Shown: piece by piece, positions 1-64,000 of the stretch
Position numbering within the stretch: the first letter of the stretch is position 1
Layout: each line of letters begins with the position of its first letter
NCBI GenBank assembly: GCA_902771735.1
Contig: CACXXO010000001.1
Span: 62,001-126,000, forward strand
Direction of reading: 5' to 3'
DNA: 64,000 nucleotides
Origin: an uncultured Bacteroidota bacterium
GTDB lineage: Bacteria; Bacteroidota; Bacteroidia; Bacteroidales; P3
Notes under the pieces: generated by a model
Databases searched by the model: none
What the model was told of the DNA's origin: nothing
What the model saw: only the letters and a program-made list of their open reading frames with translations
Translations under genes and position numbers: made by a program

Positions 1-845
1 GAAGAAGACAAAGCTCAAATGTGGACGACCGTCGCCGCACAGGCAAGAAGGTCGCCATCGGTGGTGGTCTCGGAGCCGTCGTCATTGCAGCCATTATGAC
101 CCTGCTCAACGGTGGCAACATGGGCGACGTGGTACAGCAGGTGGCTAACAACGCCTTGAGCGGCCAGACCGAGAACTACACCCCCACGGCCCAGGAGGAG
201 GAATTCGCCGTGTTTGCCAAACAGATCCTCGCCTCGACCGAGGATGTGTGGACTGCCGAGTTCAAGAAACTGGGCCGCACCTACAAGGCGCCGACCATGG
301 TGCTGTTCCACAGCTCGGTGCAGAGCGGCTGCGGTGCTGCCAGCTCGGCCATGGGTCCCTTCTACTGCTCGGCCGACGAGTGCCTATACCTCGACCTCGA
401 TTTCTTCAACGAGATGCCCAAGAGCCTCGGCGCCGGCGGCGACTTTGCCTACGCCTACGTCATCGCCCACGAGGTGGGTCACCATGTGGAGCACCTGCTG
501 GGCATCCTCGACGAGGCCCACAGCACCATGAGCCGACAGAACGAGACCGAGAAGAACAAAACCAGTGTACGTATCGAGCTGCTGGCCGACTACTATGCCG
601 GAGTGTGGGGCTACCACGAGAACAAGATGTTCGGCTCGCTCGAGGACGGCGACCTGCAGGAAGCCATCGATGCCGCACAAAAGATTGGCGACGACTATCT
701 CCAGAAGCGCGCCCGCGGCTCGGTCTCGCCCGAGAGCTTCACCCACGGCACCTCGGCCCAGCGTATGCGCTGGCTGAAGAAGGGATTGCAGACTGGCGAC
801 GTGCGTGGCGGCGACACCTTCTCGCCAAACTACAACAGCCTGTAG
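1..845 (+). CDS. Neutral zinc metallopeptidase, YpfJ/KPN_02809 family (5' end cut by window)
   Basis: Codons 468-485 read HEVGHH, the zinc-binding HExxH helix of this putative metallopeptidase family. The frame is open to the window edge, and codons 3-20 read RRQSSN directly before VDDRRRTGKK. That matches the conserved N-terminus of the family (RRQSSNVxDRR), so the real start lies a few codons upstream; the GTG at 21 is only the first start-like codon inside the window. A glycine-rich hydrophobic stretch (GGGLGAVVIAAIMTLL) follows and should anchor the protein in the membrane with the protease domain outside the cytoplasm. The C-terminus (HGTSAQRMRWLKKG) is also typical of the family. The physiological substrate is not known. 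The family call is firm; the activity is inferred. Confidence 0.9.
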   Translation, partial: RRQSSNVDDRRRTGKKVAIGGGLGAVVIAAIMTLLNGGNMGDVVQQVANNALSGQTENYTPTAQEEEFAVFAKQILASTEDVWTAEFKKLGRTYKAPTMVLFHSSVQSGCGAASSAMGPFYCSADECLYLDLDFFNEMPKSLGAGGDFAYAYVIAHEVGHHVEHLLGILDEAHSTMSRQNETEKNKTSVRIELLADYYAGVWGYHENKMFGSLEDGDLQEAIDAAQKIGDDYLQKRARGSVSPESFTHGTSAQRMRWLKKGLQTGDVRGGDTFSPNYNSL

Positions 846-875
846 AGCAACACTCCCCTTCACGGAAGGACAAAA

Positions 876-911
876 AAAAGCCCCGCGCAGATAGTTCTAC
901 GCGGGGCTTTT
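876..911. terminator. Bidirectional rho-independent terminator
   Basis: A perfect GC-rich stem (GCCCCGCG at 880-887 with CGCGGGGC at 900-907) is extended by A/T pairs. It has an A-run on its left and a T-run on its right. It lies between the convergent zinc peptidase gene and the outer membrane protein gene ending at 927, so it can serve both. Confidence 0.9.
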
Positions 912-926
912 AAGTTTTTTCTATTG

Positions 927-2147
927 TCAATCGCTGCAGCTCGGGCTCCAATGGGCCGGCTGGCGGTAGCGCGTGGTGTTGGTGCCGAAGTTGTAGATGT
1001 AGCCAAGGGTGATGGAGGGGAGACCCACCCACACCACATTGTAGCCGAACATGCCGGGCAACGGGCCTTCGGGACCCACGCCGCCACCGATGCGCGGCGG
1101 CACCATGAGATACTTGAAGTCGGCATAGAGGTCGCTGTGGCGGCCGATGTAGTAGCGCAACATCAGGCCGAAGTCGGCACCCATGTCGAATCGCGGATTG
1201 TCGAAACGCCACACCAAGCCGGCACCCAGGTAGGGCAGCACGTTGAGTTTCCTGCCACGGGTGAACTTGAGGGCATGGGTAAGGTTGAGCATCACGTCGG
1301 TATGCAGCATGGAGAAGGTGTAGGCTTCGCCAGGCTCCTGATTGATAGTGTCGAAGGGAGCGTGGCCGGTGAGACCGGTGAGCTGGAAGCGGATGGTCCA
1401 GAAATTGCTGAAGTTGCGGCCAAACATAACCTCAGGCGCCACACCATACATGCCCAATTCATCAACATGCTCGAAGGTGAACGAAGAGAAGTTGGGACCG
1501 ATGCCGATACCGAAGAACCAATCCTCGAAGACGTCGCGCGATTCGTGCTCAGTGCGACGGAGGAAGGGCGACTCGGTGAACTGGCGAGTAACTCCGAGGA
1601 GGGCCGAATGGAGATAGACGCCATTGCCTTGGGCAAGGGCCTCGGAGAAGAAGTTGCACTTGTACTCCATGAAGATATCCCACCCTTTGGAGATGCGCCA
1701 GTTGAGCTGTCCGCCCAACATGACCTGGAACTCACGGTCGGTGCCATTGTTGGCCACAGCCTGACGGAACGACATGCCGAGGCCAATCATGGGGTAGAAA
1801 TCGGGGATATACCACTGATGGTGGCGGATGCGGAAGAAGGTGGAGGTGAAGTCCCACAGGAATTCGGCATTGGCCATGGCAAAGTTGGCCGTATTGTTGC
1901 TGCCGAGGATGCCGTTGGGGATGGTCATCATGTCGAAACTGACACGGAAAGCCAGCGGGCTGACAATCCACTTACCGACTGAGATGCCACCCGAGAAACC
2001 GATGGGGTTGTCGTTCAAGCGATTGCTGTACATGCCCAAGCCCCCTTTGAGGGAGGCGAACATATTGACACCGAAGTCGGTCCCCACCTGGGCGTGGGAC
2101 GCCGAGCAGGTGACCGCCATCAGCAATACAAGTATGATTTTCTTCAT
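927..2147 (-). CDS. Outer membrane beta-barrel protein with internal duplication (paralog 1)
   Basis: This is a 406-residue protein with a type I signal peptide (MKKIILVLLMAVTCSASHAQ). Its body is rich in alternating hydrophobic/aromatic strands and Gly/Asn turns, as in an outer membrane barrel. It consists of two related halves, about residues 22-195 and 211-395. For example, FYPMIGLGMSFR near 117-128 matches VLPYLGAGLVWR near 303-314, and PLAFRVSFDM near 64-73 matches FWTIRFQLTG near 249-258. It is 15 bp downstream of a clear paralog, and both follow trigger factor on the same strand. I do not recognise a named family and assign no substrate. A structural or porin-like envelope role is inferred from architecture only. 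Confidence 0.75.
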   Translation of the reverse strand: MKKIILVLLMAVTCSASHAQVGTDFGVNMFASLKGGLGMYSNRLNDNPIGFSGGISVGKWIVSPLAFRVSFDMMTIPNGILGSNNTANFAMANAEFLWDFTSTFFRIRHHQWYIPDFYPMIGLGMSFRQAVANNGTDREFQVMLGGQLNWRISKGWDIFMEYKCNFFSEALAQGNGVYLHSALLGVTRQFTESPFLRRTEHESRDVFEDWFFGIGIGPNFSSFTFEHVDELGMYGVAPEVMFGRNFSNFWTIRFQLTGLTGHAPFDTINQEPGEAYTFSMLHTDVMLNLTHALKFTRGRKLNVLPYLGAGLVWRFDNPRFDMGADFGLMLRYYIGRHSDLYADFKYLMVPPRIGGGVGPEGPLPGMFGYNVVWVGLPSITLGYIYNFGTNTTRYRQPAHWSPSCSD

Positions 2148-2162
2148 AGAGCAGGCTGTTTT

Positions 2163-3410
2163 TTAATTAATGGAGCTGTTGACCGGCATACGGTAGCGCG
2201 TGGTGGAGTGTCCGAAGTTGTGGATGTAGCCGAAGGTGAGCATGGGATATCCCACACCGAAGATGCTGCCCGAGGGGCCGGCCTCGCCTGCCACACGCGG
2301 GGGAACCATGATGTACTTGAGGTCGATATAGAGGTCGCCCATGTTGTTGATGTAGCGGCGAGCCATGAAGCCAGCGTCGGCAGCGACATCGAAACGAGGG
2401 TGATCCTGATAGCGCCACACAGGACCTGCACCGAGGTAGGGCAGGAAGTTCCACTTCACGCCGCGGCGGAAGTTGAAGAGGTGTGTCAGGTTGATCATGA
2501 AGTCGGTGTGGAGACAGTTGAAGGTGTACCAATGGCCGGGATGCAGGACGTCGGTCACTGTGGCTCCGTCGTCAGAAACTTCGGGTTCCATGTGGGCTCG
2601 CTCGCGGGCAAGGAAGCCGGAGAGCTCGAACCGGATGGTCCACACTTCGCTGTAGTTGCGGCCAATCATCAATTCGGGAGTGAAGTTGTAGAGGCGTGCG
2701 TCGAAGTTGCCGACATACTCGAACTCGAAGGAGGAGAAACTGGCACCCATGCCGAAGCCGATGAACCAGTCATCGTTGGTGCTGCGCGACTCGAACTTGG
2801 TGCGACGATGGAAGGGGTCGTCGGTCCAACGGTGGGTGAGACCGAGGGTGATGGTGTGCATGAAGTTGTCGCCACGGCTGCCATCAAATCCCTGAGGCAG
2901 GAAGAAACACTTGTACTCCAGGAAAGCGTCCCACAGGGGAGCAAACCGGACAGGCATGTTGAATCCTAGCATGGCCTGGAAATCGTTATCGGCTCCATGG
3001 GTCTCGCCATTGATGGTAAGCTCGGGACGATAGAGCAGACCCAGACCGATGAGAGGATAGACGGGACATGGGAAGAGGAAGTTCTTGTTGTAGACATGGA
3101 AGAATGTGGCGTTGACATCCCACATGAATTCGGCACTACCCATGAGGTAGAGGGCGCTCGTCGAGGAGTTGGCCTGCAAGGCACTGGGGGCCATGGCAAC
3201 ATCGGCAGCCACACGGAATGCCAGCGGACGCATGAGCCACCAGCCAACGCTAAGGCCGCCGGCAGGCACGCTGAACTGGGTTTCGCCGGAATGCTGATAC
3301 AAAGCGGCACCAGCATTCAACGACCAAAAAAATGTATTGTCGGCCACCGGCTGGGCCTTTGCGCTCAGCGCAAAGCCAGCCAGCAACAGTGACAACAACA
3401 ACTTCTTCAT
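2163..3410 (-). CDS. Outer membrane beta-barrel protein with internal duplication (paralog 2)
   Basis: This 415-residue paralog of the neighbouring gene has a signal peptide MKKLLLSLLLAGFALSAKAQ. The shared signatures are in the same order: AEFMWDVNATFF near 93-104, YPLIGLGLLYR near 118-128, FLPYLGAGPVWR near 322-333, and a C-terminal GYIHNFG...TTRYRMP like the GYIYNFG...TTRYRQP of paralog 1. Like its partner it is built of two homologous halves. The gene starts 34 bp after the trigger factor stop, with no terminator visible between them, so it is probably read through from the tig promoter. Function unknown; barrel topology is an inference from strand periodicity. Confidence 0.75.
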   Translation of the reverse strand: MKKLLLSLLLAGFALSAKAQPVADNTFFWSLNAGAALYQHSGETQFSVPAGGLSVGWWLMRPLAFRVAADVAMAPSALQANSSTSALYLMGSAEFMWDVNATFFHVYNKNFLFPCPVYPLIGLGLLYRPELTINGETHGADNDFQAMLGFNMPVRFAPLWDAFLEYKCFFLPQGFDGSRGDNFMHTITLGLTHRWTDDPFHRRTKFESRSTNDDWFIGFGMGASFSSFEFEYVGNFDARLYNFTPELMIGRNYSEVWTIRFELSGFLARERAHMEPEVSDDGATVTDVLHPGHWYTFNCLHTDFMINLTHLFNFRRGVKWNFLPYLGAGPVWRYQDHPRFDVAADAGFMARRYINNMGDLYIDLKYIMVPPRVAGEAGPSGSIFGVGYPMLTFGYIHNFGHSTTRYRMPVNSSIN

Positions 3411-3444
3411 AAGGGGTTACAGGTTAAAGATTACAAGTTAAAAG

Positions 3445-4800
3445 TTATGCTTTGGCACGCTCGGCAAACTCCTTGGCGGAGACCTTCTCGACCACAGGTT
3501 TGACCTGGTCTTTGAAGAGCTTGCTGAGATTGTCGGCATACAGGCGGTCGATGACCTGGGAAATGTTCTTGCGGTCAGCGGCAATGCTGCGGGCAGCCTG
3601 CTCGAGGCGCTGCTCGGTTTCTTCCTTCTTCTCGCCAGCGGCCTTGGTGTCGTTGCGACGCAGGATGTCCTTGATGTAGTCAACAATCTGGTTGTTGGTG
3701 GGCTCGACGGGGCTGATGGCCTCGAGTTTGGACTCGATGAGTTCCCACTTCAGCGAGGGGACATACTTGTCGTTCCAGTCGGCCTCGATGGCCTCGGGAG
3801 TCATGTCTTTTTCGCCGCGGGAAGCGAACCAACGTTTGAGGAAATTCTCGGGCAGGGGGGCGGAGAACTGGTCGAGGAGGGCTTTGCGGACCTGGTTGAC
3901 AAAGAGATAGTCGCTCTGCTCAGCATTGGCTTTCTCAATTTCCTTAGAGAGAAGTTTACGGAAAGCGGCCTCGTCCTTCACAGTCTGTCCAGGGAAGACC
4001 ATCTGGAAAAGTTCGTCGTTGATTTCGTGGGGAATGATACGGGAAATGCCGGAGAGGGTGAGTTCGACGTCGGATTTGAACTTCTTGGCGGCGGCGGTAT
4101 CGATGTGGAGGGCACGCTCGATATCGGCAGTCGGGAAGGCCTTGGCCATGTTGAAGACAATCTTCTCTTCGGCTTTCTTGCCTTCAAAGAGAGGCATAAG
4201 CTCGGCATCTTTGAGGTTGAGGAGATTGAGGGAGACGAAGGTTTCGATGCCACCTTCCTTCTTGGCACCGTTCTTGTCGAGTTCGACAAGCTTGCCATAC
4301 ATGATGTCGCCAGCGGCAACGACCTCGGGAGTCTCGAACTTGCCGTAACGATTGATGACATTATTCAGTTCGGCATCGACATCCTTGGCCGTAACTTTCA
4401 ACTGATTGTATTTGACATCGACTTTATCCCAAGCGATTTCGAACTCGGGGGCAATAGCAATGTCGAAGTAGAAGGTGAAGGAGGTACCCTTGGCGAAGTC
4501 GACCTCGCCAGTCTTCTCATCGTTAGACATGGGCATGCCGAGAATGTGGAGTTTCTCGTCGTCGATATACTTGAAGAGGGAGGTGTTGAGGGTGTTCTGC
4601 ACGGCATCACCAACGATGGCAGGTTTGTACATGCGTTCAATCAGTCCCTTGGGTGCCATACCCTTGCGGAAGCCGGGGATGGTGGCCTTGTGCTGATACT
4701 CTTTCAGCTGTTTGTTGACACTTTCAATGTAGTCGTTTTCCTCGATATCAACCTTGATACAGAGTTCCAAATCACTTAATTTCTCTCTTGTGATGTTCAT
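3445..4800 (-). CDS. tig: Trigger factor, ribosome-associated chaperone
   Basis: This 451-residue protein has trigger factor architecture: an N-terminal ribosome-binding domain with the signature GFRKGMAP at 43-50, a central PPIase-like segment from about residue 150, and a long helical C-terminal chaperone domain with many charged residues. It binds the ribosomal exit tunnel and shields nascent chains. Start ATG at 4800 fits the family (MNITREKLSDLELCIKVDI). The Bacteroidetes-type -7 box at 4853-4860 lies about 50 bp upstream. The two outer membrane barrel genes follow closely on the same strand. Confidence 0.95.
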   Translation of the reverse strand: MNITREKLSDLELCIKVDIEENDYIESVNKQLKEYQHKATIPGFRKGMAPKGLIERMYKPAIVGDAVQNTLNTSLFKYIDDEKLHILGMPMSNDEKTGEVDFAKGTSFTFYFDIAIAPEFEIAWDKVDVKYNQLKVTAKDVDAELNNVINRYGKFETPEVVAAGDIMYGKLVELDKNGAKKEGGIETFVSLNLLNLKDAELMPLFEGKKAEEKIVFNMAKAFPTADIERALHIDTAAAKKFKSDVELTLSGISRIIPHEINDELFQMVFPGQTVKDEAAFRKLLSKEIEKANAEQSDYLFVNQVRKALLDQFSAPLPENFLKRWFASRGEKDMTPEAIEADWNDKYVPSLKWELIESKLEAISPVEPTNNQIVDYIKDILRRNDTKAAGEKKEETEQRLEQAARSIAADRKNISQVIDRLYADNLSKLFKDQVKPVVEKVSAKEFAERAKA

Positions 4801-4852
4801 CTGATTGTTTATTTTATTGATTTTTAGTCTTTTTTATATTTCCGTTAAAATG

Positions 4853-4860
4853 CAAAAATA
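4853..4860 (-). promoter_or_regulatory. Promoter -7 box for tig
   Basis: On the minus strand this reads TATTTTTG, a match to the Bacteroidetes -7 consensus TAnnTTTG. A TTGCC lies about 22 bp further upstream as a possible -33 box. The rest of the 137-bp gap to the next gene is AT-rich with no other signal I can see. Confidence 0.7.
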
Positions 4861-4937
4861 CGCAAAATAATTGGATTTGAGGCAATATTTTTATATTATA
4901 ACGTATTTTTTTGCACTTCTCAAATTTAAGATATTAA

Positions 4938-5951
4938 TTAATAGAGACCTACGCCAAGATTAACCAAGAAATAGTACAATCCACGACCATCAATGTCGGA
5001 ATTGTCGCACGGCATACGTTTGAAAAGGTGGGTGCGACGGGCGGCGAAAACCCCTACCCCACCCCTGATGTTGTTGTATACATCGGTGTTTTGTGAGATA
5101 GCCGACCCCGAAGTGACGGTGGAGAGGTATGCGTTGAGGTCCTCGCTGCAGCAGGTAAGGTAAAGGTCGACCTGAGGAATGTAGCGTTTGCGGGCGGTGT
5201 CGGCCTGAAGTTGCATCTGCAACTGACTGAGAAAGAGGTCGCGCGAGAAATAGGTCTCATTATACTTGGCCGAGACCGACGGACATTTGAGGTCGACATG
5301 CATGGTTACACCTTGCTCCTCATAGTAGAAACGGACAACAGGCTGATAGCGACGGGCGTTGTCGAGAGGGTTCCACTTGATGTGGCAATAGTTGGAATTA
5401 TCGCCACCGAGATGATCGTAGAAAGATAGTCCACCGCCCACAGTGTCGTTTCCGTTGAGCACAGTGACCGTGGGTTTGGTGATGAGCGATTCGGCAGTTT
5501 TCTTGATGAGTGAGATAGGGTCGGTGGTGGCGAGGACTGTATTGTCGGCAACGTTGCGCACAGTGAGGACATACTCATAATCCTCCTTGAGGCGGCTACG
5601 CGTTTCATACCAATAGAGCGGTTGAGCCCTATGGGCGAAGAGGCCAGAGTCGATGTTACGCTCGACATAATTGAAGGCCATGGAGTCCTTCAAAACGCCA
5701 TCCTTATAGGCCAAAAGTGAGACTGAGACTGTTCCTTGTGGATAATTGATGGAATCGGAAACTTGCCCGTATTCATATATGTTGCCATTGGTCAGGTAGC
5801 ATCGCTGGACACGCACCCAAGTGGTGTCGTCGTCCTGATCAAGCAAGCAATAGACCGCAGGGATGTTTTTCCACTCGGCATTGGGAGAAAACTCAACTTC
5901 GCAGGCTGTAAAGAGAAATACAATGGGAAAGAAATATAATATTCTACGCAT
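4938..5951 (-). CDS. Surface or periplasmic lipoprotein, DUF4249-like
   Basis: This is a 337-residue protein. The lipobox FLFTAC puts the acylated cysteine at about residue 17, so it is a lipoprotein. The following segment (short strands, WVRVQRCYL, then SVSLLAYKDG) resembles the DUF4249 family of Bacteroidetes lipoproteins; this family call is from memory of its pattern and is moderate. It is the last gene of an apparent three-gene operon (barrel, GH2-like protein, lipoprotein) with a gap of only 5 bp to the GH2-like gene. Exact role unknown. An accessory cell-surface role together with the two upstream gene products is an inference from linkage. Confidence 0.65.
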   Translation of the reverse strand: MRRILYFFPIVFLFTACEVEFSPNAEWKNIPAVYCLLDQDDDTTWVRVQRCYLTNGNIYEYGQVSDSINYPQGTVSVSLLAYKDGVLKDSMAFNYVERNIDSGLFAHRAQPLYWYETRSRLKEDYEYVLTVRNVADNTVLATTDPISLIKKTAESLITKPTVTVLNGNDTVGGGLSFYDHLGGDNSNYCHIKWNPLDNARRYQPVVRFYYEEQGVTMHVDLKCPSVSAKYNETYFSRDLFLSQLQMQLQADTARKRYIPQVDLYLTCCSEDLNAYLSTVTSGSAISQNTDVYNNIRGGVGVFAARRTHLFKRMPCDNSDIDGRGLYYFLVNLGVGLY

Positions 5952-5956
5952 ATCTT

Positions 5957-8900
5957 TTATTCTTTTTTCTGGATTACTTCACTCACCACAATCTCGTCCA
6001 TCAACAGCCACGGTTTGAGTCCTTTTGCCCTGTGCCATGACGGAACCGTTCCTATTGATTGGGCAACAATCTTCAGGAATCCAATTTCTTTCTTCCCAAC
6101 GGGGACCTTGAGTTCGACCACCTGAGGACTATTGGCATCAACCGTGGCGGGATTGAAAGGCATGTCAACATGCACAGTGTCGGTGTAGGCACTTCCATCA
6201 TGCGAAAGCAATATCGACACCTGTTTTGGGGCAAAGGCCCATAACTCGGGCGAATGGGCATAGCGGAGGGTTATGAATTCAATGTCGATAGACTTGGAGA
6301 GTTCGACGGTGGTAGTCACTCCACTACCGGAGAAACCAAGCCACCCCTGCTGCAAATCGTCGACGGAAGAACGTTCTCCGTCAAAAAGCAGTGTATCGGT
6401 ACCTACATTGAACGGAGTGTTTGGCTTCTGTGAAAAAGTGGTGCGGACAATATAGTCATAGTTGAATTTGCGTGTGGCAGTGAACGACGGATTTCCGTCT
6501 TTACCATAGGCACGGGCTTTGACGACGGTGGTGGTTGTGAGTGTGATGGGTCCTGTGTAAAGCATGGAGGCCTCCGAAGGCTCGCTGCCGTCGAGAGTAT
6601 AGCGGATATCACCTTGTGCCTGAGATTCAATGCTCACCGTCAACGGCTGCGAGAAACGAGCTTCGGCAGCCTTAATCGACGGCGGATCAACGACACCTGA
6701 CTTCACTATAGGCATTTCCACAGCATAGAAATCCTCGGGGGACTGTCCCTGAGAATATCCTCTCATGTGGAGACGGAAAGACCTGCTATCGGGGGACGGT
6801 GAAAGGGTCAGCCGATTCCCTTTGACATTCACAGTGAAAGGCGAGCCAATCAAAGTGAGATACAGACTGTCAGGACCACGCAAGTCTACACACCAACGTA
6901 CTTGTTGTAGTGTGGTACCATCAAGTTTATCAATCAACTCATTATATACGCCGGGGAAACCCATGCCACGATTCGAGAAGAAAGTCTCGCGGAGGAGGCC
7001 GAACCACTTCAAGTAATCGCCCTCGCGTCGCGGTAGAGAAACAACCACCTGAGGTGCAAGGTTACCACGGAAAGCATCGGTGGGAGACACGGTGTAGTCG
7101 ACTACCACATCGCCTGTTCCGAAAAATGTATAGGTCACGCGGGCGTCGCACATGGGACGTCCAGCCAATTTGTATTGCAGCATAGCATCGACACATACAG
7201 TGCCTGAATCGGCAGCGCGTCGCGACATTGCCACCACCTCCGGTTCCCAATCCATATGACCGGCAAACTGAAGTGATGGCGCAATATCATCCACATTACA
7301 AGAGTCAACAACCAGCGTTCCTTTGTTAACGAAGGGACGTCTGGGCAGGCTTTTACCAGGCAATGGAATGACCACTTCATCCACCACCGAGTTGTTCATT
7401 CCGCGCAACTCAAGTTGGAAGAGGACAAACATTTCCTCTCCTGGCTGGAGGTCGACAGGTGGTATACGGAGTTTTACAGATTCCACACTTCCTCCGTCGA
7501 CAGCCACTGGCAGGTCTCCTGACGTGATGCTGCGGCGAAGATTAGTAAATATATTATAATCCAATATATATTTGCTGAAATCAGAGAAGTCGTTCTGATT
7601 ATACACCGTGAATTCGGCATCATCGATGGTAGTCTTGGACAAGTGTACGTCGAGTGGACCATACAGGAATCTCAAATCAATAAGTTTCACTCTGCTTAAC
7701 GGCCACTGGTCGACAAAGCCTCCCTGCAGGTTGCGTCGATTCTCCACCAATGACCAAATCTCATCAAGGGTAGAGAAATTTCCATCTGATACAGATGCCA
7801 ACATAATATAAGGCCTATCCCCCGTCTTCTCAAGCGACTGGCGCAATGTTTGCACCGTAGGACTCACCAAAGCTATGACATCAGTATTTTCGGAATGCTC
7901 GGCGCCGGCAAAGATAACAGGACGACTTTTGTCGAGTTCTTTAAGTCGCTTATAGGCAGCGCCCATACAGATACCATTGTCGCGGCTTTCTCCCAGCGAC
8001 CACGCCACTATAGATGTATAATTCTTGAATTTGCCATAGAGATTTTCAACGCGACGCACGAACATGGGTATGAAATCCTTGTCGGTAGCCACAGCATGTT
8101 GCTGTGTAGATGTCGGCAAAAGGTTGGCATCACACACCACGTAAAGCCCCATTTCGTCACATAATTGATAGAAATAGGGATCCATCGGCGAGTAGCGCGA
8201 TGTACGTACCGCATTGATATTGTTTTTTTTCATAGCCTGCAGGTCTTGCTTGATGCGCTCTCGGCCTGCAAAGCCCTCGGTGTGTTTCAATCCGTAGGTC
8301 ACACCTTTCAATGTCAAAGGCTTACCATTCAAAAGCAATAAGCCGTCTTTTACCTCCACACGGCGGAATCCAAACCGAGCGCCCACCAACTCCTCCTCTT
8401 CCATATCCTCGTTGCGAAGGTGCACCACCGCCGTGTAAAGATTAGGGGTCTCGGCCGTCCATGGATTCACGCCATTCCATGAGCGGCTCAGGTCCACCTG
8501 CATGTTGTCGGTCTTGTTGAAGACAACCCAACGTCCCATACGATCGAACGCATGTCCTTGGGGATCCCAGACTTCGACCTCCAAATAGTATTTCCCTTTC
8601 TTTTTGCTGTTGAAGACACTGACGTCAATTGTCAGTGTGCCAGATTTCGTCAATGGATCATAGTCAGCCGTCAGCGCAAGGTCAGCCACATTGGGGTCTC
8701 CTTTGAACAACAAATAGGGCTCGCCGTTGAGCCCCACCATTTGATCGCCACTCTCCAGCAATGCCTCGCGCGGATGATTCAGTGTTTCAACAGACAAAGT
8801 ATTTTTCTTTCCATATTTCAGGAAATCGTTGAGAGCAAACTCGTTCCAATGGCGTGAATCGCCGCCATAGCCCACAAACTTGCCGTTGAGCATCACTCGA

Positions 8901-9193
8901 CAGGCGTATCCGCACCTTACGTTGAAAGACACCTGATAATCTTTCCAGAATTTCTCAACCTCTATCTCTCGAGAATAGATGGTAGAGCTATCGGTCTGCT
9001 TCTGATTCCATCGACCCGTGAGCTCCATGAAATAGGGAGAATCGCGATAAGCCGACTTGACAATGCCTGCTTCGTCCTCATATGCTTCCACATTTGCACG
9101 GGCCGACAATCGTTTCCCATCGTCATTCTGGCCTTTTGCAGCGACATAGCAAAGAGTCAAGACAGCCAAAAGCAGCAGACCTTTTTTCATCAC
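5957..9193 (-). CDS. Glycoside hydrolase family 2-like protein lacking catalytic residues (probable pseudoenzyme)
   Basis: This is a 1078-residue secreted protein (signal MMKKGLLLLAVLTLCYVAAKGQ). It has the GH2 order: jelly-roll sugar-binding domain (about 40-160), Ig-like domain (170-280), and TIM barrel (from LLLNGKPLTLKGV near 286). In the barrel the acid/base position, normally the Glu of WSLGNE, reads WSLGES at 398-403, so aligned without gaps the Glu becomes Ser403. The nucleophile position (LacZ ILCEY) reads IMLAS, with Ala466. The metal site IETHG reads LPTST, and LacZ NRHEHH and SHYP are also changed. The C-terminal part holds an Fn3-associated/chitobiase-C-like domain (about 865-935) and a discoidin-like domain. 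It is probably a carbohydrate-binding or scaffold protein rather than a hydrolase. The gene lies 3 bp after an outer membrane barrel gene. Confidence 0.8.
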   Translation of the reverse strand: MMKKGLLLLAVLTLCYVAAKGQNDDGKRLSARANVEAYEDEAGIVKSAYRDSPYFMELTGRWNQKQTDSSTIYSREIEVEKFWKDYQVSFNVRCGYACRVMLNGKFVGYGGDSRHWNEFALNDFLKYGKKNTLSVETLNHPREALLESGDQMVGLNGEPYLLFKGDPNVADLALTADYDPLTKSGTLTIDVSVFNSKKKGKYYLEVEVWDPQGHAFDRMGRWVVFNKTDNMQVDLSRSWNGVNPWTAETPNLYTAVVHLRNEDMEEEELVGARFGFRRVEVKDGLLLLNGKPLTLKGVTYGLKHTEGFAGRERIKQDLQAMKKNNINAVRTSRYSPMDPYFYQLCDEMGLYVVCDANLLPTSTQQHAVATDKDFIPMFVRRVENLYGKFKNYTSIVAWSLGESRDNGICMGAAYKRLKELDKSRPVIFAGAEHSENTDVIALVSPTVQTLRQSLEKTGDRPYIMLASVSDGNFSTLDEIWSLVENRRNLQGGFVDQWPLSRVKLIDLRFLYGPLDVHLSKTTIDDAEFTVYNQNDFSDFSKYILDYNIFTNLRRSITSGDLPVAVDGGSVESVKLRIPPVDLQPGEEMFVLFQLELRGMNNSVVDEVVIPLPGKSLPRRPFVNKGTLVVDSCNVDDIAPSLQFAGHMDWEPEVVAMSRRAADSGTVCVDAMLQYKLAGRPMCDARVTYTFFGTGDVVVDYTVSPTDAFRGNLAPQVVVSLPRREGDYLKWFGLLRETFFSNRGMGFPGVYNELIDKLDGTTLQQVRWCVDLRGPDSLYLTLIGSPFTVNVKGNRLTLSPSPDSRSFRLHMRGYSQGQSPEDFYAVEMPIVKSGVVDPPSIKAAEARFSQPLTVSIESQAQGDIRYTLDGSEPSEASMLYTGPITLTTTTVVKARAYGKDGNPSFTATRKFNYDYIVRTTFSQKPNTPFNVGTDTLLFDGERSSVDDLQQGWLGFSGSGVTTTVELSKSIDIEFITLRYAHSPELWAFAPKQVSILLSHDGSAYTDTVHVDMPFNPATVDANSPQVVELKVPVGKKEIGFLKIVAQSIGTVPSWHRAKGLKPWLLMDEIVVSEVIQKKE

Positions 9194-9196
9194 CTA

Positions 9197-9802
9197 TCAA
9201 TTGTTACTTAAATAGATAGACAAACCACCACCTATCAAGTGCAGCACTACCGTCTCCGTCAACATGGGGGCATTCGAAAGATCGTGACGAATTACGGCAT
9301 TCGACTGGAGCATCTTATAGCTGGCATGCAAACCCAAAGCCACGGTACGGTTGAGAGCATAGCGTCCACCCGCTTCGATCCCAAGATAGAGACCTCCTTC
9401 ATCAATCTTCGTCACAGGGGGCTTCGACGAGGCACCGACAGGCAACGAATAACCGACCTGAAGCACCGCATAGGGGGTCAGTCGGTCGCGCGTGAAATGA
9501 CTGCGCAGTTCCACAAAGATGGGCAACTGTGTAAAAGCGCCGTTGGGGTCTGAAAGATAGGCAAAACCTAAACCCACTGCAGCTTCCTTGCGGAATTGGA
9601 ATCCTCCGGAAAGCGACGGCATAAAACCAGACACAGTGTCTGCAATACCGCTCTCATTGGCGGAGCGGTTGAGATTCATCATATAAGATGCATCTCCAAC
9701 AAAATAAATTCCGCGCCAACGGAACTCGATATGCCGCTGGGCAGCTGCTGTACCGCAAAGGCACAGCAGCGTTACAGCAGCGATGATTGTTTTTTTCATC
9801 AT
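9197..9802 (-). CDS. Small outer membrane beta-barrel protein
   Basis: This is about 201 residues from the start at 9802 (MMKKTIIAAVTLLCLCGTAAAQ, a good signal peptide). The frame is open further upstream, but that extension is encoded by low-complexity GATT/CAAT repeats and has no signal character, so I reject it. The mature part is short and has barrel-like strands (FQFRKEAAVGLGFAYL, YAVLQVGYSLPVG, GIEAGGRYAL) and ends GGGLSIYLSNN. It resembles OmpW/OmpX-sized barrels but I cannot name a family. It is the first gene of the group that continues with the GH2-like pseudoenzyme and the lipoprotein. Role unknown. Confidence 0.65.
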   Translation of the reverse strand: MMKKTIIAAVTLLCLCGTAAAQRHIEFRWRGIYFVGDASYMMNLNRSANESGIADTVSGFMPSLSGGFQFRKEAAVGLGFAYLSDPNGAFTQLPIFVELRSHFTRDRLTPYAVLQVGYSLPVGASSKPPVTKIDEGGLYLGIEAGGRYALNRTVALGLHASYKMLQSNAVIRHDLSNAPMLTETVVLHLIGGGLSIYLSNN

Positions 9803-9885
9803 ATATTTTGTTTGATTGTTTGATTGCCTGATTGATTGAGTATTTTGACTCTGCAAACCACTCAAACACTTACTCATTCAAGCAC
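9803..9885. repeat. Low-complexity tandem repeats between two genes
   Basis: The left half contains degenerate 8-mers of the type TTTGATTG, CCTGATTG and ATTGAG. The right half contains degenerate ACTCAAG and ATTCAAG units. No promoter consensus is visible. A related ACTCAGTC doublet occurs in frame inside mutS2. These look like slipped-strand micro-repeats rather than protein sites. Confidence 0.5.
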
Positions 9886-10545
9886 TCAAGCATTCATGGG
9901 TTTCAGGTCGGGACTGATAATCAACTGGGCCTCGGTGGCAGCCTGTACCTGCTCAACAGTGAACTCGGGGTTAATCTCGGTCAGCACAATGCCCTTGGAG
10001 GTGATTTCCATGACGCCCATCTCGGTAATAATCATGTTCACCTGGCCCTTGGCGGTCAGCGGCAACGTGCATTTTTTCAAAATCTTAGGATTGCCTTTGG
10101 CGGTATGTTCCATGGCGAGAATCACTTTCTTGGCACCGACCAAAAGGTCCATGGCGCCACCCATGCCGGGAGTCTTTTTGCCAGGAATCATCCAGTTGGC
10201 GAGGTCACCCTCTTCATCCACCTGCATGGCACCGAGGACGCTCACGTCCACATGGCCGCCGCGAATGATACCGAAAGAAGTGGCGCTGTCAAAAGTCGAA
10301 GCTCCGGGAACATGGGTGATGTATCCACCGCCGGCGTTGATAAACCAGGGATCCTCCTTCCCCTCTTCAGGGGTGGGGCCCATACCAATCATACCATTCT
10401 CACTCTGCAGGACGACATGTACGCCTTCGGGCAAGAAATTAGGAATCAAGGTCGGCAGACCGATACCAAGGTTGACGACATCGCCGTCGTGCAGCTCTTG
10501 GGCAGCGCGTTTGGCGATAAAGGGTTTAATCTGTTCTTTTTCCAT
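9886..10545 (-). CDS. 3-keto-acid/acyl-CoA:acetate CoA-transferase, beta subunit
   Basis: This 219-residue protein has the class I CoA-transferase beta-subunit pattern (atoA/ctfB/scoB type): GDVVNLGIGLPTL near 21-33 and the catalytic SENG motif at 48-51, with Glu49 expected to carry the glutamyl-CoA thioester. It moves CoA between acetate and a 3-keto or acyl acid in the cytoplasm. It lies 50 bp downstream of kamE, which fits acetoacetate/butyryl handling at the end of lysine fermentation. The alpha subunit (atoD/ctfA), normally the adjacent gene, is not in this window. That is unusual, since the class needs both subunits. Substrate is inferred from context. Confidence 0.88.
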   Translation of the reverse strand: MEKEQIKPFIAKRAAQELHDGDVVNLGIGLPTLIPNFLPEGVHVVLQSENGMIGMGPTPEEGKEDPWFINAGGGYITHVPGASTFDSATSFGIIRGGHVDVSVLGAMQVDEEGDLANWMIPGKKTPGMGGAMDLLVGAKKVILAMEHTAKGNPKILKKCTLPLTAKGQVNMIITEMGVMEITSKGIVLTEINPEFTVEQVQAATEAQLIISPDLKPMNA

Positions 10546-10595
10546 TGTGATTATTTTTTATTATGTTATTTCGTTAAGCGTGTTATGCAGACGTT

Positions 10596-11384
10596 TTATT
10601 TCCAGCCGCGGGCCACCATTTCCTGAGCGATATACGAGGCCTCATCGTCGGCAAAGGTGTTGGGGCCAAAACCGGCATCGTAGCCCAGTTCCTTGGCCAG
10701 TTCGTGGCTGATTCGTGGACCTCCACAGATCAGAATCACCTTGTCGCGCAGACCCTCGGCCTCGAGCATCTCGACGAGTTCGGTGAGATTCTTGATATGC
10801 ACATCTTTTTGAGTGACGGTCTGGCTGACAATAAGGGCGTCGGCATGGAGCTCAATTCCCTTGGCTATGAACTCCTCGTTTGGCACCTGGCTACCCAGGT
10901 TGTAGGCGTCGATCATGTCGTAGCGCTCCAGGCCGTAGTGGCCGGCATAGCCCTTCATGTTCATAATAGCGTCGATACCCACAGTGTGGGCGTCGGTACC
11001 CGTCGAGGCACCCACGATGACTATCTTGCGACCGATATGCTCACGGATATACTCGTCACACTCATGCATATCCATGGTGGTACTCTCCACCTTGGGCACA
11101 TGGATACTGGTGTAGTCCACAGTGTGAGTCAGAGAACCGTAGCAGTTCATAAAACAGAAGCCTTCGGTGAGTTCCTTCTGGTAAACCACCAGGGGATTTT
11201 CGAAACCCATCTTCTTGAGCAACTGTTTGGCGGCTTCTTCGGCCTCCGCGCCCGCGGGCACAGGCAGGGTGAAACTCAGCTGCACCTTGCCGTCGTTCAT
11301 CGTGTCGCCATATGGCTTTATCTTGGTGAGGTCGAGGGTTTTGTCGTAATCCTTCGCCTCCATCGAATACAATCCTTCGCTCAT
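10596..11384 (-). CDS. kamE: D-lysine/beta-lysine 5,6-aminomutase, beta subunit
   Basis: This 262-residue protein is the cobalamin-binding small subunit of lysine 5,6-aminomutase. The Rossmann-type B12 domain is visible from about residue 120 (RKIVIVGASTGTDAHTVGID), including the DAHTVG base-off His motif (DxHxxG), and later LIVSQTVTQKD and ILICGGPRIS. With KamD it shifts the terminal amino group of lysine from C6 to C5 using adenosylcobalamin and PLP. The start lies 1 bp after the kamD stop, so the two are translationally linked. Length and motifs are normal. Confidence 0.95.
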   Translation of the reverse strand: MSEGLYSMEAKDYDKTLDLTKIKPYGDTMNDGKVQLSFTLPVPAGAEAEEAAKQLLKKMGFENPLVVYQKELTEGFCFMNCYGSLTHTVDYTSIHVPKVESTTMDMHECDEYIREHIGRKIVIVGASTGTDAHTVGIDAIMNMKGYAGHYGLERYDMIDAYNLGSQVPNEEFIAKGIELHADALIVSQTVTQKDVHIKNLTELVEMLEAEGLRDKVILICGGPRISHELAKELGYDAGFGPNTFADDEASYIAQEMVARGWK

Positions 11385-11385
11385 T

Positions 11386-12942
11386 TTATTTCTTTCCTTT
11401 CATTAATTCAACAAACGGGTTAAAATAGTGCTTGCCCTTCAACGTCACGCCGTCGAGGCCCTTGCCGCCAGTCTTCGGACGTTTCACGTTGGCAAAGATA
11501 CCCTTCTCCAAAGCGGTGAAGAGACCTTCGCTCTCCATGGTCTCAAGCAGTTGGGTGGCGTTATGAAGCACTTCTTGGGCACGGCTCTTGATGATGCCAC
11601 CCTCCTTGAACTCCACCTCGTCGCCAATATTCTTCATATTGTTAAAGATATACTTGGCATTCTCGATGGAGAGGTAGCGGTCACTCATGAAGGGGGTGTG
11701 GATAGCCTCGGTGGGCATTCCCAGCAGCTGCAAGCCCTGGTGTGTCCACTGTCCGATGATGTTGAACAAGGCATCCTGGATATGCCCGCGGAAGATATTG
11801 CCGGTCATGAACTTGGTCGGCGGCATGTATTTCAGCGGAGCCTTGGGGAAGATTTCACGAATCATTTGGGCCTGTGCCAACTCATAGAGGAAGCCATTCT
11901 CCAGCGAGGGGTCCATCTCAAAGGCGTGGCCCAATCCCATCTGCTCCTCGGGCAGACCGGCCATGAGGGCCAGCTGCTCATTGATAAGGTCGGAGGCCAA
12001 CACCGTATGTGCCTCCTCGTAGGCATCGGCGGTGGTCAGGTAATTATCCTCGCCGGTGTTGATGATAACGCCGGCAAAGCCGTTGATGATGCGGCTCATG
12101 TACTGGTCGATCAGCGTACGCTGCATGTTGATGTCTCGGAACAAAATGCCATACAATGCATCATTCAGCATCACGTCAAGACCTTCAAGGGCTCCCATGG
12201 CGGCAATCTCCGGCATGCAGAGGCCCGAGCAATAGTTGCAAAGGCGGATGTAGCGGCCAACCTCCTCGCCCACCTCGTCAAGTGCCTTGCGCATGATGCG
12301 GAAATTCTCCTGGGTGGCCACGGTGCCGCCGAAACCTTCGGTAGTGGCACCATAAGGCACATAGTCGAGCAGCGACTGACCCGTAGTGCGAATCACAGCG
12401 ATGATGTCGGCACCCTGACGGGCTCCTGCCTGGGCTTGAACCACATCCTCATAAATGTTACCCGTAGCGACAATGATATAGAGGTAAGGCTTGCTACCCT
12501 CGCCTATCGTCTCGATGTATTTTTCACGGCGCAGGCGGTTGCCACGCACGCGTTCGATGGTGGCGTTGATGACAGGCTGGAGAGCCTTGTCTATCTCAGC
12601 CTTGGCATGAACAGGCAACTTGGTGATATCCAGTTTGCCGGCGCTGATGGCCTCGGCAATCTCCTGCGGAGTCTTGCCGGTCTCTACCATAGCATTGCCC
12701 ACATAGAACATCACACCCTCGCCGAGAACACCGTTGCTCTTCAAATGATCCACCACGATATTGGGCATGGGCACCTCGTTTTCGTCGATACCGTCGATGG
12801 CCAAGAAACGGCACAACGTACGTTCCACTGCCACCGTAGTGTAATCTTCGACGAAATCCTGCACCTGCCCCGCAATCCTGCGGGCCACATCACGTGCATG
12901 CTCAACTTCGTTAAAATCAAGTCCTACTTTACTTTTCTGCAT
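11386..12942 (-). CDS. kamD: D-lysine/beta-lysine 5,6-aminomutase, alpha subunit
   Basis: This is 518 residues from the ATG at 12942 (MQKSKVGLDFNEVEHARDVA), close to the usual length of this TIM-barrel subunit. The frame extends 17 codons further upstream with a lysine/asparagine-rich non-conserved stretch, and I chose the family-like start. Conserved blocks include SQPVINATIERVRGNRLRR-type and EGFGGTVATQENFRIMRK segments. With KamE it forms the enzyme that makes 3,5-diaminohexanoate or 2,5-diaminohexanoate in anaerobic lysine fermentation. The downstream enzymes (kdd, kce, kal) and kamA are not in this window. A TAnnTTTG box lies about 50 bp upstream. I see no cobalamin riboswitch. Confidence 0.94.
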   Translation of the reverse strand: MQKSKVGLDFNEVEHARDVARRIAGQVQDFVEDYTTVAVERTLCRFLAIDGIDENEVPMPNIVVDHLKSNGVLGEGVMFYVGNAMVETGKTPQEIAEAISAGKLDITKLPVHAKAEIDKALQPVINATIERVRGNRLRREKYIETIGEGSKPYLYIIVATGNIYEDVVQAQAGARQGADIIAVIRTTGQSLLDYVPYGATTEGFGGTVATQENFRIMRKALDEVGEEVGRYIRLCNYCSGLCMPEIAAMGALEGLDVMLNDALYGILFRDINMQRTLIDQYMSRIINGFAGVIINTGEDNYLTTADAYEEAHTVLASDLINEQLALMAGLPEEQMGLGHAFEMDPSLENGFLYELAQAQMIREIFPKAPLKYMPPTKFMTGNIFRGHIQDALFNIIGQWTHQGLQLLGMPTEAIHTPFMSDRYLSIENAKYIFNNMKNIGDEVEFKEGGIIKSRAQEVLHNATQLLETMESEGLFTALEKGIFANVKRPKTGGKGLDGVTLKGKHYFNPFVELMKGKK

Positions 12943-12990
12943 TGTTGTTGTTTTATTTTGTTTATTGTATTTACGCTTCGATTCGGACTG

Positions 12991-12998
12991 CAAAGATA
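12991..12998 (-). promoter_or_regulatory. Promoter -7 box for kamD operon
   Basis: The minus strand reads TATCTTTG, a perfect TAnnTTTG match followed by CAGTCC. The -33 element is not clear, as the upstream DNA is an A/T run. Confidence 0.7.
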
Positions 12999-13116
12999 CA
13001 ACTTTTTTTACAATTATAATAAAAAAATTCTATTGATACTGATTTACATGCTCATACCGATTGCCCATAGCTGGCTGCTCATTGAGCATTTCGAACCTTT
13101 TCTCCTTCAAATATAC

Positions 13117-13155
13117 ACAAAAAGCCCCTGCGGGAAAAGAATCGCACAGGGGCTT
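13117..13155 (-). terminator. Rho-independent terminator after the GH25 gene
   Basis: The stem AAGCCCCTG (13122-13130) pairs with CAGGGGCTT (13147-13155). On the minus strand it is followed by a T-run, 18 bp beyond the GH25 stop codon. Confidence 0.85.
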
Positions 13156-13172
13156 ATACTGGATTTGTTATC

Positions 13173-13949
13173 TTATTTTGTGGCGGTACTGTCAACTTTG
13201 GCGGCAGCGGGAGCGGCGGGAGCGGCGACAGATTCAACTGGAGTCGAGGAGGTGTCCTTGTCCGAACCCTTCTTTTTCTTCTTGGGAAGGAGAATATCGC
13301 TGAGACCATGGTTGCGATCGAACTTGCTGATGTCGACACAGCCACTGATTCCGCTGACATGGCCTGTCTCCGTGAACTGCCACAAAGTGTAGCGTACCGA
13401 CGGCGTGCGGCGGTAGTTGGCTATGAATATGTGGTATTTGCGATATTTCTTACCCGAAAAATGCAGTTTATAAACCTTCTCGGAAGTGTATATCATAGGC
13501 TTCACCCCATATTCCTTCTCCATGAGTTCCAACAATTTGTCAACACGCTCCATGTAAAGGCGGCCGCTATGGTGTCCCTCTATGTCAAGCACCGGCACGA
13601 GGTCCTGTTCCTTTTTGTTCACCATACTCTTGAAGTTGGCCATCTGTTGGTAGGCTGTGGTTTTGCTGCTGTAGAGATGGTAGCTGCCCACCAGCAGCCC
13701 TGCCTTCCTGGCCTTGGCGATATTGGTCTTGTAGTAGGGGTCGCGGATAGAGGTGCCTTCCGTAGCCTTGACATAGACAAACTTGATGGTTTTGTCCTTA
13801 GCCACCTTGGTCCAGTTGATTTTTCCTTGGAATTTAGACACATCGATACCACGGGTCTGTGCGGCGACAGGGAGTGCCGGGAGTGCTATAAGCACAAGGA
13901 ACGCCAGACAACACCACAAAGCATGCATCCGTCCTGCCATCTTCGGCAT
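13173..13949 (-). CDS. Glycoside hydrolase family 25 lysozyme-like muramidase
   Basis: From 13949 it is 258 residues with a signal peptide (MPKMAGRMHALWCCLAFLVL...VAAQ). The catalytic domain begins TRGIDVSKFQGKINW, the usual GH25 opening with its Asp, and contains the VPVLDIEGHH strand with the DxE catalytic pair, then WQFTETG and CVDISKFD. It hydrolyses peptidoglycan beta-1,4 bonds in the envelope. A low-complexity tail of Ala/Pro/Lys follows. The frame opens at 14000, overlapping the end of the RNase G gene by 23 bp. I prefer 13949 because it gives a compact signal peptide and starts 28 bp after the RNase G stop, but 14000 cannot be excluded. Confidence 0.88.
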   Translation of the reverse strand: MPKMAGRMHALWCCLAFLVLIALPALPVAAQTRGIDVSKFQGKINWTKVAKDKTIKFVYVKATEGTSIRDPYYKTNIAKARKAGLLVGSYHLYSSKTTAYQQMANFKSMVNKKEQDLVPVLDIEGHHSGRLYMERVDKLLELMEKEYGVKPMIYTSEKVYKLHFSGKKYRKYHIFIANYRRTPSVRYTLWQFTETGHVSGISGCVDISKFDRNHGLSDILLPKKKKKGSDKDTSSTPVESVAAPAAPAAAKVDSTATK

Positions 13950-13977
13950 TTCCACAACCGCGTCTCCTCTTTTTCTA

Positions 13978-15531
13978 TTACATCTGAATTTCATCGCCAT
14001 TGCAATGGAAAAATTTGAAATCCAACAAACTGTACTTCTCCGAAGCTTTCATTGTCAACTTCACATGATACTTGCGGCACCATTGTGATTTGATGCTCTT
14101 GAACCATCCTTTGGTGAGATAGGCATGGACATAAGGATGCATGACAAGCGTCAGTTTCTTCTCGTTTGACGAAGTGAGAAGGTATTTGAGGCTCGATTCA
14201 ATCTCGTCTACCACAACAAGGCTCGACTTGATGGTGCCCGTGCCGTCGCAGAAGGGGCATTTCTCTTGCACGTCGACCTCCATAGCAGGACGCACCCTCT
14301 GGCGCGTAATCTGCATAAGTCCGAACTTGCTGAGCGGCAATATCGTATGGCGAGCCTTGTCGCGCTTCATCTCCTCGGTCATCACGTCGAAGAGTTTCTT
14401 GCGGTTCTCAGCCTTGTTCATGTCCACAAAGTCGACAATGACAATACCTCCCATATCCCTGAGTCTCAGCTGGCGGGCGATTTCCTTGGCGCTCTCAATA
14501 TTGACCTGCAGGGCGGTATCTTCCTGACCTGTGCCGGCCTTTATGTGGTTGCCGCTGTTGACATCGATGACATGCATGGCCTCCGTGTGCTCAATATAGA
14601 GGTAAACGCCCGAGCGGATGGTGACAATCTTCCCGAAAGCGCGGCGGATGTCGCGCGAGATGCCGAACTGCTCGAAAATGGGCGTCTCCATCTTGTAGTG
14701 CTTCACAATGTCCTCCTTGCCTGGCTCTATGCCCTTGAGGAACTGGCGCACATCGTTGTAAAGGTCGAGATTGTCGACATAGATGGTAGCGAAGTCGTCG
14801 GTCAGCACGTCGCGCAGCAATGCCGTGGTGGTGCTGAGTTCGGCGTGGACCTTGGCAGGGGCGTTGACACGTTTCAGCTTCTCTGTCATCTTGCCCCAGG
14901 CATCCATGAGGCTGCGCAGGTCGGCGTCGAGCTCGGCCACAGTGCGGCCTTCTGCCACAGTACGGACAATTACGCCAAAGTTCTGCGGGCGTATGCTCTG
15001 CATCAGCCGGCGCAGACGGTTGCGTTCCTCATTCTTTTTGATTTTCTGCGAGATGGAGACTTTATTACAGAAAGGGGTGAGTACCAGGTAGCGGCCGGCG
15101 ATGGAGATGTCACCCGTCACCTTGGGTCCTTTGGTGGAGATGGGTTCCTTGGTGACCTGCATCAGCACCGGCTGACCCACTTTGAGCACGTCGCCCATGT
15201 TGCCCACCTTCTCAAGGATGGGTTCTATCTTGAAGTTTTCAAGAGTGACTGCATTGCGGTCGCCGTTCATGGCAAGGCGGAGGTATTTGTCCACCGAGCC
15301 GTAGTCGGGACCCAAGTCGAGGTAGTGCATGAAACCCTCCTTGTCGCCCCCGAGATCGACGAAAGCGGCATTGAGTCCCTGCATGATTTTCTTCACCTTG
15401 CCGAAGAAAATGTCGCCCACGACAAACTGTCCTGTCGACATCTCCTTGTGGAGTTCCACCAGGCGCTTGTCCTCCAGCAGGGCTATCTGCACTCCTTCAG
15501 CATTCGATGTTATTACTAATTCTTTATCCAT
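13978..15531 (-). CDS. rng: Ribonuclease G/E family endoribonuclease
   Basis: From the ATG at 15531 (MDKELVITSNAEGVQIALLEDK) it is 517 residues. The order is: an S1-like RNA-binding domain (about 35-125), the RNase H-like catalytic core with the two Asp strands MHVIDVNSG and GIVIVDFVDM, and the zinc-link motif CPFCDGTG that dimerises this family. It lacks the long C-terminal scaffold of RNase E, so it is the RNase G type. It processes rRNA and turns over mRNA in the cytoplasm. A start four codons upstream is possible but less typical. Confidence 0.94.
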   Translation of the reverse strand: MDKELVITSNAEGVQIALLEDKRLVELHKEMSTGQFVVGDIFFGKVKKIMQGLNAAFVDLGGDKEGFMHYLDLGPDYGSVDKYLRLAMNGDRNAVTLENFKIEPILEKVGNMGDVLKVGQPVLMQVTKEPISTKGPKVTGDISIAGRYLVLTPFCNKVSISQKIKKNEERNRLRRLMQSIRPQNFGVIVRTVAEGRTVAELDADLRSLMDAWGKMTEKLKRVNAPAKVHAELSTTTALLRDVLTDDFATIYVDNLDLYNDVRQFLKGIEPGKEDIVKHYKMETPIFEQFGISRDIRRAFGKIVTIRSGVYLYIEHTEAMHVIDVNSGNHIKAGTGQEDTALQVNIESAKEIARQLRLRDMGGIVIVDFVDMNKAENRKKLFDVMTEEMKRDKARHTILPLSKFGLMQITRQRVRPAMEVDVQEKCPFCDGTGTIKSSLVVVDEIESSLKYLLTSSNEKKLTLVMHPYVHAYLTKGWFKSIKSQWCRKYHVKLTMKASEKYSLLDFKFFHCNGDEIQM

Positions 15532-15557
15532 TAAAAAGGTCAAAAATCCTTAATCAT

Positions 15558-15609
15558 AAAAAAACAAATTACATACTCTCCCCAAAGGGAAAGTGTGTAA
15601 TTTGTTTTA
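15558..15609 (-). terminator. Rho-independent terminator after the 29-residue gene
   Basis: A long inverted repeat pairs AAACAAATTACA (15562-15573) with TGTAATTTGTTT (15596-15607). An inner loop contains CTCCCC and GGGA, and on the minus strand a T-run follows. It separates the small gene and HU from rng. Confidence 0.8.
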
Positions 15610-15653
15610 GATAAATCGGAAGAAATAGCGACTCCTACAGAGGAAGTCAATCC

Positions 15654-15743
15654 TTATTTCTTCTTATGTCTATTCTTGCGCAGGCGTTTTTTACGCTTGT
15701 GCGTAGACATTTTGTGGCGTTTGTGTTTTTTTCCGTTAGGCAT
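15654..15743 (-). CDS. 29-residue basic protein, AURKAIP1/COX24-domain type
   Basis: The minus strand from 15743 reads MPNGKKHKRHKMSTHKRK and then KRLRKNRHKKK before TAA at 15654: 29 residues, almost all Lys, Arg and His. The same tiny protein, usually between HU and RNase G, is conserved in Bacteroidetes and annotated as an AURKAIP1/COX24-domain protein, related to a mitochondrial small-subunit ribosomal protein (mS38). A ribosome-associated role is therefore likely but inferred. It starts 17 bp after the HU stop on the same strand, so it shares the HU promoter. It is too short for most gene finders. Confidence 0.85.
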   Translation of the reverse strand: MPNGKKHKRHKMSTHKRKKRLRKNRHKKK

Positions 15744-15760
15744 TTCTATGAAACTTTAAC

Positions 15761-16045
15761 TTATTTAACTTTCTTTTTCACATCCTGCATGAAAGTCTTG
15801 GCGGGCTTGAAAGCGGGGATGTTGTGAGCGGGAATGATAATGGTGGTGTTCTTGCTGATGTTGCGGCCAGTCTTCTCAGCGCGTTTCTTCACGATGAAGC
15901 TGCCGAAGCCACGCAGGTACACGTTTTCGCCGTCGGCGAGGCTTTCTTTGATCACGGTCATAAACTCCTCGACAGTGGCCTGGATGGCAACTTTCTCGAT
16001 ACCGGTTTTCTGAGCTATTTCAGCTACGATTTCTGCCTTTGTCAT
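15761..16045 (-). CDS. HU-family DNA-binding protein
   Basis: This is 94 residues from the ATG at 16045 (MTKAEIVAEIAQKTGIEK). The HU/IHF fold is clear: the helical N-terminus, the GFGSFIVKKR turn, and a beta arm with GRNISKNTTIIIPA and the intercalating-Pro region followed by AFKPAKTF. It bends and compacts DNA as a homodimer. The frame extends 15 codons upstream with an Asn/Lys-rich stretch that is not part of the family. A TAnnTTTG box at 16105-16112 precedes it. Confidence 0.93.
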   Translation of the reverse strand: MTKAEIVAEIAQKTGIEKVAIQATVEEFMTVIKESLADGENVYLRGFGSFIVKKRAEKTGRNISKNTTIIIPAHNIPAFKPAKTFMQDVKKKVK

Positions 16046-16104
16046 TTTACTATTTATTTTTTTGTTAATATTTACTTGACTGTTTTTCAACCAAAATCGG
16101 AGTG

Positions 16105-16112
16105 CAAAAATA
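16105..16112 (-). promoter_or_regulatory. Promoter -7 box for the HU gene
   Basis: The minus strand reads TATTTTTG (TAnnTTTG). No good -33 box is visible. The remaining intergenic DNA up to 16268 is AT-rich with nothing else I can identify. Confidence 0.65.
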
Positions 16113-16268
16113 CTACTTTTTTTTCAATCAGCGAATAATTTTTTTCTCCTACCACTTATTTTAACATTTAAACACCACCCAAACGCCTGTTTTTCTGTAA
16201 TATAAATTTTTGAAATATTTTCATCCACTTCTTGTAACAAACACCCGAAAATATCTTTTTCGAGAGTT

Positions 16269-17126
16269 CTATCTGCTTGTTTTTAACCCTTTACCGAATG
16301 TCACCCAGAACAGCAGAACGGCAGCTGCCGAACAGGCGAGAGAGACGGTCCAGTCGAGGGCGAGGGGGGCGGTGGGGTCGATACCGGAGTCGGGGGTGGC
16401 AAGCCAGAAGAAGAAGACCACCATGGCATTGTTGAAAAAATGAGCCAACACATTGACTATCAACGAGCCGCCGCCCACATAGAGATAGCCCAGCAGGCCA
16501 CCCAGCAAGAAACGAGGCAGGAAGGCGAACACCTCGCCGTGCACCAGACTGAACACCGCTGCCGTGACCCACACGGCCACATGGACATTCTTGAACCACC
16601 GTTGCAGCAGGTTCTGTATACCGGCGCGGAAGAAGAGTTCCTCGCACAACGCCGGCACCAGCGCCACACACAGCAGCGACAACAGAGGATGGCACTCGCG
16701 CAGGATGGACGCAACCAGCGCCTGCGACTCCTCCCCTATCCTACGCATCTCGCGTTCAACGTTTTCCCAAGCTCCAGAGAAGTGCCAGCCGTCGTTCCAT
16801 ACCGCGAGCCAGTCGGTAAGCGGCACCAAGAGCATCAGCACCACCACGCCCGACAACGCCAACAGCCACCGGCGGCCCGAGAAGTCGAGCCGCAGCCATT
16901 CGCGCTCCTCCCCGCGGCGATACATCAGGGCAACAGCGACCGGAGGCAGCCCAAACACAACTATCTGGGTGAAAGCATTCCACAGAATAAACACGCCGCG
17001 ACTGCCCGCCTCGCTGCCGCCGGCCAATCCCAGCGCCACACCTGCAACGGTAGCCAACACCATCAGCACCAGCGACAGCATCGCCAGCACCAATAATTGC
17101 ATAAAAGGATGGGAAAATTTCTTCAC
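16269..17126 (-). CDS. CPBP-family intramembrane glutamic protease (CAAX/Abi type)
   Basis: This 285-residue integral membrane protein has about eight hydrophobic segments. The CPBP motifs are present: CEELFFRAG (EExxxR), FSLVHGE with the first His, and NVLAHFFNNAMV (HxxxN/D). The family cleaves within or next to membrane helices, and bacterial members are linked to bacteriocin self-immunity or maturation; nothing nearby identifies a substrate here. It begins 34 bp downstream of tRNA-Arg on the same strand and could share its transcript. Confidence 0.88.
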   Translation of the reverse strand: MKKFSHPFMQLLVLAMLSLVLMVLATVAGVALGLAGGSEAGSRGVFILWNAFTQIVVFGLPPVAVALMYRRGEEREWLRLDFSGRRWLLALSGVVVLMLLVPLTDWLAVWNDGWHFSGAWENVEREMRRIGEESQALVASILRECHPLLSLLCVALVPALCEELFFRAGIQNLLQRWFKNVHVAVWVTAAVFSLVHGEVFAFLPRFLLGGLLGYLYVGGGSLIVNVLAHFFNNAMVVFFFWLATPDSGIDPTAPLALDWTVSLACSAAAVLLFWVTFGKGLKTSR

Positions 17127-17160
17127 TCTAAACCCTGAACTTTAAACCCTAAACTCTCCT

Positions 17161-17237
17161 TGGTGACCCCGGCGGGATTCAAACCCACGACTTTCGGAAC
17201 CGGAATCCGACGTTCTATTCAGCTGAACTACGGGGCC
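17161..17237 (-). tRNA. tRNA-Arg (anticodon CCG)
   Basis: The minus strand folds as a tRNA: acceptor GGCCCCG with CGGGGTC, D stem GTTC/GAAC, anticodon loop TTCCGGA (anticodon CCG, reads CGG), T arm GTGGG/CCCGC with loop TTTGAAT, then ACCA. The CCA is encoded (17161-17163). The anticodon stem ends in an A31-A39 mismatch. It lies 32 bp downstream of the MATE gene. Confidence 0.93.
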
Positions 17238-17269
17238 AATTGCGACATAATAACACCAATATTCAAATA

Positions 17270-18622
17270 TTATTGTACGACCCTGAAATTTTTTTTCACC
17301 AGTTGCGGAGCATAGCGCGACACGAGGAAATTGCAGAGGAAAAGCGACAACAACTCGGCGATGCCCCACGACGCCCATATCCCATTAATACCCAGCAGCA
17401 TCGGCAGAAGCCACACACAAGCCAACTCAAAGCCGAGCGTGCGTGCAAAAGCCGCCACAGCGCTGACAACCCCATTGTTCAATCCGGTGAAAAGTGCCGA
17501 GGTGAACATGTTCCACCCACAGAGGAGCATGGCCGGGAAATAGAGTCGCATAGCGTAGACTGTCAACTCGGTGAGTCCTTCATCATAACCCACGAAGATG
17601 CGCGACAAGGGCCGGGCGAACACCTCGGCCACCGCCGTCATCAGCACTCCGGCAACAGCAATGAGCACCAACGATTTGCGCAACAGCGACCGCTGCTCCG
17701 CGATGTCGCGGGCCCCATAGTGATAGCCTATAACAGGCGTAATGCCAATATTATAGCCGATGAACACCGCTGCGAAGATGAAAGCGATGTACATCAGCAC
17801 GCCATAAGCCGCCACACCGTCCTCGCCAAGGTGACGCATGAGCTGCAGGTTGTAGCAGATGGTTACGATATTCATCGCGATATTGGCCACATACTCAGAC
17901 ATTCCATTCGAGCAGGCCTTGCCCACATAGGACCACAGCATCCGGGTGCGCACCAGGCACAGCGAGCCGCGGTTACGTCGCGAGGCGAAATAGTAGAGCG
18001 GGAACAACCCTCCCACCAGACATCCCGCCGAAGTGGCTATGGCAGCACCCGCCACGCCCATGCCCAAGCCCCACACCAGAAGTGCGTCGAGGACAATATT
18101 GGTCACCCCTGCGGCAATGCTCATCACCGTCCCCAGCTGCGGCCGTTCGGCGGCCATGTAGAACGACTGGAAGGCGCACTGCAGCACGAAGCCCGGCATC
18201 CCTATCATATTCAGCCTTATATAGACGACACACTCGTCCATCATGGCCTCGTCGGCCCCAAGCCAGCGCGACACCACCGGAGCGAAAACCGCCAGCGCCA
18301 CCCCCAGAACAACACCCAACGCCAGGCCAAACCACACCAGCATCGAGAACACCCGGTTGGCCTTCTGGGGATACCCCTCCCCTTTCAGCTTGGAAGTCAG
18401 GGCGCCTCCGCCGGAGCCAATCATCAACCCCAGCGACCCAATCATCATGATGACGGGAAACGTCAGGTTGATAGCGGCGAAGCCCGACTTGCCGGCGAAG
18501 TTGGCCACGAAGAATCCGTCGACAATGGAATAAACCGACGTGACGAGCACCATGGCGATGCTCGGCAACACGGACCTGGCAATCCGACTATAGGTATAAT
18601 GTCCTGACAATGTGATATCCAC
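17270..18622 (-). CDS. MATE-family multidrug/Na+ efflux transporter
   Basis: This 450-residue protein has about 12 hydrophobic segments and the MATE pattern. The N-terminal lobe has LPSIAMVLVTSVYSIVDGFFVANFAG and IGSGGGALTSKLKGEG, and the C-terminal lobe has ACSNGMSEYVANIAMN and GYNIGITPVIGYHYGA. It exports cationic drugs or metabolites in exchange for Na+ or H+ at the inner membrane; the substrate is not predictable. It has its own Bacteroidetes promoter just upstream (18650-18680). A copy of the 11-bp ladder repeat lies upstream of that promoter. Confidence 0.9.
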   Translation of the reverse strand: MDITLSGHYTYSRIARSVLPSIAMVLVTSVYSIVDGFFVANFAGKSGFAAINLTFPVIMMIGSLGLMIGSGGGALTSKLKGEGYPQKANRVFSMLVWFGLALGVVLGVALAVFAPVVSRWLGADEAMMDECVVYIRLNMIGMPGFVLQCAFQSFYMAAERPQLGTVMSIAAGVTNIVLDALLVWGLGMGVAGAAIATSAGCLVGGLFPLYYFASRRNRGSLCLVRTRMLWSYVGKACSNGMSEYVANIAMNIVTICYNLQLMRHLGEDGVAAYGVLMYIAFIFAAVFIGYNIGITPVIGYHYGARDIAEQRSLLRKSLVLIAVAGVLMTAVAEVFARPLSRIFVGYDEGLTELTVYAMRLYFPAMLLCGWNMFTSALFTGLNNGVVSAVAAFARTLGFELACVWLLPMLLGINGIWASWGIAELLSLFLCNFLVSRYAPQLVKKNFRVVQ

Positions 18623-18649
18623 GTCGGTTCCAACTAAAATTCAAGACTG

Positions 18650-18680
18650 CAAAATTACGACTTTTTCAAAAAATGACAAA
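18650..18680 (-). promoter_or_regulatory. Promoter for the MATE gene (-33 and -7)
   Basis: On the minus strand TTTG (18677-18680) is followed after exactly 19 bp by TAATTTTG (18650-18657). This fits the Bacteroidetes primary sigma factor consensus TTTG-N19-TAnnTTTG. Confidence 0.8.
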
Positions 18681-18711
18681 ACATGAAAAAAACGCCCCAA
18701 ATCGGCCCATT

Positions 18712-18824
18712 GCAACTGCCTGATACTAAGCACCAACTCCCTACCAACTCCCACCCATCTCCCTACCATCTCCGTACCATCTCCCACCACGGTAGGAGAT
18801 GATAGGTAGATGGTAGGGCGGTGG
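18712..18824 (+). repeat. 11-bp ladder repeat, copy A
   Basis: The edge sequence AACTGCCTGATACTAAG (18714-18730) is followed by five 7-bp boxes at 18734, 18745, 18756, 18767 and 18778 (CAACTCC twice, then CATCTCC three times), each exactly 11 bp apart. A 10-bp centre CACCACGGTA follows, then inverted boxes GGAGATG at 18795 and a degenerate one at 18806. The arms are partly complementary. It lies in the 293-bp divergent gap between the MATE gene and porU. The rest of that gap is AT-rich, with a 12-bp palindrome ATTGTATACAAT at 18852. Confidence 0.85.
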
Positions 18825-18915
18825 CACGTTTTTTGTAGCAATTATTATTATATTGTATACAATAAAAGTAAAAAAAGGGCGTTATTGGATAGTTATTTGA
18901 GTTAAGAGTTAATAG

Positions 18916-21900
18916 ATGACATACAAAAAAACATATTTCATAATGGCAGTGATGCTCGTGTGCTGGGGAGCGGCGGCGCAGAACCACTCGGTGCTGAGCA
19001 GCGGCCGATGGTGGAAACTGAGCGTGCAGGAGGAAGGTGTATACAGCATCACCACGCGCGACATAGCGGCGCTGCAAGGCGTCGCCGTCGACAGCCTGGG
19101 AGTCTACGGCCGCAGCGGCGCCATGCTGTCGACAAACAACAGCATCACCCCCACCACCGACATGCATCCACTGTGTATCGACGTTGTCGACCGTAACGGC
19201 GACGGCTTCTTCGGCAGCGACGACGAACTGCTTTTCTTCGGCGAGGGTGCCGAGGGGTGGAGCTACGACACGGAGCTGAAACGATGGGTCTACAGCCACC
19301 ATGCCTATGCCAACGAAAACTGCTACTACCTGACCATCAACGCCCCGCGTACCGTGCGCATCGCCACGGCTCCCACCATCGACGCCGACACCACGATGAT
19401 GGACCACACTGTGGTGGCCCACCATGAGAACGACCTGAACAACATCTATCGCACCGGACAGCTCTGGATGGGAGAGAAGCTGAGCACCGCCCAGTCGCAA
19501 CGCACCTTCGAGGTGAGGCTTCCCGGAACGGGCATCCGGGAGGTGAAATTGCGCTATGCCGTGGCCAGCACCTCGACCGCCAACGCCACCTTCCGCCTGC
19601 GCACTACCGGCTTCGACCGCACCGACTACACTTCCGACCAGTCGCCCTACTATTCCGCCAACGAAGTTCTCGGGACAAACGCCAACAGCTACTCCTTCAC
19701 ACTGAATTTCAATCCTTCTGACAATGCGGGCATGGGCTACCTCGACTATATTGAACTTTGCGCCCGCGGTGCCCTGACCTACAATGGAGGCCAGATGCTG
19801 GTGCGCAACGACCGCCACCTGAGGAGCACAGCGCGTTTTGTGATGACAGGCATCGGCTCGAACCGTGTGTGGGAAGTGACCTCCGTGGGCAACGAACGAG
19901 AGATGGCCGTGAACGCCAACGCATGGACCGACACCACTCCCGGGCCTCGGCGTTATGTGGCTTTCGACGAATATTCTTTCCTCTCACCCACCAACATCGA
20001 AGAAATTGACAACCAAGACCTCCATGGGGCCGACACAGCCGACCTGGTGGTGGTGACCCACAAGAATTTCCTCTCACAAGCACAACGTCTGGCCACACTG
20101 CACGAACTCTTCGACGGCATGAAGACACTGGTGGTCACCGACGAACAGGTGTACAACGAATACTCTTCGGGCAAGCAGGACCCCATGGCCATCCGCGCCC
20201 TGCTACGCGACCTCCGCGGAAACCACATCGACCGTCCGCCACTCTACCTGCTGCTTTTCGGCAAAGGCACATACGACAACCGCCACCTGCTCGACAGCCA
20301 GAGCGGCGCCACTTCGGGTGCCTCGGCTGCCACGGTGGTAACCTTCGAGACCCTCTACTCGTTCGACGAAGAGGGAGGCTCCTATGCCAGCGACGACATG
20401 ATGGGCTATCTGGCTCCCGCAAGCCACGGCTCGGCCTCGGAGTTCCTCGATGCCAGCGTGGGACGCCTGCCCGCCAAGGATACCGCCGAAGCCACCCTCT
20501 TGGTGGACAAGATTGAGCACTACATGACCCGCCGCGACCTCGTCGACGAAAGCACCCGTGGCGACTGGCGCAACTATGTGGCCCTGCTGGCCGACGATGC
20601 CGACCCCGGCCGCAGCGGCGACACCGCCTTCGCCCATTCCTCCGAGGTCATAGCCACAAGTCTCAAGAGCGCTATGCCCCACATCAACATCGACCGCTTC
20701 TACGCCGACTCCTACCATCAGGAAAGCGGTGCCATAGGTTCCTACTATCCCGACCTCAACAACGCCCTGCGTCAGCGCATCGAGTACGGCTGCCTGCTGC
20801 TCAACTACATAGGCCACGGCTCGACGGCCTACATAGGCACCGAACGCTACCTTGAGCCCGCTCAGATCACCGCTTTCAACAACGGCGACCGTCTCCCCTT
20901 CTTCGTGACGAGCACCTGTTCCTACGGCCGTTTCGACCTGGTCGACGAACAATGCGGCGCCGAGATATGTATACTGGCCCCGTCGGCGATGATAGGAGTC
21001 ATCAGCGCCTCCCGTCCCATCAGTCACATTGAGCGTTTCAACAAGGACGTGGTGCTCAATGCCCTCCAACCGGGGAACACCGTTGGCGACGCCCTGCGCA
21101 TGGCCAAGAACCGCACCCCGGTGTCCATGAGCATAGGACTGCTGGGCGACCCCGCGCTGCGCCTCAGCCAGCCACTCAACCGTGTGAAGGTAACCCATAT
21201 CAACGCCGAGCCCGTGAGCGACACTTCCGATGTGACCGCCGACGTGCTGTCGCGCGTCACCGTCCAGGGTGAGATTCAAGACACGGCAGGCAACCTCGTC
21301 GACGACTTCGACGGCACACTCTATCCCATCGTCTTCGACCGCGAGATGCGCGCCACCACCTTGGCCAACGACAATCCCGGCAGCCAACTCTCTTTCTGGC
21401 AGCAGAAAAACGTGCTCTACAAAGGCAGTCACCCTGTGGTGGGCGGCCGCTTCGAATACTCGTTCATCGTGCCGAAGGACGTACCCTATGAATATGCCTA
21501 TGCCAAACTGAGCCACTACGCCAAGTCGGACGCGACCGACCATGCAACAGGCAGTTTCCTGCGGCTGAAGCTGGGTGGCATGAGCGACGTGGAAATCGAG
21601 AACATGACTCCCCCGTCGGTCACCCTCTTCATTGGCGACACCAACTTCCGCGCGGGTGGCCTGACAGGCTCCTCGCCCACTCTGCTGGCTCACCTCTCCG
21701 ACTCGGCAGGCATCAATGTCGGCACCGGCTTGGGACATGATATCACGGCAGTAATTGACGACAATCCCAACAGTCTGTTAGTCCTCAACGACCTCTACCA
21801 GCAAGACATCAGCGACAGTCGCCGGGGCAGTGTGTCCTACACACTGAAGAATGTCGCTCCCGGCCGCCACACCATCACCGTGAAAGCATGGAACATCTAC

Positions 21901-22242
21901 GGCCTGTCGACAAGCGCAACCCTCCCCTTCGTGGTACGCGGCGAGGACACGCTGGCCTTCTCGGAACTGAGTTGCCTGCCCAATCCCGCCACAGAACAGG
22001 CCCGATTCGAACTGCGGGTGAACAGTCCCGCTTCCATAGCCAGCGCCGAGTTGCAAATCTACAACTCGCAAGGCAGCATGGTCTACAGCTTCACGCCCAC
22101 CGTTTCGTCCATGGGCTACATGGTGGGGCCTGTGGTGTGGAATGTCGGCACGGTTCCCCCGGGGCTCTATCTGGCCCGCATGGTGATGACCGACAGCGAA
22201 GGCGAGACTCACCAGGTGGTGACGAAATGTATTGTCCGTTGA
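18916..22242 (+). CDS. porU: Type IX secretion system sortase PorU (C25 cysteine peptidase)
   Basis: This is an 1108-residue protein with signal peptide MTYKKTYFIMAVMLVCWGAAAQ. The gingipain-like (C25) catalytic domain carries NYIGHGS with His634 and TSTCSYGRFD with Cys668, the expected His/Cys dyad. The last ~90 residues (from SCLPNPATEQARFEL near 1018, ending in CIVR) are a T9SS C-terminal Ig-like domain, which PorU keeps. PorU sits on the cell surface, removes the C-terminal signal from T9SS cargo and attaches it to anionic LPS. It is followed 67 bp later by porV, its partner. Start 18916 gives the signal peptide directly. Confidence 0.95.
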   Translation: MTYKKTYFIMAVMLVCWGAAAQNHSVLSSGRWWKLSVQEEGVYSITTRDIAALQGVAVDSLGVYGRSGAMLSTNNSITPTTDMHPLCIDVVDRNGDGFFGSDDELLFFGEGAEGWSYDTELKRWVYSHHAYANENCYYLTINAPRTVRIATAPTIDADTTMMDHTVVAHHENDLNNIYRTGQLWMGEKLSTAQSQRTFEVRLPGTGIREVKLRYAVASTSTANATFRLRTTGFDRTDYTSDQSPYYSANEVLGTNANSYSFTLNFNPSDNAGMGYLDYIELCARGALTYNGGQMLVRNDRHLRSTARFVMTGIGSNRVWEVTSVGNEREMAVNANAWTDTTPGPRRYVAFDEYSFLSPTNIEEIDNQDLHGADTADLVVVTHKNFLSQAQRLATLHELFDGMKTLVVTDEQVYNEYSSGKQDPMAIRALLRDLRGNHIDRPPLYLLLFGKGTYDNRHLLDSQSGATSGASAATVVTFETLYSFDEEGGSYASDDMMGYLAPASHGSASEFLDASVGRLPAKDTAEATLLVDKIEHYMTRRDLVDESTRGDWRNYVALLADDADPGRSGDTAFAHSSEVIATSLKSAMPHINIDRFYADSYHQESGAIGSYYPDLNNALRQRIEYGCLLLNYIGHGSTAYIGTERYLEPAQITAFNNGDRLPFFVTSTCSYGRFDLVDEQCGAEICILAPSAMIGVISASRPISHIERFNKDVVLNALQPGNTVGDALRMAKNRTPVSMSIGLLGDPALRLSQPLNRVKVTHINAEPVSDTSDVTADVLSRVTVQGEIQDTAGNLVDDFDGTLYPIVFDREMRATTLANDNPGSQLSFWQQKNVLYKGSHPVVGGRFEYSFIVPKDVPYEYAYAKLSHYAKSDATDHATGSFLRLKLGGMSDVEIENMTPPSVTLFIGDTNFRAGGLTGSSPTLLAHLSDSAGINVGTGLGHDITAVIDDNPNSLLVLNDLYQQDISDSRRGSVSYTLKNVAPGRHTITVKAWNIYGLSTSATLPFVVRGEDTLAFSELSCLPNPATEQARFELRVNSPASIASAELQIYNSQGSMVYSFTPTVSSMGYMVGPVVWNVGTVPPGLYLARMVMTDSEGETHQVVTKCIVR

Positions 22243-22309
22243 ACAATAAAAGAAACAAATCCTCGTTATAGTGAGGATAAAATTGAAAGAAACGATAGAT
22301 TTTGAATAG

Positions 22310-23491
22310 ATGAAAAAACTGACATTCCTGACTTTACTCGTAGTTATGGGCGGCACGCTAAGCGCACAGTATTCAGAGACCGGCCAATCGAAAAACTACA
22401 TCTCAACCGGTATGCCCATCATCATGATTGCCCCCGACGCCATCTCGAGTGCCTTGGGCGACGTGGGTGTCGCCACGACCCCCGATGCCTATTCGGCTCA
22501 CTGGAACAACGCCAAATTCGCCTTCATCGATGGCACCGCAGGTGCCTACACCACCTATACTCCTTGGCTGCGCAAATTGAAAGTGGGCGACATGAACCTC
22601 TTTTACATCGCCGGCTACTACCGCATCAACGACCGTAGCACCGCCGCCGCCAGCCTTACTTACTTCACCCTTGGCGACATCGACAACACCGATGTCGAAG
22701 GCAACAAGATAATGACACTCCACCCCAACGAGTTCGCCATTGATGCCACCTATGCCTTGAAACTCAACGACAACCTGTCGCTCGGTGCCACAGGGCGCTA
22801 TCTGCGTTCCGACCTCACCAACGGACAGACTGTGAGCGACGGAAGCGGCAACACCACGACGAAGGCTGCCAACTCGCTAGCCGCCGACATCGGACTCTAC
22901 TACCAGCAGAGCATCGACAAGACCCAGAATTTCGCCCTCGGTGCTTTCATCTCGAACCTCGGTGCCAAACTGTCGTACAGCGAAGACGACAACGACAAGG
23001 AGTTCCTGCCCGCCAATCTGCGTGTCGGTGGACGCTACACCAACAAGATTGACGATTACAACAAGATTTCCATCATGCTCGACCTCAATAAATTGTTGGT
23101 TCCCACCCCGCCGCTGCGCAACGACTCTACCGGAGCCTGGAGCAACTACAACAGCATGGGCGTCATCGAGGGCGCTTTCAAGTCGTTCACCGACGCCCCC
23201 GGCGGACTGACCGAGGAGCTGCAGGAAATCCAAATCTCGGCCGGTGCCGAATATTGGTATTCCGAGACCTTTGTGGCCCGCGCCGGCTACTTCTACGAGC
23301 ATGCCAACAAGGGCGGCCGCCAATACGCCACCGTCGGCGTCGGCATCCGCTACAACTACTTCTCCGGCGATTTCTCCTACCTCATCCCCACCACCACCAT
23401 CTCGACCAACTCGCTGGCCAACACCATCCGTGTATCCATCGGCCTCGACCTGAAGCCCACCACCAATGTCGGAGCAAACCAACCAGACTGA
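22310..23491 (+). CDS. porV: Type IX secretion outer membrane shuttle protein PorV (LptO)
   Basis: This 393-residue FadL-like barrel has signal peptide [20 protein letters not shown]. The family signature after the signal ([37 protein letters not shown], quoted here in pieces: [19 protein letters not shown]) is complete. PorV receives cargo from the SprA translocon through its C-terminal domain and delivers it to PorU. It is adjacent to porU in many Bacteroidetes, as here. The last codon overlaps ispF by 1 bp (TGATG). Confidence 0.95.
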
Positions 23492-23964
23492 TGAGAATAG
23501 GGACAGGATATGACGTACACCGGCTCGAGGAAGGGCTGGACTTATGGATGGGCGGCGTGAAGATAGCCCACACCCACGGGCTGTTGGGACATTCCGATGC
23601 CGATGTGCTGCTGCATGCCATCTGCGATGCCCTGCTGGGTGCCGCCGCCTTGGGCGACATCGGCAAACACTTTCCCGACACCGACCCTCAGTACAAAGGC
23701 ATTTCGAGCATTAAGCTCCTCGCTCATGTGGGACGGCTGCTGAAAGAACACGGCTACTCAGTGTGCAACATCGACAGCACCATCGTGGCCCAAAGGCCCA
23801 AGATGGCCGCGCATATCCCGCAAATGCGGCAGAACATTGCCGATGCATTGGGCATCGACGTTGACAGTGTCTCGGTGAAAGCCACCACCACCGAACACCT
23901 CGGCTTCGAGGGCCGAGAGGAGGGTATCTCGGCACAAGCCGTTGCATTGCTGAATGAAAAATAA
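23491..23964 (+). CDS. ispF: 2-C-methyl-D-erythritol 2,4-cyclodiphosphate synthase
   Basis: This is 157 residues from the ATG at 23491 ([12 protein letters not shown]). The zinc ligands of the family are present: Asp8 and His10 in GYDVH and His42 in [10 protein letters not shown]. The C-terminal substrate-binding block [17 protein letters not shown] is intact. It makes MEcPP in the MEP isoprenoid pathway. The start overlaps the porV stop by 1 bp, so it is translationally coupled; a longer upstream frame exists but is inside porV and is not used. Confidence 0.96.
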
Positions 23965-24268
23965 AGAATTTAAAAAATTGGAAGAGAACAAACCATATGT
24001 AAGCCCACAGGCCGACGACGAGGCCGCCGTGATGGAAGATAACGGCTGCCAGTTGGTGCTCTACAACGATGATGTCCACACCTTCGACTATGTCATCAAA
24101 GCCCTCGTCGACATCTGCCGCCACACTACCGAGCAGGCTGAGCAGTGTGCCATCCTTGTCCATTGCCATGGCAAATGCACCGTCAAACACGGTGCCCACT
24201 ACGAACTTCTCCCCATGCACACCGCACTGCTCAACAAACAGCTGACAACAGAAATCATAGAAAACTAA
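23954..24268 (+). CDS. clpS: ATP-dependent Clp protease adaptor ClpS
   Basis: This 104-residue protein matches the Bacteroidetes ClpS type: [18 protein letters not shown] (N-degron pocket strand with NDD), then [19 protein letters not shown] and a helical tail. ClpS binds proteins with destabilising N-terminal residues and hands them to ClpAP/ClpC. It overlaps the end of ispF by 11 bp, so it is the fourth member of the porU-porV-ispF-clpS transcript. Confidence 0.9.
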
Positions 24269-24276
24269 AAACAATT

Positions 24277-24756
24277 ATGACACCTACACTATTAATCATC
24301 CTACTCATTCTGGGCGTCGTGCTGCTGGCGCTCGAAGTGGTCGCCCTGCCGGGCGGCGTGGCCGGTTGCATTGGTGCCGGCATGATAGCCATTGGCGTAT
24401 GGCAAAGCTTCAAGGTCTTCGGCACCAATACAGGAACCATCATCCTGCTCTGCGCCGTAGTGTTGCTGGCCCTGATGCTGTGGTGGTTCATGAAAGCCAA
24501 GACATGGAAGCGATTCAGCCTCAACGAGGAGTCGGCCAGCAAGGTCAATCAGCTCGAGGAGAGCGTCAAGGTGGGCGCCCATGGCACCACCATCTCACGC
24601 CTCGCTCCCACGGGCAAAGCCCTCATCGACGGCAAGACTGTAGAGGTCCATGCCGTCAACAAATTCATCGACCCCGACCTCCCCATCGAGGTGGTGGCCA
24701 TCGAAGGCTACCGCATCGACGTGGTGGAGACCAACGACACTCGGTTTGAAAATTGA
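24277..24756 (+). CDS. NfeD-family membrane protein (short type)
   Basis: This is 159 residues from the ATG at 24277. Three hydrophobic segments (TLLIILLILGVVLLALEVVAL, then GGVAGCIGAGMIAIGVW, then IILLCAVVLLALMLWWF) are followed by a C-terminal OB-fold domain containing GTTISRLAPTGKALIDGKTVEV, typical of NfeD. Short NfeD proteins lacking the protease domain usually sit beside a flotillin, as here (40 bp before floA), and are thought to help organise membrane microdomains. The mechanism is not established. Confidence 0.9.
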   Translation: MTPTLLIILLILGVVLLALEVVALPGGVAGCIGAGMIAIGVWQSFKVFGTNTGTIILLCAVVLLALMLWWFMKAKTWKRFSLNEESASKVNQLEESVKVGAHGTTISRLAPTGKALIDGKTVEVHAVNKFIDPDLPIEVVAIEGYRIDVVETNDTRFEN

Positions 24757-24795
24757 GAATCTACGATTGAGTATAACAATAAAAAATAAAACATT

Positions 24796-25788
24796 ATGGA
24801 ATTAGGTACAATGATCATTATCGGAGTATGCGTCATCGCATTCTTCATCCTTATCTATTTGGTTCCCGTCGGAATCTGGTTCCAGGCCATCATTTCGGGA
24901 GTCCACACCTCACTGGTGCAACTCGTCTTCATGCGTTTCCGCAAGGTGCCGCCCACGGTGATTGTGAACAACATGATTTCCGCCTCGAAGGCAGGCCTGA
25001 AGATTCAACAGAACGACCTTGAAGCCCACTACCTTGCTGGAGGCCATGTCAACTCTGTTGTCAACGCCCTCATCAGCGCCGACAAGGCCAACATGAACCT
25101 CGACTTCAAGACCGCCACGGCCATCGACCTCGCCGGTCGCGACGTGCTGAAGGCTGTGCAGACCTCGGTCAACCCCAAGGTCATCGACACTCCCCCCGTG
25201 GCCGCTGTGGCCAAAGACGGCATCCAGCTCATCGCCAAAGCCCGCGTCACCGTGCGCACCAATATCAAACAGCTCGTCGGCGGTGCCGGTGAGGAAACCA
25301 TCCTTGCCCGTGTCGGCGAAGGTATCGTCACCTCCATCGGCTCAGCCCAGAGCCACAAACAAGTGCTCGAGAACCCCGACAGCATCTCCAAACTCGTCCT
25401 CACCAAGGGTCTCGACAGCGGCACAGCCTTCGAAATCCTCTCCATCGACATTGCCGACATCGATGTGGGTAAAAACATCGGTGCCCAGCTGCAAATGGAC
25501 CAGGCCAATGCCGACAAGAACATCGCCCAGGCCAAAGCCGAGGAGCGTCGCGCCATGGCCGTTGCCAGCGAGCAGGAGATGAAAGCCAAGGCGCAGGAAG
25601 CCCGCGCCAAAGTCATCATGGCCGAGGCCGAAGTGCCGCTGGCCATGGCCGAAGCCTTCCGCAACGGCAACCTCGGCATCATGGACTACTACCGCATGAA
25701 GAACATCCAGGCCGACACCGACATGCGCGCCAGCCTCGCCACGCCCACCGCTGCCGCCAAGCCTACCACCAAACCCAACGAAAAATAA
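24796..25788 (+). CDS. floA: Flotillin-like protein FloA
   Basis: This 330-residue protein has one N-terminal membrane hairpin ([24 protein letters not shown]) and then an SPFH domain. The YqfA/FloA signatures are present: [45 protein letters not shown] and [38 protein letters not shown], cited here as landmarks in fragments. A long Ala/Glu/Lys-rich helix near 225-290 drives oligomerisation. It forms membrane microdomain scaffolds on the cytoplasmic face. It is co-oriented between nfeD and a DUF308 protein with short gaps. Confidence 0.95.
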
Positions 25789-25798
25789 AGATTGACCC

Positions 25799-26380
25799 AT
25801 GTTCAAAAGTAGCAAAATAAGCCTCATCGTCCGCGGCATTGTCTTCGTTGCACTCGGCATCCTCTGCTTCTGCGCACCGATGGCGACAATGGAATTCTTC
25901 GCCAAGATGGTAGGCGTGGTCATCATCATCACCGGCACGGTGTTCTTCGTCCTCGAATACAAGAGCGCCGCCCGCAGCCTCGAGACCATGCGTCTCTCGG
26001 CCTCGGTGCTGATGGTAATTCTGGGCATTCTCATCATGATTCACCCCGAAATCATCGCCATCCTGCTTGGTGCCTTCATCCTTTTCGAAGGCATCGACTT
26101 CACTCTCAACACCATTAAATACCGCCGCGCCGGCGCCAAAGGATGGTGGCTCATTCTACTGCTCGGATTGGCAGTCATTGCTTTCGGTGCGTGGAGCATC
26201 TTCGTTCCCGAACTCACGGCCGCCACTCTCAGCATCCTCTTCGGCATCGCTTTCATCGGCATAGGCATCGCCAGCTTTACAGCCCTCGCGGGGCTAAATC
26301 GGGTCGAGGACTACTTCGAAGCCGCCAAAAAAGCACTCGAGGACAAAGAGGAATTTGTCGAGACCGAGGTGGTGAAATAA
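25799..26380 (+). CDS. DUF308/HdeD-like membrane protein
   Basis: This 193-residue protein has six hydrophobic segments arranged as three related hairpins (GIVFVALGILCFCAP, MVGVVIIITGTVFFVLEY, SASVLMVILGILIMIHP, and similar), the DUF308 pattern best known from HdeD. It ends in a charged cytoplasmic tail (KKALEDKEEFVETEVVK). The function of the family is unclear; HdeD relates to acid stress in enterics. It lies 10 bp after floA and is followed by a strong terminator, so it closes this transcription unit. Confidence 0.85.
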   Translation: MFKSSKISLIVRGIVFVALGILCFCAPMATMEFFAKMVGVVIIITGTVFFVLEYKSAARSLETMRLSASVLMVILGILIMIHPEIIAILLGAFILFEGIDFTLNTIKYRRAGAKGWWLILLLGLAVIAFGAWSIFVPELTAATLSILFGIAFIGIGIASFTALAGLNRVEDYFEAAKKALEDKEEFVETEVVK

Positions 26381-26400
26381 CCCTCCACTTCCGTTCCCAT

Positions 26401-26432
26401 AGAGGCTCCCCATCGGAGCCTCTTTTTTTTTT
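26401..26432 (+). terminator. Rho-independent terminator after the floA group
   Basis: The stem AGAGGCTCC (26401-26409) pairs with GGAGCCTCT (26415-26423), followed by ten T residues. Confidence 0.93.
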
Positions 26433-26469
26433 GTATTCTCCAGCAATCTTCTTGCCTTCTTCCTCGTGC

Positions 26470-26596
26470 CGGCACCGTACCTTCTCCGTATCTTCTCCGT
26501 ATCATGTCCGACCCTGGTCGGACATGGGTCGGAGTTGGGTCGGAGTTGAGTCGGACTTGATACGGAGTTGGTACTAAGTATCAAGCAGTTAGGAAT
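26470..26596 (-). repeat. 11-bp ladder repeat, copy C
   Basis: Read on the minus strand, an edge ATTCCTAACTGCTTGATACT is followed by five boxes (plus-strand starts 26564, 26553, 26542, 26531, 26520), each 11 bp apart. The 10-bp centre is GACCCTGGTC on the plus strand. Inverted boxes follow at 26503, 26492 and 26481, again 11 bp apart. The linkers from the edge (gtat, gact, gacc, gacc) are the same and in the same order as in copy B, so the two are close relatives. It lies between two convergent terminators. Confidence 0.85.
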
Positions 26597-26617
26597 TGAC
26601 TTTTTCGGTGGTAAAAA

Positions 26618-26650
26618 CAAAAAAAAACGCCCACTGTGAAGAGTGGGCGT
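26618..26650 (-). terminator. Rho-independent terminator after panB
   Basis: The stem ACGCCCACT (26627-26635) pairs with AGTGGGCGT (26642-26650). On the minus strand a run of eight or more T follows. It ends the long guaB-to-panB unit. Confidence 0.9.
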
Positions 26651-26667
26651 AAAAAGCTGATTGTGAA

Positions 26668-27486
26668 TCAGTATTGTTCCTTTTCGTTAGGGAAGCTGCC
26701 AGATTTGACGTCGGAGATGTAGTGGCGGATGGCGTTGGAGATATCCTCGCCGAAGGTGCCATAGGTGCGGAGGAAGCGGGGCTTGAACTGCTGGGTGATG
26801 CCGAGCATGTCCTGGAGGACGAGTACTTGTCCGTCGGTGTCGGCACCGGCGCCGATGCCGATGGTGGGGATTTTGAGTTCGGAAGTGACTTCGGCTGCCA
26901 GTTTGGCGGGGATTTTTTCAAGGACGAGGGCGAAGCATCCGGCTTCCTGGAGAATGAGGGCGTCTTTCTTTACCTGGTCGGCTTCTTCCTGCTCGGTGGC
27001 ACGGACCGCATAGGTTCCAAACTTGTTGATGCTCTGCGGTGTGAGTCCCAAATGGCCCATGATAGGGATGCCGGCCGAAAGGATGCGCTGCACGCTCTCA
27101 AGGATTTCCTCGCCGCCTTCCATCTTGATAGCGTCGGCGCCGGTTTCCTTCATGATACGGATGGCGGAGGCAAGGGCCTGCTTGGAGTTGCCCTGATAGG
27201 TGCCGAAAGGCATATCGACGACAACAAGTGCACGCTTCATGGCGCGGACGACGGAGGCGGCATAGGTTATCATTTCGTCGAGGGTGATGGGTAGGGTGGT
27301 TTTGTGGCCTTCCATGACATTGGCGGCGGAGTCGCCGACAAGGACGACGTCGATTTTGGCGCTCTCGAGGAGCGAGGCCATGGAGTAGTCGTAGGCCGTG
27401 AGCATGGCGATTTTCTCACCATGGATTTTCATATTCTGGAGAACACGTGTGGTGACCTTGGTCACATCGGTTTGAAGATAAGCCAT
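26668..27486 (-). CDS. panB: 3-methyl-2-oxobutanoate hydroxymethyltransferase
   Basis: This 272-residue TIM-barrel enzyme of pantothenate synthesis adds a hydroxymethyl group from 5,10-methylene-THF to 2-oxoisovalerate. Landmarks: [38 protein letters not shown] (metal Asp), [21 protein letters not shown] and [18 protein letters not shown]. Length is normal. It lies 51 bp downstream of the unknown secreted protein gene and is the last gene before the terminator. panC and panD are not in the window. Confidence 0.96.
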
Positions 27487-27537
27487 TTGTTTGATGGATT
27501 TGATGTATTAAATATGTTTGAGGGGATTGCAGTGGTG

Positions 27538-28839
27538 CTATTCGCCGATTTCTTCACCTTTGAGCTCTTTGCGTTCAACGGGTTTCTGAAGGTCTTCTTC
27601 CTGCTCGGGGACAATGCGGAAGAGTGCGCGGAGGGCTTTCTTGAGCTCATATTGGCCACGCTTGCCAACGTTGTAGGCCACGTAGAAGCGGCGCCCAACG
27701 GCGAATGCGGCGGCTTCGGTAGACGAGTCGACTTCATAGAAGTAGTCCTTCAATTCCTTCTCGGAGATGCGTTTGCCGAGATAGATGGTGTCGAATTGGT
27801 CGACACTGATGGGTGCCTGGAGCATGAGTTCGCCCTTGCCGGGCATTTTGCGAGTGGGCAGCGCCTTGTATTCGATGCCACGCGAAGTCTTGACCTTGGC
27901 AAAGAACTTGAGTTTGGCATCGATTTGCTCCTGAGTGGCGGGAATGCGGACGAAAATGGAGTCTTTCTGTTCAACCTCGCACTCGTCGGGTTGACGGCCA
28001 TAGTTGCTTTTGAGGACAATATAGCCGGCTTGGACGAGGATGTGTTTCGGGTGGGGTATAAGATTGTAGCGCTCGACGGCGGATTTGTAGTCAAGATGGT
28101 CCTCAACCTTGATTTCCAAGCCTCCGGGGCAGGAGTCCTTAGTATTGTCGATGGCATAGACTGAACCTTTGGCGAGATAGAGCTGTGCATAGTAGCCGCG
28201 CACGAGGCTGTCGGAGGCGGGCATGTAGCATCCGCGGGCGGAGCCTACACACTCGTCGGGGTCGTTGTGGAAGGTGACAAGGACGGTGTTGCGGAGACTG
28301 ATGCTCTTATTGAGCAGCAGGCGCGACTCAGGGAGCTGTGCGCAATCGTAGACGGCCATGGTGGCAGGCACTTCGAAGCGGAGGGTCTCGACGCTGTCGC
28401 CGTGGCAGGAGCAATGGATGGGATTGCGGGCGTAGCGGATGGGGAACGGAGCGCGGGAGCGCATGGCAAAGTAGCGACGCACGCCGTCGACGCGCTTGAG
28501 GCCCAAGGGTTCGCTATCGTTGCCATAGCTTTCGATGGTCATGGTGTAGAGGTTGGGATTTTCGACATCGAAGGCGATGCGGTAGGCAGAATCGAGGAGG
28601 TCGAGGTCGGAGACGGAATAGGTCGAGTCGGTGCCCCGGTAGGCAAGCAGCAGATAGAACGTCTCAGGGTTGGTGAGTGCTTTCTGCATGTTTTTCACAG
28701 GTTTGGCCGACGGCACATAGAGTCCCGACTGAGCGGAGAGGGGGTTGAAAACAGAGAATTGGAAATTGAAAATCAGGCTGACGCATAAGAACTTGCACAA
28801 CCTACCGATCACTGACCTATGACCATTGATCACTTTCAT
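27538..28839 (-). CDS. Secreted protein of unknown function
   Basis: This is a 433-residue protein. The N-terminus is a signal peptide whose hydrophobic core (LIFNFQFSVFN) is encoded by an AT-rich micro-repeat shared with two other genes of this window; cleavage is likely after PLSAQ. The mature part has a CHCSCHG-like segment (IHCSCHGD) and scattered cysteines (DECVGSARGCYM, DSCPGGLE, DECEVEQ), possibly disulfides. It is otherwise beta-rich and ends in a charged tail rich in Glu/Lys. I do not recognise a family. It lies 12 bp after the MoxR gene and 51 bp before panB on one transcript. Confidence 0.7.
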   Translation of the reverse strand: MKVINGHRSVIGRLCKFLCVSLIFNFQFSVFNPLSAQSGLYVPSAKPVKNMQKALTNPETFYLLLAYRGTDSTYSVSDLDLLDSAYRIAFDVENPNLYTMTIESYGNDSEPLGLKRVDGVRRYFAMRSRAPFPIRYARNPIHCSCHGDSVETLRFEVPATMAVYDCAQLPESRLLLNKSISLRNTVLVTFHNDPDECVGSARGCYMPASDSLVRGYYAQLYLAKGSVYAIDNTKDSCPGGLEIKVEDHLDYKSAVERYNLIPHPKHILVQAGYIVLKSNYGRQPDECEVEQKDSIFVRIPATQEQIDAKLKFFAKVKTSRGIEYKALPTRKMPGKGELMLQAPISVDQFDTIYLGKRISEKELKDYFYEVDSSTEAAAFAVGRRFYVAYNVGKRGQYELKKALRALFRIVPEQEEDLQKPVERKELKGEEIGE

Positions 28840-28851
28840 AATCCTATATTC

Positions 28852-29820
28852 TTATTTTAGTAATTCGTTGATGATTTGGTCTGTGGTGATACCCTCGGCC
28901 TCGGCGTAATAGTTGCGTACGATGCGGTGACGCAACACGTTGAAGGCCACAGCACGGACATCCTCGCTGTCGGGTGAGTATTTGCCATGGAGGGCGGCAT
29001 GGGTACGGGCACCCATGATGAGATATTGCGAGGCACGCGGGCCGGCGCCCCAGGAGATGTAACGGGAAATCGACTGATCGTCAGACTGCTTGATTGCATG
29101 AGCATTCGGACGGGTATTGCTTACCAACCGAACGGCGTATTCAACCACATTGTCAGTTACTGGCATGTTGCGAATGACTTCCTGGAAGGCAAGGATTTCC
29201 TCGGCGTTGAGAATTTCCTGGACGGTGGTGGTCTGGCTGACCGTGGTTTGTTTCACTATCTGCATTTCTTCCTCGAAGGAAGGATAGTCGAGGCGGACGT
29301 TAAACATGAAGCGGTCGAGCTGAGCCTCGGGCAAGGGGTAGGTACCTTCCTGCTCGATGGGGTTCTGTGTGGCAAGGACGAAGAAAGGCTGCGGGAGAGA
29401 ATAGGAGGTGCCGCCGACGGTGACTCTCTTTTCCTGCATTGCCTCGAGGAGAGCGGCCTGGGTCTTAGGTGGCGTGCGGTTGATTTCGTCAGCCAGGACG
29501 ATGGAGGCAAAAAGCGGCCCCTGGATAAACTTGAAGTTGCGCTCACGGTCGAGGATTTCACTTCCGGTGATGTCGGAAGGCATGAGGTCGGGAGTGAACT
29601 GGATGCGGTTGAAGGAAAGGCCCAAAGTTTGCGCCAAAGTGTTCACCATAAGAGTTTTGGCCAAACCAGGAACGCCTAAAAGGAGACAGTGTCCTCCCGT
29701 GAAAAGAGCCAGCAGCAACGAGTCGACAGCCTCATGCTGACCGATGATGACTTTACCCATTTCGGAGCGGAGTGCTGTATATTTTTGAACCAGAAGGTCA
29801 AGTTGTTCTTTGTCGCTCAT
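28852..29820 (-). CDS. MoxR-type AAA+ ATPase
   Basis: This is 322 residues from the ATG at 29820 (MSDKEQLDLLVQKYTALRSEMGKVIIGQ). Walker A is GVPGLAKT at 49-56, Walker B is IVLADEINR, and sensor motifs follow (LATQNPIEQEGTYPLPEAQLDRF in part). MoxR ATPases usually work with von Willebrand A and DUF58 proteins to mature or activate envelope proteins. No such partner is adjacent here; instead it follows three periplasmic PpiC-type folding factors with a 13-bp gap. The longer open frame upstream lies inside the surA-like gene and is not used. Confidence 0.93.
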   Translation of the reverse strand: MSDKEQLDLLVQKYTALRSEMGKVIIGQHEAVDSLLLALFTGGHCLLLGVPGLAKTLMVNTLAQTLGLSFNRIQFTPDLMPSDITGSEILDRERNFKFIQGPLFASIVLADEINRTPPKTQAALLEAMQEKRVTVGGTSYSLPQPFFVLATQNPIEQEGTYPLPEAQLDRFMFNVRLDYPSFEEEMQIVKQTTVSQTTTVQEILNAEEILAFQEVIRNMPVTDNVVEYAVRLVSNTRPNAHAIKQSDDQSISRYISWGAGPRASQYLIMGARTHAALHGKYSPDSEDVRAVAFNVLRHRIVRNYYAEAEGITTDQIINELLK

Positions 29821-29833
29821 GGTTTTAAAGGAT

Positions 29834-31192
29834 TTAGAAAGACAAACCGAGGTTTTCGAAAGTGCAGCCCTTGAACTCGTCAGCCAAACGAATATAGGTG
29901 CTCTTGGCTTGTTTACGAGCCCATTCGCGCATGTGCTTCTGCTTGGCGGTGACGAGAGCTGCATTATAGATATTGTCGTAGTCGTCAACGAGGTTGGCTT
30001 TGTGGGCAGGGTATTTGCGGTTGAGGCGTACGATGCGGTAGGCGTCATGATTGTCCTCGTCCTTGAAAGCTGTGGCGGGAGAAATCTGTCCCACGTCCAT
30101 GCCGGGGATGCCCACGGCAAAATAGCCCTGTTTCAAAGTTTCGGCGTCGAAGCGGTTGCTGCCGTCGTTGGGGTTGGTCACCGTGCCACCCTGTTTGGCA
30201 TTGTCGACGGTGCTATACTGCCGTGCGGCATCCTCGAAGGAGATCTTGCCATCGCGGATTTGGGTGGCAAGGCTGTCGAGCGTCATACGGGCACGGAGCA
30301 ATTCCTCGGGCGACACTTTGGGAATGATAAGGATATGACGGGCATTGACGGTATTGCCGCGACGCTCGACAAGTTGGATGATATGGAAGCCGAACTTCGA
30401 CTCGATGATGGGAGACACCTCGCCGGGTTTGAGTGCAAAAGCTGCCGACTCAAATTCGGCTACCATCTGTCCACGGGGGAAGAAGCCCAGTTCTCCACCT
30501 TTGCGAGCCGATCCGGGATCCTGCGAATAGAGTGTGGCAAGCATCGAAAAACTCTCGCCTTTGAGCACGCGCTCGCGCAATTCGGCAAGCTGGGTACGCA
30601 CGCGGTCGCGCTCCTCTTCGGAGATGACCGGTTGGATGACTATCTCAGAAATCTCATATTTCTCCGGCATCATGGGAAGGCTGTCGGCCGGCAGTTCGTT
30701 GAAGAACTTGGTAACCTCGGCAGGAGTAACCTTGACGTTCTCGGTGATTTGGTATTCCACATTGCGGCTGAGAAGGTTAGTACGAATCATGTGGTCGTAT
30801 TGTTCTTTCAACTCGTCGTAGGTGAATCCCGTGGCCTCTCGCAATGCCTCCTTGGAGCCGTACTGCAGGAGGTCGCTGTTGAGGTAATAGTCAAGATATT
30901 GCTTTACCTGTTCTTCCTGTACCTCAACGCTGTCCACTTCGCCCTTGTGCACCAGCAACTGGGTGAGGATGAGGTTTTCCAAAATGGCGCAACGCGAGGC
31001 TTGCGCGTCGGTCACACCCGAATGCATACGCATCTGCGCCAACGAACGTTCAACATCTGAATATTTGACAATATTCTTGCCCACAATGGCGGCTACGCCG
31101 TCAATCAGCGTGCCTTCTTGGGCCATGAGGTGTTGACCTCCTGCAGGAAGCAGCACGAGGGTCATCACCAACAATATTTTCTTCATTTTCAT
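29834..31192 (-). CDS. SurA-like periplasmic peptidyl-prolyl isomerase/chaperone
   Basis: This is a 452-residue protein with signal peptide (MKMKKILLVMTLVLLPAGGQHLMAQ). The SurA order is present: an N-terminal chaperone segment (IDGVAAIVGKNIVKYSDVE, as in SurA DKVVAVVNN), then two PpiC parvulin domains. The first runs about 170-275 (DPGSARKGGELGFF, FESAAFALKPGEVSPIIESKFGFHII) and the second about 280-385 (ARHILI, GGTVTNPNDG). It should escort outer membrane barrels through the periplasm. It is the third of three PpiC/SurA-like genes between guaB and moxR. Confidence 0.92.
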   Translation of the reverse strand: MKMKKILLVMTLVLLPAGGQHLMAQEGTLIDGVAAIVGKNIVKYSDVERSLAQMRMHSGVTDAQASRCAILENLILTQLLVHKGEVDSVEVQEEQVKQYLDYYLNSDLLQYGSKEALREATGFTYDELKEQYDHMIRTNLLSRNVEYQITENVKVTPAEVTKFFNELPADSLPMMPEKYEISEIVIQPVISEEERDRVRTQLAELRERVLKGESFSMLATLYSQDPGSARKGGELGFFPRGQMVAEFESAAFALKPGEVSPIIESKFGFHIIQLVERRGNTVNARHILIIPKVSPEELLRARMTLDSLATQIRDGKISFEDAARQYSTVDNAKQGGTVTNPNDGSNRFDAETLKQGYFAVGIPGMDVGQISPATAFKDEDNHDAYRIVRLNRKYPAHKANLVDDYDNIYNAALVTAKQKHMREWARKQAKSTYIRLADEFKGCTFENLGLSF

Positions 31193-31213
31193 ACTCTTAT
31201 TACTTTACATTTA

Positions 31214-32065
31214 TCACAACATCCGCTTCACATCGCCATCCCTTTCGGCCTCTTTCAGCAAGTCGGCCTGGAGTTTGTTGAGGATATCGATTTTACGGTG
31301 ATTGAGAATAATAACACGAATGTTGTCACGTTGGATTTCCAAGGGTGAAATCTCGTCAGAAACTTTGTAGTCGAGGATACGGGCTGCATAGAAAAGGGAA
31401 TCGTCGCCAAAGGCTATGGACCGGTGTTGACGAAGGAAGAGCTGTTCGTTATAGGCAGTGACAGGAATGGCCGCCTGAAGGGTCACGAACGGAATCCAGC
31501 TGCCGGCGTCATAATAGCCGTTGAACCCGTTGCGTGAAGCCGTCTCTTCAAGTTCCATGATATCGCTGTCGGAGAAATCTTTCTTGAGGACAATCTTCTT
31601 GATTTTGGCCACGGCAGGCGACTTGACGGGGACAATAAGATATACCGCCTTGACGATGCTGCTCTTAAGCAAAAACTCGTTTTGATGCTCATTGTAATAT
31701 TCCCGTATCTGCGCTTCGGTCACCAGCGTATCGAGCAGTTGGTCTATAATCTGTCGTTCATAGGCATACGCCAACAGACTATTCCTATAATCCTGCAACT
31801 CGCGCGCAAAGTCGTTCTTGACATTTTTTTCAGCCTTGGCGAGGATGACAGCCTGCCGAATCCACTGTTCCACATAGTTTTTCACAACAGCTGTGCTGTC
31901 TTCGGCCGAGAGCCCGGCGGGCACCAACCCCTCGAGGTCGCTGCGATGCAATTCACGATTATAGACACTGGCCACCACAGGCGAATGGTCACCCCCGACC
32001 CGTGAGCAGGCCGTCAGCAACAACATGGATGCCAATAGGCTAAAAACGAATCTTGTCAACGACAT
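31214..32065 (-). CDS. Periplasmic lipoprotein related to SurA/PpiC N-terminal domains
   Basis: This 283-residue protein has lipobox MLLLTAC (Cys20). The mature part has the helical pattern of a SurA-type chaperone N-domain (VVKNYVEQWIRQAVILAKAEKN; ITDQL-like EAQIREYYNEHQNEF) and no complete PpiC domain. A role as a membrane-tethered folding factor is inferred from this and from its position between two PpiC proteins. The start overlaps the preceding gene by 26 bp, so the two are co-translated. Confidence 0.75.
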   Translation of the reverse strand: MSLTRFVFSLLASMLLLTACSRVGGDHSPVVASVYNRELHRSDLEGLVPAGLSAEDSTAVVKNYVEQWIRQAVILAKAEKNVKNDFARELQDYRNSLLAYAYERQIIDQLLDTLVTEAQIREYYNEHQNEFLLKSSIVKAVYLIVPVKSPAVAKIKKIVLKKDFSDSDIMELEETASRNGFNGYYDAGSWIPFVTLQAAIPVTAYNEQLFLRQHRSIAFGDDSLFYAARILDYKVSDEISPLEIQRDNIRVIILNHRKIDILNKLQADLLKEAERDGDVKRML

Positions 32066-34133
32066 TGTGGTTGATATTCACTCTGTATTTCTGGCGGAGC
32101 TCCTTGCAAAGGGTTTCCTCCACTTCGTTCTGCCAACCATTGAGATAGTATCCACGAGCCTCCATCTGTCCTTTGAGACAAGGAGCGATGATGTCCTGTA
32201 CCACGAGCAGGCGGTAGCCCTTGCCCGAATGGACTACATAGACACCCTGTTTCCACTGGTCGTCGCCAAGCAGGTCTTGACGGGTCTGTTCCACCAGCTC
32301 AACACCGGAAGTCACCGGGTTCTCCACTTCGCATTTCTTCCGGTTTACCTTCTTGAGGAGGGCGTCCTGCATGTCGGACGACGACAGGTTCTTGTCTATC
32401 GCCTTGCGCAGAATTTTAACGGCTTTCTCAGAGTCAAGACAACGGCTGTCGGCCACATCGAAATAGGCAACGCGCGCACGTGTACGCCAAAAATAGATTG
32501 AATCCTCGGCCTTGTCGAGACTCTTCTTGGCGCTCTCGCGGGCATAGTAGTCTGCAAATCCGACACTGTCTTTGATAGCCTTAACCCATATCATCTGCTC
32601 GTTGTAGTTGAAAATCATCAGTCCACGACGGTATTCCTCCACGAGATCGGCGAAGTCGGGATGTTCCTTCTCCAATTGGCTATCGGCATAGGCGATGCTC
32701 ACACTGTCGAGGAACTCGTCATAATGGCGCCTGGCATAGGACTTCAGCGAGGTGCGACCCTCTGCCCTCTGTGTGTGGCGAATAAAGGCGGCCACATCGC
32801 GAACATTGTATTCCTTGCCGGGAACCCTCACCATCGGACGAAGGTCGTGGAAAGCCGAGTCTTTCACATTCCAACGGGCGGTGAAAACGTCGGTGTTGAG
32901 GTTGGCCACCAACTCGTCGAGTGTAGCCATCATCTTCACCTCTTGCTGTTTCTTGCTCTTTTTCTTTGTTTTCTTTGTAGGTACAGGGGTGGTAGTGAGG
33001 TCGACGACACCGTATTTCTTGCGGGCGGCGGCAGCGAACGACTTGCGTGAAGCCTCGCCACGCGGATCCCGTGTCATACGCAGACGATAGAACGACTCCA
33101 TCTTCTCAAAAGGAGGCATGGTCTCCTTCTTCACCAAACGGACGATGTGCCAGCCATAGCGGGTAAGGAAAGGCTTTGAGAACTCTCCTTCGTTCAGTTT
33201 ACTGAGGACAGTCACATACTCTTGCGGCAGCTGCTGCATGGAAGCGTCATAGATGTAGCCCCCCGAGTTGGCGGTGCTGGCATCGTCGCTCTGACGGGCT
33301 ATCATCTCGAAGGGTGTGCCTCCCTGCAGGCGTTCATAGGCCTGCAGAACCTCGTTCTCGGCATTGCGGTTGCGGTTCCAATAGTGCTGCAGCGTCACCT
33401 TCCCGTAAAATTCCACCTTCTCGTAGAGTTTGATGATGTGGTAGCCGTAGCGGGTACGCACAGGCTTGCTTATCTCACCCGGCTCGAGGGCATAGGCGGC
33501 ATTCTCGAAAGGATAAACCATATCGAACGAGGTGAAGAAGTTCAAATCGCCTTCGTTGGGCTGCACCTTCGCCTCGGGGTTCTGGCGGAAAATCTCAGCG
33601 ATAATCAGGTTGCTGAAATTCTCGCCAGCCATTGCCTGGTCATACAACTCCATTGCACGATTGTAGGCCGCAAGGGTGTCCTCGGGAGGGGCATCCTCCC
33701 CCACCTTCACCAGGATGTGCGCCGCGTGCAATGCATAGCGGTTTCGCTCGTAGGCTTCAGTCATGATCTTCTTGAGCATGGCCGAATCGATGAGGTAGGG
33801 CGAAGCCAAATCTTTGCGGTAGCGTGCCAGCTCGTTGCGCAGGTCGGCAGAGGTGTCGAACCCACGACTCACGGCATCGCGCAACTTGGCCTGGAAATTG
33901 GCATAGAGTTCCACATATTCGTCGAGGGCCTTGCGTTTTTCGCTCTCGGTAGCCTCTTTCGCCACCAGGCCGTTGCCCACCGACTGCATGAAATCCTTCA
34001 TAAACTCCTGTTGACGAATCTGGCGGCCGCCAATCTCAATCACCACAGGATTGTTCTGGGCTTGGGAATTTGAAAAATGAAAATTGAAAATTGAAATGAG
34101 GGCCGCAGCCAACAATATCTTCTTCTTCATCAA
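32040..34133 (-). CDS. PpiC-type peptidyl-prolyl isomerase, 697 residues
   Basis: It carries a signal peptide (MMKKKILLAAALISIFNFHFSNSQAQ) whose core again comes from the AT-rich micro-repeat. Two PpiC domains are visible: one near 135-260 (HAAHILVKVGEDAPPEDT, FENAAYALEPGEISKPVRTRYGYHII) and one near 265-355 (QSDDASTANSGGYI, GEFSKPFLTRYGWHIVRL). A lysine-rich linker (KKTKKKSKKQQE) and a long helical C-terminal half follow. It resembles a PrsA/PpiD-like foldase. The gene lies 31 bp downstream of guaB and overlaps the next gene by 26 bp. Confidence 0.88.
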   Translation of the reverse strand: MMKKKILLAAALISIFNFHFSNSQAQNNPVVIEIGGRQIRQQEFMKDFMQSVGNGLVAKEATESEKRKALDEYVELYANFQAKLRDAVSRGFDTSADLRNELARYRKDLASPYLIDSAMLKKIMTEAYERNRYALHAAHILVKVGEDAPPEDTLAAYNRAMELYDQAMAGENFSNLIIAEIFRQNPEAKVQPNEGDLNFFTSFDMVYPFENAAYALEPGEISKPVRTRYGYHIIKLYEKVEFYGKVTLQHYWNRNRNAENEVLQAYERLQGGTPFEMIARQSDDASTANSGGYIYDASMQQLPQEYVTVLSKLNEGEFSKPFLTRYGWHIVRLVKKETMPPFEKMESFYRLRMTRDPRGEASRKSFAAAARKKYGVVDLTTTPVPTKKTKKKSKKQQEVKMMATLDELVANLNTDVFTARWNVKDSAFHDLRPMVRVPGKEYNVRDVAAFIRHTQRAEGRTSLKSYARRHYDEFLDSVSIAYADSQLEKEHPDFADLVEEYRRGLMIFNYNEQMIWVKAIKDSVGFADYYARESAKKSLDKAEDSIYFWRTRARVAYFDVADSRCLDSEKAVKILRKAIDKNLSSSDMQDALLKKVNRKKCEVENPVTSGVELVEQTRQDLLGDDQWKQGVYVVHSGKGYRLLVVQDIIAPCLKGQMEARGYYLNGWQNEVEETLCKELRQKYRVNINHNVVDKIRF

Positions 34134-34164
34134 CTCTTAACTTTTAACTTTAAAATCTAATCTC

Positions 34165-35637
34165 TTATCTGCTATAGTTCGGGGCCTCACGGGTAATGGC
34201 AATGTCGTGCGGGTGGCTCTCGGTGCGGCCGGCGGCGGTGATGCGGATGAACTTGGCCTTCTGGAGATCCTCGATGGTGCGGCTGCCGGTGTAACCCATA
34301 CCGGCCTTAAGACCACCCACCATCTGATAGAGTATCTCGCTGAGGGTGCCTTTGTAGGGCACACGGCCCACAACGCCTTCGGGGACGAGTTTCTTGGCAT
34401 CGGTCTCCTTGTCTTGGAAGTAGCGGTCCTTCGAGCCTGCCTGCATGGCCTCGAGCGAGCCCATGCCGCGGTAGGACTTGAATTTGCGGCCTTCGTAGAT
34501 AATGGTCTCGCCGGGTGCCTCGTCGGTACCGGCCACAAGGGAGCCGACCATGACGGTGCTGGCGCCTGCGGCCAGGGCTTTGACGATGTCGCCGCTGTAG
34601 CGGATGCCGCCGTCGGCGATGACGGGCACGTCGTAGCCTTTCTGTTTCAAGGCGCCTACCACCTCGCAGACGGCGGTAAGCTGTGGCACGCCGATACCTG
34701 CGATGATACGGGTGGAGCAGATGCTTCCGGGACCGATGCCGACCTTGATGGCGTCGGCGCCGGCTTCGGCGAGCATGATGGCGGCCTCGCCGGTGGCGAT
34801 GTTGCCCACGACGACGTCGACATTGTCATACTTGGCTTTGACATTCTTGAGGGCCTCCACCACGCGGACACTGTGGCCGTGGGCGGTATCGATGACGATG
34901 GCGTCAGCACCGGCTTTCACCAGGGCGTCGACACGGTCCATCATGTCGGGCGTGATACCCACGCCGGCGGCAACGCGCAGACGGCCGGCCTTGTCCTTGC
35001 AGGCCATGGGGCGCTCCTTGGTCTTCATGATGTCGCGGTATGTAATCAGACCCATGAACTGTCCCTCCTCGTTGACGACAGGCAACTTCTCGATTTTGTG
35101 CTGCTGGAGGATGTCGGTGGCTTCGGCGAAGGTGGTGCCCACATGGGTGGTGATGAGCTTGGTAATCATGATTTCGCTCAACGGACGCTCCATGTCGCGC
35201 TCGAAGCGCAGGTCGCGGTTGGTCACCATGCCGATGAGCATGCGGTTCTCGTCGACGATGGGAATGCCGCCAATGCCGTACTCTTCCATCAGGTGGAGGG
35301 CGTCCTTCACCTTGGCCTCCTTGTTGAGGGTCACGGGGTCGATAATCATGCCGTTCTCGGCACGCTTCACCTTGCGGACTTCATTGGCCTGACGCTCGAT
35401 GCTCATGTTTTTGTGCAGGACGCCGATGCCTCCTTCCTGAGCCATACCGATGGCCATGGCGGCCTCGGTGACGGTGTCCATAGCAGCGCTGACCAACGGA
35501 GTGTTCAGCATGATGTTTTTGGAAAAGCGGGAAGCAACCGTCACCTCGCGGGGGAGGATTTCGGAGTAAGCGGGGACGAGCAGGACGTCGTCGTAAGTGA
35601 GGCCTTCGCCGATGAATTTAGATTCGTCTGTATACAT
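34165..35637 (-). CDS. guaB: IMP dehydrogenase
   Basis: This 490-residue protein has the complete IMPDH order: TIM barrel, two CBS domains (about 95-205, [35 protein letters not shown] region), and the active-site loop [15 protein letters not shown] with the catalytic Cys. The flap region GTEERG is replaced by a Bacteroidetes-typical DRYFQD. It oxidises IMP to XMP, the committed step to GMP. It is the first gene of a long minus-strand unit through the three folding factors, moxR and panB. A -7 box lies 36 bp upstream. Confidence 0.97.
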
Positions 35638-35672
35638 ATATTTGCGTTTTTTATTCCAATGAAATTAATTTG

Positions 35673-35680
35673 CAAAAATA
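35673..35680 (-). promoter_or_regulatory. Promoter -7 box for guaB operon
   Basis: The minus strand reads TATTTTTG, a TAnnTTTG match, 36 bp before the guaB start. The -33 element is weak. Confidence 0.65.
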
Positions 35681-35814
35681 CGACTTTTTTTCGACATATC
35701 GGGAGAAAAAATATCAACACCACCCCATACACAATACTTAATCACTGAAAATCAATATATAACACAAGATTTTTCATTTTTTGGAAAAACATCGGAAAAA
35801 GGCTTTTTTTAGTC

Positions 35815-35944
35815 ATTCCTAACTGCCTGATACTAAGAGTCAACTCCGTATCAAGTCCGACTCAACTCCGACCCATCTCCGACCCAACTCCGACCGCGGT
35901 CGGAGATGATACGGTGAGGGTACGGAGGGAGGACGGAGAAGGGA
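35815..35944 (+). repeat. 11-bp ladder repeat, copy B
   Basis: The edge ATTCCTAACTGCCTGATACT (35815-35834, then AAG) is followed by boxes at 35841, 35852, 35863, 35874 and 35885, all 11 bp apart. The perfect 10-bp palindrome GACCGCGGTC follows, then inverted boxes at 35902, 35913, 35924 and 35935, still on the 11-bp grid although the last three are degenerate. It ends 11 bp before the -33 box of the thioredoxin-like gene. This and the two promoters fill the 375-bp gap between guaB and that gene. Confidence 0.88.
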
Positions 35945-35955
35945 CTAAAATAAAT

Positions 35956-35986
35956 TTTGCCATGTCGGGCAAAAGTCGTACTTTTG
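35956..35986 (+). promoter_or_regulatory. Promoter for the thioredoxin-like lipoprotein gene
   Basis: TTTG (35956-35959), then exactly 19 bp, then TACTTTTG (35979-35986), followed by CAGC. This is a full match to the Bacteroidetes consensus, about 26 bp before the start codon. Confidence 0.85.
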
Positions 35987-36012
35987 CAGCCGTATTTTTA
36001 CAATTTGAAACA

Positions 36013-37101
36013 ATGAAAAAAGCATTCCAAATCATTTGCGCAGTGGCAGTTATCACCCTGATGGGTAGCTGCGGAAACAAGAATCAGTATGTCATAAACG
36101 GGACCGTGGCCGATATGAACGGCATGACGGTCTACCTCGTCTGCGATGGGAAAGATGCCCCGGTCGACAGTGCCATAGTGGCAGACGGCACATTCACCTT
36201 CACCGGTACCGTCGAGGAACCCTGGAGTGCCGGACTGCTGACCTATAACGGTCCGATAGCCGAGCTCATCGTCGAGCCCGGCAACATCGTCGTGAAAGAC
36301 GACAGCATCGGAGGCACCCCGCTGAACGACAAGCTTCAAGTCTTCATTTCCGGACTCAACATGAAAGAGATCAGAAGTGCAATGGAAGAGCATATCCCTC
36401 TCTATTACAGCGCCACCAGCGCCGAAGAGCGCGCCAAGGAGGAGCATTTTATCGACAGCCTCGAGGCCGTTCTCAACGCCCGCATGCTCGACGCCAGCTG
36501 GAACCTCTATCATGAGAACAGCGACAACATACTGGGTCTTATGGCCATGCGTGCCATCTCGCAGGTGGGCACCTTCACCTATCGCGAGTTCGACAGCATC
36601 ATGAAGACTGCCAACCCTATGGTTTCGGGCGACGACGACATGGTGCGCAAACTTGAGCAGCTGCGTGCCATCGAAGCCACCTCGGCCGGAAAGCACTACA
36701 CAGACATCCAAGGTGTTAACGGAAAATTGAGTGACCTTATCGACGGCAAGTTGGCCTTGGTCGACTTCTACGCCAGCTGGTGTGGTCCCTGTAGGAACGA
36801 AATCAAGGACAACCTGGTGCCGCTGTGGAAGAAATACCAGAGCAAGGGGCTTGTCATTGTGGGACTTAACGTTTGGGAGCGCGGCGATGCCGAAGCCCGC
36901 AAAGCCGCCCATGAGAAAGTGATGGCCGAGCTGGGCATCACCTATCCCCAGTTGGTCGACAGTACCCACACGGCCACCGAGACCTACGGAGTGAACAGCA
37001 TCCCGCAGATTATGCTCATAGCCCCCGACGGCACCATCCTTGCCCGCGACCTGCGTGGCGCCGCCATTGAGGAAGCCATCGTAGAAGCCTTGCAGAAATG
37101 A
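36013..37101 (+). CDS. Thioredoxin-like (TlpA/ResA-type) lipoprotein with DUF4369 domain
   Basis: This is 362 residues from the ATG at 36013, which lies just after the promoter; the longer frame starts upstream of the promoter and cannot be used. The lipobox is ITLMGSC (Cys18 or so). An N-terminal beta domain (NGTVADMNGMTVYLVCDGK, DUF4369-like) and a helical linker precede the thioredoxin fold with LVDFYASWCGPCRNEI (CGPC redox site) and the cis-Pro region NSIPQIMLIAPDG. It should reduce disulfides in the periplasm. It overlaps the following barrel gene by 4 bp. Confidence 0.9.
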   Translation: MKKAFQIICAVAVITLMGSCGNKNQYVINGTVADMNGMTVYLVCDGKDAPVDSAIVADGTFTFTGTVEEPWSAGLLTYNGPIAELIVEPGNIVVKDDSIGGTPLNDKLQVFISGLNMKEIRSAMEEHIPLYYSATSAEERAKEEHFIDSLEAVLNARMLDASWNLYHENSDNILGLMAMRAISQVGTFTYREFDSIMKTANPMVSGDDDMVRKLEQLRAIEATSAGKHYTDIQGVNGKLSDLIDGKLALVDFYASWCGPCRNEIKDNLVPLWKKYQSKGLVIVGLNVWERGDAEARKAAHEKVMAELGITYPQLVDSTHTATETYGVNSIPQIMLIAPDGTILARDLRGAAIEEAIVEALQK

Positions 37102-38291
37102 AGAATGAAGAATTAAGAATTAAGTATGGGCTGGCGCGGTTGATTTGCGTCAGTGCATTCTTCATTTTTCAATTTTCATTTTTCATTTCAGGCCACGCCC
37201 AAGACACCAACAGGATATTCCTGCATGTCGATGGCTCCACTTTCTTCATCGACAACGAATACTTTGGCGACCGCATCAGCGGCTACACGCTGCCAGGATT
37301 CGTGCTGCAGCCCAAGGTGGAATGGAAGCTGCACAACAAGGTAACCCTCAGCGGAGGTCTGCACTGGCTCTACTATTGGGGGGCTCGCGACTATCCTGCC
37401 ACAACGGCCTATGGAGCCTACCCATTGTATGACAGCATTTCGCGCCCCATGCATATCCTTCCGTGGTTACAAGCCAAAATACAATTCACGCCACTGATAA
37501 GACTGAAGATGGGTTGTCTGGACAACAGTGGTCACAGTCTGCCCATGCCTCTCTATAACGACGAACGCCAGCTGGTGGGCGACCCCGAGGCCGGTTTCGA
37601 ACTGGAAGTCGACGGCCGTTGGTTCAACGTGGACATCTGGACCGACTGGCGCGAGTACATTTGGGACCGCAGCCCAGTGCCCGAGCGCTTCACCGCAGGT
37701 ATTTCCGGCAAGCTTTATCACTTTATCAATGATTTATGGGACGTCTATCTGCCCCTGCATTTCGTCGTCCAGCACGAGGGGGGACAGAATATGTCGGTGA
37801 GCCACAACATCAACAACAACTTCAACGCCGCCGCCGGATTGGGTATTTCCAACGAATATCCCGTTTTCAATTGTTACTTTGACCTGAGTTGCCGTGTGAT
37901 GTGGTATCACCAGCACGGCAACGCCACCGTACCCTTCTCCCAGGGCTGGGGCATTTACCCCGAGCTGCAGATGGAATTTAACGAAAGCTGGCTCCTTCTG
38001 GCCAGCTACTGGCACGGAAAAGACTTCGTCCCTTTGCTGGGCAGTTGGCACTTCTCCAACCTCTCGGCCAACAGCGCCGGCCTGACCTTCGACCGCACAC
38101 GTGTGGCCACGCTCAGCGTGGGGTGGAAATGGTATCCCCCCTCGTGCATGCTCACGCTCAAAGGCATCCTCTATCACTACCTGCCTTCGACGGGAACTTT
38201 TGCCGACGGCACCACGCAGGAGTATGGCCATCGCAACCAGTTCTCCGTCGGTGTCTCGTTCTCTTTCATTCCCATCGTTCGCCTATACTAA
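37098..38291 (+). CDS. Outer membrane beta-barrel protein of unknown function
   Basis: This is 397 residues. The start codon overlaps the thioredoxin-like stop (ATGA). The first codons (MKNEELRIK) and the signal-peptide core (FFIFQFSFFISGHAQ) are both encoded by AT-rich micro-repeats found elsewhere in the window. The mature part has amphipathic strands with Trp/Tyr girdles (WKLHNKVTLSGGLHWLYYWG, FNCYFDLSCRVMWYH, VATLSVGWKWYPP) and ends QFSVGVSFSFIPIVRLY, a good barrel C-terminus. No family recognised. Coupling with a periplasmic thioredoxin suggests an envelope role only. Confidence 0.7.
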   Translation: MKNEELRIKYGLARLICVSAFFIFQFSFFISGHAQDTNRIFLHVDGSTFFIDNEYFGDRISGYTLPGFVLQPKVEWKLHNKVTLSGGLHWLYYWGARDYPATTAYGAYPLYDSISRPMHILPWLQAKIQFTPLIRLKMGCLDNSGHSLPMPLYNDERQLVGDPEAGFELEVDGRWFNVDIWTDWREYIWDRSPVPERFTAGISGKLYHFINDLWDVYLPLHFVVQHEGGQNMSVSHNINNNFNAAAGLGISNEYPVFNCYFDLSCRVMWYHQHGNATVPFSQGWGIYPELQMEFNESWLLLASYWHGKDFVPLLGSWHFSNLSANSAGLTFDRTRVATLSVGWKWYPPSCMLTLKGILYHYLPSTGTFADGTTQEYGHRNQFSVGVSFSFIPIVRLY

Positions 38292-38299
38292 AAAGAAAC

Positions 38300-39205
38300 A
38301 TGTTCCAACTCTACGACATAAACGGTCCCATCCAAGCTATTCCGGAGCCCACTGCCGTCACCGTCGGAGTCTTCGACGGCGTACACCAGGGACACCAGGC
38401 GTTGTTAGCGCAGATGGAGGGGACACGATTAGTGGTGACGCTAACGGCACACCCGTCGTTTGTCCTGGGGCGGCGCGAGAGCGAATACTGGCTCGACGAC
38501 CCGGAGGAGCACCTGAGGCTGCTGTTCGAGGCTGGGGCGAAATATGTGGCAGTGCTTCCGTTCACGAGGGAGGTGGCACAGATGACGGCCTGCGAGATGG
38601 CGCGGTGGATGTATGGGCGGTTGCAGATGAGAAGCCTGCTGCTTGGATACGACAGCCGCTTCGGGAGCAGGAGCGACGACGACTTTGAGCGACTGCCGGA
38701 GGAGGCTGCCGAACTGGGCTTCGAGTTGAGGCGCGGCGAGCCATTCCTGGTGAATGGAGAGCCCATCAGTTCGAGTCGCATCCGAGAAAGTCTGACCAAC
38801 GGATGGGTGGAAGAGACAGCCGCTCTGCTCGGACGTCCCTTTTCCATCACTGGTACCGTTCTTCATGGACGAGGCGTAGGACACACCCTCGGCTTCCCCA
38901 CCGCCAATATCGACCTCTCGCAGACGCGCAAGATGCTCCCCAAGGATGGTGTCTACGCCGTGAGAATCAAGAATGAAAATTTAAGTATTAAGAATTGCGG
39001 CATGGCGAATTTAGGAACTGCTCCCACCTTCGGCGTAGAGAACCCCCTATTGGAAGTCCACCTCCTCGACTTCGAAGGCGACCTCTACGGAGAGACTGTC
39101 ACCGTCGAGTTCTCGCGCCGCCTCCGCGACATTGTGCGCTTCGATTCCATCGAAGCGTTGCAGCACCAACTGCAAACAGACCTTGACCAATGCCAAAAGC
39201 TATGA
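38300..39205 (+). CDS. ribF: Bifunctional riboflavin kinase/FAD synthetase
   Basis: This is 301 residues from the ATG at 38300. The N-terminal FAD synthetase domain shows GVFDGVHQGH and SSSRIRESL; the C-terminal kinase domain shows GVGHTLGFPTANI and the conserved EVHLLDF strand. It converts riboflavin to FMN and FAD. Between GVYAVRI and GMANLGTAPTF the protein carries KNENLSIKNC, encoded by an AT-rich micro-repeat (38969-38997) that extends the loop before the conserved ANLG strand. It ends in an ATGA overlap with the nitrilase-family gene. Confidence 0.93.
   Translation: MFQLYDINGPIQAIPEPTAVTVGVFDGVHQGHQALLAQMEGTRLVVTLTAHPSFVLGRRESEYWLDDPEEHLRLLFEAGAKYVAVLPFTREVAQMTACEMARWMYGRLQMRSLLLGYDSRFGSRSDDDFERLPEEAAELGFELRRGEPFLVNGEPISSSRIRESLTNGWVEETAALLGRPFSITGTVLHGRGVGHTLGFPTANIDLSQTRKMLPKDGVYAVRIKNENLSIKNCGMANLGTAPTFGVENPLLEVHLLDFEGDLYGETVTVEFSRRLRDIVRFDSIEALQHQLQTDLDQCQKL
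38969..38997 (+). repeat. AT-rich micro-repeat in frame inside ribF
   Basis: The sequence AAGAATGAAAATTTAAGTATT followed by AAGAATTG (shown in two pieces, each under or near 20 bases) resembles the copies inside mutS2 (41860-41896) and at the start of the barrel gene (37099-37126). It is much richer in A/T than the flanking gene and keeps the reading frame. Confidence 0.7.
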
Positions 39206-39966
39206 ATGACCTGCGTGTTACCTTCTTCCAGCAAGACATCGTATGGGGCGACGCTGAAGCAAACCGACGCGCCGTAGAGGACAGCCTGTTCCTTGTGCCT
39301 CACAACACCGACATTTTCGTGGTGCCCGAGACCTTCACCACGGGCTTCGGCGATCACATGGCCGCCTTGGCCGAGAATCCTATGGGGCCCACCTTTCGCT
39401 GGGCCCAGAAATTGGCTTCCCGTCACAACTTCCTCTTCGTCGGCACTTGGATTGTACGCGAAGGCGACAAATGCTACAACCGCCTGCACTGGATTTACCC
39501 TAATGGTTCCTTTGGCTACTACGACAAAGCCCACACCTTCCGCGTCAGTGGCGAATACGATATCATTAGTCGCGGCACACAGCGTGAAGTGTTCGAATAC
39601 AAAGGCTGGAAGATTAAACCTGCCGTCTGCTACGACCTCCGCTTCCCCAAATGGCTACGCAACGACGATTTAAGCTACGACCTCCTGCTCGTTTGTGCCA
39701 ACTGGCCGGGAAGCCGCCACGAAGCCTGGACAACACTACTCAAGGCTCGCGCAATTGAGAACCTTAGCTATGTGTTAGGTTGCAATCGCTGTGGTAAGGA
39801 TGGCGTGGGAGGCGACTACACCGGCAATAGTGCCCTCATCGATTATAAGGGCTTCCCTGTGGCAGAAGCCGAAGCGGGCGATGAGGGACTTGTCTCCGTT
39901 GTGCTCGACAAAGAGCGTCTCGACAGTTTTCGGGAGCGATGGCCCCTTTATCTTGATTTTGATTAA
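39202..39966 (+). CDS. Nitrilase-superfamily amidase (omega-amidase/YafV-like)
   Basis: This is 254 residues from the ATG at 39202, which overlaps the ribF stop as ATGA and gives the typical N-terminus MNDLRVTFFQQDIVW; a start at 39190 is possible. The Glu-Lys-Cys triad is visible: VVPETFTTGF (Glu), YYDKAHTFRV (Lys) and AVCYDLRFPKW (Cys). YafV-like members hydrolyse omega-amides such as 2-oxoglutaramate, repairing transamination by-products. The exact substrate is inferred. It abuts mutS2 with no gap. Confidence 0.9.
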   Translation: MNDLRVTFFQQDIVWGDAEANRRAVEDSLFLVPHNTDIFVVPETFTTGFGDHMAALAENPMGPTFRWAQKLASRHNFLFVGTWIVREGDKCYNRLHWIYPNGSFGYYDKAHTFRVSGEYDIISRGTQREVFEYKGWKIKPAVCYDLRFPKWLRNDDLSYDLLLVCANWPGSRHEAWTTLLKARAIENLSYVLGCNRCGKDGVGGDYTGNSALIDYKGFPVAEAEAGDEGLVSVVLDKERLDSFRERWPLYLDFD

Positions 39967-42414
39967 ATGAACAATATAGAACAGAAACTGGGATTCGACC
40001 GGATACGTGGGATGGTGGCAGAGAGATGCAGCAACGCCCTTGCCGTCCGCATGGTCGACGAGATGCGTTTTTCTTCCGACTTTGAGAAGGTGCAATATGA
40101 ACTGCAACTCACGGAGGAGATGCGCCAGATAGTGCTCATGGAGAGCGACTTCCCCCAGCAGGATTTTATCGACCTCACACCCATCCTCACTCACCTGCGA
40201 GTGGGGAATACTGTTATTCCGTTAGAGAACCTCTTTGATTTAAAGCTCTCGCTGCGCACCATCCGCGAATGTTACTATTTCCTCACCGCCGAGGAGCACC
40301 AGCAATACACCGCCCTGCGCAACCTGGCCATCGAGGTGGAATTGGGCTACGGCGGCAAGAGCTCGCAGCTCAACGTCATCAACTCGCTGCTGGGCAAACT
40401 CATCGACGACCACGGCGAACTTTATGACAACGCCTCTCCAGCCCTTGCAGAGATACGTAGAACCAAAGCCCGCAAAGCCGCAGAGGTGGAGGCACAGGTC
40501 AATAGTACGCTGGCCCGTGCCAAGCGCGAAGGGTGGGCCCCCGAGGGCGCCGAGGTCACCATCCGCGACGGCCGTCCCGTCATTCCGCTGCTCACCACCC
40601 ATCGTCGCAAAATCAAAGGCCTCATCCAGGACGAGAGTGCCACTCGCCTCACCGCCTTCGTCGAACCCTCCGAAGTGGTGGAGCTGGGCAACGACTTGCG
40701 AGAACTGGACTTCGACGAGCGGCACGAGATACAACGGATACTGCTCGCTTTCAGTGACCGCCTGCGTCCCTTGCTGCCGCAGCTCGACGAGGCCTACCGT
40801 TTCCTTGCAAGAATAGATTTCCTGAGGGCCAAAGCCCGCGTGGCCGTGGAGCTCAACGCCAGCGTTCCCCTACTCCACCGCGATCCCCACATCGAGTGGA
40901 TGGATGCCCGCCATCCGATACTCTACCTGCAGAAGAAAGACGGTGTGGTGCCGTTCAACCTTGGATTGAATGGGATAAATGGGCAAAATGGGCAAAGGAT
41001 ACTGATCATTTCCGGTCCCAATGCCGGCGGCAAGTCGGTGCTGCTCAAGGCTGTGGGATTGATACAATACATGCTGCAGTGTGGCATGCCAGTGCCGCTG
41101 AGACCTACCTCCGAGTGCGGCCTCTTCGGTTCCATCTTCATTGACATCGGCGACCAGCAGAGCATCGACAACGACCTCTCGACCTACACCTCGCACCTGC
41201 AGAACATGAAAGTGTTGCTCGGAGAAGCCAATGAGAGCACCCTCTTCCTCCTCGACGAACTGGGCGGCGGCACCGAGCCCCGCAGCGGCTGCGCCATTGC
41301 CGAAGCGGTGCTCGAAGCACTCTACGGAAAAGGTGCCTTCGGCGTGGTGACCACCCACTTCGCCGACCTCAAGCTGCTGGCCGACCGCATGCCGGGCATC
41401 GTCAACGGCGCTATGCTCTTCGACACCGACGCCATGCGGCCTCTCTACCGCCTTGCCGTGGGGCACCCCGGCAGCAGCTTCGCCTTCGAGATTGCAGAAA
41501 GCATCGGTTTCCCGAAGGAAATACTCGACCGCGCCGGCGAGATGGTGGGTCGCGAGCAACTCAATTTCGAGCACCAGCTGCAACAGCTGGAACTCGACAA
41601 GCAGGAGATTGCCCGCCAGAAAGAGGAGCTCCGCGTGGCCGACGAGTTCCTCAACGAGGTGACCACCAAATACCAACGCCTCAACGACAACCTGCAAGCC
41701 CGCCGACACGAAATCATCGGCAATGCCCGCCGCGAAGCGCAGCAAATACTCACCGACGCCAACCGCACCGTCGAGCGCACCATCAGCGACATCAAGTCCG
41801 CCAAAGCCGAGAAAGAAGCCACCCAGCAAGCCCGCGCCCGCCTGGCCGAAGCCACCCGTGAGAATGAAGAATTAAGTATTAAGAATGAAAAATTGGTTGC
41901 CGCAGCAACCACTCAGTCACTCAGTCACCCTGCCGCTATGTCACTCCCCATCGCTGTGGGCAGCATCGTCCGTATCGACGGACAGGACACCTTCGGACAG
42001 GTGGTGGAAATCAAGGGCAAGAAAGCCGTCGTCGAGAGCAACAGTCTCCGCATGTCCATCCCCCTCGACCGCCTCACAGGCACTGCCAAGCAGAAGATTC
42101 CCACCTCTAAAAAACCTGCCGTCCAGACCTTCTCTTCCATCTACGACGAGATGAACGAGAAGCGCGCCCACTTTAACCCTACCCTCGACCTCCGCGGCCA
42201 CCGTGCGGAAGAGGCGCTGGACATGCTCCATAAATTCATCGACGAAGCCCTCCTCCTCTCAGAAAAGGAAATCCGCATCCTGCACGGCAAAGGCTACGGC
42301 ATCCTCATGCAGGTCATCCATCAGGAGCTGAAAGGCATGCGCGAAGTCCGCACCTTCCACCCCGAGAAGGTAGAATTGGGCGGCGTGGGCGTCACCATCG
42401 TCAACCTCCGTTAG
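39967..42414 (+). CDS. mutS2: Endonuclease/ATPase MutS2
   Basis: This is 815 residues. MutS core with Walker A GPNAGGKS and Walker B-type TLFLLDELGGGTEP, a long coiled coil (about 525-650), a KOW-like segment (VGSIVRIDGQDTFGQVVEIKGK) and a C-terminal Smr nuclease domain (LDLRGHRAEEALDML, ILHGKGYGILM). MutS2 suppresses recombination and acts on collided ribosomes in some bacteria. The linker between coiled coil and KOW holds an in-frame AT-rich micro-repeat (ENEELSIKNEKL) and an ACTCAGTC doublet (TQSLSH). Its stop overlaps the convergent neighbour by 4 bp, with no terminator between. Confidence 0.95.
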   Translation: MNNIEQKLGFDRIRGMVAERCSNALAVRMVDEMRFSSDFEKVQYELQLTEEMRQIVLMESDFPQQDFIDLTPILTHLRVGNTVIPLENLFDLKLSLRTIRECYYFLTAEEHQQYTALRNLAIEVELGYGGKSSQLNVINSLLGKLIDDHGELYDNASPALAEIRRTKARKAAEVEAQVNSTLARAKREGWAPEGAEVTIRDGRPVIPLLTTHRRKIKGLIQDESATRLTAFVEPSEVVELGNDLRELDFDERHEIQRILLAFSDRLRPLLPQLDEAYRFLARIDFLRAKARVAVELNASVPLLHRDPHIEWMDARHPILYLQKKDGVVPFNLGLNGINGQNGQRILIISGPNAGGKSVLLKAVGLIQYMLQCGMPVPLRPTSECGLFGSIFIDIGDQQSIDNDLSTYTSHLQNMKVLLGEANESTLFLLDELGGGTEPRSGCAIAEAVLEALYGKGAFGVVTTHFADLKLLADRMPGIVNGAMLFDTDAMRPLYRLAVGHPGSSFAFEIAESIGFPKEILDRAGEMVGREQLNFEHQLQQLELDKQEIARQKEELRVADEFLNEVTTKYQRLNDNLQARRHEIIGNARREAQQILTDANRTVERTISDIKSAKAEKEATQQARARLAEATRENEELSIKNEKLVAAATTQSLSHPAAMSLPIAVGSIVRIDGQDTFGQVVEIKGKKAVVESNSLRMSIPLDRLTGTAKQKIPTSKKPAVQTFSSIYDEMNEKRAHFNPTLDLRGHRAEEALDMLHKFIDEALLLSEKEIRILHGKGYGILMQVIHQELKGMREVRTFHPEKVELGGVGVTIVNLR
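41860..41896 (+). repeat. AT-rich micro-repeat in frame inside mutS2
   Basis: AGAATGAAGAATTAAGTATT and then AAGAATGAAAAATTGG: closely similar to the insert in ribF, in the same reading phase (both give xELSIKN or xNLSIKN). It sits in the poorly conserved linker after the coiled coil. Confidence 0.7.
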
Positions 42415-44948
42415 CGACAGCGAATCCGGTTACTGAAACTGAAAAGACGCCATCGGTTGTATTCACCGGGGCAGTAGAGGTGCATGCCTCGCAGGCCCTT
42501 CTCGCGGAGGTCTAGGTAGCGCCACACCGACGGGACAAACTGCTGGCGGTCGGGATAGACGGTCTGCGGGGCCTGGCGCAGACGTTGCTCATCATAGTAG
42601 CGCGTCCATTCCAAGAAATGCCGTTCCATATAGAAATACAGGACGTTGAACTGTTTCATATAGTCCTTTGCTCGGGGCCCAACAGCGAAACCTACCACGA
42701 CATTCGACGGCTCGCCGTGCCATACCGACGCCACACTGCACATCACAATTCCCTCCACCTCTCCCAACGGGTATTCCAACACACGCTCGTCGCCATTCAG
42801 AATCACTTCGCGGCAGTCGGTCAGCTGCCCGTTCACCTCCAGCATCACCACTGCCCGCACCTCCTTCTGCCACGAGGCTATATGAATTCGCAAGGTGTCG
42901 CCGACGGCGACCATCCCTTGGTTCTCCTTCCACGCATCGATATTTGAGCCACTTATCGGATACCGTCCCTGATAGACGGTCATATGGCTCGACTTGTCCC
43001 CTGCGCTGAGGGTGGCGCGATAGACGCCGTCGGGCGCCAATGGTGGCAGGGCAAAGGCGTGATTCTTAGCCGACTCGAAATGTCGGTGCCAAATACCTAC
43101 CTGCTCGGCCACCGGCCAGTCGTCGGTGTGGTTGACGTAGCGACTGTAGGCAAAGCCGGGATAGCGCCGCTCGAACTCAGCAGAATCGATGGTTTGCTCC
43201 GCCTGGCGCGAGAGCATGGTGTGGTTCAGCCGATGCACTGCGGGAGGCTGTAGGCGTTCCACCTTCAGCTCGGCATCCACCGCCGGAGTATACCTTGTCT
43301 CGCCGTCCCAATGGAAATAGCCAAATTCAAACCAGATGCTGTCGCACGTGAGGCTGTCGATGTAAAGGCCGTGCTCCTTTTCGAAGTATCCTTTCAGTTC
43401 CTCCTCACTCGGAGAATCATCCTCATCCTCTTCCTCCTCCCACTCATCATCCACGCTATTGGTGTTCAACACATAATTTTCCAAATCCAACGGATAGGCA
43501 CGCATGCCGCGGGCCAGATTCAATCCCTTGTAGGGGGCATAGAGCCGATAGTCGTCACGAGGGGAATCATCGGGCACATCGAAAGCGAAGCATCCATGCT
43601 GGTCGGTGCGCGTGGAGGCCACCGTCTCTCCTTTCAACTGCAAATACACCTGAAACCCTTGCACCGGCTTGCCCGTGCGGCTGTCCATCACCACGCCACG
43701 ACCCACCTGGTCGGCCATCAGGTAGCGATCGCAGAAAAGCACCTCCATCGCATCATAGCTGCGGAAAAGGCTGTCCGCCGAGGCCCACAGCAGGTAGCGC
43801 CCCGTGGGCATGGGCGGCAGGTAGACGTAAGCCTCGTGGTAGTCCAGATCGGGATGTTCCGTCACCTCCATCGTCCATTCCTTCAACACCTTCGGGTGTT
43901 CCCGTTCCAAGGTATCCAACGGTGTCATCCGCAGGTAGACCTTCTTCGTCATGCGGTGCCACAGGGTGCCCAAAGCCCACTCGTCGGCAGCATAGGGCAC
44001 GATGTAGGGACGGTGGTCGTCTTTCAGGCGCACATCACCCGTCAGCACCCGCCCACGCAACACCAAGGCATGCTGCGCCGCGACACTCCCATTCCAGAAC
44101 ATCCGGATGGTGTCGCACCATCCGATAATATCCCGATAGCGATAGCCTGCGCCATACTTCTCGGCATCCTCGAGGGCTTCCTTGGCCATGCGCAAATAGT
44201 ATTCCGCCAACAGCACCGACGTGTCGCCTCGATGGCTGTGGAGGTGCTGCTCATAGTTTTGTGTACTCCACTCTTCGCGTTCGGCAAACTGCAGGTCGAG
44301 CCAGAGGCGCCCGTTGGGCACCCGGTCATAAGTGCGATACAAAGAGTCCTTGGCCAGAGGGTCGTGATTGGAGGCGAGGTCGAAGAGCCTGCGCTGCTCC
44401 GCCGTAGGCAGCACCCCCAGGCGCACCATCGCCACGCTGTCCTTGGAGCCGAAGATGTCGCGTCCGCTGCGCAGCACCAAAGGTTCCACCGTAACATTGG
44501 ACGAGCGCCGCAACGGCTTGCCCATCAGCGCACAGCACACCTCGGGGTCGCCCGTGTCGTCGCGCATATAGCGGGCGTCGGCATAAGAGGCCACATGGAA
44601 CGGCAACGTATCGCTCCCGTTGCCGGAGGACCATACCGCCTGCAGCAGGCCCATCAGCTGGAGCCATCCGGTGTTGCCCGTGCGACGGCCGACGGCGGAG
44701 AGCGTATAGGTGCTGTCGCCCCGCTGGGCGGCGCCGTAGTAGAGGCAGCGGTAGTGGTCGACGGTCAGCGAGGTATCGCATCGCTCGAAGCGTTTCACCA
44801 AGCTCTTGTAGCGGTACTCGCCGAACCAGCGGCGCGTCTCCTTCTGTATGCGCTCGTAGTTGGGCGGCACCGGCGCGGGGTTCTCCTGCGCCTGCACGCC
44901 CGGCAGCAACACCAGTACGAAGAGCACTATCAGCGGTATCTTATTCAT
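42411..44948 (-). CDS. Secreted protein with DUF4919-like N-terminus and alpha-2-macroglobulin-like modules
   Basis: This is 845 residues from the ATG at 44948 (MNKIPLIVLFVLVLLPGVQAQ signal). Residues about 25-200 (NYERIQKETRRWFGEYRYKSLVKRF, DTSLTVDHYRCLYYGAA) look like DUF4919. From about 375 the pattern changes to macroglobulin-like beta modules: YVYLPPMPTGRYLLWASAD, then VVMDSRTGKPVQGFQVYLQL (carboxypeptidase-regulatory-like) and DTLRIHIASWQKEVRAVVML. A very acidic stretch (EWEEEEDEDDSPSEEE) interrupts it. No thioester domain is present and the protein is far shorter than full macroglobulins. It overlaps the upstream paralog by 8 bp. Role unknown; protease inhibition is not supported. Confidence 0.65.
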   Translation of the reverse strand: MNKIPLIVLFVLVLLPGVQAQENPAPVPPNYERIQKETRRWFGEYRYKSLVKRFERCDTSLTVDHYRCLYYGAAQRGDSTYTLSAVGRRTGNTGWLQLMGLLQAVWSSGNGSDTLPFHVASYADARYMRDDTGDPEVCCALMGKPLRRSSNVTVEPLVLRSGRDIFGSKDSVAMVRLGVLPTAEQRRLFDLASNHDPLAKDSLYRTYDRVPNGRLWLDLQFAEREEWSTQNYEQHLHSHRGDTSVLLAEYYLRMAKEALEDAEKYGAGYRYRDIIGWCDTIRMFWNGSVAAQHALVLRGRVLTGDVRLKDDHRPYIVPYAADEWALGTLWHRMTKKVYLRMTPLDTLEREHPKVLKEWTMEVTEHPDLDYHEAYVYLPPMPTGRYLLWASADSLFRSYDAMEVLFCDRYLMADQVGRGVVMDSRTGKPVQGFQVYLQLKGETVASTRTDQHGCFAFDVPDDSPRDDYRLYAPYKGLNLARGMRAYPLDLENYVLNTNSVDDEWEEEEDEDDSPSEEELKGYFEKEHGLYIDSLTCDSIWFEFGYFHWDGETRYTPAVDAELKVERLQPPAVHRLNHTMLSRQAEQTIDSAEFERRYPGFAYSRYVNHTDDWPVAEQVGIWHRHFESAKNHAFALPPLAPDGVYRATLSAGDKSSHMTVYQGRYPISGSNIDAWKENQGMVAVGDTLRIHIASWQKEVRAVVMLEVNGQLTDCREVILNGDERVLEYPLGEVEGIVMCSVASVWHGEPSNVVVGFAVGPRAKDYMKQFNVLYFYMERHFLEWTRYYDEQRLRQAPQTVYPDRQQFVPSVWRYLDLREKGLRGMHLYCPGEYNRWRLFSFSNRIRCR

Positions 44949-46185
44949 ATTGTTGCAACAATCGATAGAATTTGACATTACCCATGAAGGTCAACTGAGA
45001 GGCCCTATCGGCATACCAAGGCAGATGGAGGGCATTGGCGAGCCAAGTCCGCTTCTTGTCGCCCACCTCGACGCGGAAGGTGTCGGTGCGCATCTCGCCG
45101 TGCCACAGGGCGAAGAGCACCACATCGGTCACCCCCGCCTCCTCCAGCCGGACGACCAACGTCAGAGGGCCGTCGTCGAGCCGAAGAGTATAGACCTCCT
45201 TCTCCACATCGTTCACCATCACGCAGCACATCACGGTGACCCCCTTGCGAGGAGTGGACAACGAGACCGTCAGCGTGTCGCTCACCTGTCCGCGGGTGCG
45301 CGACACATGGGCCGAGTAGAGGCGGCCGGCTTCCCCCAGATGCCGGGCATTGCCGTCCATAGTATACTGCGGAAATCGACGGGCGAACTCGGCGTTGTCG
45401 ATATTGTGGCGGAAAACCATTTCCCCGGGATGCCAGAAGAAGGGTCGCAGAGGCTGTCCGTTGTCAACGCGGTCCATCTCAATGGAGGGGGAAACCTGCA
45501 GGGTGTCCTTGATCTTGTCGTAGTAGGCCTGGGCGTCCGCAACAGCGCTCTCGTCGGGACCCTCATAGTCGATCCACGTGAACGAACCCGACTGCTCACC
45601 ACAGACAACGGTGTAGGGGTGATAGTTGGAGTCGGCCTCGGAGAAAAGGTATCCGCCGTTGGCGTCGGTGTGCGTACAGTTCTCCACCTGGCCAGAGAAA
45701 TAACGCTCCAACGTAACCTTGCAGTTGGCCAACGGACGCCCGCTGACGGCATCGAGCAAGAAGCCCCGCCGGAAATCGGACAAGCCGTTTTCGATGGCAT
45801 ATCCCACCAATACGCCGTCGGAACGAAGGATGCAGGCCATAGCGGTGTCGCCATCGGCAACGGCGCGAAGCCAGTAACGGCCCGGCGCCACAGGAGGCAG
45901 ATAGAGGTAAGTGCACCACACAGCAGTATCGGCCAAGTCGCGTGGCCGCTTCAATTTCCACTCGTTACGATAACTGACGCTGTCAAAGCTCATAAGCTCC
46001 ACTTCCATCCGCTTGCCATGCTTCACCGACACAGGCATCATCGTCCACTCGCGAGCCGGAAAAGCCGCGTCGGGTGCCCAGAAACGCACATTGTCCCATT
46101 GCCGAGCATGTGCATCATCCGGCGTACCATCCGTACAACATGCTGCAAACAAAAGCAATACAACAAAAGCAAGCCTCAAGTCCAT
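44941..46185 (-). CDS. Lipoprotein, shorter paralog with alpha-2-macroglobulin-like modules
   Basis: This is 414 residues from the ATG at 46185; longer starts lie within or upstream of the promoter. N-terminus MDLRLAFVVLLLFAACC carries a lipobox. It shares the modules of the downstream protein in the same order: YLYLPPVAPGRYWLRAVAD, FLLDAVSGRPLANCKVTLE, EFARRFPQYTM, DTLTVSLSTPRKGVTVMCCVM, LFALWHGEMRTDTFRV. It lacks the DUF4919-like part. A CGEQ tetrapeptide occurs in a short beta module, not in a thioester domain, so I read it as chance. The gene is translationally coupled to its paralog by an 8-bp overlap. Confidence 0.65.
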   Translation of the reverse strand: MDLRLAFVVLLLFAACCTDGTPDDAHARQWDNVRFWAPDAAFPAREWTMMPVSVKHGKRMEVELMSFDSVSYRNEWKLKRPRDLADTAVWCTYLYLPPVAPGRYWLRAVADGDTAMACILRSDGVLVGYAIENGLSDFRRGFLLDAVSGRPLANCKVTLERYFSGQVENCTHTDANGGYLFSEADSNYHPYTVVCGEQSGSFTWIDYEGPDESAVADAQAYYDKIKDTLQVSPSIEMDRVDNGQPLRPFFWHPGEMVFRHNIDNAEFARRFPQYTMDGNARHLGEAGRLYSAHVSRTRGQVSDTLTVSLSTPRKGVTVMCCVMVNDVEKEVYTLRLDDGPLTLVVRLEEAGVTDVVLFALWHGEMRTDTFRVEVGDKKRTWLANALHLPWYADRASQLTFMGNVKFYRLLQQYE

Positions 46186-46201
46186 GTTCTTTTCTTTTTT
46201 G

Positions 46202-46233
46202 CAAATATACATATTTTTCTCCAACCGCACAAA
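46202..46233 (-). promoter_or_regulatory. Promoter for the macroglobulin-like gene pair
   Basis: On the minus strand TTTG (46230-46233), a 20-bp spacer, then TATATTTG (46202-46209). It ends 16 bp before the start codon, so the leader is very short and fixes the start at 46185. The remaining gap up to 46382 is AT-rich with a weak hairpin (ACCCT...AGGGT, 46331-46358). Confidence 0.75.
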
Positions 46234-46382
46234 ATTCACCCCTACATATATACTATAACAGACTTTTATCCAAATCTCTACAGAGGCCTACTAATTTAAG
46301 AAAAATTAACCAAGACAGGGAAGCCGGGATACCCTACCCTTGCCCCACCAAGGAGGGTAAAGAATAACGAGAGCTTATGATA

Positions 46383-46493
46383 ACCGTACCAACTCCGAAT
46401 CATCTCCCACCGTGGTAGGAGTTGATATGGAGTTGGTAGGGAGTTGGGTAGGAGTTGGTACGGAGTTGGTGTTAAGAGTCAACTTGTTATGGA
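46383..46493 (-). repeat. 11-bp ladder repeat, copy D
   Basis: Read on the minus strand: a decayed edge (46470-46493), then five boxes (plus-strand GGAGTTG at 46462, 46451, 46440, 46429, 46418), all 11 bp apart, the centre CACCGTGGTA, and two inverted boxes at 46401 and 46390. It lies between the end of the glucan synthase gene and the promoter of the macroglobulin-like pair. Confidence 0.85.
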
Positions 46494-46516
46494 GTGGGCA
46501 TTTTTTGGGGGGAGGG

Positions 46517-49500
46517 TCAGAAATCGAGATGGTGGGTTTGGCCGTCGTCGAGGAGTGTGATTGAAGGGTGAGGGGCAGGGTTGCCGGGGTGGGGAGAGTA
46601 GTGGAGGATGTAGAGTGAAGATCGGTAGCGGAGGCGGAGGGAGAAGGAGGGCCAGTCGGAGGGGATGTTTGGGGAGAGTGAGAGGGTGTCGCCTGAGAGA
46701 TGGAGGCCGAGGATGTTTTCGATGGCGGTTTTGTAGGCCCAGGAGGCGGAGCCTGTGTACCAGGTCCAGCCGCCGCGGCCAGGGTGCTGGGGATTGGAGT
46801 AGATGTCGGCGGCGATGCAGTAGGGTTCGACCTTATACTTGAGGACGTCGGCGAGGGAGGAGGTGCGGTGGACGGGGTTGATGATGGAGTAGAGGTAGTA
46901 GGCTTCGTCGTTGTATCCCTCGTTGAGTTTAGCCATGATGTACCACATGGCGCCGTGGGTGTACTGGCCGCCGTTTTCGCGGACACCGACGGGGTAGTTG
47001 GCGATGTAGCCTGGGGAGGGGACGGAGGAGTGGAAGGGCGGGGAGAGGAGCTGGATGATTTCGTGAGGACGGTTGACGAGACGGTTGTCGGTTTCGTGGA
47101 AGATGGATTGTTTCTGGGCGGGGGTGGCGACGTTGGTGAGGATGGCCCAAGCCTGGCAGATGAGGTCGATCTGGCATTCGGTGTTGTTGCGGGAGCCGAT
47201 GGGGGCGCCGTTGTCGAAGAAGGCGCGGAGGAACCAGTTGCCGTCCCAGGCGTTGTGCTGGAGTGCGTCGACTATGCGCTGGCGGGCGGAGGCGAGGGAT
47301 GAGCAGTAGGCGAGGTCGGCGCCGGGGGCGAGTTGGGTGAGCTGTTCCATCTTGGGGAGGAGGTCGGCGAGGAAGAAGGCGACCCAGACGGATTCGCCCT
47401 TGCCGGCAGTGCCAACGGAGGAGAGGCCGTCGTTCCAGTCGCCGCAGCCGATGAGGGGGAGGCCATGGGTTCCGAGGCGCGAGAGAGCGCGGTCGACGGC
47501 GCGGCGGAGGTGTTCGTAGAGGGTTGCCTTCTCAGTGCTTTGGTGGTAGTTTACGCCGCGTTCGGGTACGCCGGGGGGAAGGGGCTCGGAGTAGCAGAAG
47601 GGCACTTGTTCGGAGAGGATGGAGGAGTCGCGGGTGACGGAGATGTACTGGTGGGTGACGAAGAGGAGCCAGAGGTAGTCGTCGGAGAAGGTGGTGCGGG
47701 CGCCGAAGCCTGTGTGCCACCAGTGGAGGACATCGCCTTCGGGGAACTGGTGTGCGGCGTGGAGGAGGATTTGGCGGCGAGCGTAGGCGGGGTCGGAGTA
47801 GAGGAGCGACATGACATCCTGGAGCTGGTCGCGGAAGCCTGTGGCGCCGCCGACCTGGTAGAAGCCAGCGCGGGCGAAGAGGCGGGAGGCATAGACTTGG
47901 TAGAGATACCAGCGGTTGACCATGTGGTTGAAGGCGCGGTCGGGGGTTTCGACCTGGATGGTGGAGAGTTTGCGGTCCCAGTAGTCGACGACGCGTTTGA
48001 ATTCGGTGTTGATGAGGTCGAGAGTGGGGAGGTTAGGTTTAGGTTTTCGGTTTAGGTTTTCGGTGGAATCGGAGGAGGAGACGGCGATGGTGAAGGCGAC
48101 CTCCTTGACGGCGCCGGGGGCGAGAGAGAGGGAGAAACCGAGTCGCTTGCGGTTGGGGTAGTCGAGGGAGACGCGTGAGAGGGGCTCGGTGGCGGAGAGG
48201 TGGAGAATCTGGTTGCGGTAGACTGGGTGGTAGACGTTGCGAACGAGGAGGGAGTTGGAGTCGGGGTCGAAGGAGGAGTGGAGGTAGCGAGCGGTGTGTT
48301 CTTCGGAGAGGCCGAGGACGAGCTTGTAGACCATGTCGAGCGTGACGTCCTGAGAGGAGGAGGTGGTGTTTTCGAGCTTGATTTGGTAGTACTTCTCCAT
48401 GCGGTCGAGAGCGACGAAGAGGCGGATAGCGACACGGAGGTCGTCGTATTCGGCGTCGAAGGCGGACCAGCCAGCAGAATGGCGAGCGGTTGCCGGGAGG
48501 AAGCGGCAGTTGTTGATGAGGAGCATTTCGGAGGCTGGGTCGCGGACCATGTCGTTGGACCAAGCGGTCAGTTTGAACTGCTGAGCGTTGTGGGCAAAGG
48601 TGAAGCCGGCCATGGTGGCGGAGACGACGAAGCCGAAGGAGGGACCCTCGCCGTTTTCGCCGCCGGCATTGGCGATGACGTTGACCCAGGGCATGGGGGT
48701 GTTGGTGTTGGTGATGACGTAGTCGCGCCCATCGTTGTCAAAGCCGCCGTATTGGTTATAGAATTCGAGGTTGCTCCAGACACGGAATTCGCTCTTGGGT
48801 TTGAGCAGGGGGTACTCGATTTTGTCCTGGTAGTGCTGGTTGGCGACCTCGAGTCGACGCAACTGTTCGGTGATGGTGATGCCCTCCTTGGTGGAGAAGG
48901 AGAGGCGGGCCACGGTGTGGAGGAGCACACGTTCGGCCTCGGTGACATCAGAGCCGTCGAGGATGAAGACGGAGCCGGAGGGGCTGTGGGTTGTCCAGAG
49001 GTGCTCGGTGTCGGCCATCTGACGGATGAAGTGGTGGAGGCCCTGATGATCGGCACTTTCCCGTGGGACGTCGTTTATGAAGACCAAATCGAGGGAGAGA
49101 CCATGTGTCTTGTAGTATTCGAAAGCCCGGAGCATTTCCTTGGCGAAGCCGGAACGTTCGAGGCTGTCGACTTCCATGAGGATGATGGGGAGGTCGCCAG
49201 AGATGGAGAAGCGCCAGAGGGCGGACTGGGAGAGGGTGTTGCGAGCCAAGAGGTCGTTGCGGCTGTTGCCGAGGGTGGCGGTCTGCGCCATATATTTTGA
49301 GATGGCGTTGTAGAGACGCATCTGGCTACCCTTGAGGAGGGAGAGACTGTTGCGCATGTTGTTGAAGACGGAAGCGGTGCGGAAGGCGTGCTCAACATCG
49401 AGGGAGGACTGGTATTGTCGGGAGAGTTGGAGAAGTTGTTCCTTGGATTTGGCGAAGCCGGTGAGTATGAAGGCTTCGGTGCTTTTTCCTTGGGCGATGT

Positions 49501-52500
49501 GGAGACGGCGACGCATGGAGAAGACGGGGTCAAGAGTGGTGCCGACGGTGCCGGAAAGGATGCGGCGGTTTTCGATGATGTCGGCGTGGCGAAGGGAGTT
49601 GCCGCGACCGAGGAAATTGAGGCGCGAGGTTTCGTATTCGACGGGAGAGGAGGGAGCGGGGGTGCCGGATTGGTGGGTGTCGGATTGCGGCTCTGCCACC
49701 CAAAGTTTGTGGATGAGGTAGTGGCGCGAGTCGCCGGACCCTGGACGGGAGAAGAGGAGTGCCTGATGGTCGTTGTCGTACTCGGAAGCAATCTTCATGG
49801 CATTGAAGACGCGGTGGTTTTCGTCTTCAGCGGGTGGAGCGAGGACGACTTCGCCATAGGAAGTGATTTCGAGGTCGACGTCGGAGTCGCTGTTGTTGGT
49901 GAAAGAGATGCGGCGGAGTTCGGCGCTGCGATCCTTGAGGACGGTGACTTCTGTCTTGGTCTCGATGCCCTCGTCGACGCGGAGGTAGGATATCTTGTCG
50001 GAAGCGAAAGAGACATGATAGCTTTCAGGCATAACGTCGAGAGGTGCATAGGTGTTGCACCAGAGGCGGTCGTCGGCGAGGTTGCGGATGTAGAGGAAGG
50101 TGCCGTAGTGGTCGGAGGAGATTTTGCGATAGCGGTTGAGGAGGATGTTGTGGTAGCGGGAGAAGCCGGAACCGCGGTCGTTGAGGAGGACGGTGTACTG
50201 GCCGTTGGAGATGACGCCGATTTCGGGCACGTTGGCAATGGTGTCGAAGTCGCGGGCGTCGCTTTCGGTTTGCACTTTGGAGTATTGGTAGCGTTTGTAC
50301 TGGGTGACCTTTAGATCGATGTAGGGTTTGACCTGTGCTTTTTCCTTGAGGAGGGTTTCCATGGAGCGCATGGCTGGCTCGTGCATGAAGTAGCGCTGGA
50401 GGCACCCCAAGGGGGAAGCGGAGGTGGCGGTGAGGTAGTTGGCGAGGGCGGCGAGAATCATGCCCTGATGGTGGGCATAGTGGGCTTTCACACAGACGTG
50501 GTCTTCCTCGTCGTAGGACTCGAAGAAGCCAAAGTGGTCATACATATCCAGCTTCTTGAAGTTCTGGATATTGTTGTAGACGGCGCGATCGTCGACGGAG
50601 ATGGTCATGAGGGAGCTGTAGGGAGAAACGACGATGCGGTCGGGGGTGGTGTTCTGGAACTTGAGATAGGGGACACCGAAGGCGTGGTATTTGTAGTTTT
50701 GGGCGTCGTCGAGCTCGTTGTAGGCCGTTTCGGAGATGCCCCACGGCGAGGGATAGAAAGCCCGTTGGGCACGGATGGCGAAGGAGTAGGTCTCGTCCAT
50801 GAGGGTGTGCTTGTAGGTGGGGAGGAAAATGAGGGGCATGAAGTACTCGAAGAGGGTACCGTACCAGGAAGCCACCCCTTTGTAGCCGCCGTACTGGACG
50901 AGGGTTTTGTCCAGGCAGAACCAGTGTTTGTAGGGGGCATCGCCCTGTGCAATGGTGAGGAAGGAGGTGAGACGGGCTTCGGAAGCGAAGTTGTTGTAAT
51001 GGTAGGGGAGCAGGGTGTAGTTCTGCGTATCGTAGCCTATGGAGAAAACATCGAGCTGGGGGTTGTAGAGCTTGGTGAAGTCGGTCTGCGCGATGAGGCG
51101 GTCGACCTTGGCGAGCAATGTAGAGACGTGGGCCTGCCCCGTCTCCAAGAGGGTGTCCAAGAAGCCCTTGACGACGTAAAGGCAGGCGACGAAGTTGCCC
51201 GAGTCGCAGGTCGAGATGAAGAAGTTGGGCAGGGGGTTGAGCGTTTCTATACCGTACCAGTTGTAGAGGTGGCCGTTCCATTTCTCAAGGCGTTCGACGG
51301 TGTCTACAATGTGTCCTATTCTCACCACTGCCTCTTCCTTGGAGATGAAATCCAGTTCGGCAGCCGATACGACGGCAGTCATCGAATAGCCTATGTTTGT
51401 CGGGCTGGTCTTGTAGTCGGCCTTCTTCTCGCGGTTCAGCTGGTAGTTGTCCGGTATCAGCCAGTTGTTTTCCTCGGAGATGAGGCTGTCGAAGAAGTGC
51501 CACGTGTCCTTGGCCAGCTGGCGTATCTCCCCGGTCTCCTTTTCGTTGAGTGATTTCTTGTTCTGAGGGAACTTCCTGCCCAACCGGTACATCAACACAG
51601 GTGCCAACACCCAAACCAAGCAGGTGAGGCCTGCGGCAATGAAAGCCATGACGTCGCCAGTGTCGAGGATGCTACGATTGTCAAACATCCTGATTGCCAG
51701 AGCGGCCAATGCTATTGCACAGACATAGTTGAACCAGAATTTCCTCAGGTAGTCGCCCAGAGTTCCTTTGGTGCTCTTGGCGGCCTCGTCGCTGGTAATC
51801 CATGCCAGAAGGTCGCGATGCGAGACCCACATTCTCCAACAGGCCCTCAACGCCGCGTCGCTATACATCCAGGCTTCCTTGGGCAAGAGGGCGAACTGGA
51901 CTATGGAGCGGTAGATGATGACCTTAAAGCCGCGCATGAGCGTCATGTAATATTTGTAGCGCTTGCCGAAAGAGGGCACGGTGGTTATCTGACCCAAGAT
52001 GAAGAAAACGATGGGACTGGCCACCGCCACCAGTGCCACCACGACATACCATGCGGGGCTGAAGTCTGTCGTCGTCACGGCTCCATAAACATAGCCGGCA
52101 AAAATCATCAGCACCACGGCCAGACTCAGCATCGAGCGGCGCAGGTTGTCGAATATCTTCCAGCGGCCTATGGTGTTCACCTGGTTCTTCACCCGCTCGC
52201 CCTTCTCGTTTTTCACATGCGGCGTCAGCCACGAGATGATCTGCCAGTCGCCGCGGGTCCAGCGATGGTGGCGCTTGGCATCGTCAATATAGTTGCTGGG
52301 GTTGTCGTCGAAAAGCTCCACATCGTTGATGAGACCGCAGCGGATATGGCAACCCTCGAGGAGGTCGTGACTGAGGATGAGGTTCTCGGGGAAGGTGCCC
52401 TTGAGAACCTGCTGGAAAACGCGGAGATCGTAAATACCCTTTCCGCAGAAGGAACCTTCGTTGAAAATGTCCTGATAGAGCTCGAAACTGGCCGTGGTGT

Positions 52501-54223
52501 AGACGTCGAGGCCTCCCAAGCCGGCAAAGAGTTGGGCATAGCGGCTCTTGTTGGTCACCTCCACGTCGACATTCACGCGAGGCTGCATGATGCCGTAGCC
52601 CCTCTCGACACGTTTCCCGTCGGGGCTGAGGTGGGCACGGTTCAAGGGATGCGCCATAGCCCCGATGAGTTTCTGCGCCGAATAGAGCACAAGTTCCGTA
52701 TCGGTGTCGAGGGTGATGACGAACTGTATGGGGCAACCATCATGCCCGTCAACCCCTTTCAACCAATCTGAAATGGTCTCCACACGGAACCGCTTTCCTT
52801 TATCGGCCTCGCTCGTCGCGCCCAGCAGCAGGTCGTTGAAGTGGAGAATGGCACCGCGTTTGCGCTCATGTCCCAACCAGGTTCTCTCACCCTCGCTCCA
52901 CGCCCGGCGGCGGTAGACAAAGTTGAAAATCGTCGCGCCGTACTTTTCGTTAAGTTCCTTGACTTTTGCCAATCCAGCGTCGACAACTTCCTGATCCCAC
53001 GGTGCATCCTCCTCTTTGTAGCTCGCCGCATCGCCAATGAGGGTGTAATACAGGTTCTGGCCATTGGTGCCCTTAAAACCCTCACGACCCTCACCACGGT
53101 TGATATTGCTCAGGTAGTAGACTTCCAACTGTTCGAGCAACTCCACGGTCTTCTCCTTGTTCTTGAGGATGGTGGGCATGATGACCATGGTTGCATACTC
53201 CTTGGGGATGAGCCCCTCCTTGAACCTGAGCTTGAAAGTACCTACGGGCTTGTGCAGGCGGTAGAGCAGCTGGTTGAAGAGGTCTATGACCACCTGGCTC
53301 ATCGGCACAGCCACGAGCAGCGTCATCAGCGCCGTCAGCCAACCACCAACGCCCATGGCCCATATGGAAAAACCCGCGGCAAGCAACAGGGAAGCCGTCA
53401 CAACAATAGCCACATAGCCATGTGCCCTTGCATTCCAGCCCTTGGGTGGGAACAGCAACCATCCCACATGCTGTCCGCTTTCGTCGGCCTTTGCCACCAG
53501 ATCCTTCACATAGTCATATTCACTCACCTTCCGTCCATTCGGTCCCTTCGCCTTCCGGCTCTCTCTCACCACCTTGGCACGGTAGTCCTCCTTGGTCTTG
53601 TCCTGCATCTGGTCGTACATTGCAGCCTTCTCCGCCTTCAACGCCTTCTCGGAGAAGCTGACGCCGTCAATCAGTTCGGCCAACGGCAGTTTGGTTAACT
53701 TCTTCAGTGAGTTGAAGATATTCATCATCATCAGGTTCTGCCTTGCAGCCTCGTTGAGATGCTCCATCTCGGCCATATTCCTGTCGGTCGGTTTGTAGCG
53801 ATAGGCGCCCTCGCGCTCAAGCTGGCGACAGAGGGAGGCAAGCTCGCCTATAAGGACAGCCTTGAGGAGCGGCAGGAGAGCCCATACCTCGGGATAGCTG
53901 AGATAGTCCTTGGTGGAAACCTGGACCCCGCGAAGGTAGCGGAAGAGGAGCCCCTTGTCGACAGCATAATGGCACCTGTCCAGGTAGCCGTGGAGCAGAT
54001 TCCAAAGCAGCTCCACCCTCTCCACCTTCCACTTCCCGCTCTCCACACCCTTCAACTCGCCCTTCATCACTTTCTCCTGCTCGCTGATCATATAGTAGTT
54101 GTCGAGCACCCACTCATTCGTGCTACCCACCAAACGCTCGCCCGATGTCTCCTCCACCAGCAACATGTAGTATCGCGTCACCTCTTTCACACTCTCCCTG
54201 AAAAACTTGTAAGTATTCTCCAT
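46517..54223 (-). CDS. Cyclic beta-1,2-glucan synthase-like protein (GT84, glucoamylase-like, GH94)
   Basis: This is 2568 residues, NdvB/Cgs-like. Order: helical N-terminus; membrane hairpin about 268-318; GT84 glycosyltransferase with TLDTDT at 504-509, HDLLEG near 619, and the RHHRWTRGDWQIISW block at 651-665 (acceptor motif of the QxxRW kind); more membrane segments to about 880; a glucoamylase-like domain (PF10091 type) from about 903; and a C-terminal GH94 phosphorylase-like module with GDWNDG near 2261-2266. In proteobacteria this enzyme makes periplasmic cyclic beta-1,2-glucan from UDP-glucose. All modules look intact. Strand composition changes sharply near 51.25 kb. It has its own promoter. 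Confidence 0.9.
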   Translation of the reverse strand: MENTYKFFRESVKEVTRYYMLLVEETSGERLVGSTNEWVLDNYYMISEQEKVMKGELKGVESGKWKVERVELLWNLLHGYLDRCHYAVDKGLLFRYLRGVQVSTKDYLSYPEVWALLPLLKAVLIGELASLCRQLEREGAYRYKPTDRNMAEMEHLNEAARQNLMMMNIFNSLKKLTKLPLAELIDGVSFSEKALKAEKAAMYDQMQDKTKEDYRAKVVRESRKAKGPNGRKVSEYDYVKDLVAKADESGQHVGWLLFPPKGWNARAHGYVAIVVTASLLLAAGFSIWAMGVGGWLTALMTLLVAVPMSQVVIDLFNQLLYRLHKPVGTFKLRFKEGLIPKEYATMVIMPTILKNKEKTVELLEQLEVYYLSNINRGEGREGFKGTNGQNLYYTLIGDAASYKEEDAPWDQEVVDAGLAKVKELNEKYGATIFNFVYRRRAWSEGERTWLGHERKRGAILHFNDLLLGATSEADKGKRFRVETISDWLKGVDGHDGCPIQFVITLDTDTELVLYSAQKLIGAMAHPLNRAHLSPDGKRVERGYGIMQPRVNVDVEVTNKSRYAQLFAGLGGLDVYTTASFELYQDIFNEGSFCGKGIYDLRVFQQVLKGTFPENLILSHDLLEGCHIRCGLINDVELFDDNPSNYIDDAKRHHRWTRGDWQIISWLTPHVKNEKGERVKNQVNTIGRWKIFDNLRRSMLSLAVVLMIFAGYVYGAVTTTDFSPAWYVVVALVAVASPIVFFILGQITTVPSFGKRYKYYMTLMRGFKVIIYRSIVQFALLPKEAWMYSDAALRACWRMWVSHRDLLAWITSDEAAKSTKGTLGDYLRKFWFNYVCAIALAALAIRMFDNRSILDTGDVMAFIAAGLTCLVWVLAPVLMYRLGRKFPQNKKSLNEKETGEIRQLAKDTWHFFDSLISEENNWLIPDNYQLNREKKADYKTSPTNIGYSMTAVVSAAELDFISKEEAVVRIGHIVDTVERLEKWNGHLYNWYGIETLNPLPNFFISTCDSGNFVACLYVVKGFLDTLLETGQAHVSTLLAKVDRLIAQTDFTKLYNPQLDVFSIGYDTQNYTLLPYHYNNFASEARLTSFLTIAQGDAPYKHWFCLDKTLVQYGGYKGVASWYGTLFEYFMPLIFLPTYKHTLMDETYSFAIRAQRAFYPSPWGISETAYNELDDAQNYKYHAFGVPYLKFQNTTPDRIVVSPYSSLMTISVDDRAVYNNIQNFKKLDMYDHFGFFESYDEEDHVCVKAHYAHHQGMILAALANYLTATSASPLGCLQRYFMHEPAMRSMETLLKEKAQVKPYIDLKVTQYKRYQYSKVQTESDARDFDTIANVPEIGVISNGQYTVLLNDRGSGFSRYHNILLNRYRKISSDHYGTFLYIRNLADDRLWCNTYAPLDVMPESYHVSFASDKISYLRVDEGIETKTEVTVLKDRSAELRRISFTNNSDSDVDLEITSYGEVVLAPPAEDENHRVFNAMKIASEYDNDHQALLFSRPGSGDSRHYLIHKLWVAEPQSDTHQSGTPAPSSPVEYETSRLNFLGRGNSLRHADIIENRRILSGTVGTTLDPVFSMRRRLHIAQGKSTEAFILTGFAKSKEQLLQLSRQYQSSLDVEHAFRTASVFNNMRNSLSLLKGSQMRLYNAISKYMAQTATLGNSRNDLLARNTLSQSALWRFSISGDLPIILMEVDSLERSGFAKEMLRAFEYYKTHGLSLDLVFINDVPRESADHQGLHHFIRQMADTEHLWTTHSPSGSVFILDGSDVTEAERVLLHTVARLSFSTKEGITITEQLRRLEVANQHYQDKIEYPLLKPKSEFRVWSNLEFYNQYGGFDNDGRDYVITNTNTPMPWVNVIANAGGENGEGPSFGFVVSATMAGFTFAHNAQQFKLTAWSNDMVRDPASEMLLINNCRFLPATARHSAGWSAFDAEYDDLRVAIRLFVALDRMEKYYQIKLENTTSSSQDVTLDMVYKLVLGLSEEHTARYLHSSFDPDSNSLLVRNVYHPVYRNQILHLSATEPLSRVSLDYPNRKRLGFSLSLAPGAVKEVAFTIAVSSSDSTENLNRKPKPNLPTLDLINTEFKRVVDYWDRKLSTIQVETPDRAFNHMVNRWYLYQVYASRLFARAGFYQVGGATGFRDQLQDVMSLLYSDPAYARRQILLHAAHQFPEGDVLHWWHTGFGARTTFSDDYLWLLFVTHQYISVTRDSSILSEQVPFCYSEPLPPGVPERGVNYHQSTEKATLYEHLRRAVDRALSRLGTHGLPLIGCGDWNDGLSSVGTAGKGESVWVAFFLADLLPKMEQLTQLAPGADLAYCSSLASARQRIVDALQHNAWDGNWFLRAFFDNGAPIGSRNNTECQIDLICQAWAILTNVATPAQKQSIFHETDNRLVNRPHEIIQLLSPPFHSSVPSPGYIANYPVGVRENGGQYTHGAMWYIMAKLNEGYNDEAYYLYSIINPVHRTSSLADVLKYKVEPYCIAADIYSNPQHPGRGGWTWYTGSASWAYKTAIENILGLHLSGDTLSLSPNIPSDWPSFSLRLRYRSSLYILHYSPHPGNPAPHPSITLLDDGQTHHLDF

Positions 54224-54277
54224 CAGTATCTCTGTTTCTATTATTTATATAGTATTACAATTCATAAAAAGAAACTG

Positions 54278-54309
54278 CAAAAATACAAAACTTTTCCCAC
54301 ATAGCCAAA
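54278..54309 (-). promoter_or_regulatory. Promoter for the glucan synthase gene
   Basis: On the minus strand TTTG (54306-54309), a 20-bp spacer, then TATTTTTG (54278-54285), 54 bp before the start codon. Confidence 0.8.
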
Positions 54310-54394
54310 TTTTTTTCCCAAACAGACTCCCTACCCCTACCATCCACAGGCATGGATAGATGCGCTTGCGCGCAGATAAGCCTGCGGCCGCTGC

Positions 54395-54510
54395 CAACCG
54401 CCTCCCTCCTCCCACCCATCTCCCTACCAACTCCCACCATGGTAGGAGTTGGTAGGGAGATGGGTGGGAGTTGGTAGGGAGATGATACGGAGTATGAAGC
54501 ACTTAGAGAG
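54395..54510 (-). repeat. 11-bp ladder repeat, copy E
   Basis: Read on the minus strand: a decayed edge with CTAAG, then five boxes (plus-strand starts 54489, 54478, 54467, 54456, 54445), the centre CACCATGGTA, and inverted boxes at 54428 and 54417, with degenerate ones further out. The inner arms are complementary over about 30 bp with one mismatch, so this copy can form a long hairpin. It lies in the 353-bp gap between the DMT transporter and the glucan synthase gene, upstream of the latter's promoter. The rest of the gap is AT-rich with a small GC-rich inverted repeat near 54360-54390. Confidence 0.88.
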
Positions 54511-54576
54511 GTCTCAAAAATTCCCTCGAAGCGTTTTTTTCAAAAAAAAGAAAAAAAATGTATAAAATACTGATAA

Positions 54577-55560
54577 TCAAATAAAGAAAAGGGACACCCC
54601 GCCTACCGAAAGCACGGCGCCGAGAATCTCGCGCAGGGTAACCTTCTCATGGAAAAAGATAGCCGAAGGGGCGATGATCAGCACGGGGGTGAGAGCGAAA
54701 AGGGTTTGGGCGATGCCGGTGGAGGTGTACATGGTTGCGAGAAGTGAAGCCGAGACGCCTATGAAGGGGCCGAAGACGGTGGCGCCCAAAAGGCACCACA
54801 TGGCGCGGCGGTCGGTGGCGGCGCGGTGGAGTTTCTCTTTCCAGTCGGGATTGAAAAGCCTGAGGAACAGGAAGAATCCAACCAGGCCCACCGAGGCGCG
54901 GATGAACGTGGCGGCGAATGGGATGTAGAGAGAGGGGGAGACCGAAGGGGCAAGAACATGGGTTGAGAAGGCAGCGTAGTAGTGTTCGAGGCCTATCTTG
55001 CTCAGCACCAGTCCAAATCCCTGACAGATTCCCGCCACTGCGGCGAAAAACACCCCTTTTTTCGGCAGAGATAACGCCACAGCGTTCTTGCGGGGATGGA
55101 CAGGAGAGGGGGTGTCGGAGTGAGGGGAAGGGCTTTTGGAGAGGATGGAGAGAACAATTCCGCTGAGGGTTATAAACATACCGAGGATGGCGATGGGGCG
55201 CAAGCGTTCGCCGAGGAGGAGGAAACCCGTGAGTGCCGCCGTAGGCGCGGAGAGGGTCATGAAGAGCTGGCCGATACGAGAGCCGATATAGATGTAACCC
55301 TGCATGAGGCAGTAGTCGCCTATCACATACCCCACCACACCGCTCAGGGCCAGCCACATCCAAGTGTCTCCATCGGCATAGCGCGGCCATGGGGTGCCCA
55401 TCATAAGCCACAAGGTTGATGACAACAGAATGAGAGACATTGACATGCGCAAGGTGTTGAGCGGCAGGGATCCCATGCGTTTTGAGGCCACCTCGGCAAA
55501 GAGGGCGGTGGCCGTCCACGACAGGGCTACAAACAATGCTATGGTTTCTCCTATAAACAT
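54577..55560 (-). CDS. EamA/DMT-family metabolite transporter
   Basis: This is 327 residues from the ATG at 55560 (MFIGETIALFVALSWTATALFAE), the usual DMT opening; a start at 55593 would add a charged stretch. Ten hydrophobic segments form two EamA repeats, the first ending GERLRPIAILGMFITLSGIVL and the second FHEKVTLREILGAVLSVGGVSLF, joined by a Ser/Pro-rich loop (SKSPSPHSDTPSPVHP). It exports small metabolites at the inner membrane; substrate unknown. No terminator is obvious after it. Confidence 0.88.
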   Translation of the reverse strand: MFIGETIALFVALSWTATALFAEVASKRMGSLPLNTLRMSMSLILLSSTLWLMMGTPWPRYADGDTWMWLALSGVVGYVIGDYCLMQGYIYIGSRIGQLFMTLSAPTAALTGFLLLGERLRPIAILGMFITLSGIVLSILSKSPSPHSDTPSPVHPRKNAVALSLPKKGVFFAAVAGICQGFGLVLSKIGLEHYYAAFSTHVLAPSVSPSLYIPFAATFIRASVGLVGFFLFLRLFNPDWKEKLHRAATDRRAMWCLLGATVFGPFIGVSASLLATMYTSTGIAQTLFALTPVLIIAPSAIFFHEKVTLREILGAVLSVGGVSLFFI

Positions 55561-55632
55561 GCTACATTCTGTGACGTTGCTCCATCTCGGCAAAGCAAAC
55601 GGGTTTGTTAGCCACCCCTAACTGCTCTGCCC

Positions 55633-55652
55633 GAAATGCCACGTGGCATTTC
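55633..55652. promoter_or_regulatory. Perfect 20-bp palindrome, possible operator
   Basis: GAAATGCCACGTGGCATTTC is a perfect palindrome in the 205-bp divergent gap between the DMT transporter (start 55560) and the lipoprotein gene (start 55766). It has no T-run. It could be an operator for a dimeric regulator of either gene. I see no clear TAnnTTTG box on either side. Confidence 0.45.
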
Positions 55653-55765
55653 TCTTGCTCGACTTACGCAACATGCGAAGTAACGCCGATGGCATCTTTT
55701 TATTGCCTCTTCATACAATAAAAATTTCATCTTCGCGTTGTACTCTAAAATAAATTATATTTATT

Positions 55766-56518
55766 ATGAAACGGTTCGTTTATCTCTTCGCATTGGCGAC
55801 AGTGTCGCTCTTCGCTTCCTGCAGCATCTACCATCCCCAGGCTGTGGACATCCCGCTGATCAACCACGCCGAGGATGTACGCGTCGATGCGTCGCTGGGC
55901 ATGTCGTCGTGGATCCTCCCCGATGTCGTCACCCTCAATGTCACAGCCTCCTACGGCTTCAACGATTGGCTTGCTGGACAGGCCCACATCAACTACGGTG
56001 GCGAGAATGTCTACGCCCAGCTGGCTCCCGGATTCTATCGTCCCTTTGGCGAGCATTCGGTGCTGGAGACCTACATCGGCATGGGTATGGGCGGTTCGTG
56101 GCGCGACAACATCAAGCACTCCGACGCCAATGCCAACGACACCACCACCTACAGCTACTACAGCTACTCCGGCAGGTTCCTCCTGCCTTTTGCCCAAACC
56201 AACGTCGGCTGGCACGACCTCACGGCGGCACACATCGACCTCGCCTTCGGTCTGAAGGTCGGTGCCTACTTGCCCGATTTCGACTACAAGAAGTACGATG
56301 AGAACGACGCCATCATTGCCGGCAGCGAGCGCGACTACACTACGGCCAACCTGCTGGTGGAGCCGCAGGTGCTCTTCCGCATCGGTGGCGAGCACTTGAG
56401 GTTCAACGTTAAATTGGGCTTCGCATGGCTGAGCGATGTCTTCTCCGACAACTCGAACTCCGGACCCTTTACTGCCGATTTGGTCACGCTCTCCACGGGT
56501 CTCACATTCTGCTTTTGA
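55766..56518 (+). CDS. Lipoprotein with predicted beta-barrel body, unknown function
   Basis: This 250-residue protein has N-terminus MKRFVYLFALATVSLFASCS with a lipobox (Cys19). The remainder has amphipathic strands with Gly/Tyr-rich turns (LNVTASYGFNDWLAGQAHINYGG in pieces, GSWRDN, YSYYSYSGRFLLPF, LRFNVKLGFAWL) and ends TLSTGLTFCF. That is more like a small barrel than a globular lipoprotein, an unusual mix. No family recognised. It lies 3 bp before an esterase gene and is probably co-transcribed with it and the U32 gene. Confidence 0.65.
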   Translation: MKRFVYLFALATVSLFASCSIYHPQAVDIPLINHAEDVRVDASLGMSSWILPDVVTLNVTASYGFNDWLAGQAHINYGGENVYAQLAPGFYRPFGEHSVLETYIGMGMGGSWRDNIKHSDANANDTTTYSYYSYSGRFLLPFAQTNVGWHDLTAAHIDLAFGLKVGAYLPDFDYKKYDENDAIIAGSERDYTTANLLVEPQVLFRIGGEHLRFNVKLGFAWLSDVFSDNSNSGPFTADLVTLSTGLTFCF

Positions 56519-56521
56519 TAA

Positions 56522-57451
56522 ATGATGAAACGCGGAATTCTTTGTTCACTGATCCTGGTTCTCCAGATGGCCTGCCTGTCGGCCCAGGAGGTGAAGACCT
56601 ATGGCTTCGTGGAGCGGGACTCGACGCTCTACCTTGATGTCTACCGTCCCGCCTCTCCGCGCGCCGACAAGGCTTGTGTGTTCACCCTGTTCGGTGGCGG
56701 ATTCGTCACTGGCGAACGCAACAACGCCCTGCAGCGCACCATTGGCAAGATGCTCTCCGAACGCGGTTTCACCGTGGTCAGCATCGACTATCGGCTGGGA
56801 TTGAAGGACACAGTGAAGATGAAGGAATTCAAGGGGATACGTGGGATGCAGGGTATGTTCCAATACTGCATCGACATCGCCGTCGAGGACTGCGCCGCCG
56901 CCATAGGCTGGCTCTGTGCCCACGCCGACGAGCTGGGGATTGACACCGCCAAGATGGTGCTTACCGGCAACTCCGCAGGGGCCATCACGGTACTGCAGCT
57001 CGACTGGTGCCGGGCCAACGGTTTATCCCAGGCTTCGGCACTCCCTTCCGGCTGGCGTCCTGCCGCTGTGGTGCCCTATGCCGGCGGTATCATGAGCCAC
57101 GGAAAACCCACCTGGAAAACACCTCCCGCCCCCACCATGCTGATGCATGGAACGAAAGATAAGATTGTGGCCTACAAGAAGTTCCCGCCGCTGCTGTCGT
57201 ACTCCCTGTATGGTGCCAAAAAGGTGCATAAGCAGATGACGAAACAGGGCTACCCCTGCTGGATTATCCGCTTCGAGGGCATAGGCCACGAGGTTGCCTC
57301 ATGGCTACCCGGAAGCGTGGACCTCTTCTGTGCGTTCGTCAATCAGGCCCTCGCCGGCCGCATCAGCGAACTCGATGCTACGATGAAAGATACCAAACTT
57401 GTTCCCACACGGTGGACGGATATGACTGTCAAGGATTTGTATGCCAGATAA
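56522..57451 (+). CDS. Secreted alpha/beta-hydrolase (esterase/lipase-like)
   Basis: This 309-residue protein has a signal peptide (MMKRGILCSLILVLQMACLSAQ). The BD-FAE/HSL-like esterase pattern is visible: oxyanion motif FTLFGGGFVTGERNN, SIDYRLG, nucleophile elbow TGNSAGA (Ser), and a late acid/His region (HGTKDKIVAY with Asp; EGIGHEVA with His). It should cleave esters, perhaps acetyl or feruloyl groups on polysaccharides, in the periplasm or outside; the substrate is inferred. It overlaps the U32 gene by 11 bp. Confidence 0.85.
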   Translation: MMKRGILCSLILVLQMACLSAQEVKTYGFVERDSTLYLDVYRPASPRADKACVFTLFGGGFVTGERNNALQRTIGKMLSERGFTVVSIDYRLGLKDTVKMKEFKGIRGMQGMFQYCIDIAVEDCAAAIGWLCAHADELGIDTAKMVLTGNSAGAITVLQLDWCRANGLSQASALPSGWRPAAVVPYAGGIMSHGKPTWKTPPAPTMLMHGTKDKIVAYKKFPPLLSYSLYGAKKVHKQMTKQGYPCWIIRFEGIGHEVASWLPGSVDLFCAFVNQALAGRISELDATMKDTKLVPTRWTDMTVKDLYAR

Positions 57452-58691
57452 GATTGAAATCATGAGCCCCGTGGGCTCGTACGAGAGCCTGCACGCCGCC
57501 ATCCAGGGTGGCGCCAACGCCATTTATTTCGGCGTGGGCAAACTGAACATGCGTTCCCGCTCGGCGGCCAACTTCACCGTCGGCGACCTGCCGCGCATAG
57601 TGGGCATAGCCCAAGAGGCGGGCATCCGCACCTATCTCACCGTCAATACCATTATATATAATGAAGAAATAGACGAGATGCACGCTCTGCTGCATGCTGC
57701 CCAAGAGGCCGGTGTGAGCGCCATCATCGCCAGCGACATGGCCGTCATCACCTATGCCAACCAGATAGGTCTCGAGGTGCATATCTCCACCCAGTGCAAT
57801 GTCTCCAACACCGAGGCAGTGCGCTACTACTCCCGGTATGCCGACGTCATCGTCACGGCCCGCGAACTGCCTTTGCGGCAGGTAGCGGAAATCACGCAGT
57901 TTATCCGCGACGAGGACATCCGCGGCCCCAAAGGCGAGTTGGTGCAGGTGGAGGTATTTGCCCACGGAGCCCTGTGTATGAGCGTCAGCGGCAAATGCTA
58001 CCTCTCGCTCGACAACTACAACTACTCGGCCAACCGGGGAGCCTGCCTGCAGGTGTGCCGCCGCGGATACATAGTGAAGGACAAGGAGAGCGACCTGGAG
58101 CTGGAGATAGACAACGAGTATATCATGTCGCCCAAGGACCTCTGTACCATTGGCTTCCTCGACAAGATAGTGAAAGCAGGTGTCAAGGTGCTGAAGATTG
58201 AAGGGCGCGGACGCAGCGCCGACTATGTGCGCACCGTCACGGAGTGCTACCGCGAGGCTGTCGAAGCCATTGAGGCGGGGTCCTACAGCAAGGAGAAAAT
58301 CGACCATTGGATGCAGCGGCTCGCCACCGTCTTCAACCGCGGCTTCTGGGACGGCTACTACCTCGGCCGGAGGCTCGGCGAGTGGAGCGAACGCTATGGA
58401 AGCCAGGCCACCGAGAACAAGGTCTACCTCGGCCTCATCCGTAATTACTTTGGCAAGATAAACGTCGCCGAGGTGCAGCTCCAGACCAACGAAACGCTGA
58501 AAGTGGGCGACGAAATCATGGTCATCGGCGAGACCACCGGCGTCTACCGCGACACCGTCAAGGAGCTGCGCACCGACCGCGACCCCGTCGCCGAGGTGCA
58601 TCAGGGAGACCGATTCAGCTTCGCCACCACTGAGTTGCTCCACCGCGGCGACAAGGTCTACCGTGTAGATTCAATAATTGATGAATATTAA
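57441..58691 (+). CDS. Peptidase U32-family protein (TrhP/RlhA-like)
   Basis: This is a 416-residue protein. The N-terminus IEIMSPVGSYESLHAAIQGGANAIYFG and the U32 signature EVFAHGALCMSVSGKCYLS are present, followed by the conserved Cys residues in NRGACLQVCRRGY, which bind an iron-sulfur cluster in characterised relatives. Members act in hydroxylation of tRNA (TrhP) or 23S rRNA (RlhA) rather than proteolysis. The C-terminal beta domain (EVQLQTNETLKVGDEIMVIG) fits. The assignment to tRNA modification is by family only. It overlaps the esterase gene by 11 bp. Confidence 0.9.
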   Translation: MPDKIEIMSPVGSYESLHAAIQGGANAIYFGVGKLNMRSRSAANFTVGDLPRIVGIAQEAGIRTYLTVNTIIYNEEIDEMHALLHAAQEAGVSAIIASDMAVITYANQIGLEVHISTQCNVSNTEAVRYYSRYADVIVTARELPLRQVAEITQFIRDEDIRGPKGELVQVEVFAHGALCMSVSGKCYLSLDNYNYSANRGACLQVCRRGYIVKDKESDLELEIDNEYIMSPKDLCTIGFLDKIVKAGVKVLKIEGRGRSADYVRTVTECYREAVEAIEAGSYSKEKIDHWMQRLATVFNRGFWDGYYLGRRLGEWSERYGSQATENKVYLGLIRNYFGKINVAEVQLQTNETLKVGDEIMVIGETTGVYRDTVKELRTDRDPVAEVHQGDRFSFATTELLHRGDKVYRVDSIIDEY

Positions 58692-58697
58692 GAATTT

Positions 58698-59300
58698 ATG
58701 AAAAAGTACAAAACTTGGGAGATTGTGGTGGCATTGCTGCCGGTATTGTTCGCCATCGATGGCTTTTGGCACTACTACTGTGATGAATATTCGTCGACAC
58801 TGTATCACGCTATAGAACATGCGATTGCGTTTGCATATATCGCCATCTTGGTTTACTCGATTTTCTGTATGTATCGTGGAGCCAAGCATAGCGGTCGTTT
58901 CCCGAAACTGATGCTGGTTCTGCTGATAGCGGTGGCTGCAACGAGATTGTTCGGTTTCGTCAACAGATTCCTTCCTCAAGGACCCACCGAGGACTTTCAG
59001 GTCCCGGTACAATACTATATATATAGCATTCTGAATATTTTCTACATTGTCGTCATGATTTTCGCCACTGTTCGTATGTTTATGGCGAGAAACACCGTGC
59101 CGGCCATTGCATGTACCTGCTTAACAGTGGCGTTTCCGCTGTTGGAAAATTTGTTTTTCAGTCTTATGGTACCCTCTTTCAGCGAGGGCCCGTCGTCTCT
59201 AGCGGTTATTGTTTCCCAGGTATTCTCTCTCTTGTACTCACTCTGCTATAGCTTGATCTTCCTGCATCGAAACGACTTCTATAAACCTGAAACAGAATGA
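58698..59300 (+). CDS. Six-helix membrane protein, unknown
   Basis: This is 200 residues with six hydrophobic segments (IVVALLPVLFAIDGFWHYY, AIAFAYIAILVYSIFCMY, LMLVLLIAVAATRLFGFV, YSILNIFYIVVMIFATVRMF, TVPAIACTCLTVAFPLLENLFF, VIVSQVFSLLYSLCYSLIFL). A His/Asp/Tyr-rich loop (HYYCDEYSSTLYHAIEH) after the first helix could bind metal. I do not recognise a family. It is 6 bp after the U32 gene, and its stop overlaps the ATG of a 24-codon frame. Confidence 0.7.
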   Translation: MKKYKTWEIVVALLPVLFAIDGFWHYYCDEYSSTLYHAIEHAIAFAYIAILVYSIFCMYRGAKHSGRFPKLMLVLLIAVAATRLFGFVNRFLPQGPTEDFQVPVQYYIYSILNIFYIVVMIFATVRMFMARNTVPAIACTCLTVAFPLLENLFFSLMVPSFSEGPSSLAVIVSQVFSLLYSLCYSLIFLHRNDFYKPETE

Positions 59301-59371
59301 CTACGGAACAAGAACAATCATTATTGTTGGCTATCATCGTTGCCGCCAGAATCTTCAATAAAGTGTTTTAA
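59297..59371 (+). CDS. Possible 24-residue small protein coupled to the membrane protein gene
   Basis: The ATG overlaps the preceding stop codon (ATGA), and the frame reads MTTEQEQSLLLAIIVAARIF and then NKVF before TAA. A short hydrophobic segment (SLLLAIIVAARIF) could form a membrane or amphipathic helix. The overlap is the arrangement used for coupled translation in this window (ribF/nitrilase, folA/cinA). It ends 13 bp before radA. There is no homology evidence, so it may be non-coding. Confidence 0.35.
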   Translation: MTTEQEQSLLLAIIVAARIFNKVF

Positions 59372-59384
59372 TCCAATCGCTATC

Positions 59385-60749
59385 ATGGCTAAATCTAAAA
59401 CATATTATTTCTGTCAGGAGTGTGGCTACCAGTCGTCGAGCTGGCTCGGCCGCTGTCCGGAGTGCGGCAAATTCGGCACCTTCTCCGAAGAGGTGGTCAA
59501 AGCCACTTCTACAGCAGGGTCGCGACGAGCCGTGTCGGCAAGTGCATCAACCCCGCAAAGAATTCAGGAGGTAACCTATAGCGAGACGAAGCGCATTGCA
59601 ACCCATTGTGCCGAGTTCGACCGTGTGCTCGGAGGCGGCATCGTTCCCGGCAGCCTCCTGCTTCTGGGTGGCGAGCCCGGCATCGGGAAGAGCACACTGC
59701 TCCTCCAGACAGCCCTCGCCATCCACGACCGCAAACTCCTCTATGTCAGCGGTGAGGAGAGCGAACAGCAAATCAAGATGCGAGCCGACCGCATCGGCAT
59801 CAACACCGACCAATGCTACGTGGTCAGCGAAACTGTCACGCAGCGCATCTTTGAGCATGTCGATGCCGTGCAACCCGATATCCTTGTCGTCGACTCTATA
59901 CAGACCATCTCGACCGAAGAGATTGACTCGCCCGCCGGAAGTGTAAGCCAGATTCGCCAGTGCACCACCGAGTTCCAGCATTATGCAAAGACCACAGGAG
60001 TGCCAGTACTGCTCATCGGCCACATTACAAAGGACGGCACCCTGGCGGGTCCCAAAGTGATGGAACATATCGTCGACGCCGTTCTACAGTTCGAAGGCGA
60101 CCGAAACTATGGCTACCGCATCCTCCGTGCCCTCAAGAACCGCTTCGGCTCGACGGCCGAGATCGGTATTTTTGAGATGCAGGGCAGTGGCTTGCGCGAG
60201 GTGCCTAATCCAAGCGAATTCCTTCTCAGTCAGCGAGACGAAACCCTCAGCGGTGCTGCCGTTGCCGCCACACTCGAAGGCGCACGCCCAATGTTCATCG
60301 AGGTGCAGAGTTTGGTCTCCAGCGCTGTCTACGGTACACCGCAACGCAACGCCAACGGATTCGACATGAGGCGTTTGTCGATGCTTCTGGCAGTGCTGGA
60401 GAAACGCTGTGGATTCAAACTGGGAGCCAAAGATGTCTTCCTGAATATCGCCGGAGGTCTACGCGTCAACGACCCTGCTATCGACCTTGCAGTGGCCTGC
60501 TCCATACTGAGTTCCAATGTCGACATTCCCATTTCACCGCGCATCTGTTTCGCCGCCGAATTGGGTCTGAGCGGCGAGGTACGCCCCGTGGCCCGCGTTG
60601 AGCAACGCATAGCAGAGGCCAACCGTCTGGGTTTCGAAAAAATCTTTATTTCCAAATACAACCTACGCGAGCTGGACGTCAAGCGTTTCCATATCGAAAT
60701 AGTAGCCGTCAGCGTCATCGAGGAGGCTTTCCGGTCACTTTTCGCTTGA
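59385..60749 (+). CDS. radA: DNA repair protein RadA
   Basis: This is 454 residues from the ATG at 59385 (MAKSKTYYFCQECGYQSSSWLGRCPECGKF), the normal start with the C4 zinc finger. RecA-like core: Walker A GEPGIGKST, the RadA-specific KNRFGSTAEIG motif, and a C-terminal Lon-protease-like domain (VFLNIAGGLRVNDPAIDLAVA). RadA is a branch-migration helicase in recombination. The 15 codons upstream of 59385 are not part of the family. Confidence 0.96.
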   Translation: MAKSKTYYFCQECGYQSSSWLGRCPECGKFGTFSEEVVKATSTAGSRRAVSASASTPQRIQEVTYSETKRIATHCAEFDRVLGGGIVPGSLLLLGGEPGIGKSTLLLQTALAIHDRKLLYVSGEESEQQIKMRADRIGINTDQCYVVSETVTQRIFEHVDAVQPDILVVDSIQTISTEEIDSPAGSVSQIRQCTTEFQHYAKTTGVPVLLIGHITKDGTLAGPKVMEHIVDAVLQFEGDRNYGYRILRALKNRFGSTAEIGIFEMQGSGLREVPNPSEFLLSQRDETLSGAAVAATLEGARPMFIEVQSLVSSAVYGTPQRNANGFDMRRLSMLLAVLEKRCGFKLGAKDVFLNIAGGLRVNDPAIDLAVACSILSSNVDIPISPRICFAAELGLSGEVRPVARVEQRIAEANRLGFEKIFISKYNLRELDVKRFHIEIVAVSVIEEAFRSLFA

Positions 60750-60778
60750 AACCATCTCCTTCGGAAAACTTAAAAATA

Positions 60779-61924
60779 ATGATTAAAAAAAATTATCAAG
60801 TGAACAAAGGAAACGAACTGAAACCCAGAATAGGCTTTTTCGGACGACGGAATGTCGGAAAGAGCACCATGATTAATTTTCTCACGGGACAGCAGATAGC
60901 CATTGTTAGCGAGACGGCAGGGACGACGACGGATCCTGTGAAGAAAAGCATGGAGATTGGCGGTATTGGACCGGTTGTGCTCATCGACACGGCAGGCATC
61001 GACGATGAGGGTGATCTTGGAAAGATGCGAGTGGAGAAAAGCATGGCGGCTCTGGCCGAGGTCGACTTGGCGCTATTGCTCTATACCGAAGGCCATTACG
61101 GCGAACCTGAGGAACGTGTGGAACGTTGGTGCTCGGAGCACGGCACACCAATGCTCAAAGTGCTCACCCAAGCGGCAGCCATCGACAAAGAGCAACTGAT
61201 AGACGCCATTAAGAAAGCCCTGCCCGAGAGTGCCTATCGCGGACGGTCGCTATTGGGAGATATTGTTTCTCAGGGAGATACCGTAGTACTGGTAACTCCC
61301 ATCGACAGTTCGGCGCCTGAAGGGAGAATGATCTTGCCACAGGTACAGGTGCTGAGAGACTTAATGGATATTCATGCGCAGGCATTCTTCTGTCAACCGG
61401 AGGAGCTGGCATCGACTCTGGCGTCGCTCAAAAAAACGCCCTCCTTGGTGGTGACCGACAGCCAGGCATTTCAGCGCGTGAACCAGCTGACTCCGAAAGA
61501 AGTACCACTTACATCGTTCAGCGTGGTGTTAGCGCGACAGAAAGGCCTTTTCGCCGAGTACCTTGAGGGCACTCGCAAAATTGGCAACTTGAAGAACGGC
61601 GACCGTGTGCTGCTGCTGGAGAGCTGCACACACAACGTCACCTGCGAAGATATCGGCCGTGTTAAACTCCCAACAGCTTTGAAGAAAGCCACAGGGAAGG
61701 AACTGCAGTTTGACATCCTCGGAGGGCAGTCGCCACTTCCTAAAGAGTTGTCGCAGTATGCGTTGGTAATACAGTGTGGTGGCTGCGTCATCACAGCCCA
61801 GCAGGTGAAAGCACGCCTGCTGCCAGCCCTGGAGGCCGGCGTGCCGGTAAGCAACTACGGCTTGGCATTGGCCTGGTGCAATGGTATATTCGAACGTGCA
61901 ACGAAAATTTTCAACCATGATTAA
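60779..61924 (+). CDS. hydF: [FeFe]-hydrogenase H-cluster maturation GTPase HydF
   Basis: This is 381 residues from the ATG at 60779. GTPase domain: P-loop GRRNVGKST, then SETAGTTTDPV and DTAGIDDEGDLG. The C-terminal iron-sulfur domain carries SCTHN (CxH) and QCGGC, matching the CxH...(H)CxxC cluster motif of HydF, although the residue before the last pair is Gln here (IQCGGC) where many have His. HydF is the scaffold that delivers the 2Fe unit to HydA. hydA, hydE and hydG are not in the window. It overlaps folA by 8 bp. Confidence 0.94.
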   Translation: MIKKNYQVNKGNELKPRIGFFGRRNVGKSTMINFLTGQQIAIVSETAGTTTDPVKKSMEIGGIGPVVLIDTAGIDDEGDLGKMRVEKSMAALAEVDLALLLYTEGHYGEPEERVERWCSEHGTPMLKVLTQAAAIDKEQLIDAIKKALPESAYRGRSLLGDIVSQGDTVVLVTPIDSSAPEGRMILPQVQVLRDLMDIHAQAFFCQPEELASTLASLKKTPSLVVTDSQAFQRVNQLTPKEVPLTSFSVVLARQKGLFAEYLEGTRKIGNLKNGDRVLLLESCTHNVTCEDIGRVKLPTALKKATGKELQFDILGGQSPLPKELSQYALVIQCGGCVITAQQVKARLLPALEAGVPVSNYGLALAWCNGIFERATKIFNHD

Positions 61925-62438
61925 TATTGACAAGAAACCAAACCTAAGCATCATAGTGGCGGTGGCCGAGAACCTGGCCATCGGCAAGAACAACGACCTG
62001 CTGTGGCACCTCAGCAGTGATCTCAAGCGTTTTAAGAAACTCACCATGGGACATCCTGTGGTGATGGGACGCCGCACTTGGGAGAGCCTACCCAAACGTC
62101 CGCTGCCCGGCAGACGCAACATCGTTTTTACACAAAATACTGATTTCAAAGCCGACGGTGCCGAGGTGGTGCATAGCGTGAACAGTCTCTTCGAGGTGCT
62201 AAAGGATTATGACGACGAGGTCTTCGTCATGGGCGGTGCCTCCATCTACCAGTTGTTGCTCCCGTTTACCAACAGACTTTACGTCACACGAGTCTATCGC
62301 GAATTCGACGGCGACGTGTTCTTCCCCGTCATCGACATGTCGGAGTTCAACCTGGTGAGTCTGAGCGACCCCATGTTCGACGAGGAAAGCGGACTGGATT
62401 ATGCTTACGAGGAATACGACAGAAAGTTCAGAATATGA
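61917..62438 (+). CDS. folA: Dihydrofolate reductase
   Basis: This is 173 residues from the ATG at 61917, overlapping the hydF stop by 8 bp. DHFR landmarks: SIIVAVAENLAIGKNNDLLWHLSSDLKRFK (here as the start region), GRRTWESLP, RRNIVFTQ, VMGGASIYQLLLP and VYREFDGDVFFP. It reduces dihydrofolate to tetrahydrofolate using NADPH. The next gene, cinA, starts in an ATGA overlap. A start at 61881 would extend into hydF and is unlikely. Confidence 0.95.
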   Translation: MINIDKKPNLSIIVAVAENLAIGKNNDLLWHLSSDLKRFKKLTMGHPVVMGRRTWESLPKRPLPGRRNIVFTQNTDFKADGAEVVHSVNSLFEVLKDYDDEVFVMGGASIYQLLLPFTNRLYVTRVYREFDGDVFFPVIDMSEFNLVSLSDPMFDEESGLDYAYEEYDRKFRI

Positions 62439-63676
62439 ATGTTACAATAATCAATATAGGCGACGAACTGCTCATCGGGCAGGTGGTCAACACCAATGCC
62501 TCGACAATGTCGAAGCTGCTCACCGAGGCGGGCATGGAGGTTCGCAAGACCATGGTGGTGGGCGATGTCTATGACGACATCCGGGCTACCGTCGACGAAG
62601 CCATGCACGAGAGCGACGCCGTGCTGGTCACCGGCGGCCTCGGCCCCACCAAAGACGACATAACAAAGAAACTGTTGTGCGAATATTTCAACTCAGAACT
62701 GGTTGAAAACGAGATGGCTCTACAGAATGTAAAGCGTATCTTCGAGAGCCGTGGCTACGAGCTGACGCCCGTCAACCGCGCCCAAGCACTCGTGCCTCGC
62801 TGCTGCGAGGTATTGAATAACGATTTGGGCACAGCCCCCTGCATGTGGTTTGGAGGAAAGGCCGTGTTGGTCTCCCTCCCAGGTGTGCCATTCGAAATGG
62901 AGTGGCTGATGCGCAACCGCGTCATTCCCAAACTACAGGAAACATTCGGCACCGACATCATCATCAACAAGAACATCTTGGTGCAGGGCATCGGCGAGTC
63001 GTTTCTGAGCGACTTGATAGAGCCATGGGAACTCTCTCTGCCGGAGAACGTCAAACTGGCCTATCTGCCCGTAGCCGGGCTGACCAAGCTGAGGCTAACG
63101 GCTAGATTTTCTAGAGATTCTAAAGAAACTAGTATTTCCAGCCTCTTGCCGGGCCTTTATGAACTGGCCGGGAAATACATCGTCGGCGAGGACTGCGAGA
63201 CCCTCGACGAGCTGGTGCACAAAACATTAATCGAGAAAGGTCTCACCCTGGCTACCGCCGAGAGCTGCACGGGTGGCAACATCGCCCGCCTGCTGACAGC
63301 CCAAGCGGGTGCTTCAGCCTACTTCAAAGGCGGCGTGGTGGCCTACAGCAACGAAGTGAAAGAATGTGCCTTGGGCGTGAGACACAGCACATTGGAAACC
63401 CATGGTGCCGTGAGTGAGGAGACCGTCCGCGAGATGGCGGAGGGTGTGCGCCAACGCTTGGGTGCCGACCTGGCCATCGCCACCACCGGCATCGCCGGGC
63501 CCGACGGCGGCACCAAGGAGAAACCTGTGGGGACAGTGTGGATTGCCGTGGCCGACAAAACACATACCGAAGCCAAACTGCTGCAATTCGGCGCCAATAG
63601 GCGGCAGCAGAACATCGACCGCTCGACCAACCAAGCCTACGCAATGCTAATACGTCTGATATGTCAAAAGGACTGA
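62435..63676 (+). CDS. cinA: CinA-family nicotinamide-nucleotide amidohydrolase
   Basis: This is 413 residues. The N-terminal MoCF/COG1058 domain (IINIGDELLIGQVVNTNAS, TGGLGPTKDDITK) has ADP-ribose pyrophosphatase-like activity in relatives. The C-terminal PncC domain (LATAESCTGGNIARLLT, YSNEVKECALGV, TGIAGPDGGTKEKPVGTVW) deamidates NMN in NAD recycling. Between the domains a short AT-rich stretch (63095-63143) encodes ARFSRDSKETSIS, unlike the GC-rich flanks. It overlaps folA by 4 bp and the next gene by 16 bp. Confidence 0.95.
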   Translation: MNVTIINIGDELLIGQVVNTNASTMSKLLTEAGMEVRKTMVVGDVYDDIRATVDEAMHESDAVLVTGGLGPTKDDITKKLLCEYFNSELVENEMALQNVKRIFESRGYELTPVNRAQALVPRCCEVLNNDLGTAPCMWFGGKAVLVSLPGVPFEMEWLMRNRVIPKLQETFGTDIIINKNILVQGIGESFLSDLIEPWELSLPENVKLAYLPVAGLTKLRLTARFSRDSKETSISSLLPGLYELAGKYIVGEDCETLDELVHKTLIEKGLTLATAESCTGGNIARLLTAQAGASAYFKGGVVAYSNEVKECALGVRHSTLETHGAVSEETVREMAEGVRQRLGADLAIATTGIAGPDGGTKEKPVGTVWIAVADKTHTEAKLLQFGANRRQQNIDRSTNQAYAMLIRLICQKD

Positions 63677-64000
63677 TAACCATCCTAATGCTCGTGGTGA
63701 GCAACGTCTTCATGACCTTCGCCTGGTATGGCAACCTGAAGCTGCAGCAGATGAACGTCATCAAAGACTGGCCGTTGATAGCCATCATCGCCCTGTCGTG
63801 GGGATTGGCCTTCTTCGAGTATTCCTTCATGATACCGGCCAACCGCATCGGCAGTCAGATCACCGGCGGCCCCTTCTCGCTGATGGAGCTGAAAATCATC
63901 CAGGAATGCGTCTCGTTGCTGGTCTTCACCATCATCGTAGCCACCGTCTTCAAAGGCGAGCCCATCCGCTGGAACCACCTCGTCAGCTTCGGATGCATTG
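63661..64000 (+). CDS. DUF486 (DMT-like) membrane protein, 3' end cut by window
   Basis: From the ATG at 63661 the frame is open to the window end (113 codons): MSKGLITILMLVVSNVFMTF, then AWYGNLKL. It contains FEYSFMIPANRIGSQI, the DUF486 signature, with four hydrophobic segments (the last begins VSLLVFTIIVATVFKG). DUF486 proteins are small inner membrane proteins of about 115 residues, so only the last few residues are missing. Function unknown. The start overlaps cinA by 16 bp, so it belongs to the radA-hydF-folA-cinA series. Confidence 0.88.
   Translation, partial: MSKGLITILMLVVSNVFMTFAWYGNLKLQQMNVIKDWPLIAIIALSWGLAFFEYSFMIPANRIGSQITGGPFSLMELKIIQECVSLLVFTIIVATVFKGEPIRWNHLVSFGCI

Follow-up and report, generated by a model that had tools for sequence, protein, structure and literature searches.

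Why should five intergenic gaps within 64 kb of a single Bacteroidales genome hold the same short array of boxes, repeated every 11 bp and inverted about a common centre? The 64,000-nt stretch of DNA analyzed here (the window) belongs to a draft genome, G000, whose host is probably a gut bacterium. All five sites listed by the sequence-only reading were found where it had placed them (Table 1).

Table 1. Copies of the element in the window; the dyad centre lies between the two positions given.
Copy	Coordinates	Strand	End motif	Dyad centre	Units	Gap
1	18713..18824	+	left	18789/18790	7 left of dyad, ~3 right	divergent, MatE gene / PorU-like (Peptidase_C25) gene
2	26471..26596	-	right	26514/26515		convergent, DUF308 / panB
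3	35815..35943	+	left	35896/35897		divergent, guaB (IMPDH) / AhpC-TSA gene
4	46383..46493	-	right	46412/46413		co-directional, adjoining 3' end of 2568-aa GH94 gene
5	54394..54510	-	right	54439/54440		co-directional, opposite side of GH94 gene from copy 4; adjoins EamA gene

The element is about 120 bp long. From its dyad, one arm usually extends for seven 11-bp units and the opposite arm for about four units in inverted orientation. The step from one box of the type CAW(C/G)TCC to the next is exactly 11 bp, and the boxes turn round at a centre of 10 bp, as had been claimed. The inverted boxes do stay in register: the dyad sits at a unit boundary, so that a single 11-bp grid runs through the whole element. 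One correction is that the element is asymmetric, with one end marked by a conserved "end motif" (TAACTGCCTGATACTTAG-like), on the 11-bp grid and usually seven units from the dyad. Both landmarks could be located in 31 of 71 elements, and in 29 of these 31 the distance from end motif to dyad was 59, 70 or 81 bp, that is, in classes of 11 bp; arm length varies mostly in whole 11-bp units. We used this distance instead of indel density because the latter depends on the aligner. Indels were not clearly scarcer in elements than in flanks (0.77 vs 1.22 per 100, and equal per mismatch), and their scarcity was dropped as proof of geometry.

Beyond the window, 58 copies were found in the 713 kb examined (31% of G000), of which 56 reach the score of a full element and only two are weak; the total extrapolates to about 190 in the genome. 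A three-box pattern allowing up to two mismatches gave 174 + 188 matches in the whole of G000 and none when the pattern was reversed. With up to one mismatch it matched 10 of 41 genomes, namely nine of the 25 of the genus (G000 included) and one genome of another family (G029); the exact pattern was found in only two of 395 genomes of the phylum, G000 included, and within the species collection at least 110 stretches contain it. The period itself is specific. On contig C1, at an array threshold of 40/66, there were 18 arrays at lag 11 and four at the harmonic lag 22, and none or one at each of lags 7–10, 12–15, 17 and 20; four short contigs (from G005, G008, G018 and G019) were saturated at all lags, as if masked, and gave nothing. 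Neither outcome that would have told against the sequence-only reading was observed: box spacing is not variable, and the five sites of the window are not the only occurrences.

That no named family has this form agrees with our searches. At the gathering threshold Rfam found only a tRNA in the window, and at a permissive threshold nothing overlapping copies 2 and 3; one plasmid search with copy 1 and one phage search with copy 5 (BLAST, low-complexity filter on) gave no match, none of 23 pattern matches in viral contigs had such a dyad by eye, and literature searches returned no printed match to the element. A phage, plasmid or viral origin was set aside, since these searches yielded no matching element. 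The BrickBuilt MITE of Porphyromonas gingivalis, with 23-nt units, 84–991 nt, 19 copies and terminal inverted repeats, is likewise an intergenic tandem-repeat element of Bacteroidales with distinct ends, a "leader" and a "tail" (PMC4596501, in part), but our element has 11-bp units, a near-fixed length, a dyad and about 190 copies by extrapolation. TAACTGA heptamers, direct 7-mer repeats found in some Bacteroidetes and in the main species mostly near start codons, are also abundant short intergenic repeats (PMC4679880, in part); our elements, in contrast, recur at lag 11 and not at lag 7, and a separate period-7 class seen here is not evenly spaced.

The elements lie between genes. By the calls of a home-made dicodon caller, none of 32 copies is centred in a gene, and they occupy 15 of 34 divergent, 13 of 233 co-directional and four of 36 convergent gaps. 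The preference for divergent gaps is also seen over nine stretches, with totals summed by hand (41 of 121 divergent, 49 of 971 co-directional and 12 of 122 convergent gaps), and when only gaps that measure 50 bp or more without the element are counted (41 of 110, 49 of 382 and 12 of 78, respectively); it is weaker among gaps of at least 150 bp (26 divergent, 36 co-directional, 8 convergent), and contig C7 has no element in any of its 10 divergent gaps. Orientation showed no clear difference with respect to GC skew (32 copies). Among congeners, array centres fell inside called genes in two of nine cases in G009 and one of nine in G011.

Along the chromosome the copies are evenly spaced, a property out of reach of the sequence-only reading. 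In G000 the 51 gaps between copies (contigs C1, C2, C4, C6 and C7 pooled; C3, with two elements, omitted) average 11.75 kb with a CV of 0.40, a minimum of 4.4 kb and a maximum of 27.1 kb, whereas placement in type-matched random gaps gave a CV of 0.90 and was as even in 0 of 5000 draws. A 4.4-kb exclusion rule alone, in a null that was not type-matched, gave a CV of 0.60 and was as even in 0 of 1500 pooled draws (by contig, p = 0.029 for C1 alone and 0.013 for C2, C4, C6 and C7). In the sister species G021, 12 gaps on one contig have a CV of 0.26 against 0.86 at random (0/5000; exclusion null, p = 0.026). Support for evenness is weaker in G022, where 21 arrays of other unit sequences have a CV of 0.58 (p about 0.017), while period-7 arrays on the same contig are spaced as at random (CV 1.03, p = 0.65). 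Spacing was not even in G001 (5 arrays, CV 1.14, p = 0.91) and not significantly so by CV in G009 (p = 0.10–0.16), where the shortest gap was nonetheless long (p = 0.007–0.045). With profile detection the spacing p was 0.013 in G011 and 0/5000 in G021, and with sequence-blind detection 0.087 and 0.13; G003, with four arrays, was too small for the latter.

Six period-11 arrays of other sequence in G000 are also more distant from the main family than the majority of intergenic positions, the fractions at least as far being 0.03–0.26 (p ~1e-4). Two of the six are 1.2 kb apart, and counting them once gives p ~1e-3 by hand estimate; two lie near contig ends, with the next element unseen. For seven G000 arrays with a lag of 9, 10 or 13, at 0.2–11.1 kb from the main family, inspection by eye revealed no comparable trend. 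Different families flank the shortest gaps in G022 and G009 (p = 0.13 and 0.07), a hint that exclusion between copies may be family-specific.

Comparison with relatives shows which properties of the element last. Eight elements paired between G000 and G021 keep their orientation relative to neighboring genes and share a mean identity of 0.70, against 0.59 for unpaired copies, although one pair, at 0.55, does not exceed unpaired copies in identity; the table of orthologues omits a degenerate G021 element at 43,533. As far as this sister species, the elements are vertically inherited. Within the window, the orthologous G021 gap holds an element for copies 1 and 2, and the panB gaps of G014 and G002, each about 50 bp, lack it. 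Outside G021, arrays were found in four of 12 orthologous gaps with a G000 element and in none of 232 without one, in a comparison whose class of "at least 100 bp" retains shorter gaps if G000 has an element, and which misses the element of the PorU gap because the called G021 gene start overruns it. As eight of the 12 gaps lack an array and three of the four matches come from a single gap, that of IMPDH (copy 3), positions turn over. At this gap, whose gene pair was compared in G002, G014 and G022, the period-11 arrays found upstream of IMPDH in several congeners are built of other units, and in all two orthologous gaps hold such arrays at the same place. The geometry thus outlives the sequence in congeners, and that the 11-bp beat is kept with different letters suggests that the site is read by geometry and not by sequence. 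Selection for geometry, which the sequence-only reading proposed, is well supported by these arrays and by arm changes of mostly 11 bp. Farther afield, cultured Butyricimonas synergistica has about ten array loci in 4.8 Mb, which do not amount to a lattice, and the three inspected in sequence have no obvious dyad; order-level outgroups gave no array in a small sample of 50 kb readable from five genomes. A palindromic leader, CTGA-N-TCAG, was dropped as a feature conserved across species, the cases being too few.

We favor the interpretation, to which we give a probability of about 0.5, that the elements are cis-acting chromosome-organizing sites, with a phased assembly of protein coating or wrapping them. 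A dyad core and flanking arms with contact points every 11.0 bp would offer one face of the helix, continuing through the dyad, to a protein assembly that would coat or wrap the DNA along the element. One site in an inter-operon gap about every 10–12 kb would be kept, and such sites could plausibly pin or border topological domains. We infer that a protein reads the element, chiefly through its helical phase or the shape of the DNA, and that the element serves domain organization; the candidate reader would be DNA gyrase or a nucleoid protein that oligomerizes along DNA. A binding array for an oligomerizing protein, which the sequence-only reading had suggested, would be compatible with this. 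More tentatively, the sites may form a lattice kept by helical geometry alone, one wrapping or coating site per ~10–12 kb, whose letters change by genome-wide sweeps and which would act as a sequence-independent ruler of supercoiling domains, in a logic comparable to that of positioned nucleosomes.

The main rival, which we consider rather unlikely, is that the repeat is selfish and non-autonomous, of a REPIN- or MITE-like kind, and is multiplied by a transposase or through gene conversion, while new sequence variants sweep each genome and copies exclude one another locally. Copies are homogeneous within the genome, and neighbors are the most alike (identity 0.703 vs 0.664, 0/5000 shuffles; 57 of the 58 copies, one with a mis-set automatic centre being omitted here and in the analysis of dyad conservation). 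G occupies the linker position in 35% of G000 units and in 3% of G021 units, a genome-wide shift between sister species, and this together with the presence and absence at the panB gap and the cross-family shortest gaps in G022 and G009 is what such a repeat could produce. The suggestion that a fixed element had been copied thus holds in part. REPIN and REP sequences are similarly dispersed, intergenic, high-copy inverted repeats with species-specific sequence, but above 200 bp the distances between next neighbors are random (PMC3116915, in part), whereas our element has multi-unit 11-bp arms and is spaced evenly even beyond an exclusion zone. No match to the Y1/RAYT transposase (PF01797) was found in the 95.9% complete draft of G000, while 18 of the 26 genomes searched have one. 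The near lack of weak copies, the position and orientation conserved to G021 and the distance of other-sequence arrays from the main family further argue against a selfish repeat.

The closest parallel to the element is the E. coli gyrase motif, 130 bp with a central 36 bp and two 47-bp arms of 10.75-bp period, possibly read by DNA shape (PMC6379681, in part). The elements could by analogy be strong gyrase sites, with the GyrA C-terminal domains taking up the wrapped arms and the dyad serving as gate segment, although we regard this as improbable. The size, about 120–130 bp, and the core with helically phased arms resemble the E. coli motif, a free sequence on a fixed geometry would suit shape readout, and BIME-2 intergenic repeats are among strong gyrase sites and have been proposed to aid genome organization (PMC6379681, PMC12393610, both in part). 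The period of our element is however 11.0 bp, its arms are unequal, its copies are evenly spaced at ~12 kb, and its bases are conserved within G000 far more strictly than in a degenerate motif. The phase of GC relative to the dyad agrees across genomes (R = 0.80, p ~0.04; 26 strong-dyad arrays, from the only five genomes that qualified), but the gyrase-type GC/AT oscillation in the arms is of low amplitude, and this weakens a gyrase or wrapping version of our favored interpretation too. Positive supercoils, under the twin-domain model, do not collect in divergent gaps, where the elements prefer to lie.

An array for a sequence-specific regulator, at promoters or a partition site, is very unlikely. 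The OmpR/PhoB-type Pho box consists of 7+4 bp direct repeats, and parC has 11-bp iterons bound by the oligomerizing ribbon-helix-helix protein ParR; this layout and the preference for divergent gaps are what such an array would predict. However, four of 32 copies lie in convergent gaps, without a promoter, the flanking genes examined have no common function, and some 190 evenly spaced sites (extrapolated) resemble neither a regulon nor a centromere. From these systems, and from the dispersed chromosome-organizing matS sites of MatP, the element probably differs in sequence, number and spacing.

The inner arms are complementary. Agreement between mirrored bases exceeds that in shuffles, which ignore the relatedness of copies, at distances of 5, 10, 16, 19, 22 and 27 from the centre (p < 0.01). 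For the W base at position 10 mirrored pairing surpasses pairing off register, and for the variable linker base the difference is slight or absent. Such pairing could speak for an RNA hairpin or terminator, or for a by-product of tandem slippage, but we reject the former because 15 of 32 copies lie in divergent gaps, with no gene end to terminate, and many copies pair poorly past the inner 12 bp (nor does Rfam match the elements), and the latter is hardly credible with period 11 enriched over neighboring lags, the separate heptamer class aside, and a mostly fixed half-length.

Bacterial supercoiling domains measure about 10 kb, and their borders are usually thought to be stochastic and unmarked. 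If our interpretation as chromosome-organizing sites is true, an evenly spaced, heritable element defined by its geometry would be a physical marker of such borders, and domain organization would become testable by deleting, shifting and mapping the sites. It would also mean that selection acts on DNA shape while the sequence turns over, and for comparative genomics, that such sites would have to be found by their period and not by their letters.

The five intergenic sites described in the sequence-only reading, with boxes at 11-bp steps about a central dyad, were re-checked in the sequence and found exactly as claimed (see table). They belong to a draft genome (G000) of 2.29 Mb in 37 contigs, 95.9% complete, in which the window covers positions 62001-126000 of contig C1, and window genes such as those for PorV and the PorU-type C25 peptidase are Bacteroidota-like in character. 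Allowing up to two mismatches, the pattern CAWCTCC-N4-CAWCTCC-N4-CAWCTCC had 362 matches in this genome compared with 0 for the reversed control; with up to one mismatch, 9 of the 25 genomes in the genus carried it, as did 1 of 16 from other families of the order. Uncultured Bacteroidales, many of ruminant origin, were the biggest group among the 80 pattern records listed, and on this ground G000 probably belongs to that group as well. A profile built from 28 seeds and searched over 712,768 bases of G000 returned 58 copies (contigs C1 20, C2 6, C3 2, C4 6, C6 12 and C7 12), of which 56 scored above 70 bits and two were weak (26 and 37 bits); by extrapolation the whole genome would hold about 190.

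In the consensus of 57 copies, an end motif is followed by 11-bp units like NTACCAACTCC, then by the dyad (CTCCtACCa and cGGTaGGAG on either side of its centre) and finally by inverted units. The end motif lies 70 bp from the dyad in 15 of the 23 measurable G000 copies, 81 bp in 5, 59 bp in 1 and off the grid in 2, and in the sister species G021 the distance is 70 bp in 7/8 and 59 bp in 1/8; since the distances fall into these classes, arm length varies mostly in whole units. An off-grid fit was better in 30 of 638 unit slots, 12 of them the outermost left slot and 8 contributed by two odd copies. Contig C15 of the congener G011 carries an element with about 100 bp of flank twice, near-identical and 9 kb apart, which could stem either from recent duplication or from the assembly.

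Copies are evenly spaced along the chromosome. The 51 gaps between neighbouring copies in G000 average 11.75 kb (minimum 4.4 kb, maximum 27.1 kb) with a CV of 0.40, compared with 0.90 for equal numbers of random type-matched gaps (observed value reached in 0/5000 trials) and 0.60 for a 4.4-kb exclusion rule by itself (0/1500). The C1-only result was robust to four definitions of eligible gaps, and in G021 the CV was 0.26 vs 0.86 random (13 copies, 128 kb). Lag-11 detection, which is blind to unit sequence, gave a CV of 0.48 on C1 (p 0.002), 0.35 on C6 (p 0.002) and 0.38 on C7 (0/4000), and among congeners 0.58 in G022 (p 0.017) and 0.52 in G014 (p 0.048); by this detection evenness fell short of significance in G021 (p 0.13), G011 (p 0.087), G009 (p 0.12) and G001 (p 0.91, five arrays). 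By profile detection the p values were 0.013 for G011 and 0.16 for G009. Period-7 tandem repeats, a separate class on G022 C13 and in other congeners, served as negative control: in G022 they occupy 29 intergenic gaps in 276 kb, mostly co-directional, and are randomly spaced (CV 1.03, p 0.65).

Five of the 13 G021 elements lie between neighbouring orthologues of adjacent G000 genes, and four of these five G000 gaps contain an element; four further ones correspond to G000 intervals spanning at most a few kb, each holding an element, and the remaining 4/13 had no clean placement on G000. All eight aligned pairs retain their orientation with respect to their neighbours, and mean identity is 0.70 vs 0.59 for unpaired copies; synteny support is weaker for the pair at C1 108412, and the pair at C6 3887 shows no greater likeness than unpaired copies do. 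The linker base following CTCC has shifted genome-wide, with G in 35% of units in G000 vs 3% in G021, and neighbouring copies resemble one another more than shuffled copies do (0.703 vs 0.664). From these pairs, the linker-base shift and the neighbour likeness we infer that copies are passed on at the same sites and are also homogenised. Homogenisation would also suit the main rival explanation, a REPIN-like selfish repeat, as would hints in G022 and G009 of weaker exclusion between unlike families; the even spacing, the inheritance in place, the siting of unlike arrays away from the main family and the failure to find a RAYT in G000 all argue against it.

The period is kept when the unit sequence is not. 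A scan of 19 genomes in the genus, about 1.42 Mb in total, gave 52 arrays at lag 11, compared with 3, 1 and 0 at lags 10, 12 and 13 and 7 and 12 at lags 8 and 9; lag 7 and its multiple 14 (44 and 21 arrays) represent the separate heptamer class. Congener units include CGGACCATCNC and GGATATGCTTA in G009, TAGATGACTCC in G001, GTAGGTCTATG in G014, and TTCTTCAGTAG and AACGATACTTC in G022, among others. Upstream of IMPDH, G000 and G021 share an element, and unlike period-11 units, partly called by inspection, are found in G002, G003, G006, G007, G009, G011, G014, G016 and G022; several other congeners have no period-11 sequence there. The second flanking gene of this gap was compared in G002, G014, G021 and G022 only, and that of G011 looks different. 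For reciprocal-best adjacent gene pairs in genomes outside G021, arrays were present in 4/12 orthologous gaps where G000 has an element vs 0/232 where it has none (p 3e-6), or 0/45 when the latter were limited to at least 100 bp (p 0.001); three of the four matches are the IMPDH gap. Within G000, six other-sequence arrays, two of them close to contig ends, exceed most intergenic positions in their distance to the main family (p ~1e-4; ~1e-3, by hand estimate, when a pair 1.2 kb apart is counted once); on C1 one of the six lies in the 23.8-kb hole of that family, and on C7 two lie in its 27.1-kb hole.

Using a simple dicodon gene caller on the first 384 kb, all 32 element centres were intergenic, occupying 15/34 divergent, 13/233 co-directional and 4/36 convergent gaps; gaps of at least 150 bp number 26, 36 and 8, respectively, and an element adds to the length of its own gap. 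Hand sums for lag-11 arrays over nine stretches from seven species gave 41/121, 49/971 and 12/122, or 41/110, 49/382 and 12/78 when gaps had to measure 50 bp or more with the element subtracted; C7 is an exception, with arrays in 0/10 divergent gaps by lag-11 detection. The GH94 protein encoded between copies 4 and 5 resembles a cyclic beta-1,2-glucan synthase.

Coordinates of elements, neighbouring genes and arrays elsewhere
Feature	Sequence	Position	Strand	Description
Copy 1	window	18712-18824
Copy 2	window	26470-26596
Copy 3	window	35815-35944
Copy 4	window	46383-46493
Copy 5	window	54395-54510
Peptidase C25 (PorU-type) gene, then porV	window	18916-23491	+	genes of type IX secretion, immediately downstream of copy 1
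GH94 gene	window	46517-54223	-	2568 aa; glucoamylase-like, GH94 supersandwich and GH94 catalytic domains; bordered on either side by copies 4 and 5
Near-identical pair	G011 C15	near 229 and 9254
Direct array	L143 (Dysgonamonadaceae, JAISYU010000032.1)	4272-4399		long, 11-bp, mixed units, e.g. CAACTCCGTTG, CAAGTCCGAAC; no obvious dyad
Hairpins	G029 C168, C116 (L097, L040)			other family of the order; near-perfect, AT-rich loop, four CAACTCCAGTA-like units per arm

In anatomy the best parallel is offered by the gyrase motif of E. coli, 130 bp long with a 36-bp core and two arms that have a 10.75-bp GC periodicity, possibly recognized by indirect readout (PMC6379681). DNA gyrase itself is only one candidate reader of the elements; their weak GC phasing, with the mean phase measured from the dyad agreeing only weakly across five genomes, and their preference for divergent gaps argue against it.

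No Rfam match overlapped the elements, searches with copy 1 against plasmids and copy 5 against phages gave no match, and none of 23 viral-contig pattern matches had a dyad of this type by eye. We found no description of such elements among open-licence PMC papers, judged by title, abstract and some passages. As the element failed the tests applied for each known repeat family, and as no known kind that we found joins a fixed geometry to free sequence and to even spacing, we call it categorically new. We propose that a protein assembly could land on each copy and would track one helix face across the dyad, and that selection may retain one element per ~10–12 kb in gaps between operons. About ten loci with AT-rich CAWCTCCYATT arrays occur in the cultured Butyricimonas synergistica DSM 23225 (L121, L132, L136), which is a possible bench organism for these arrays.
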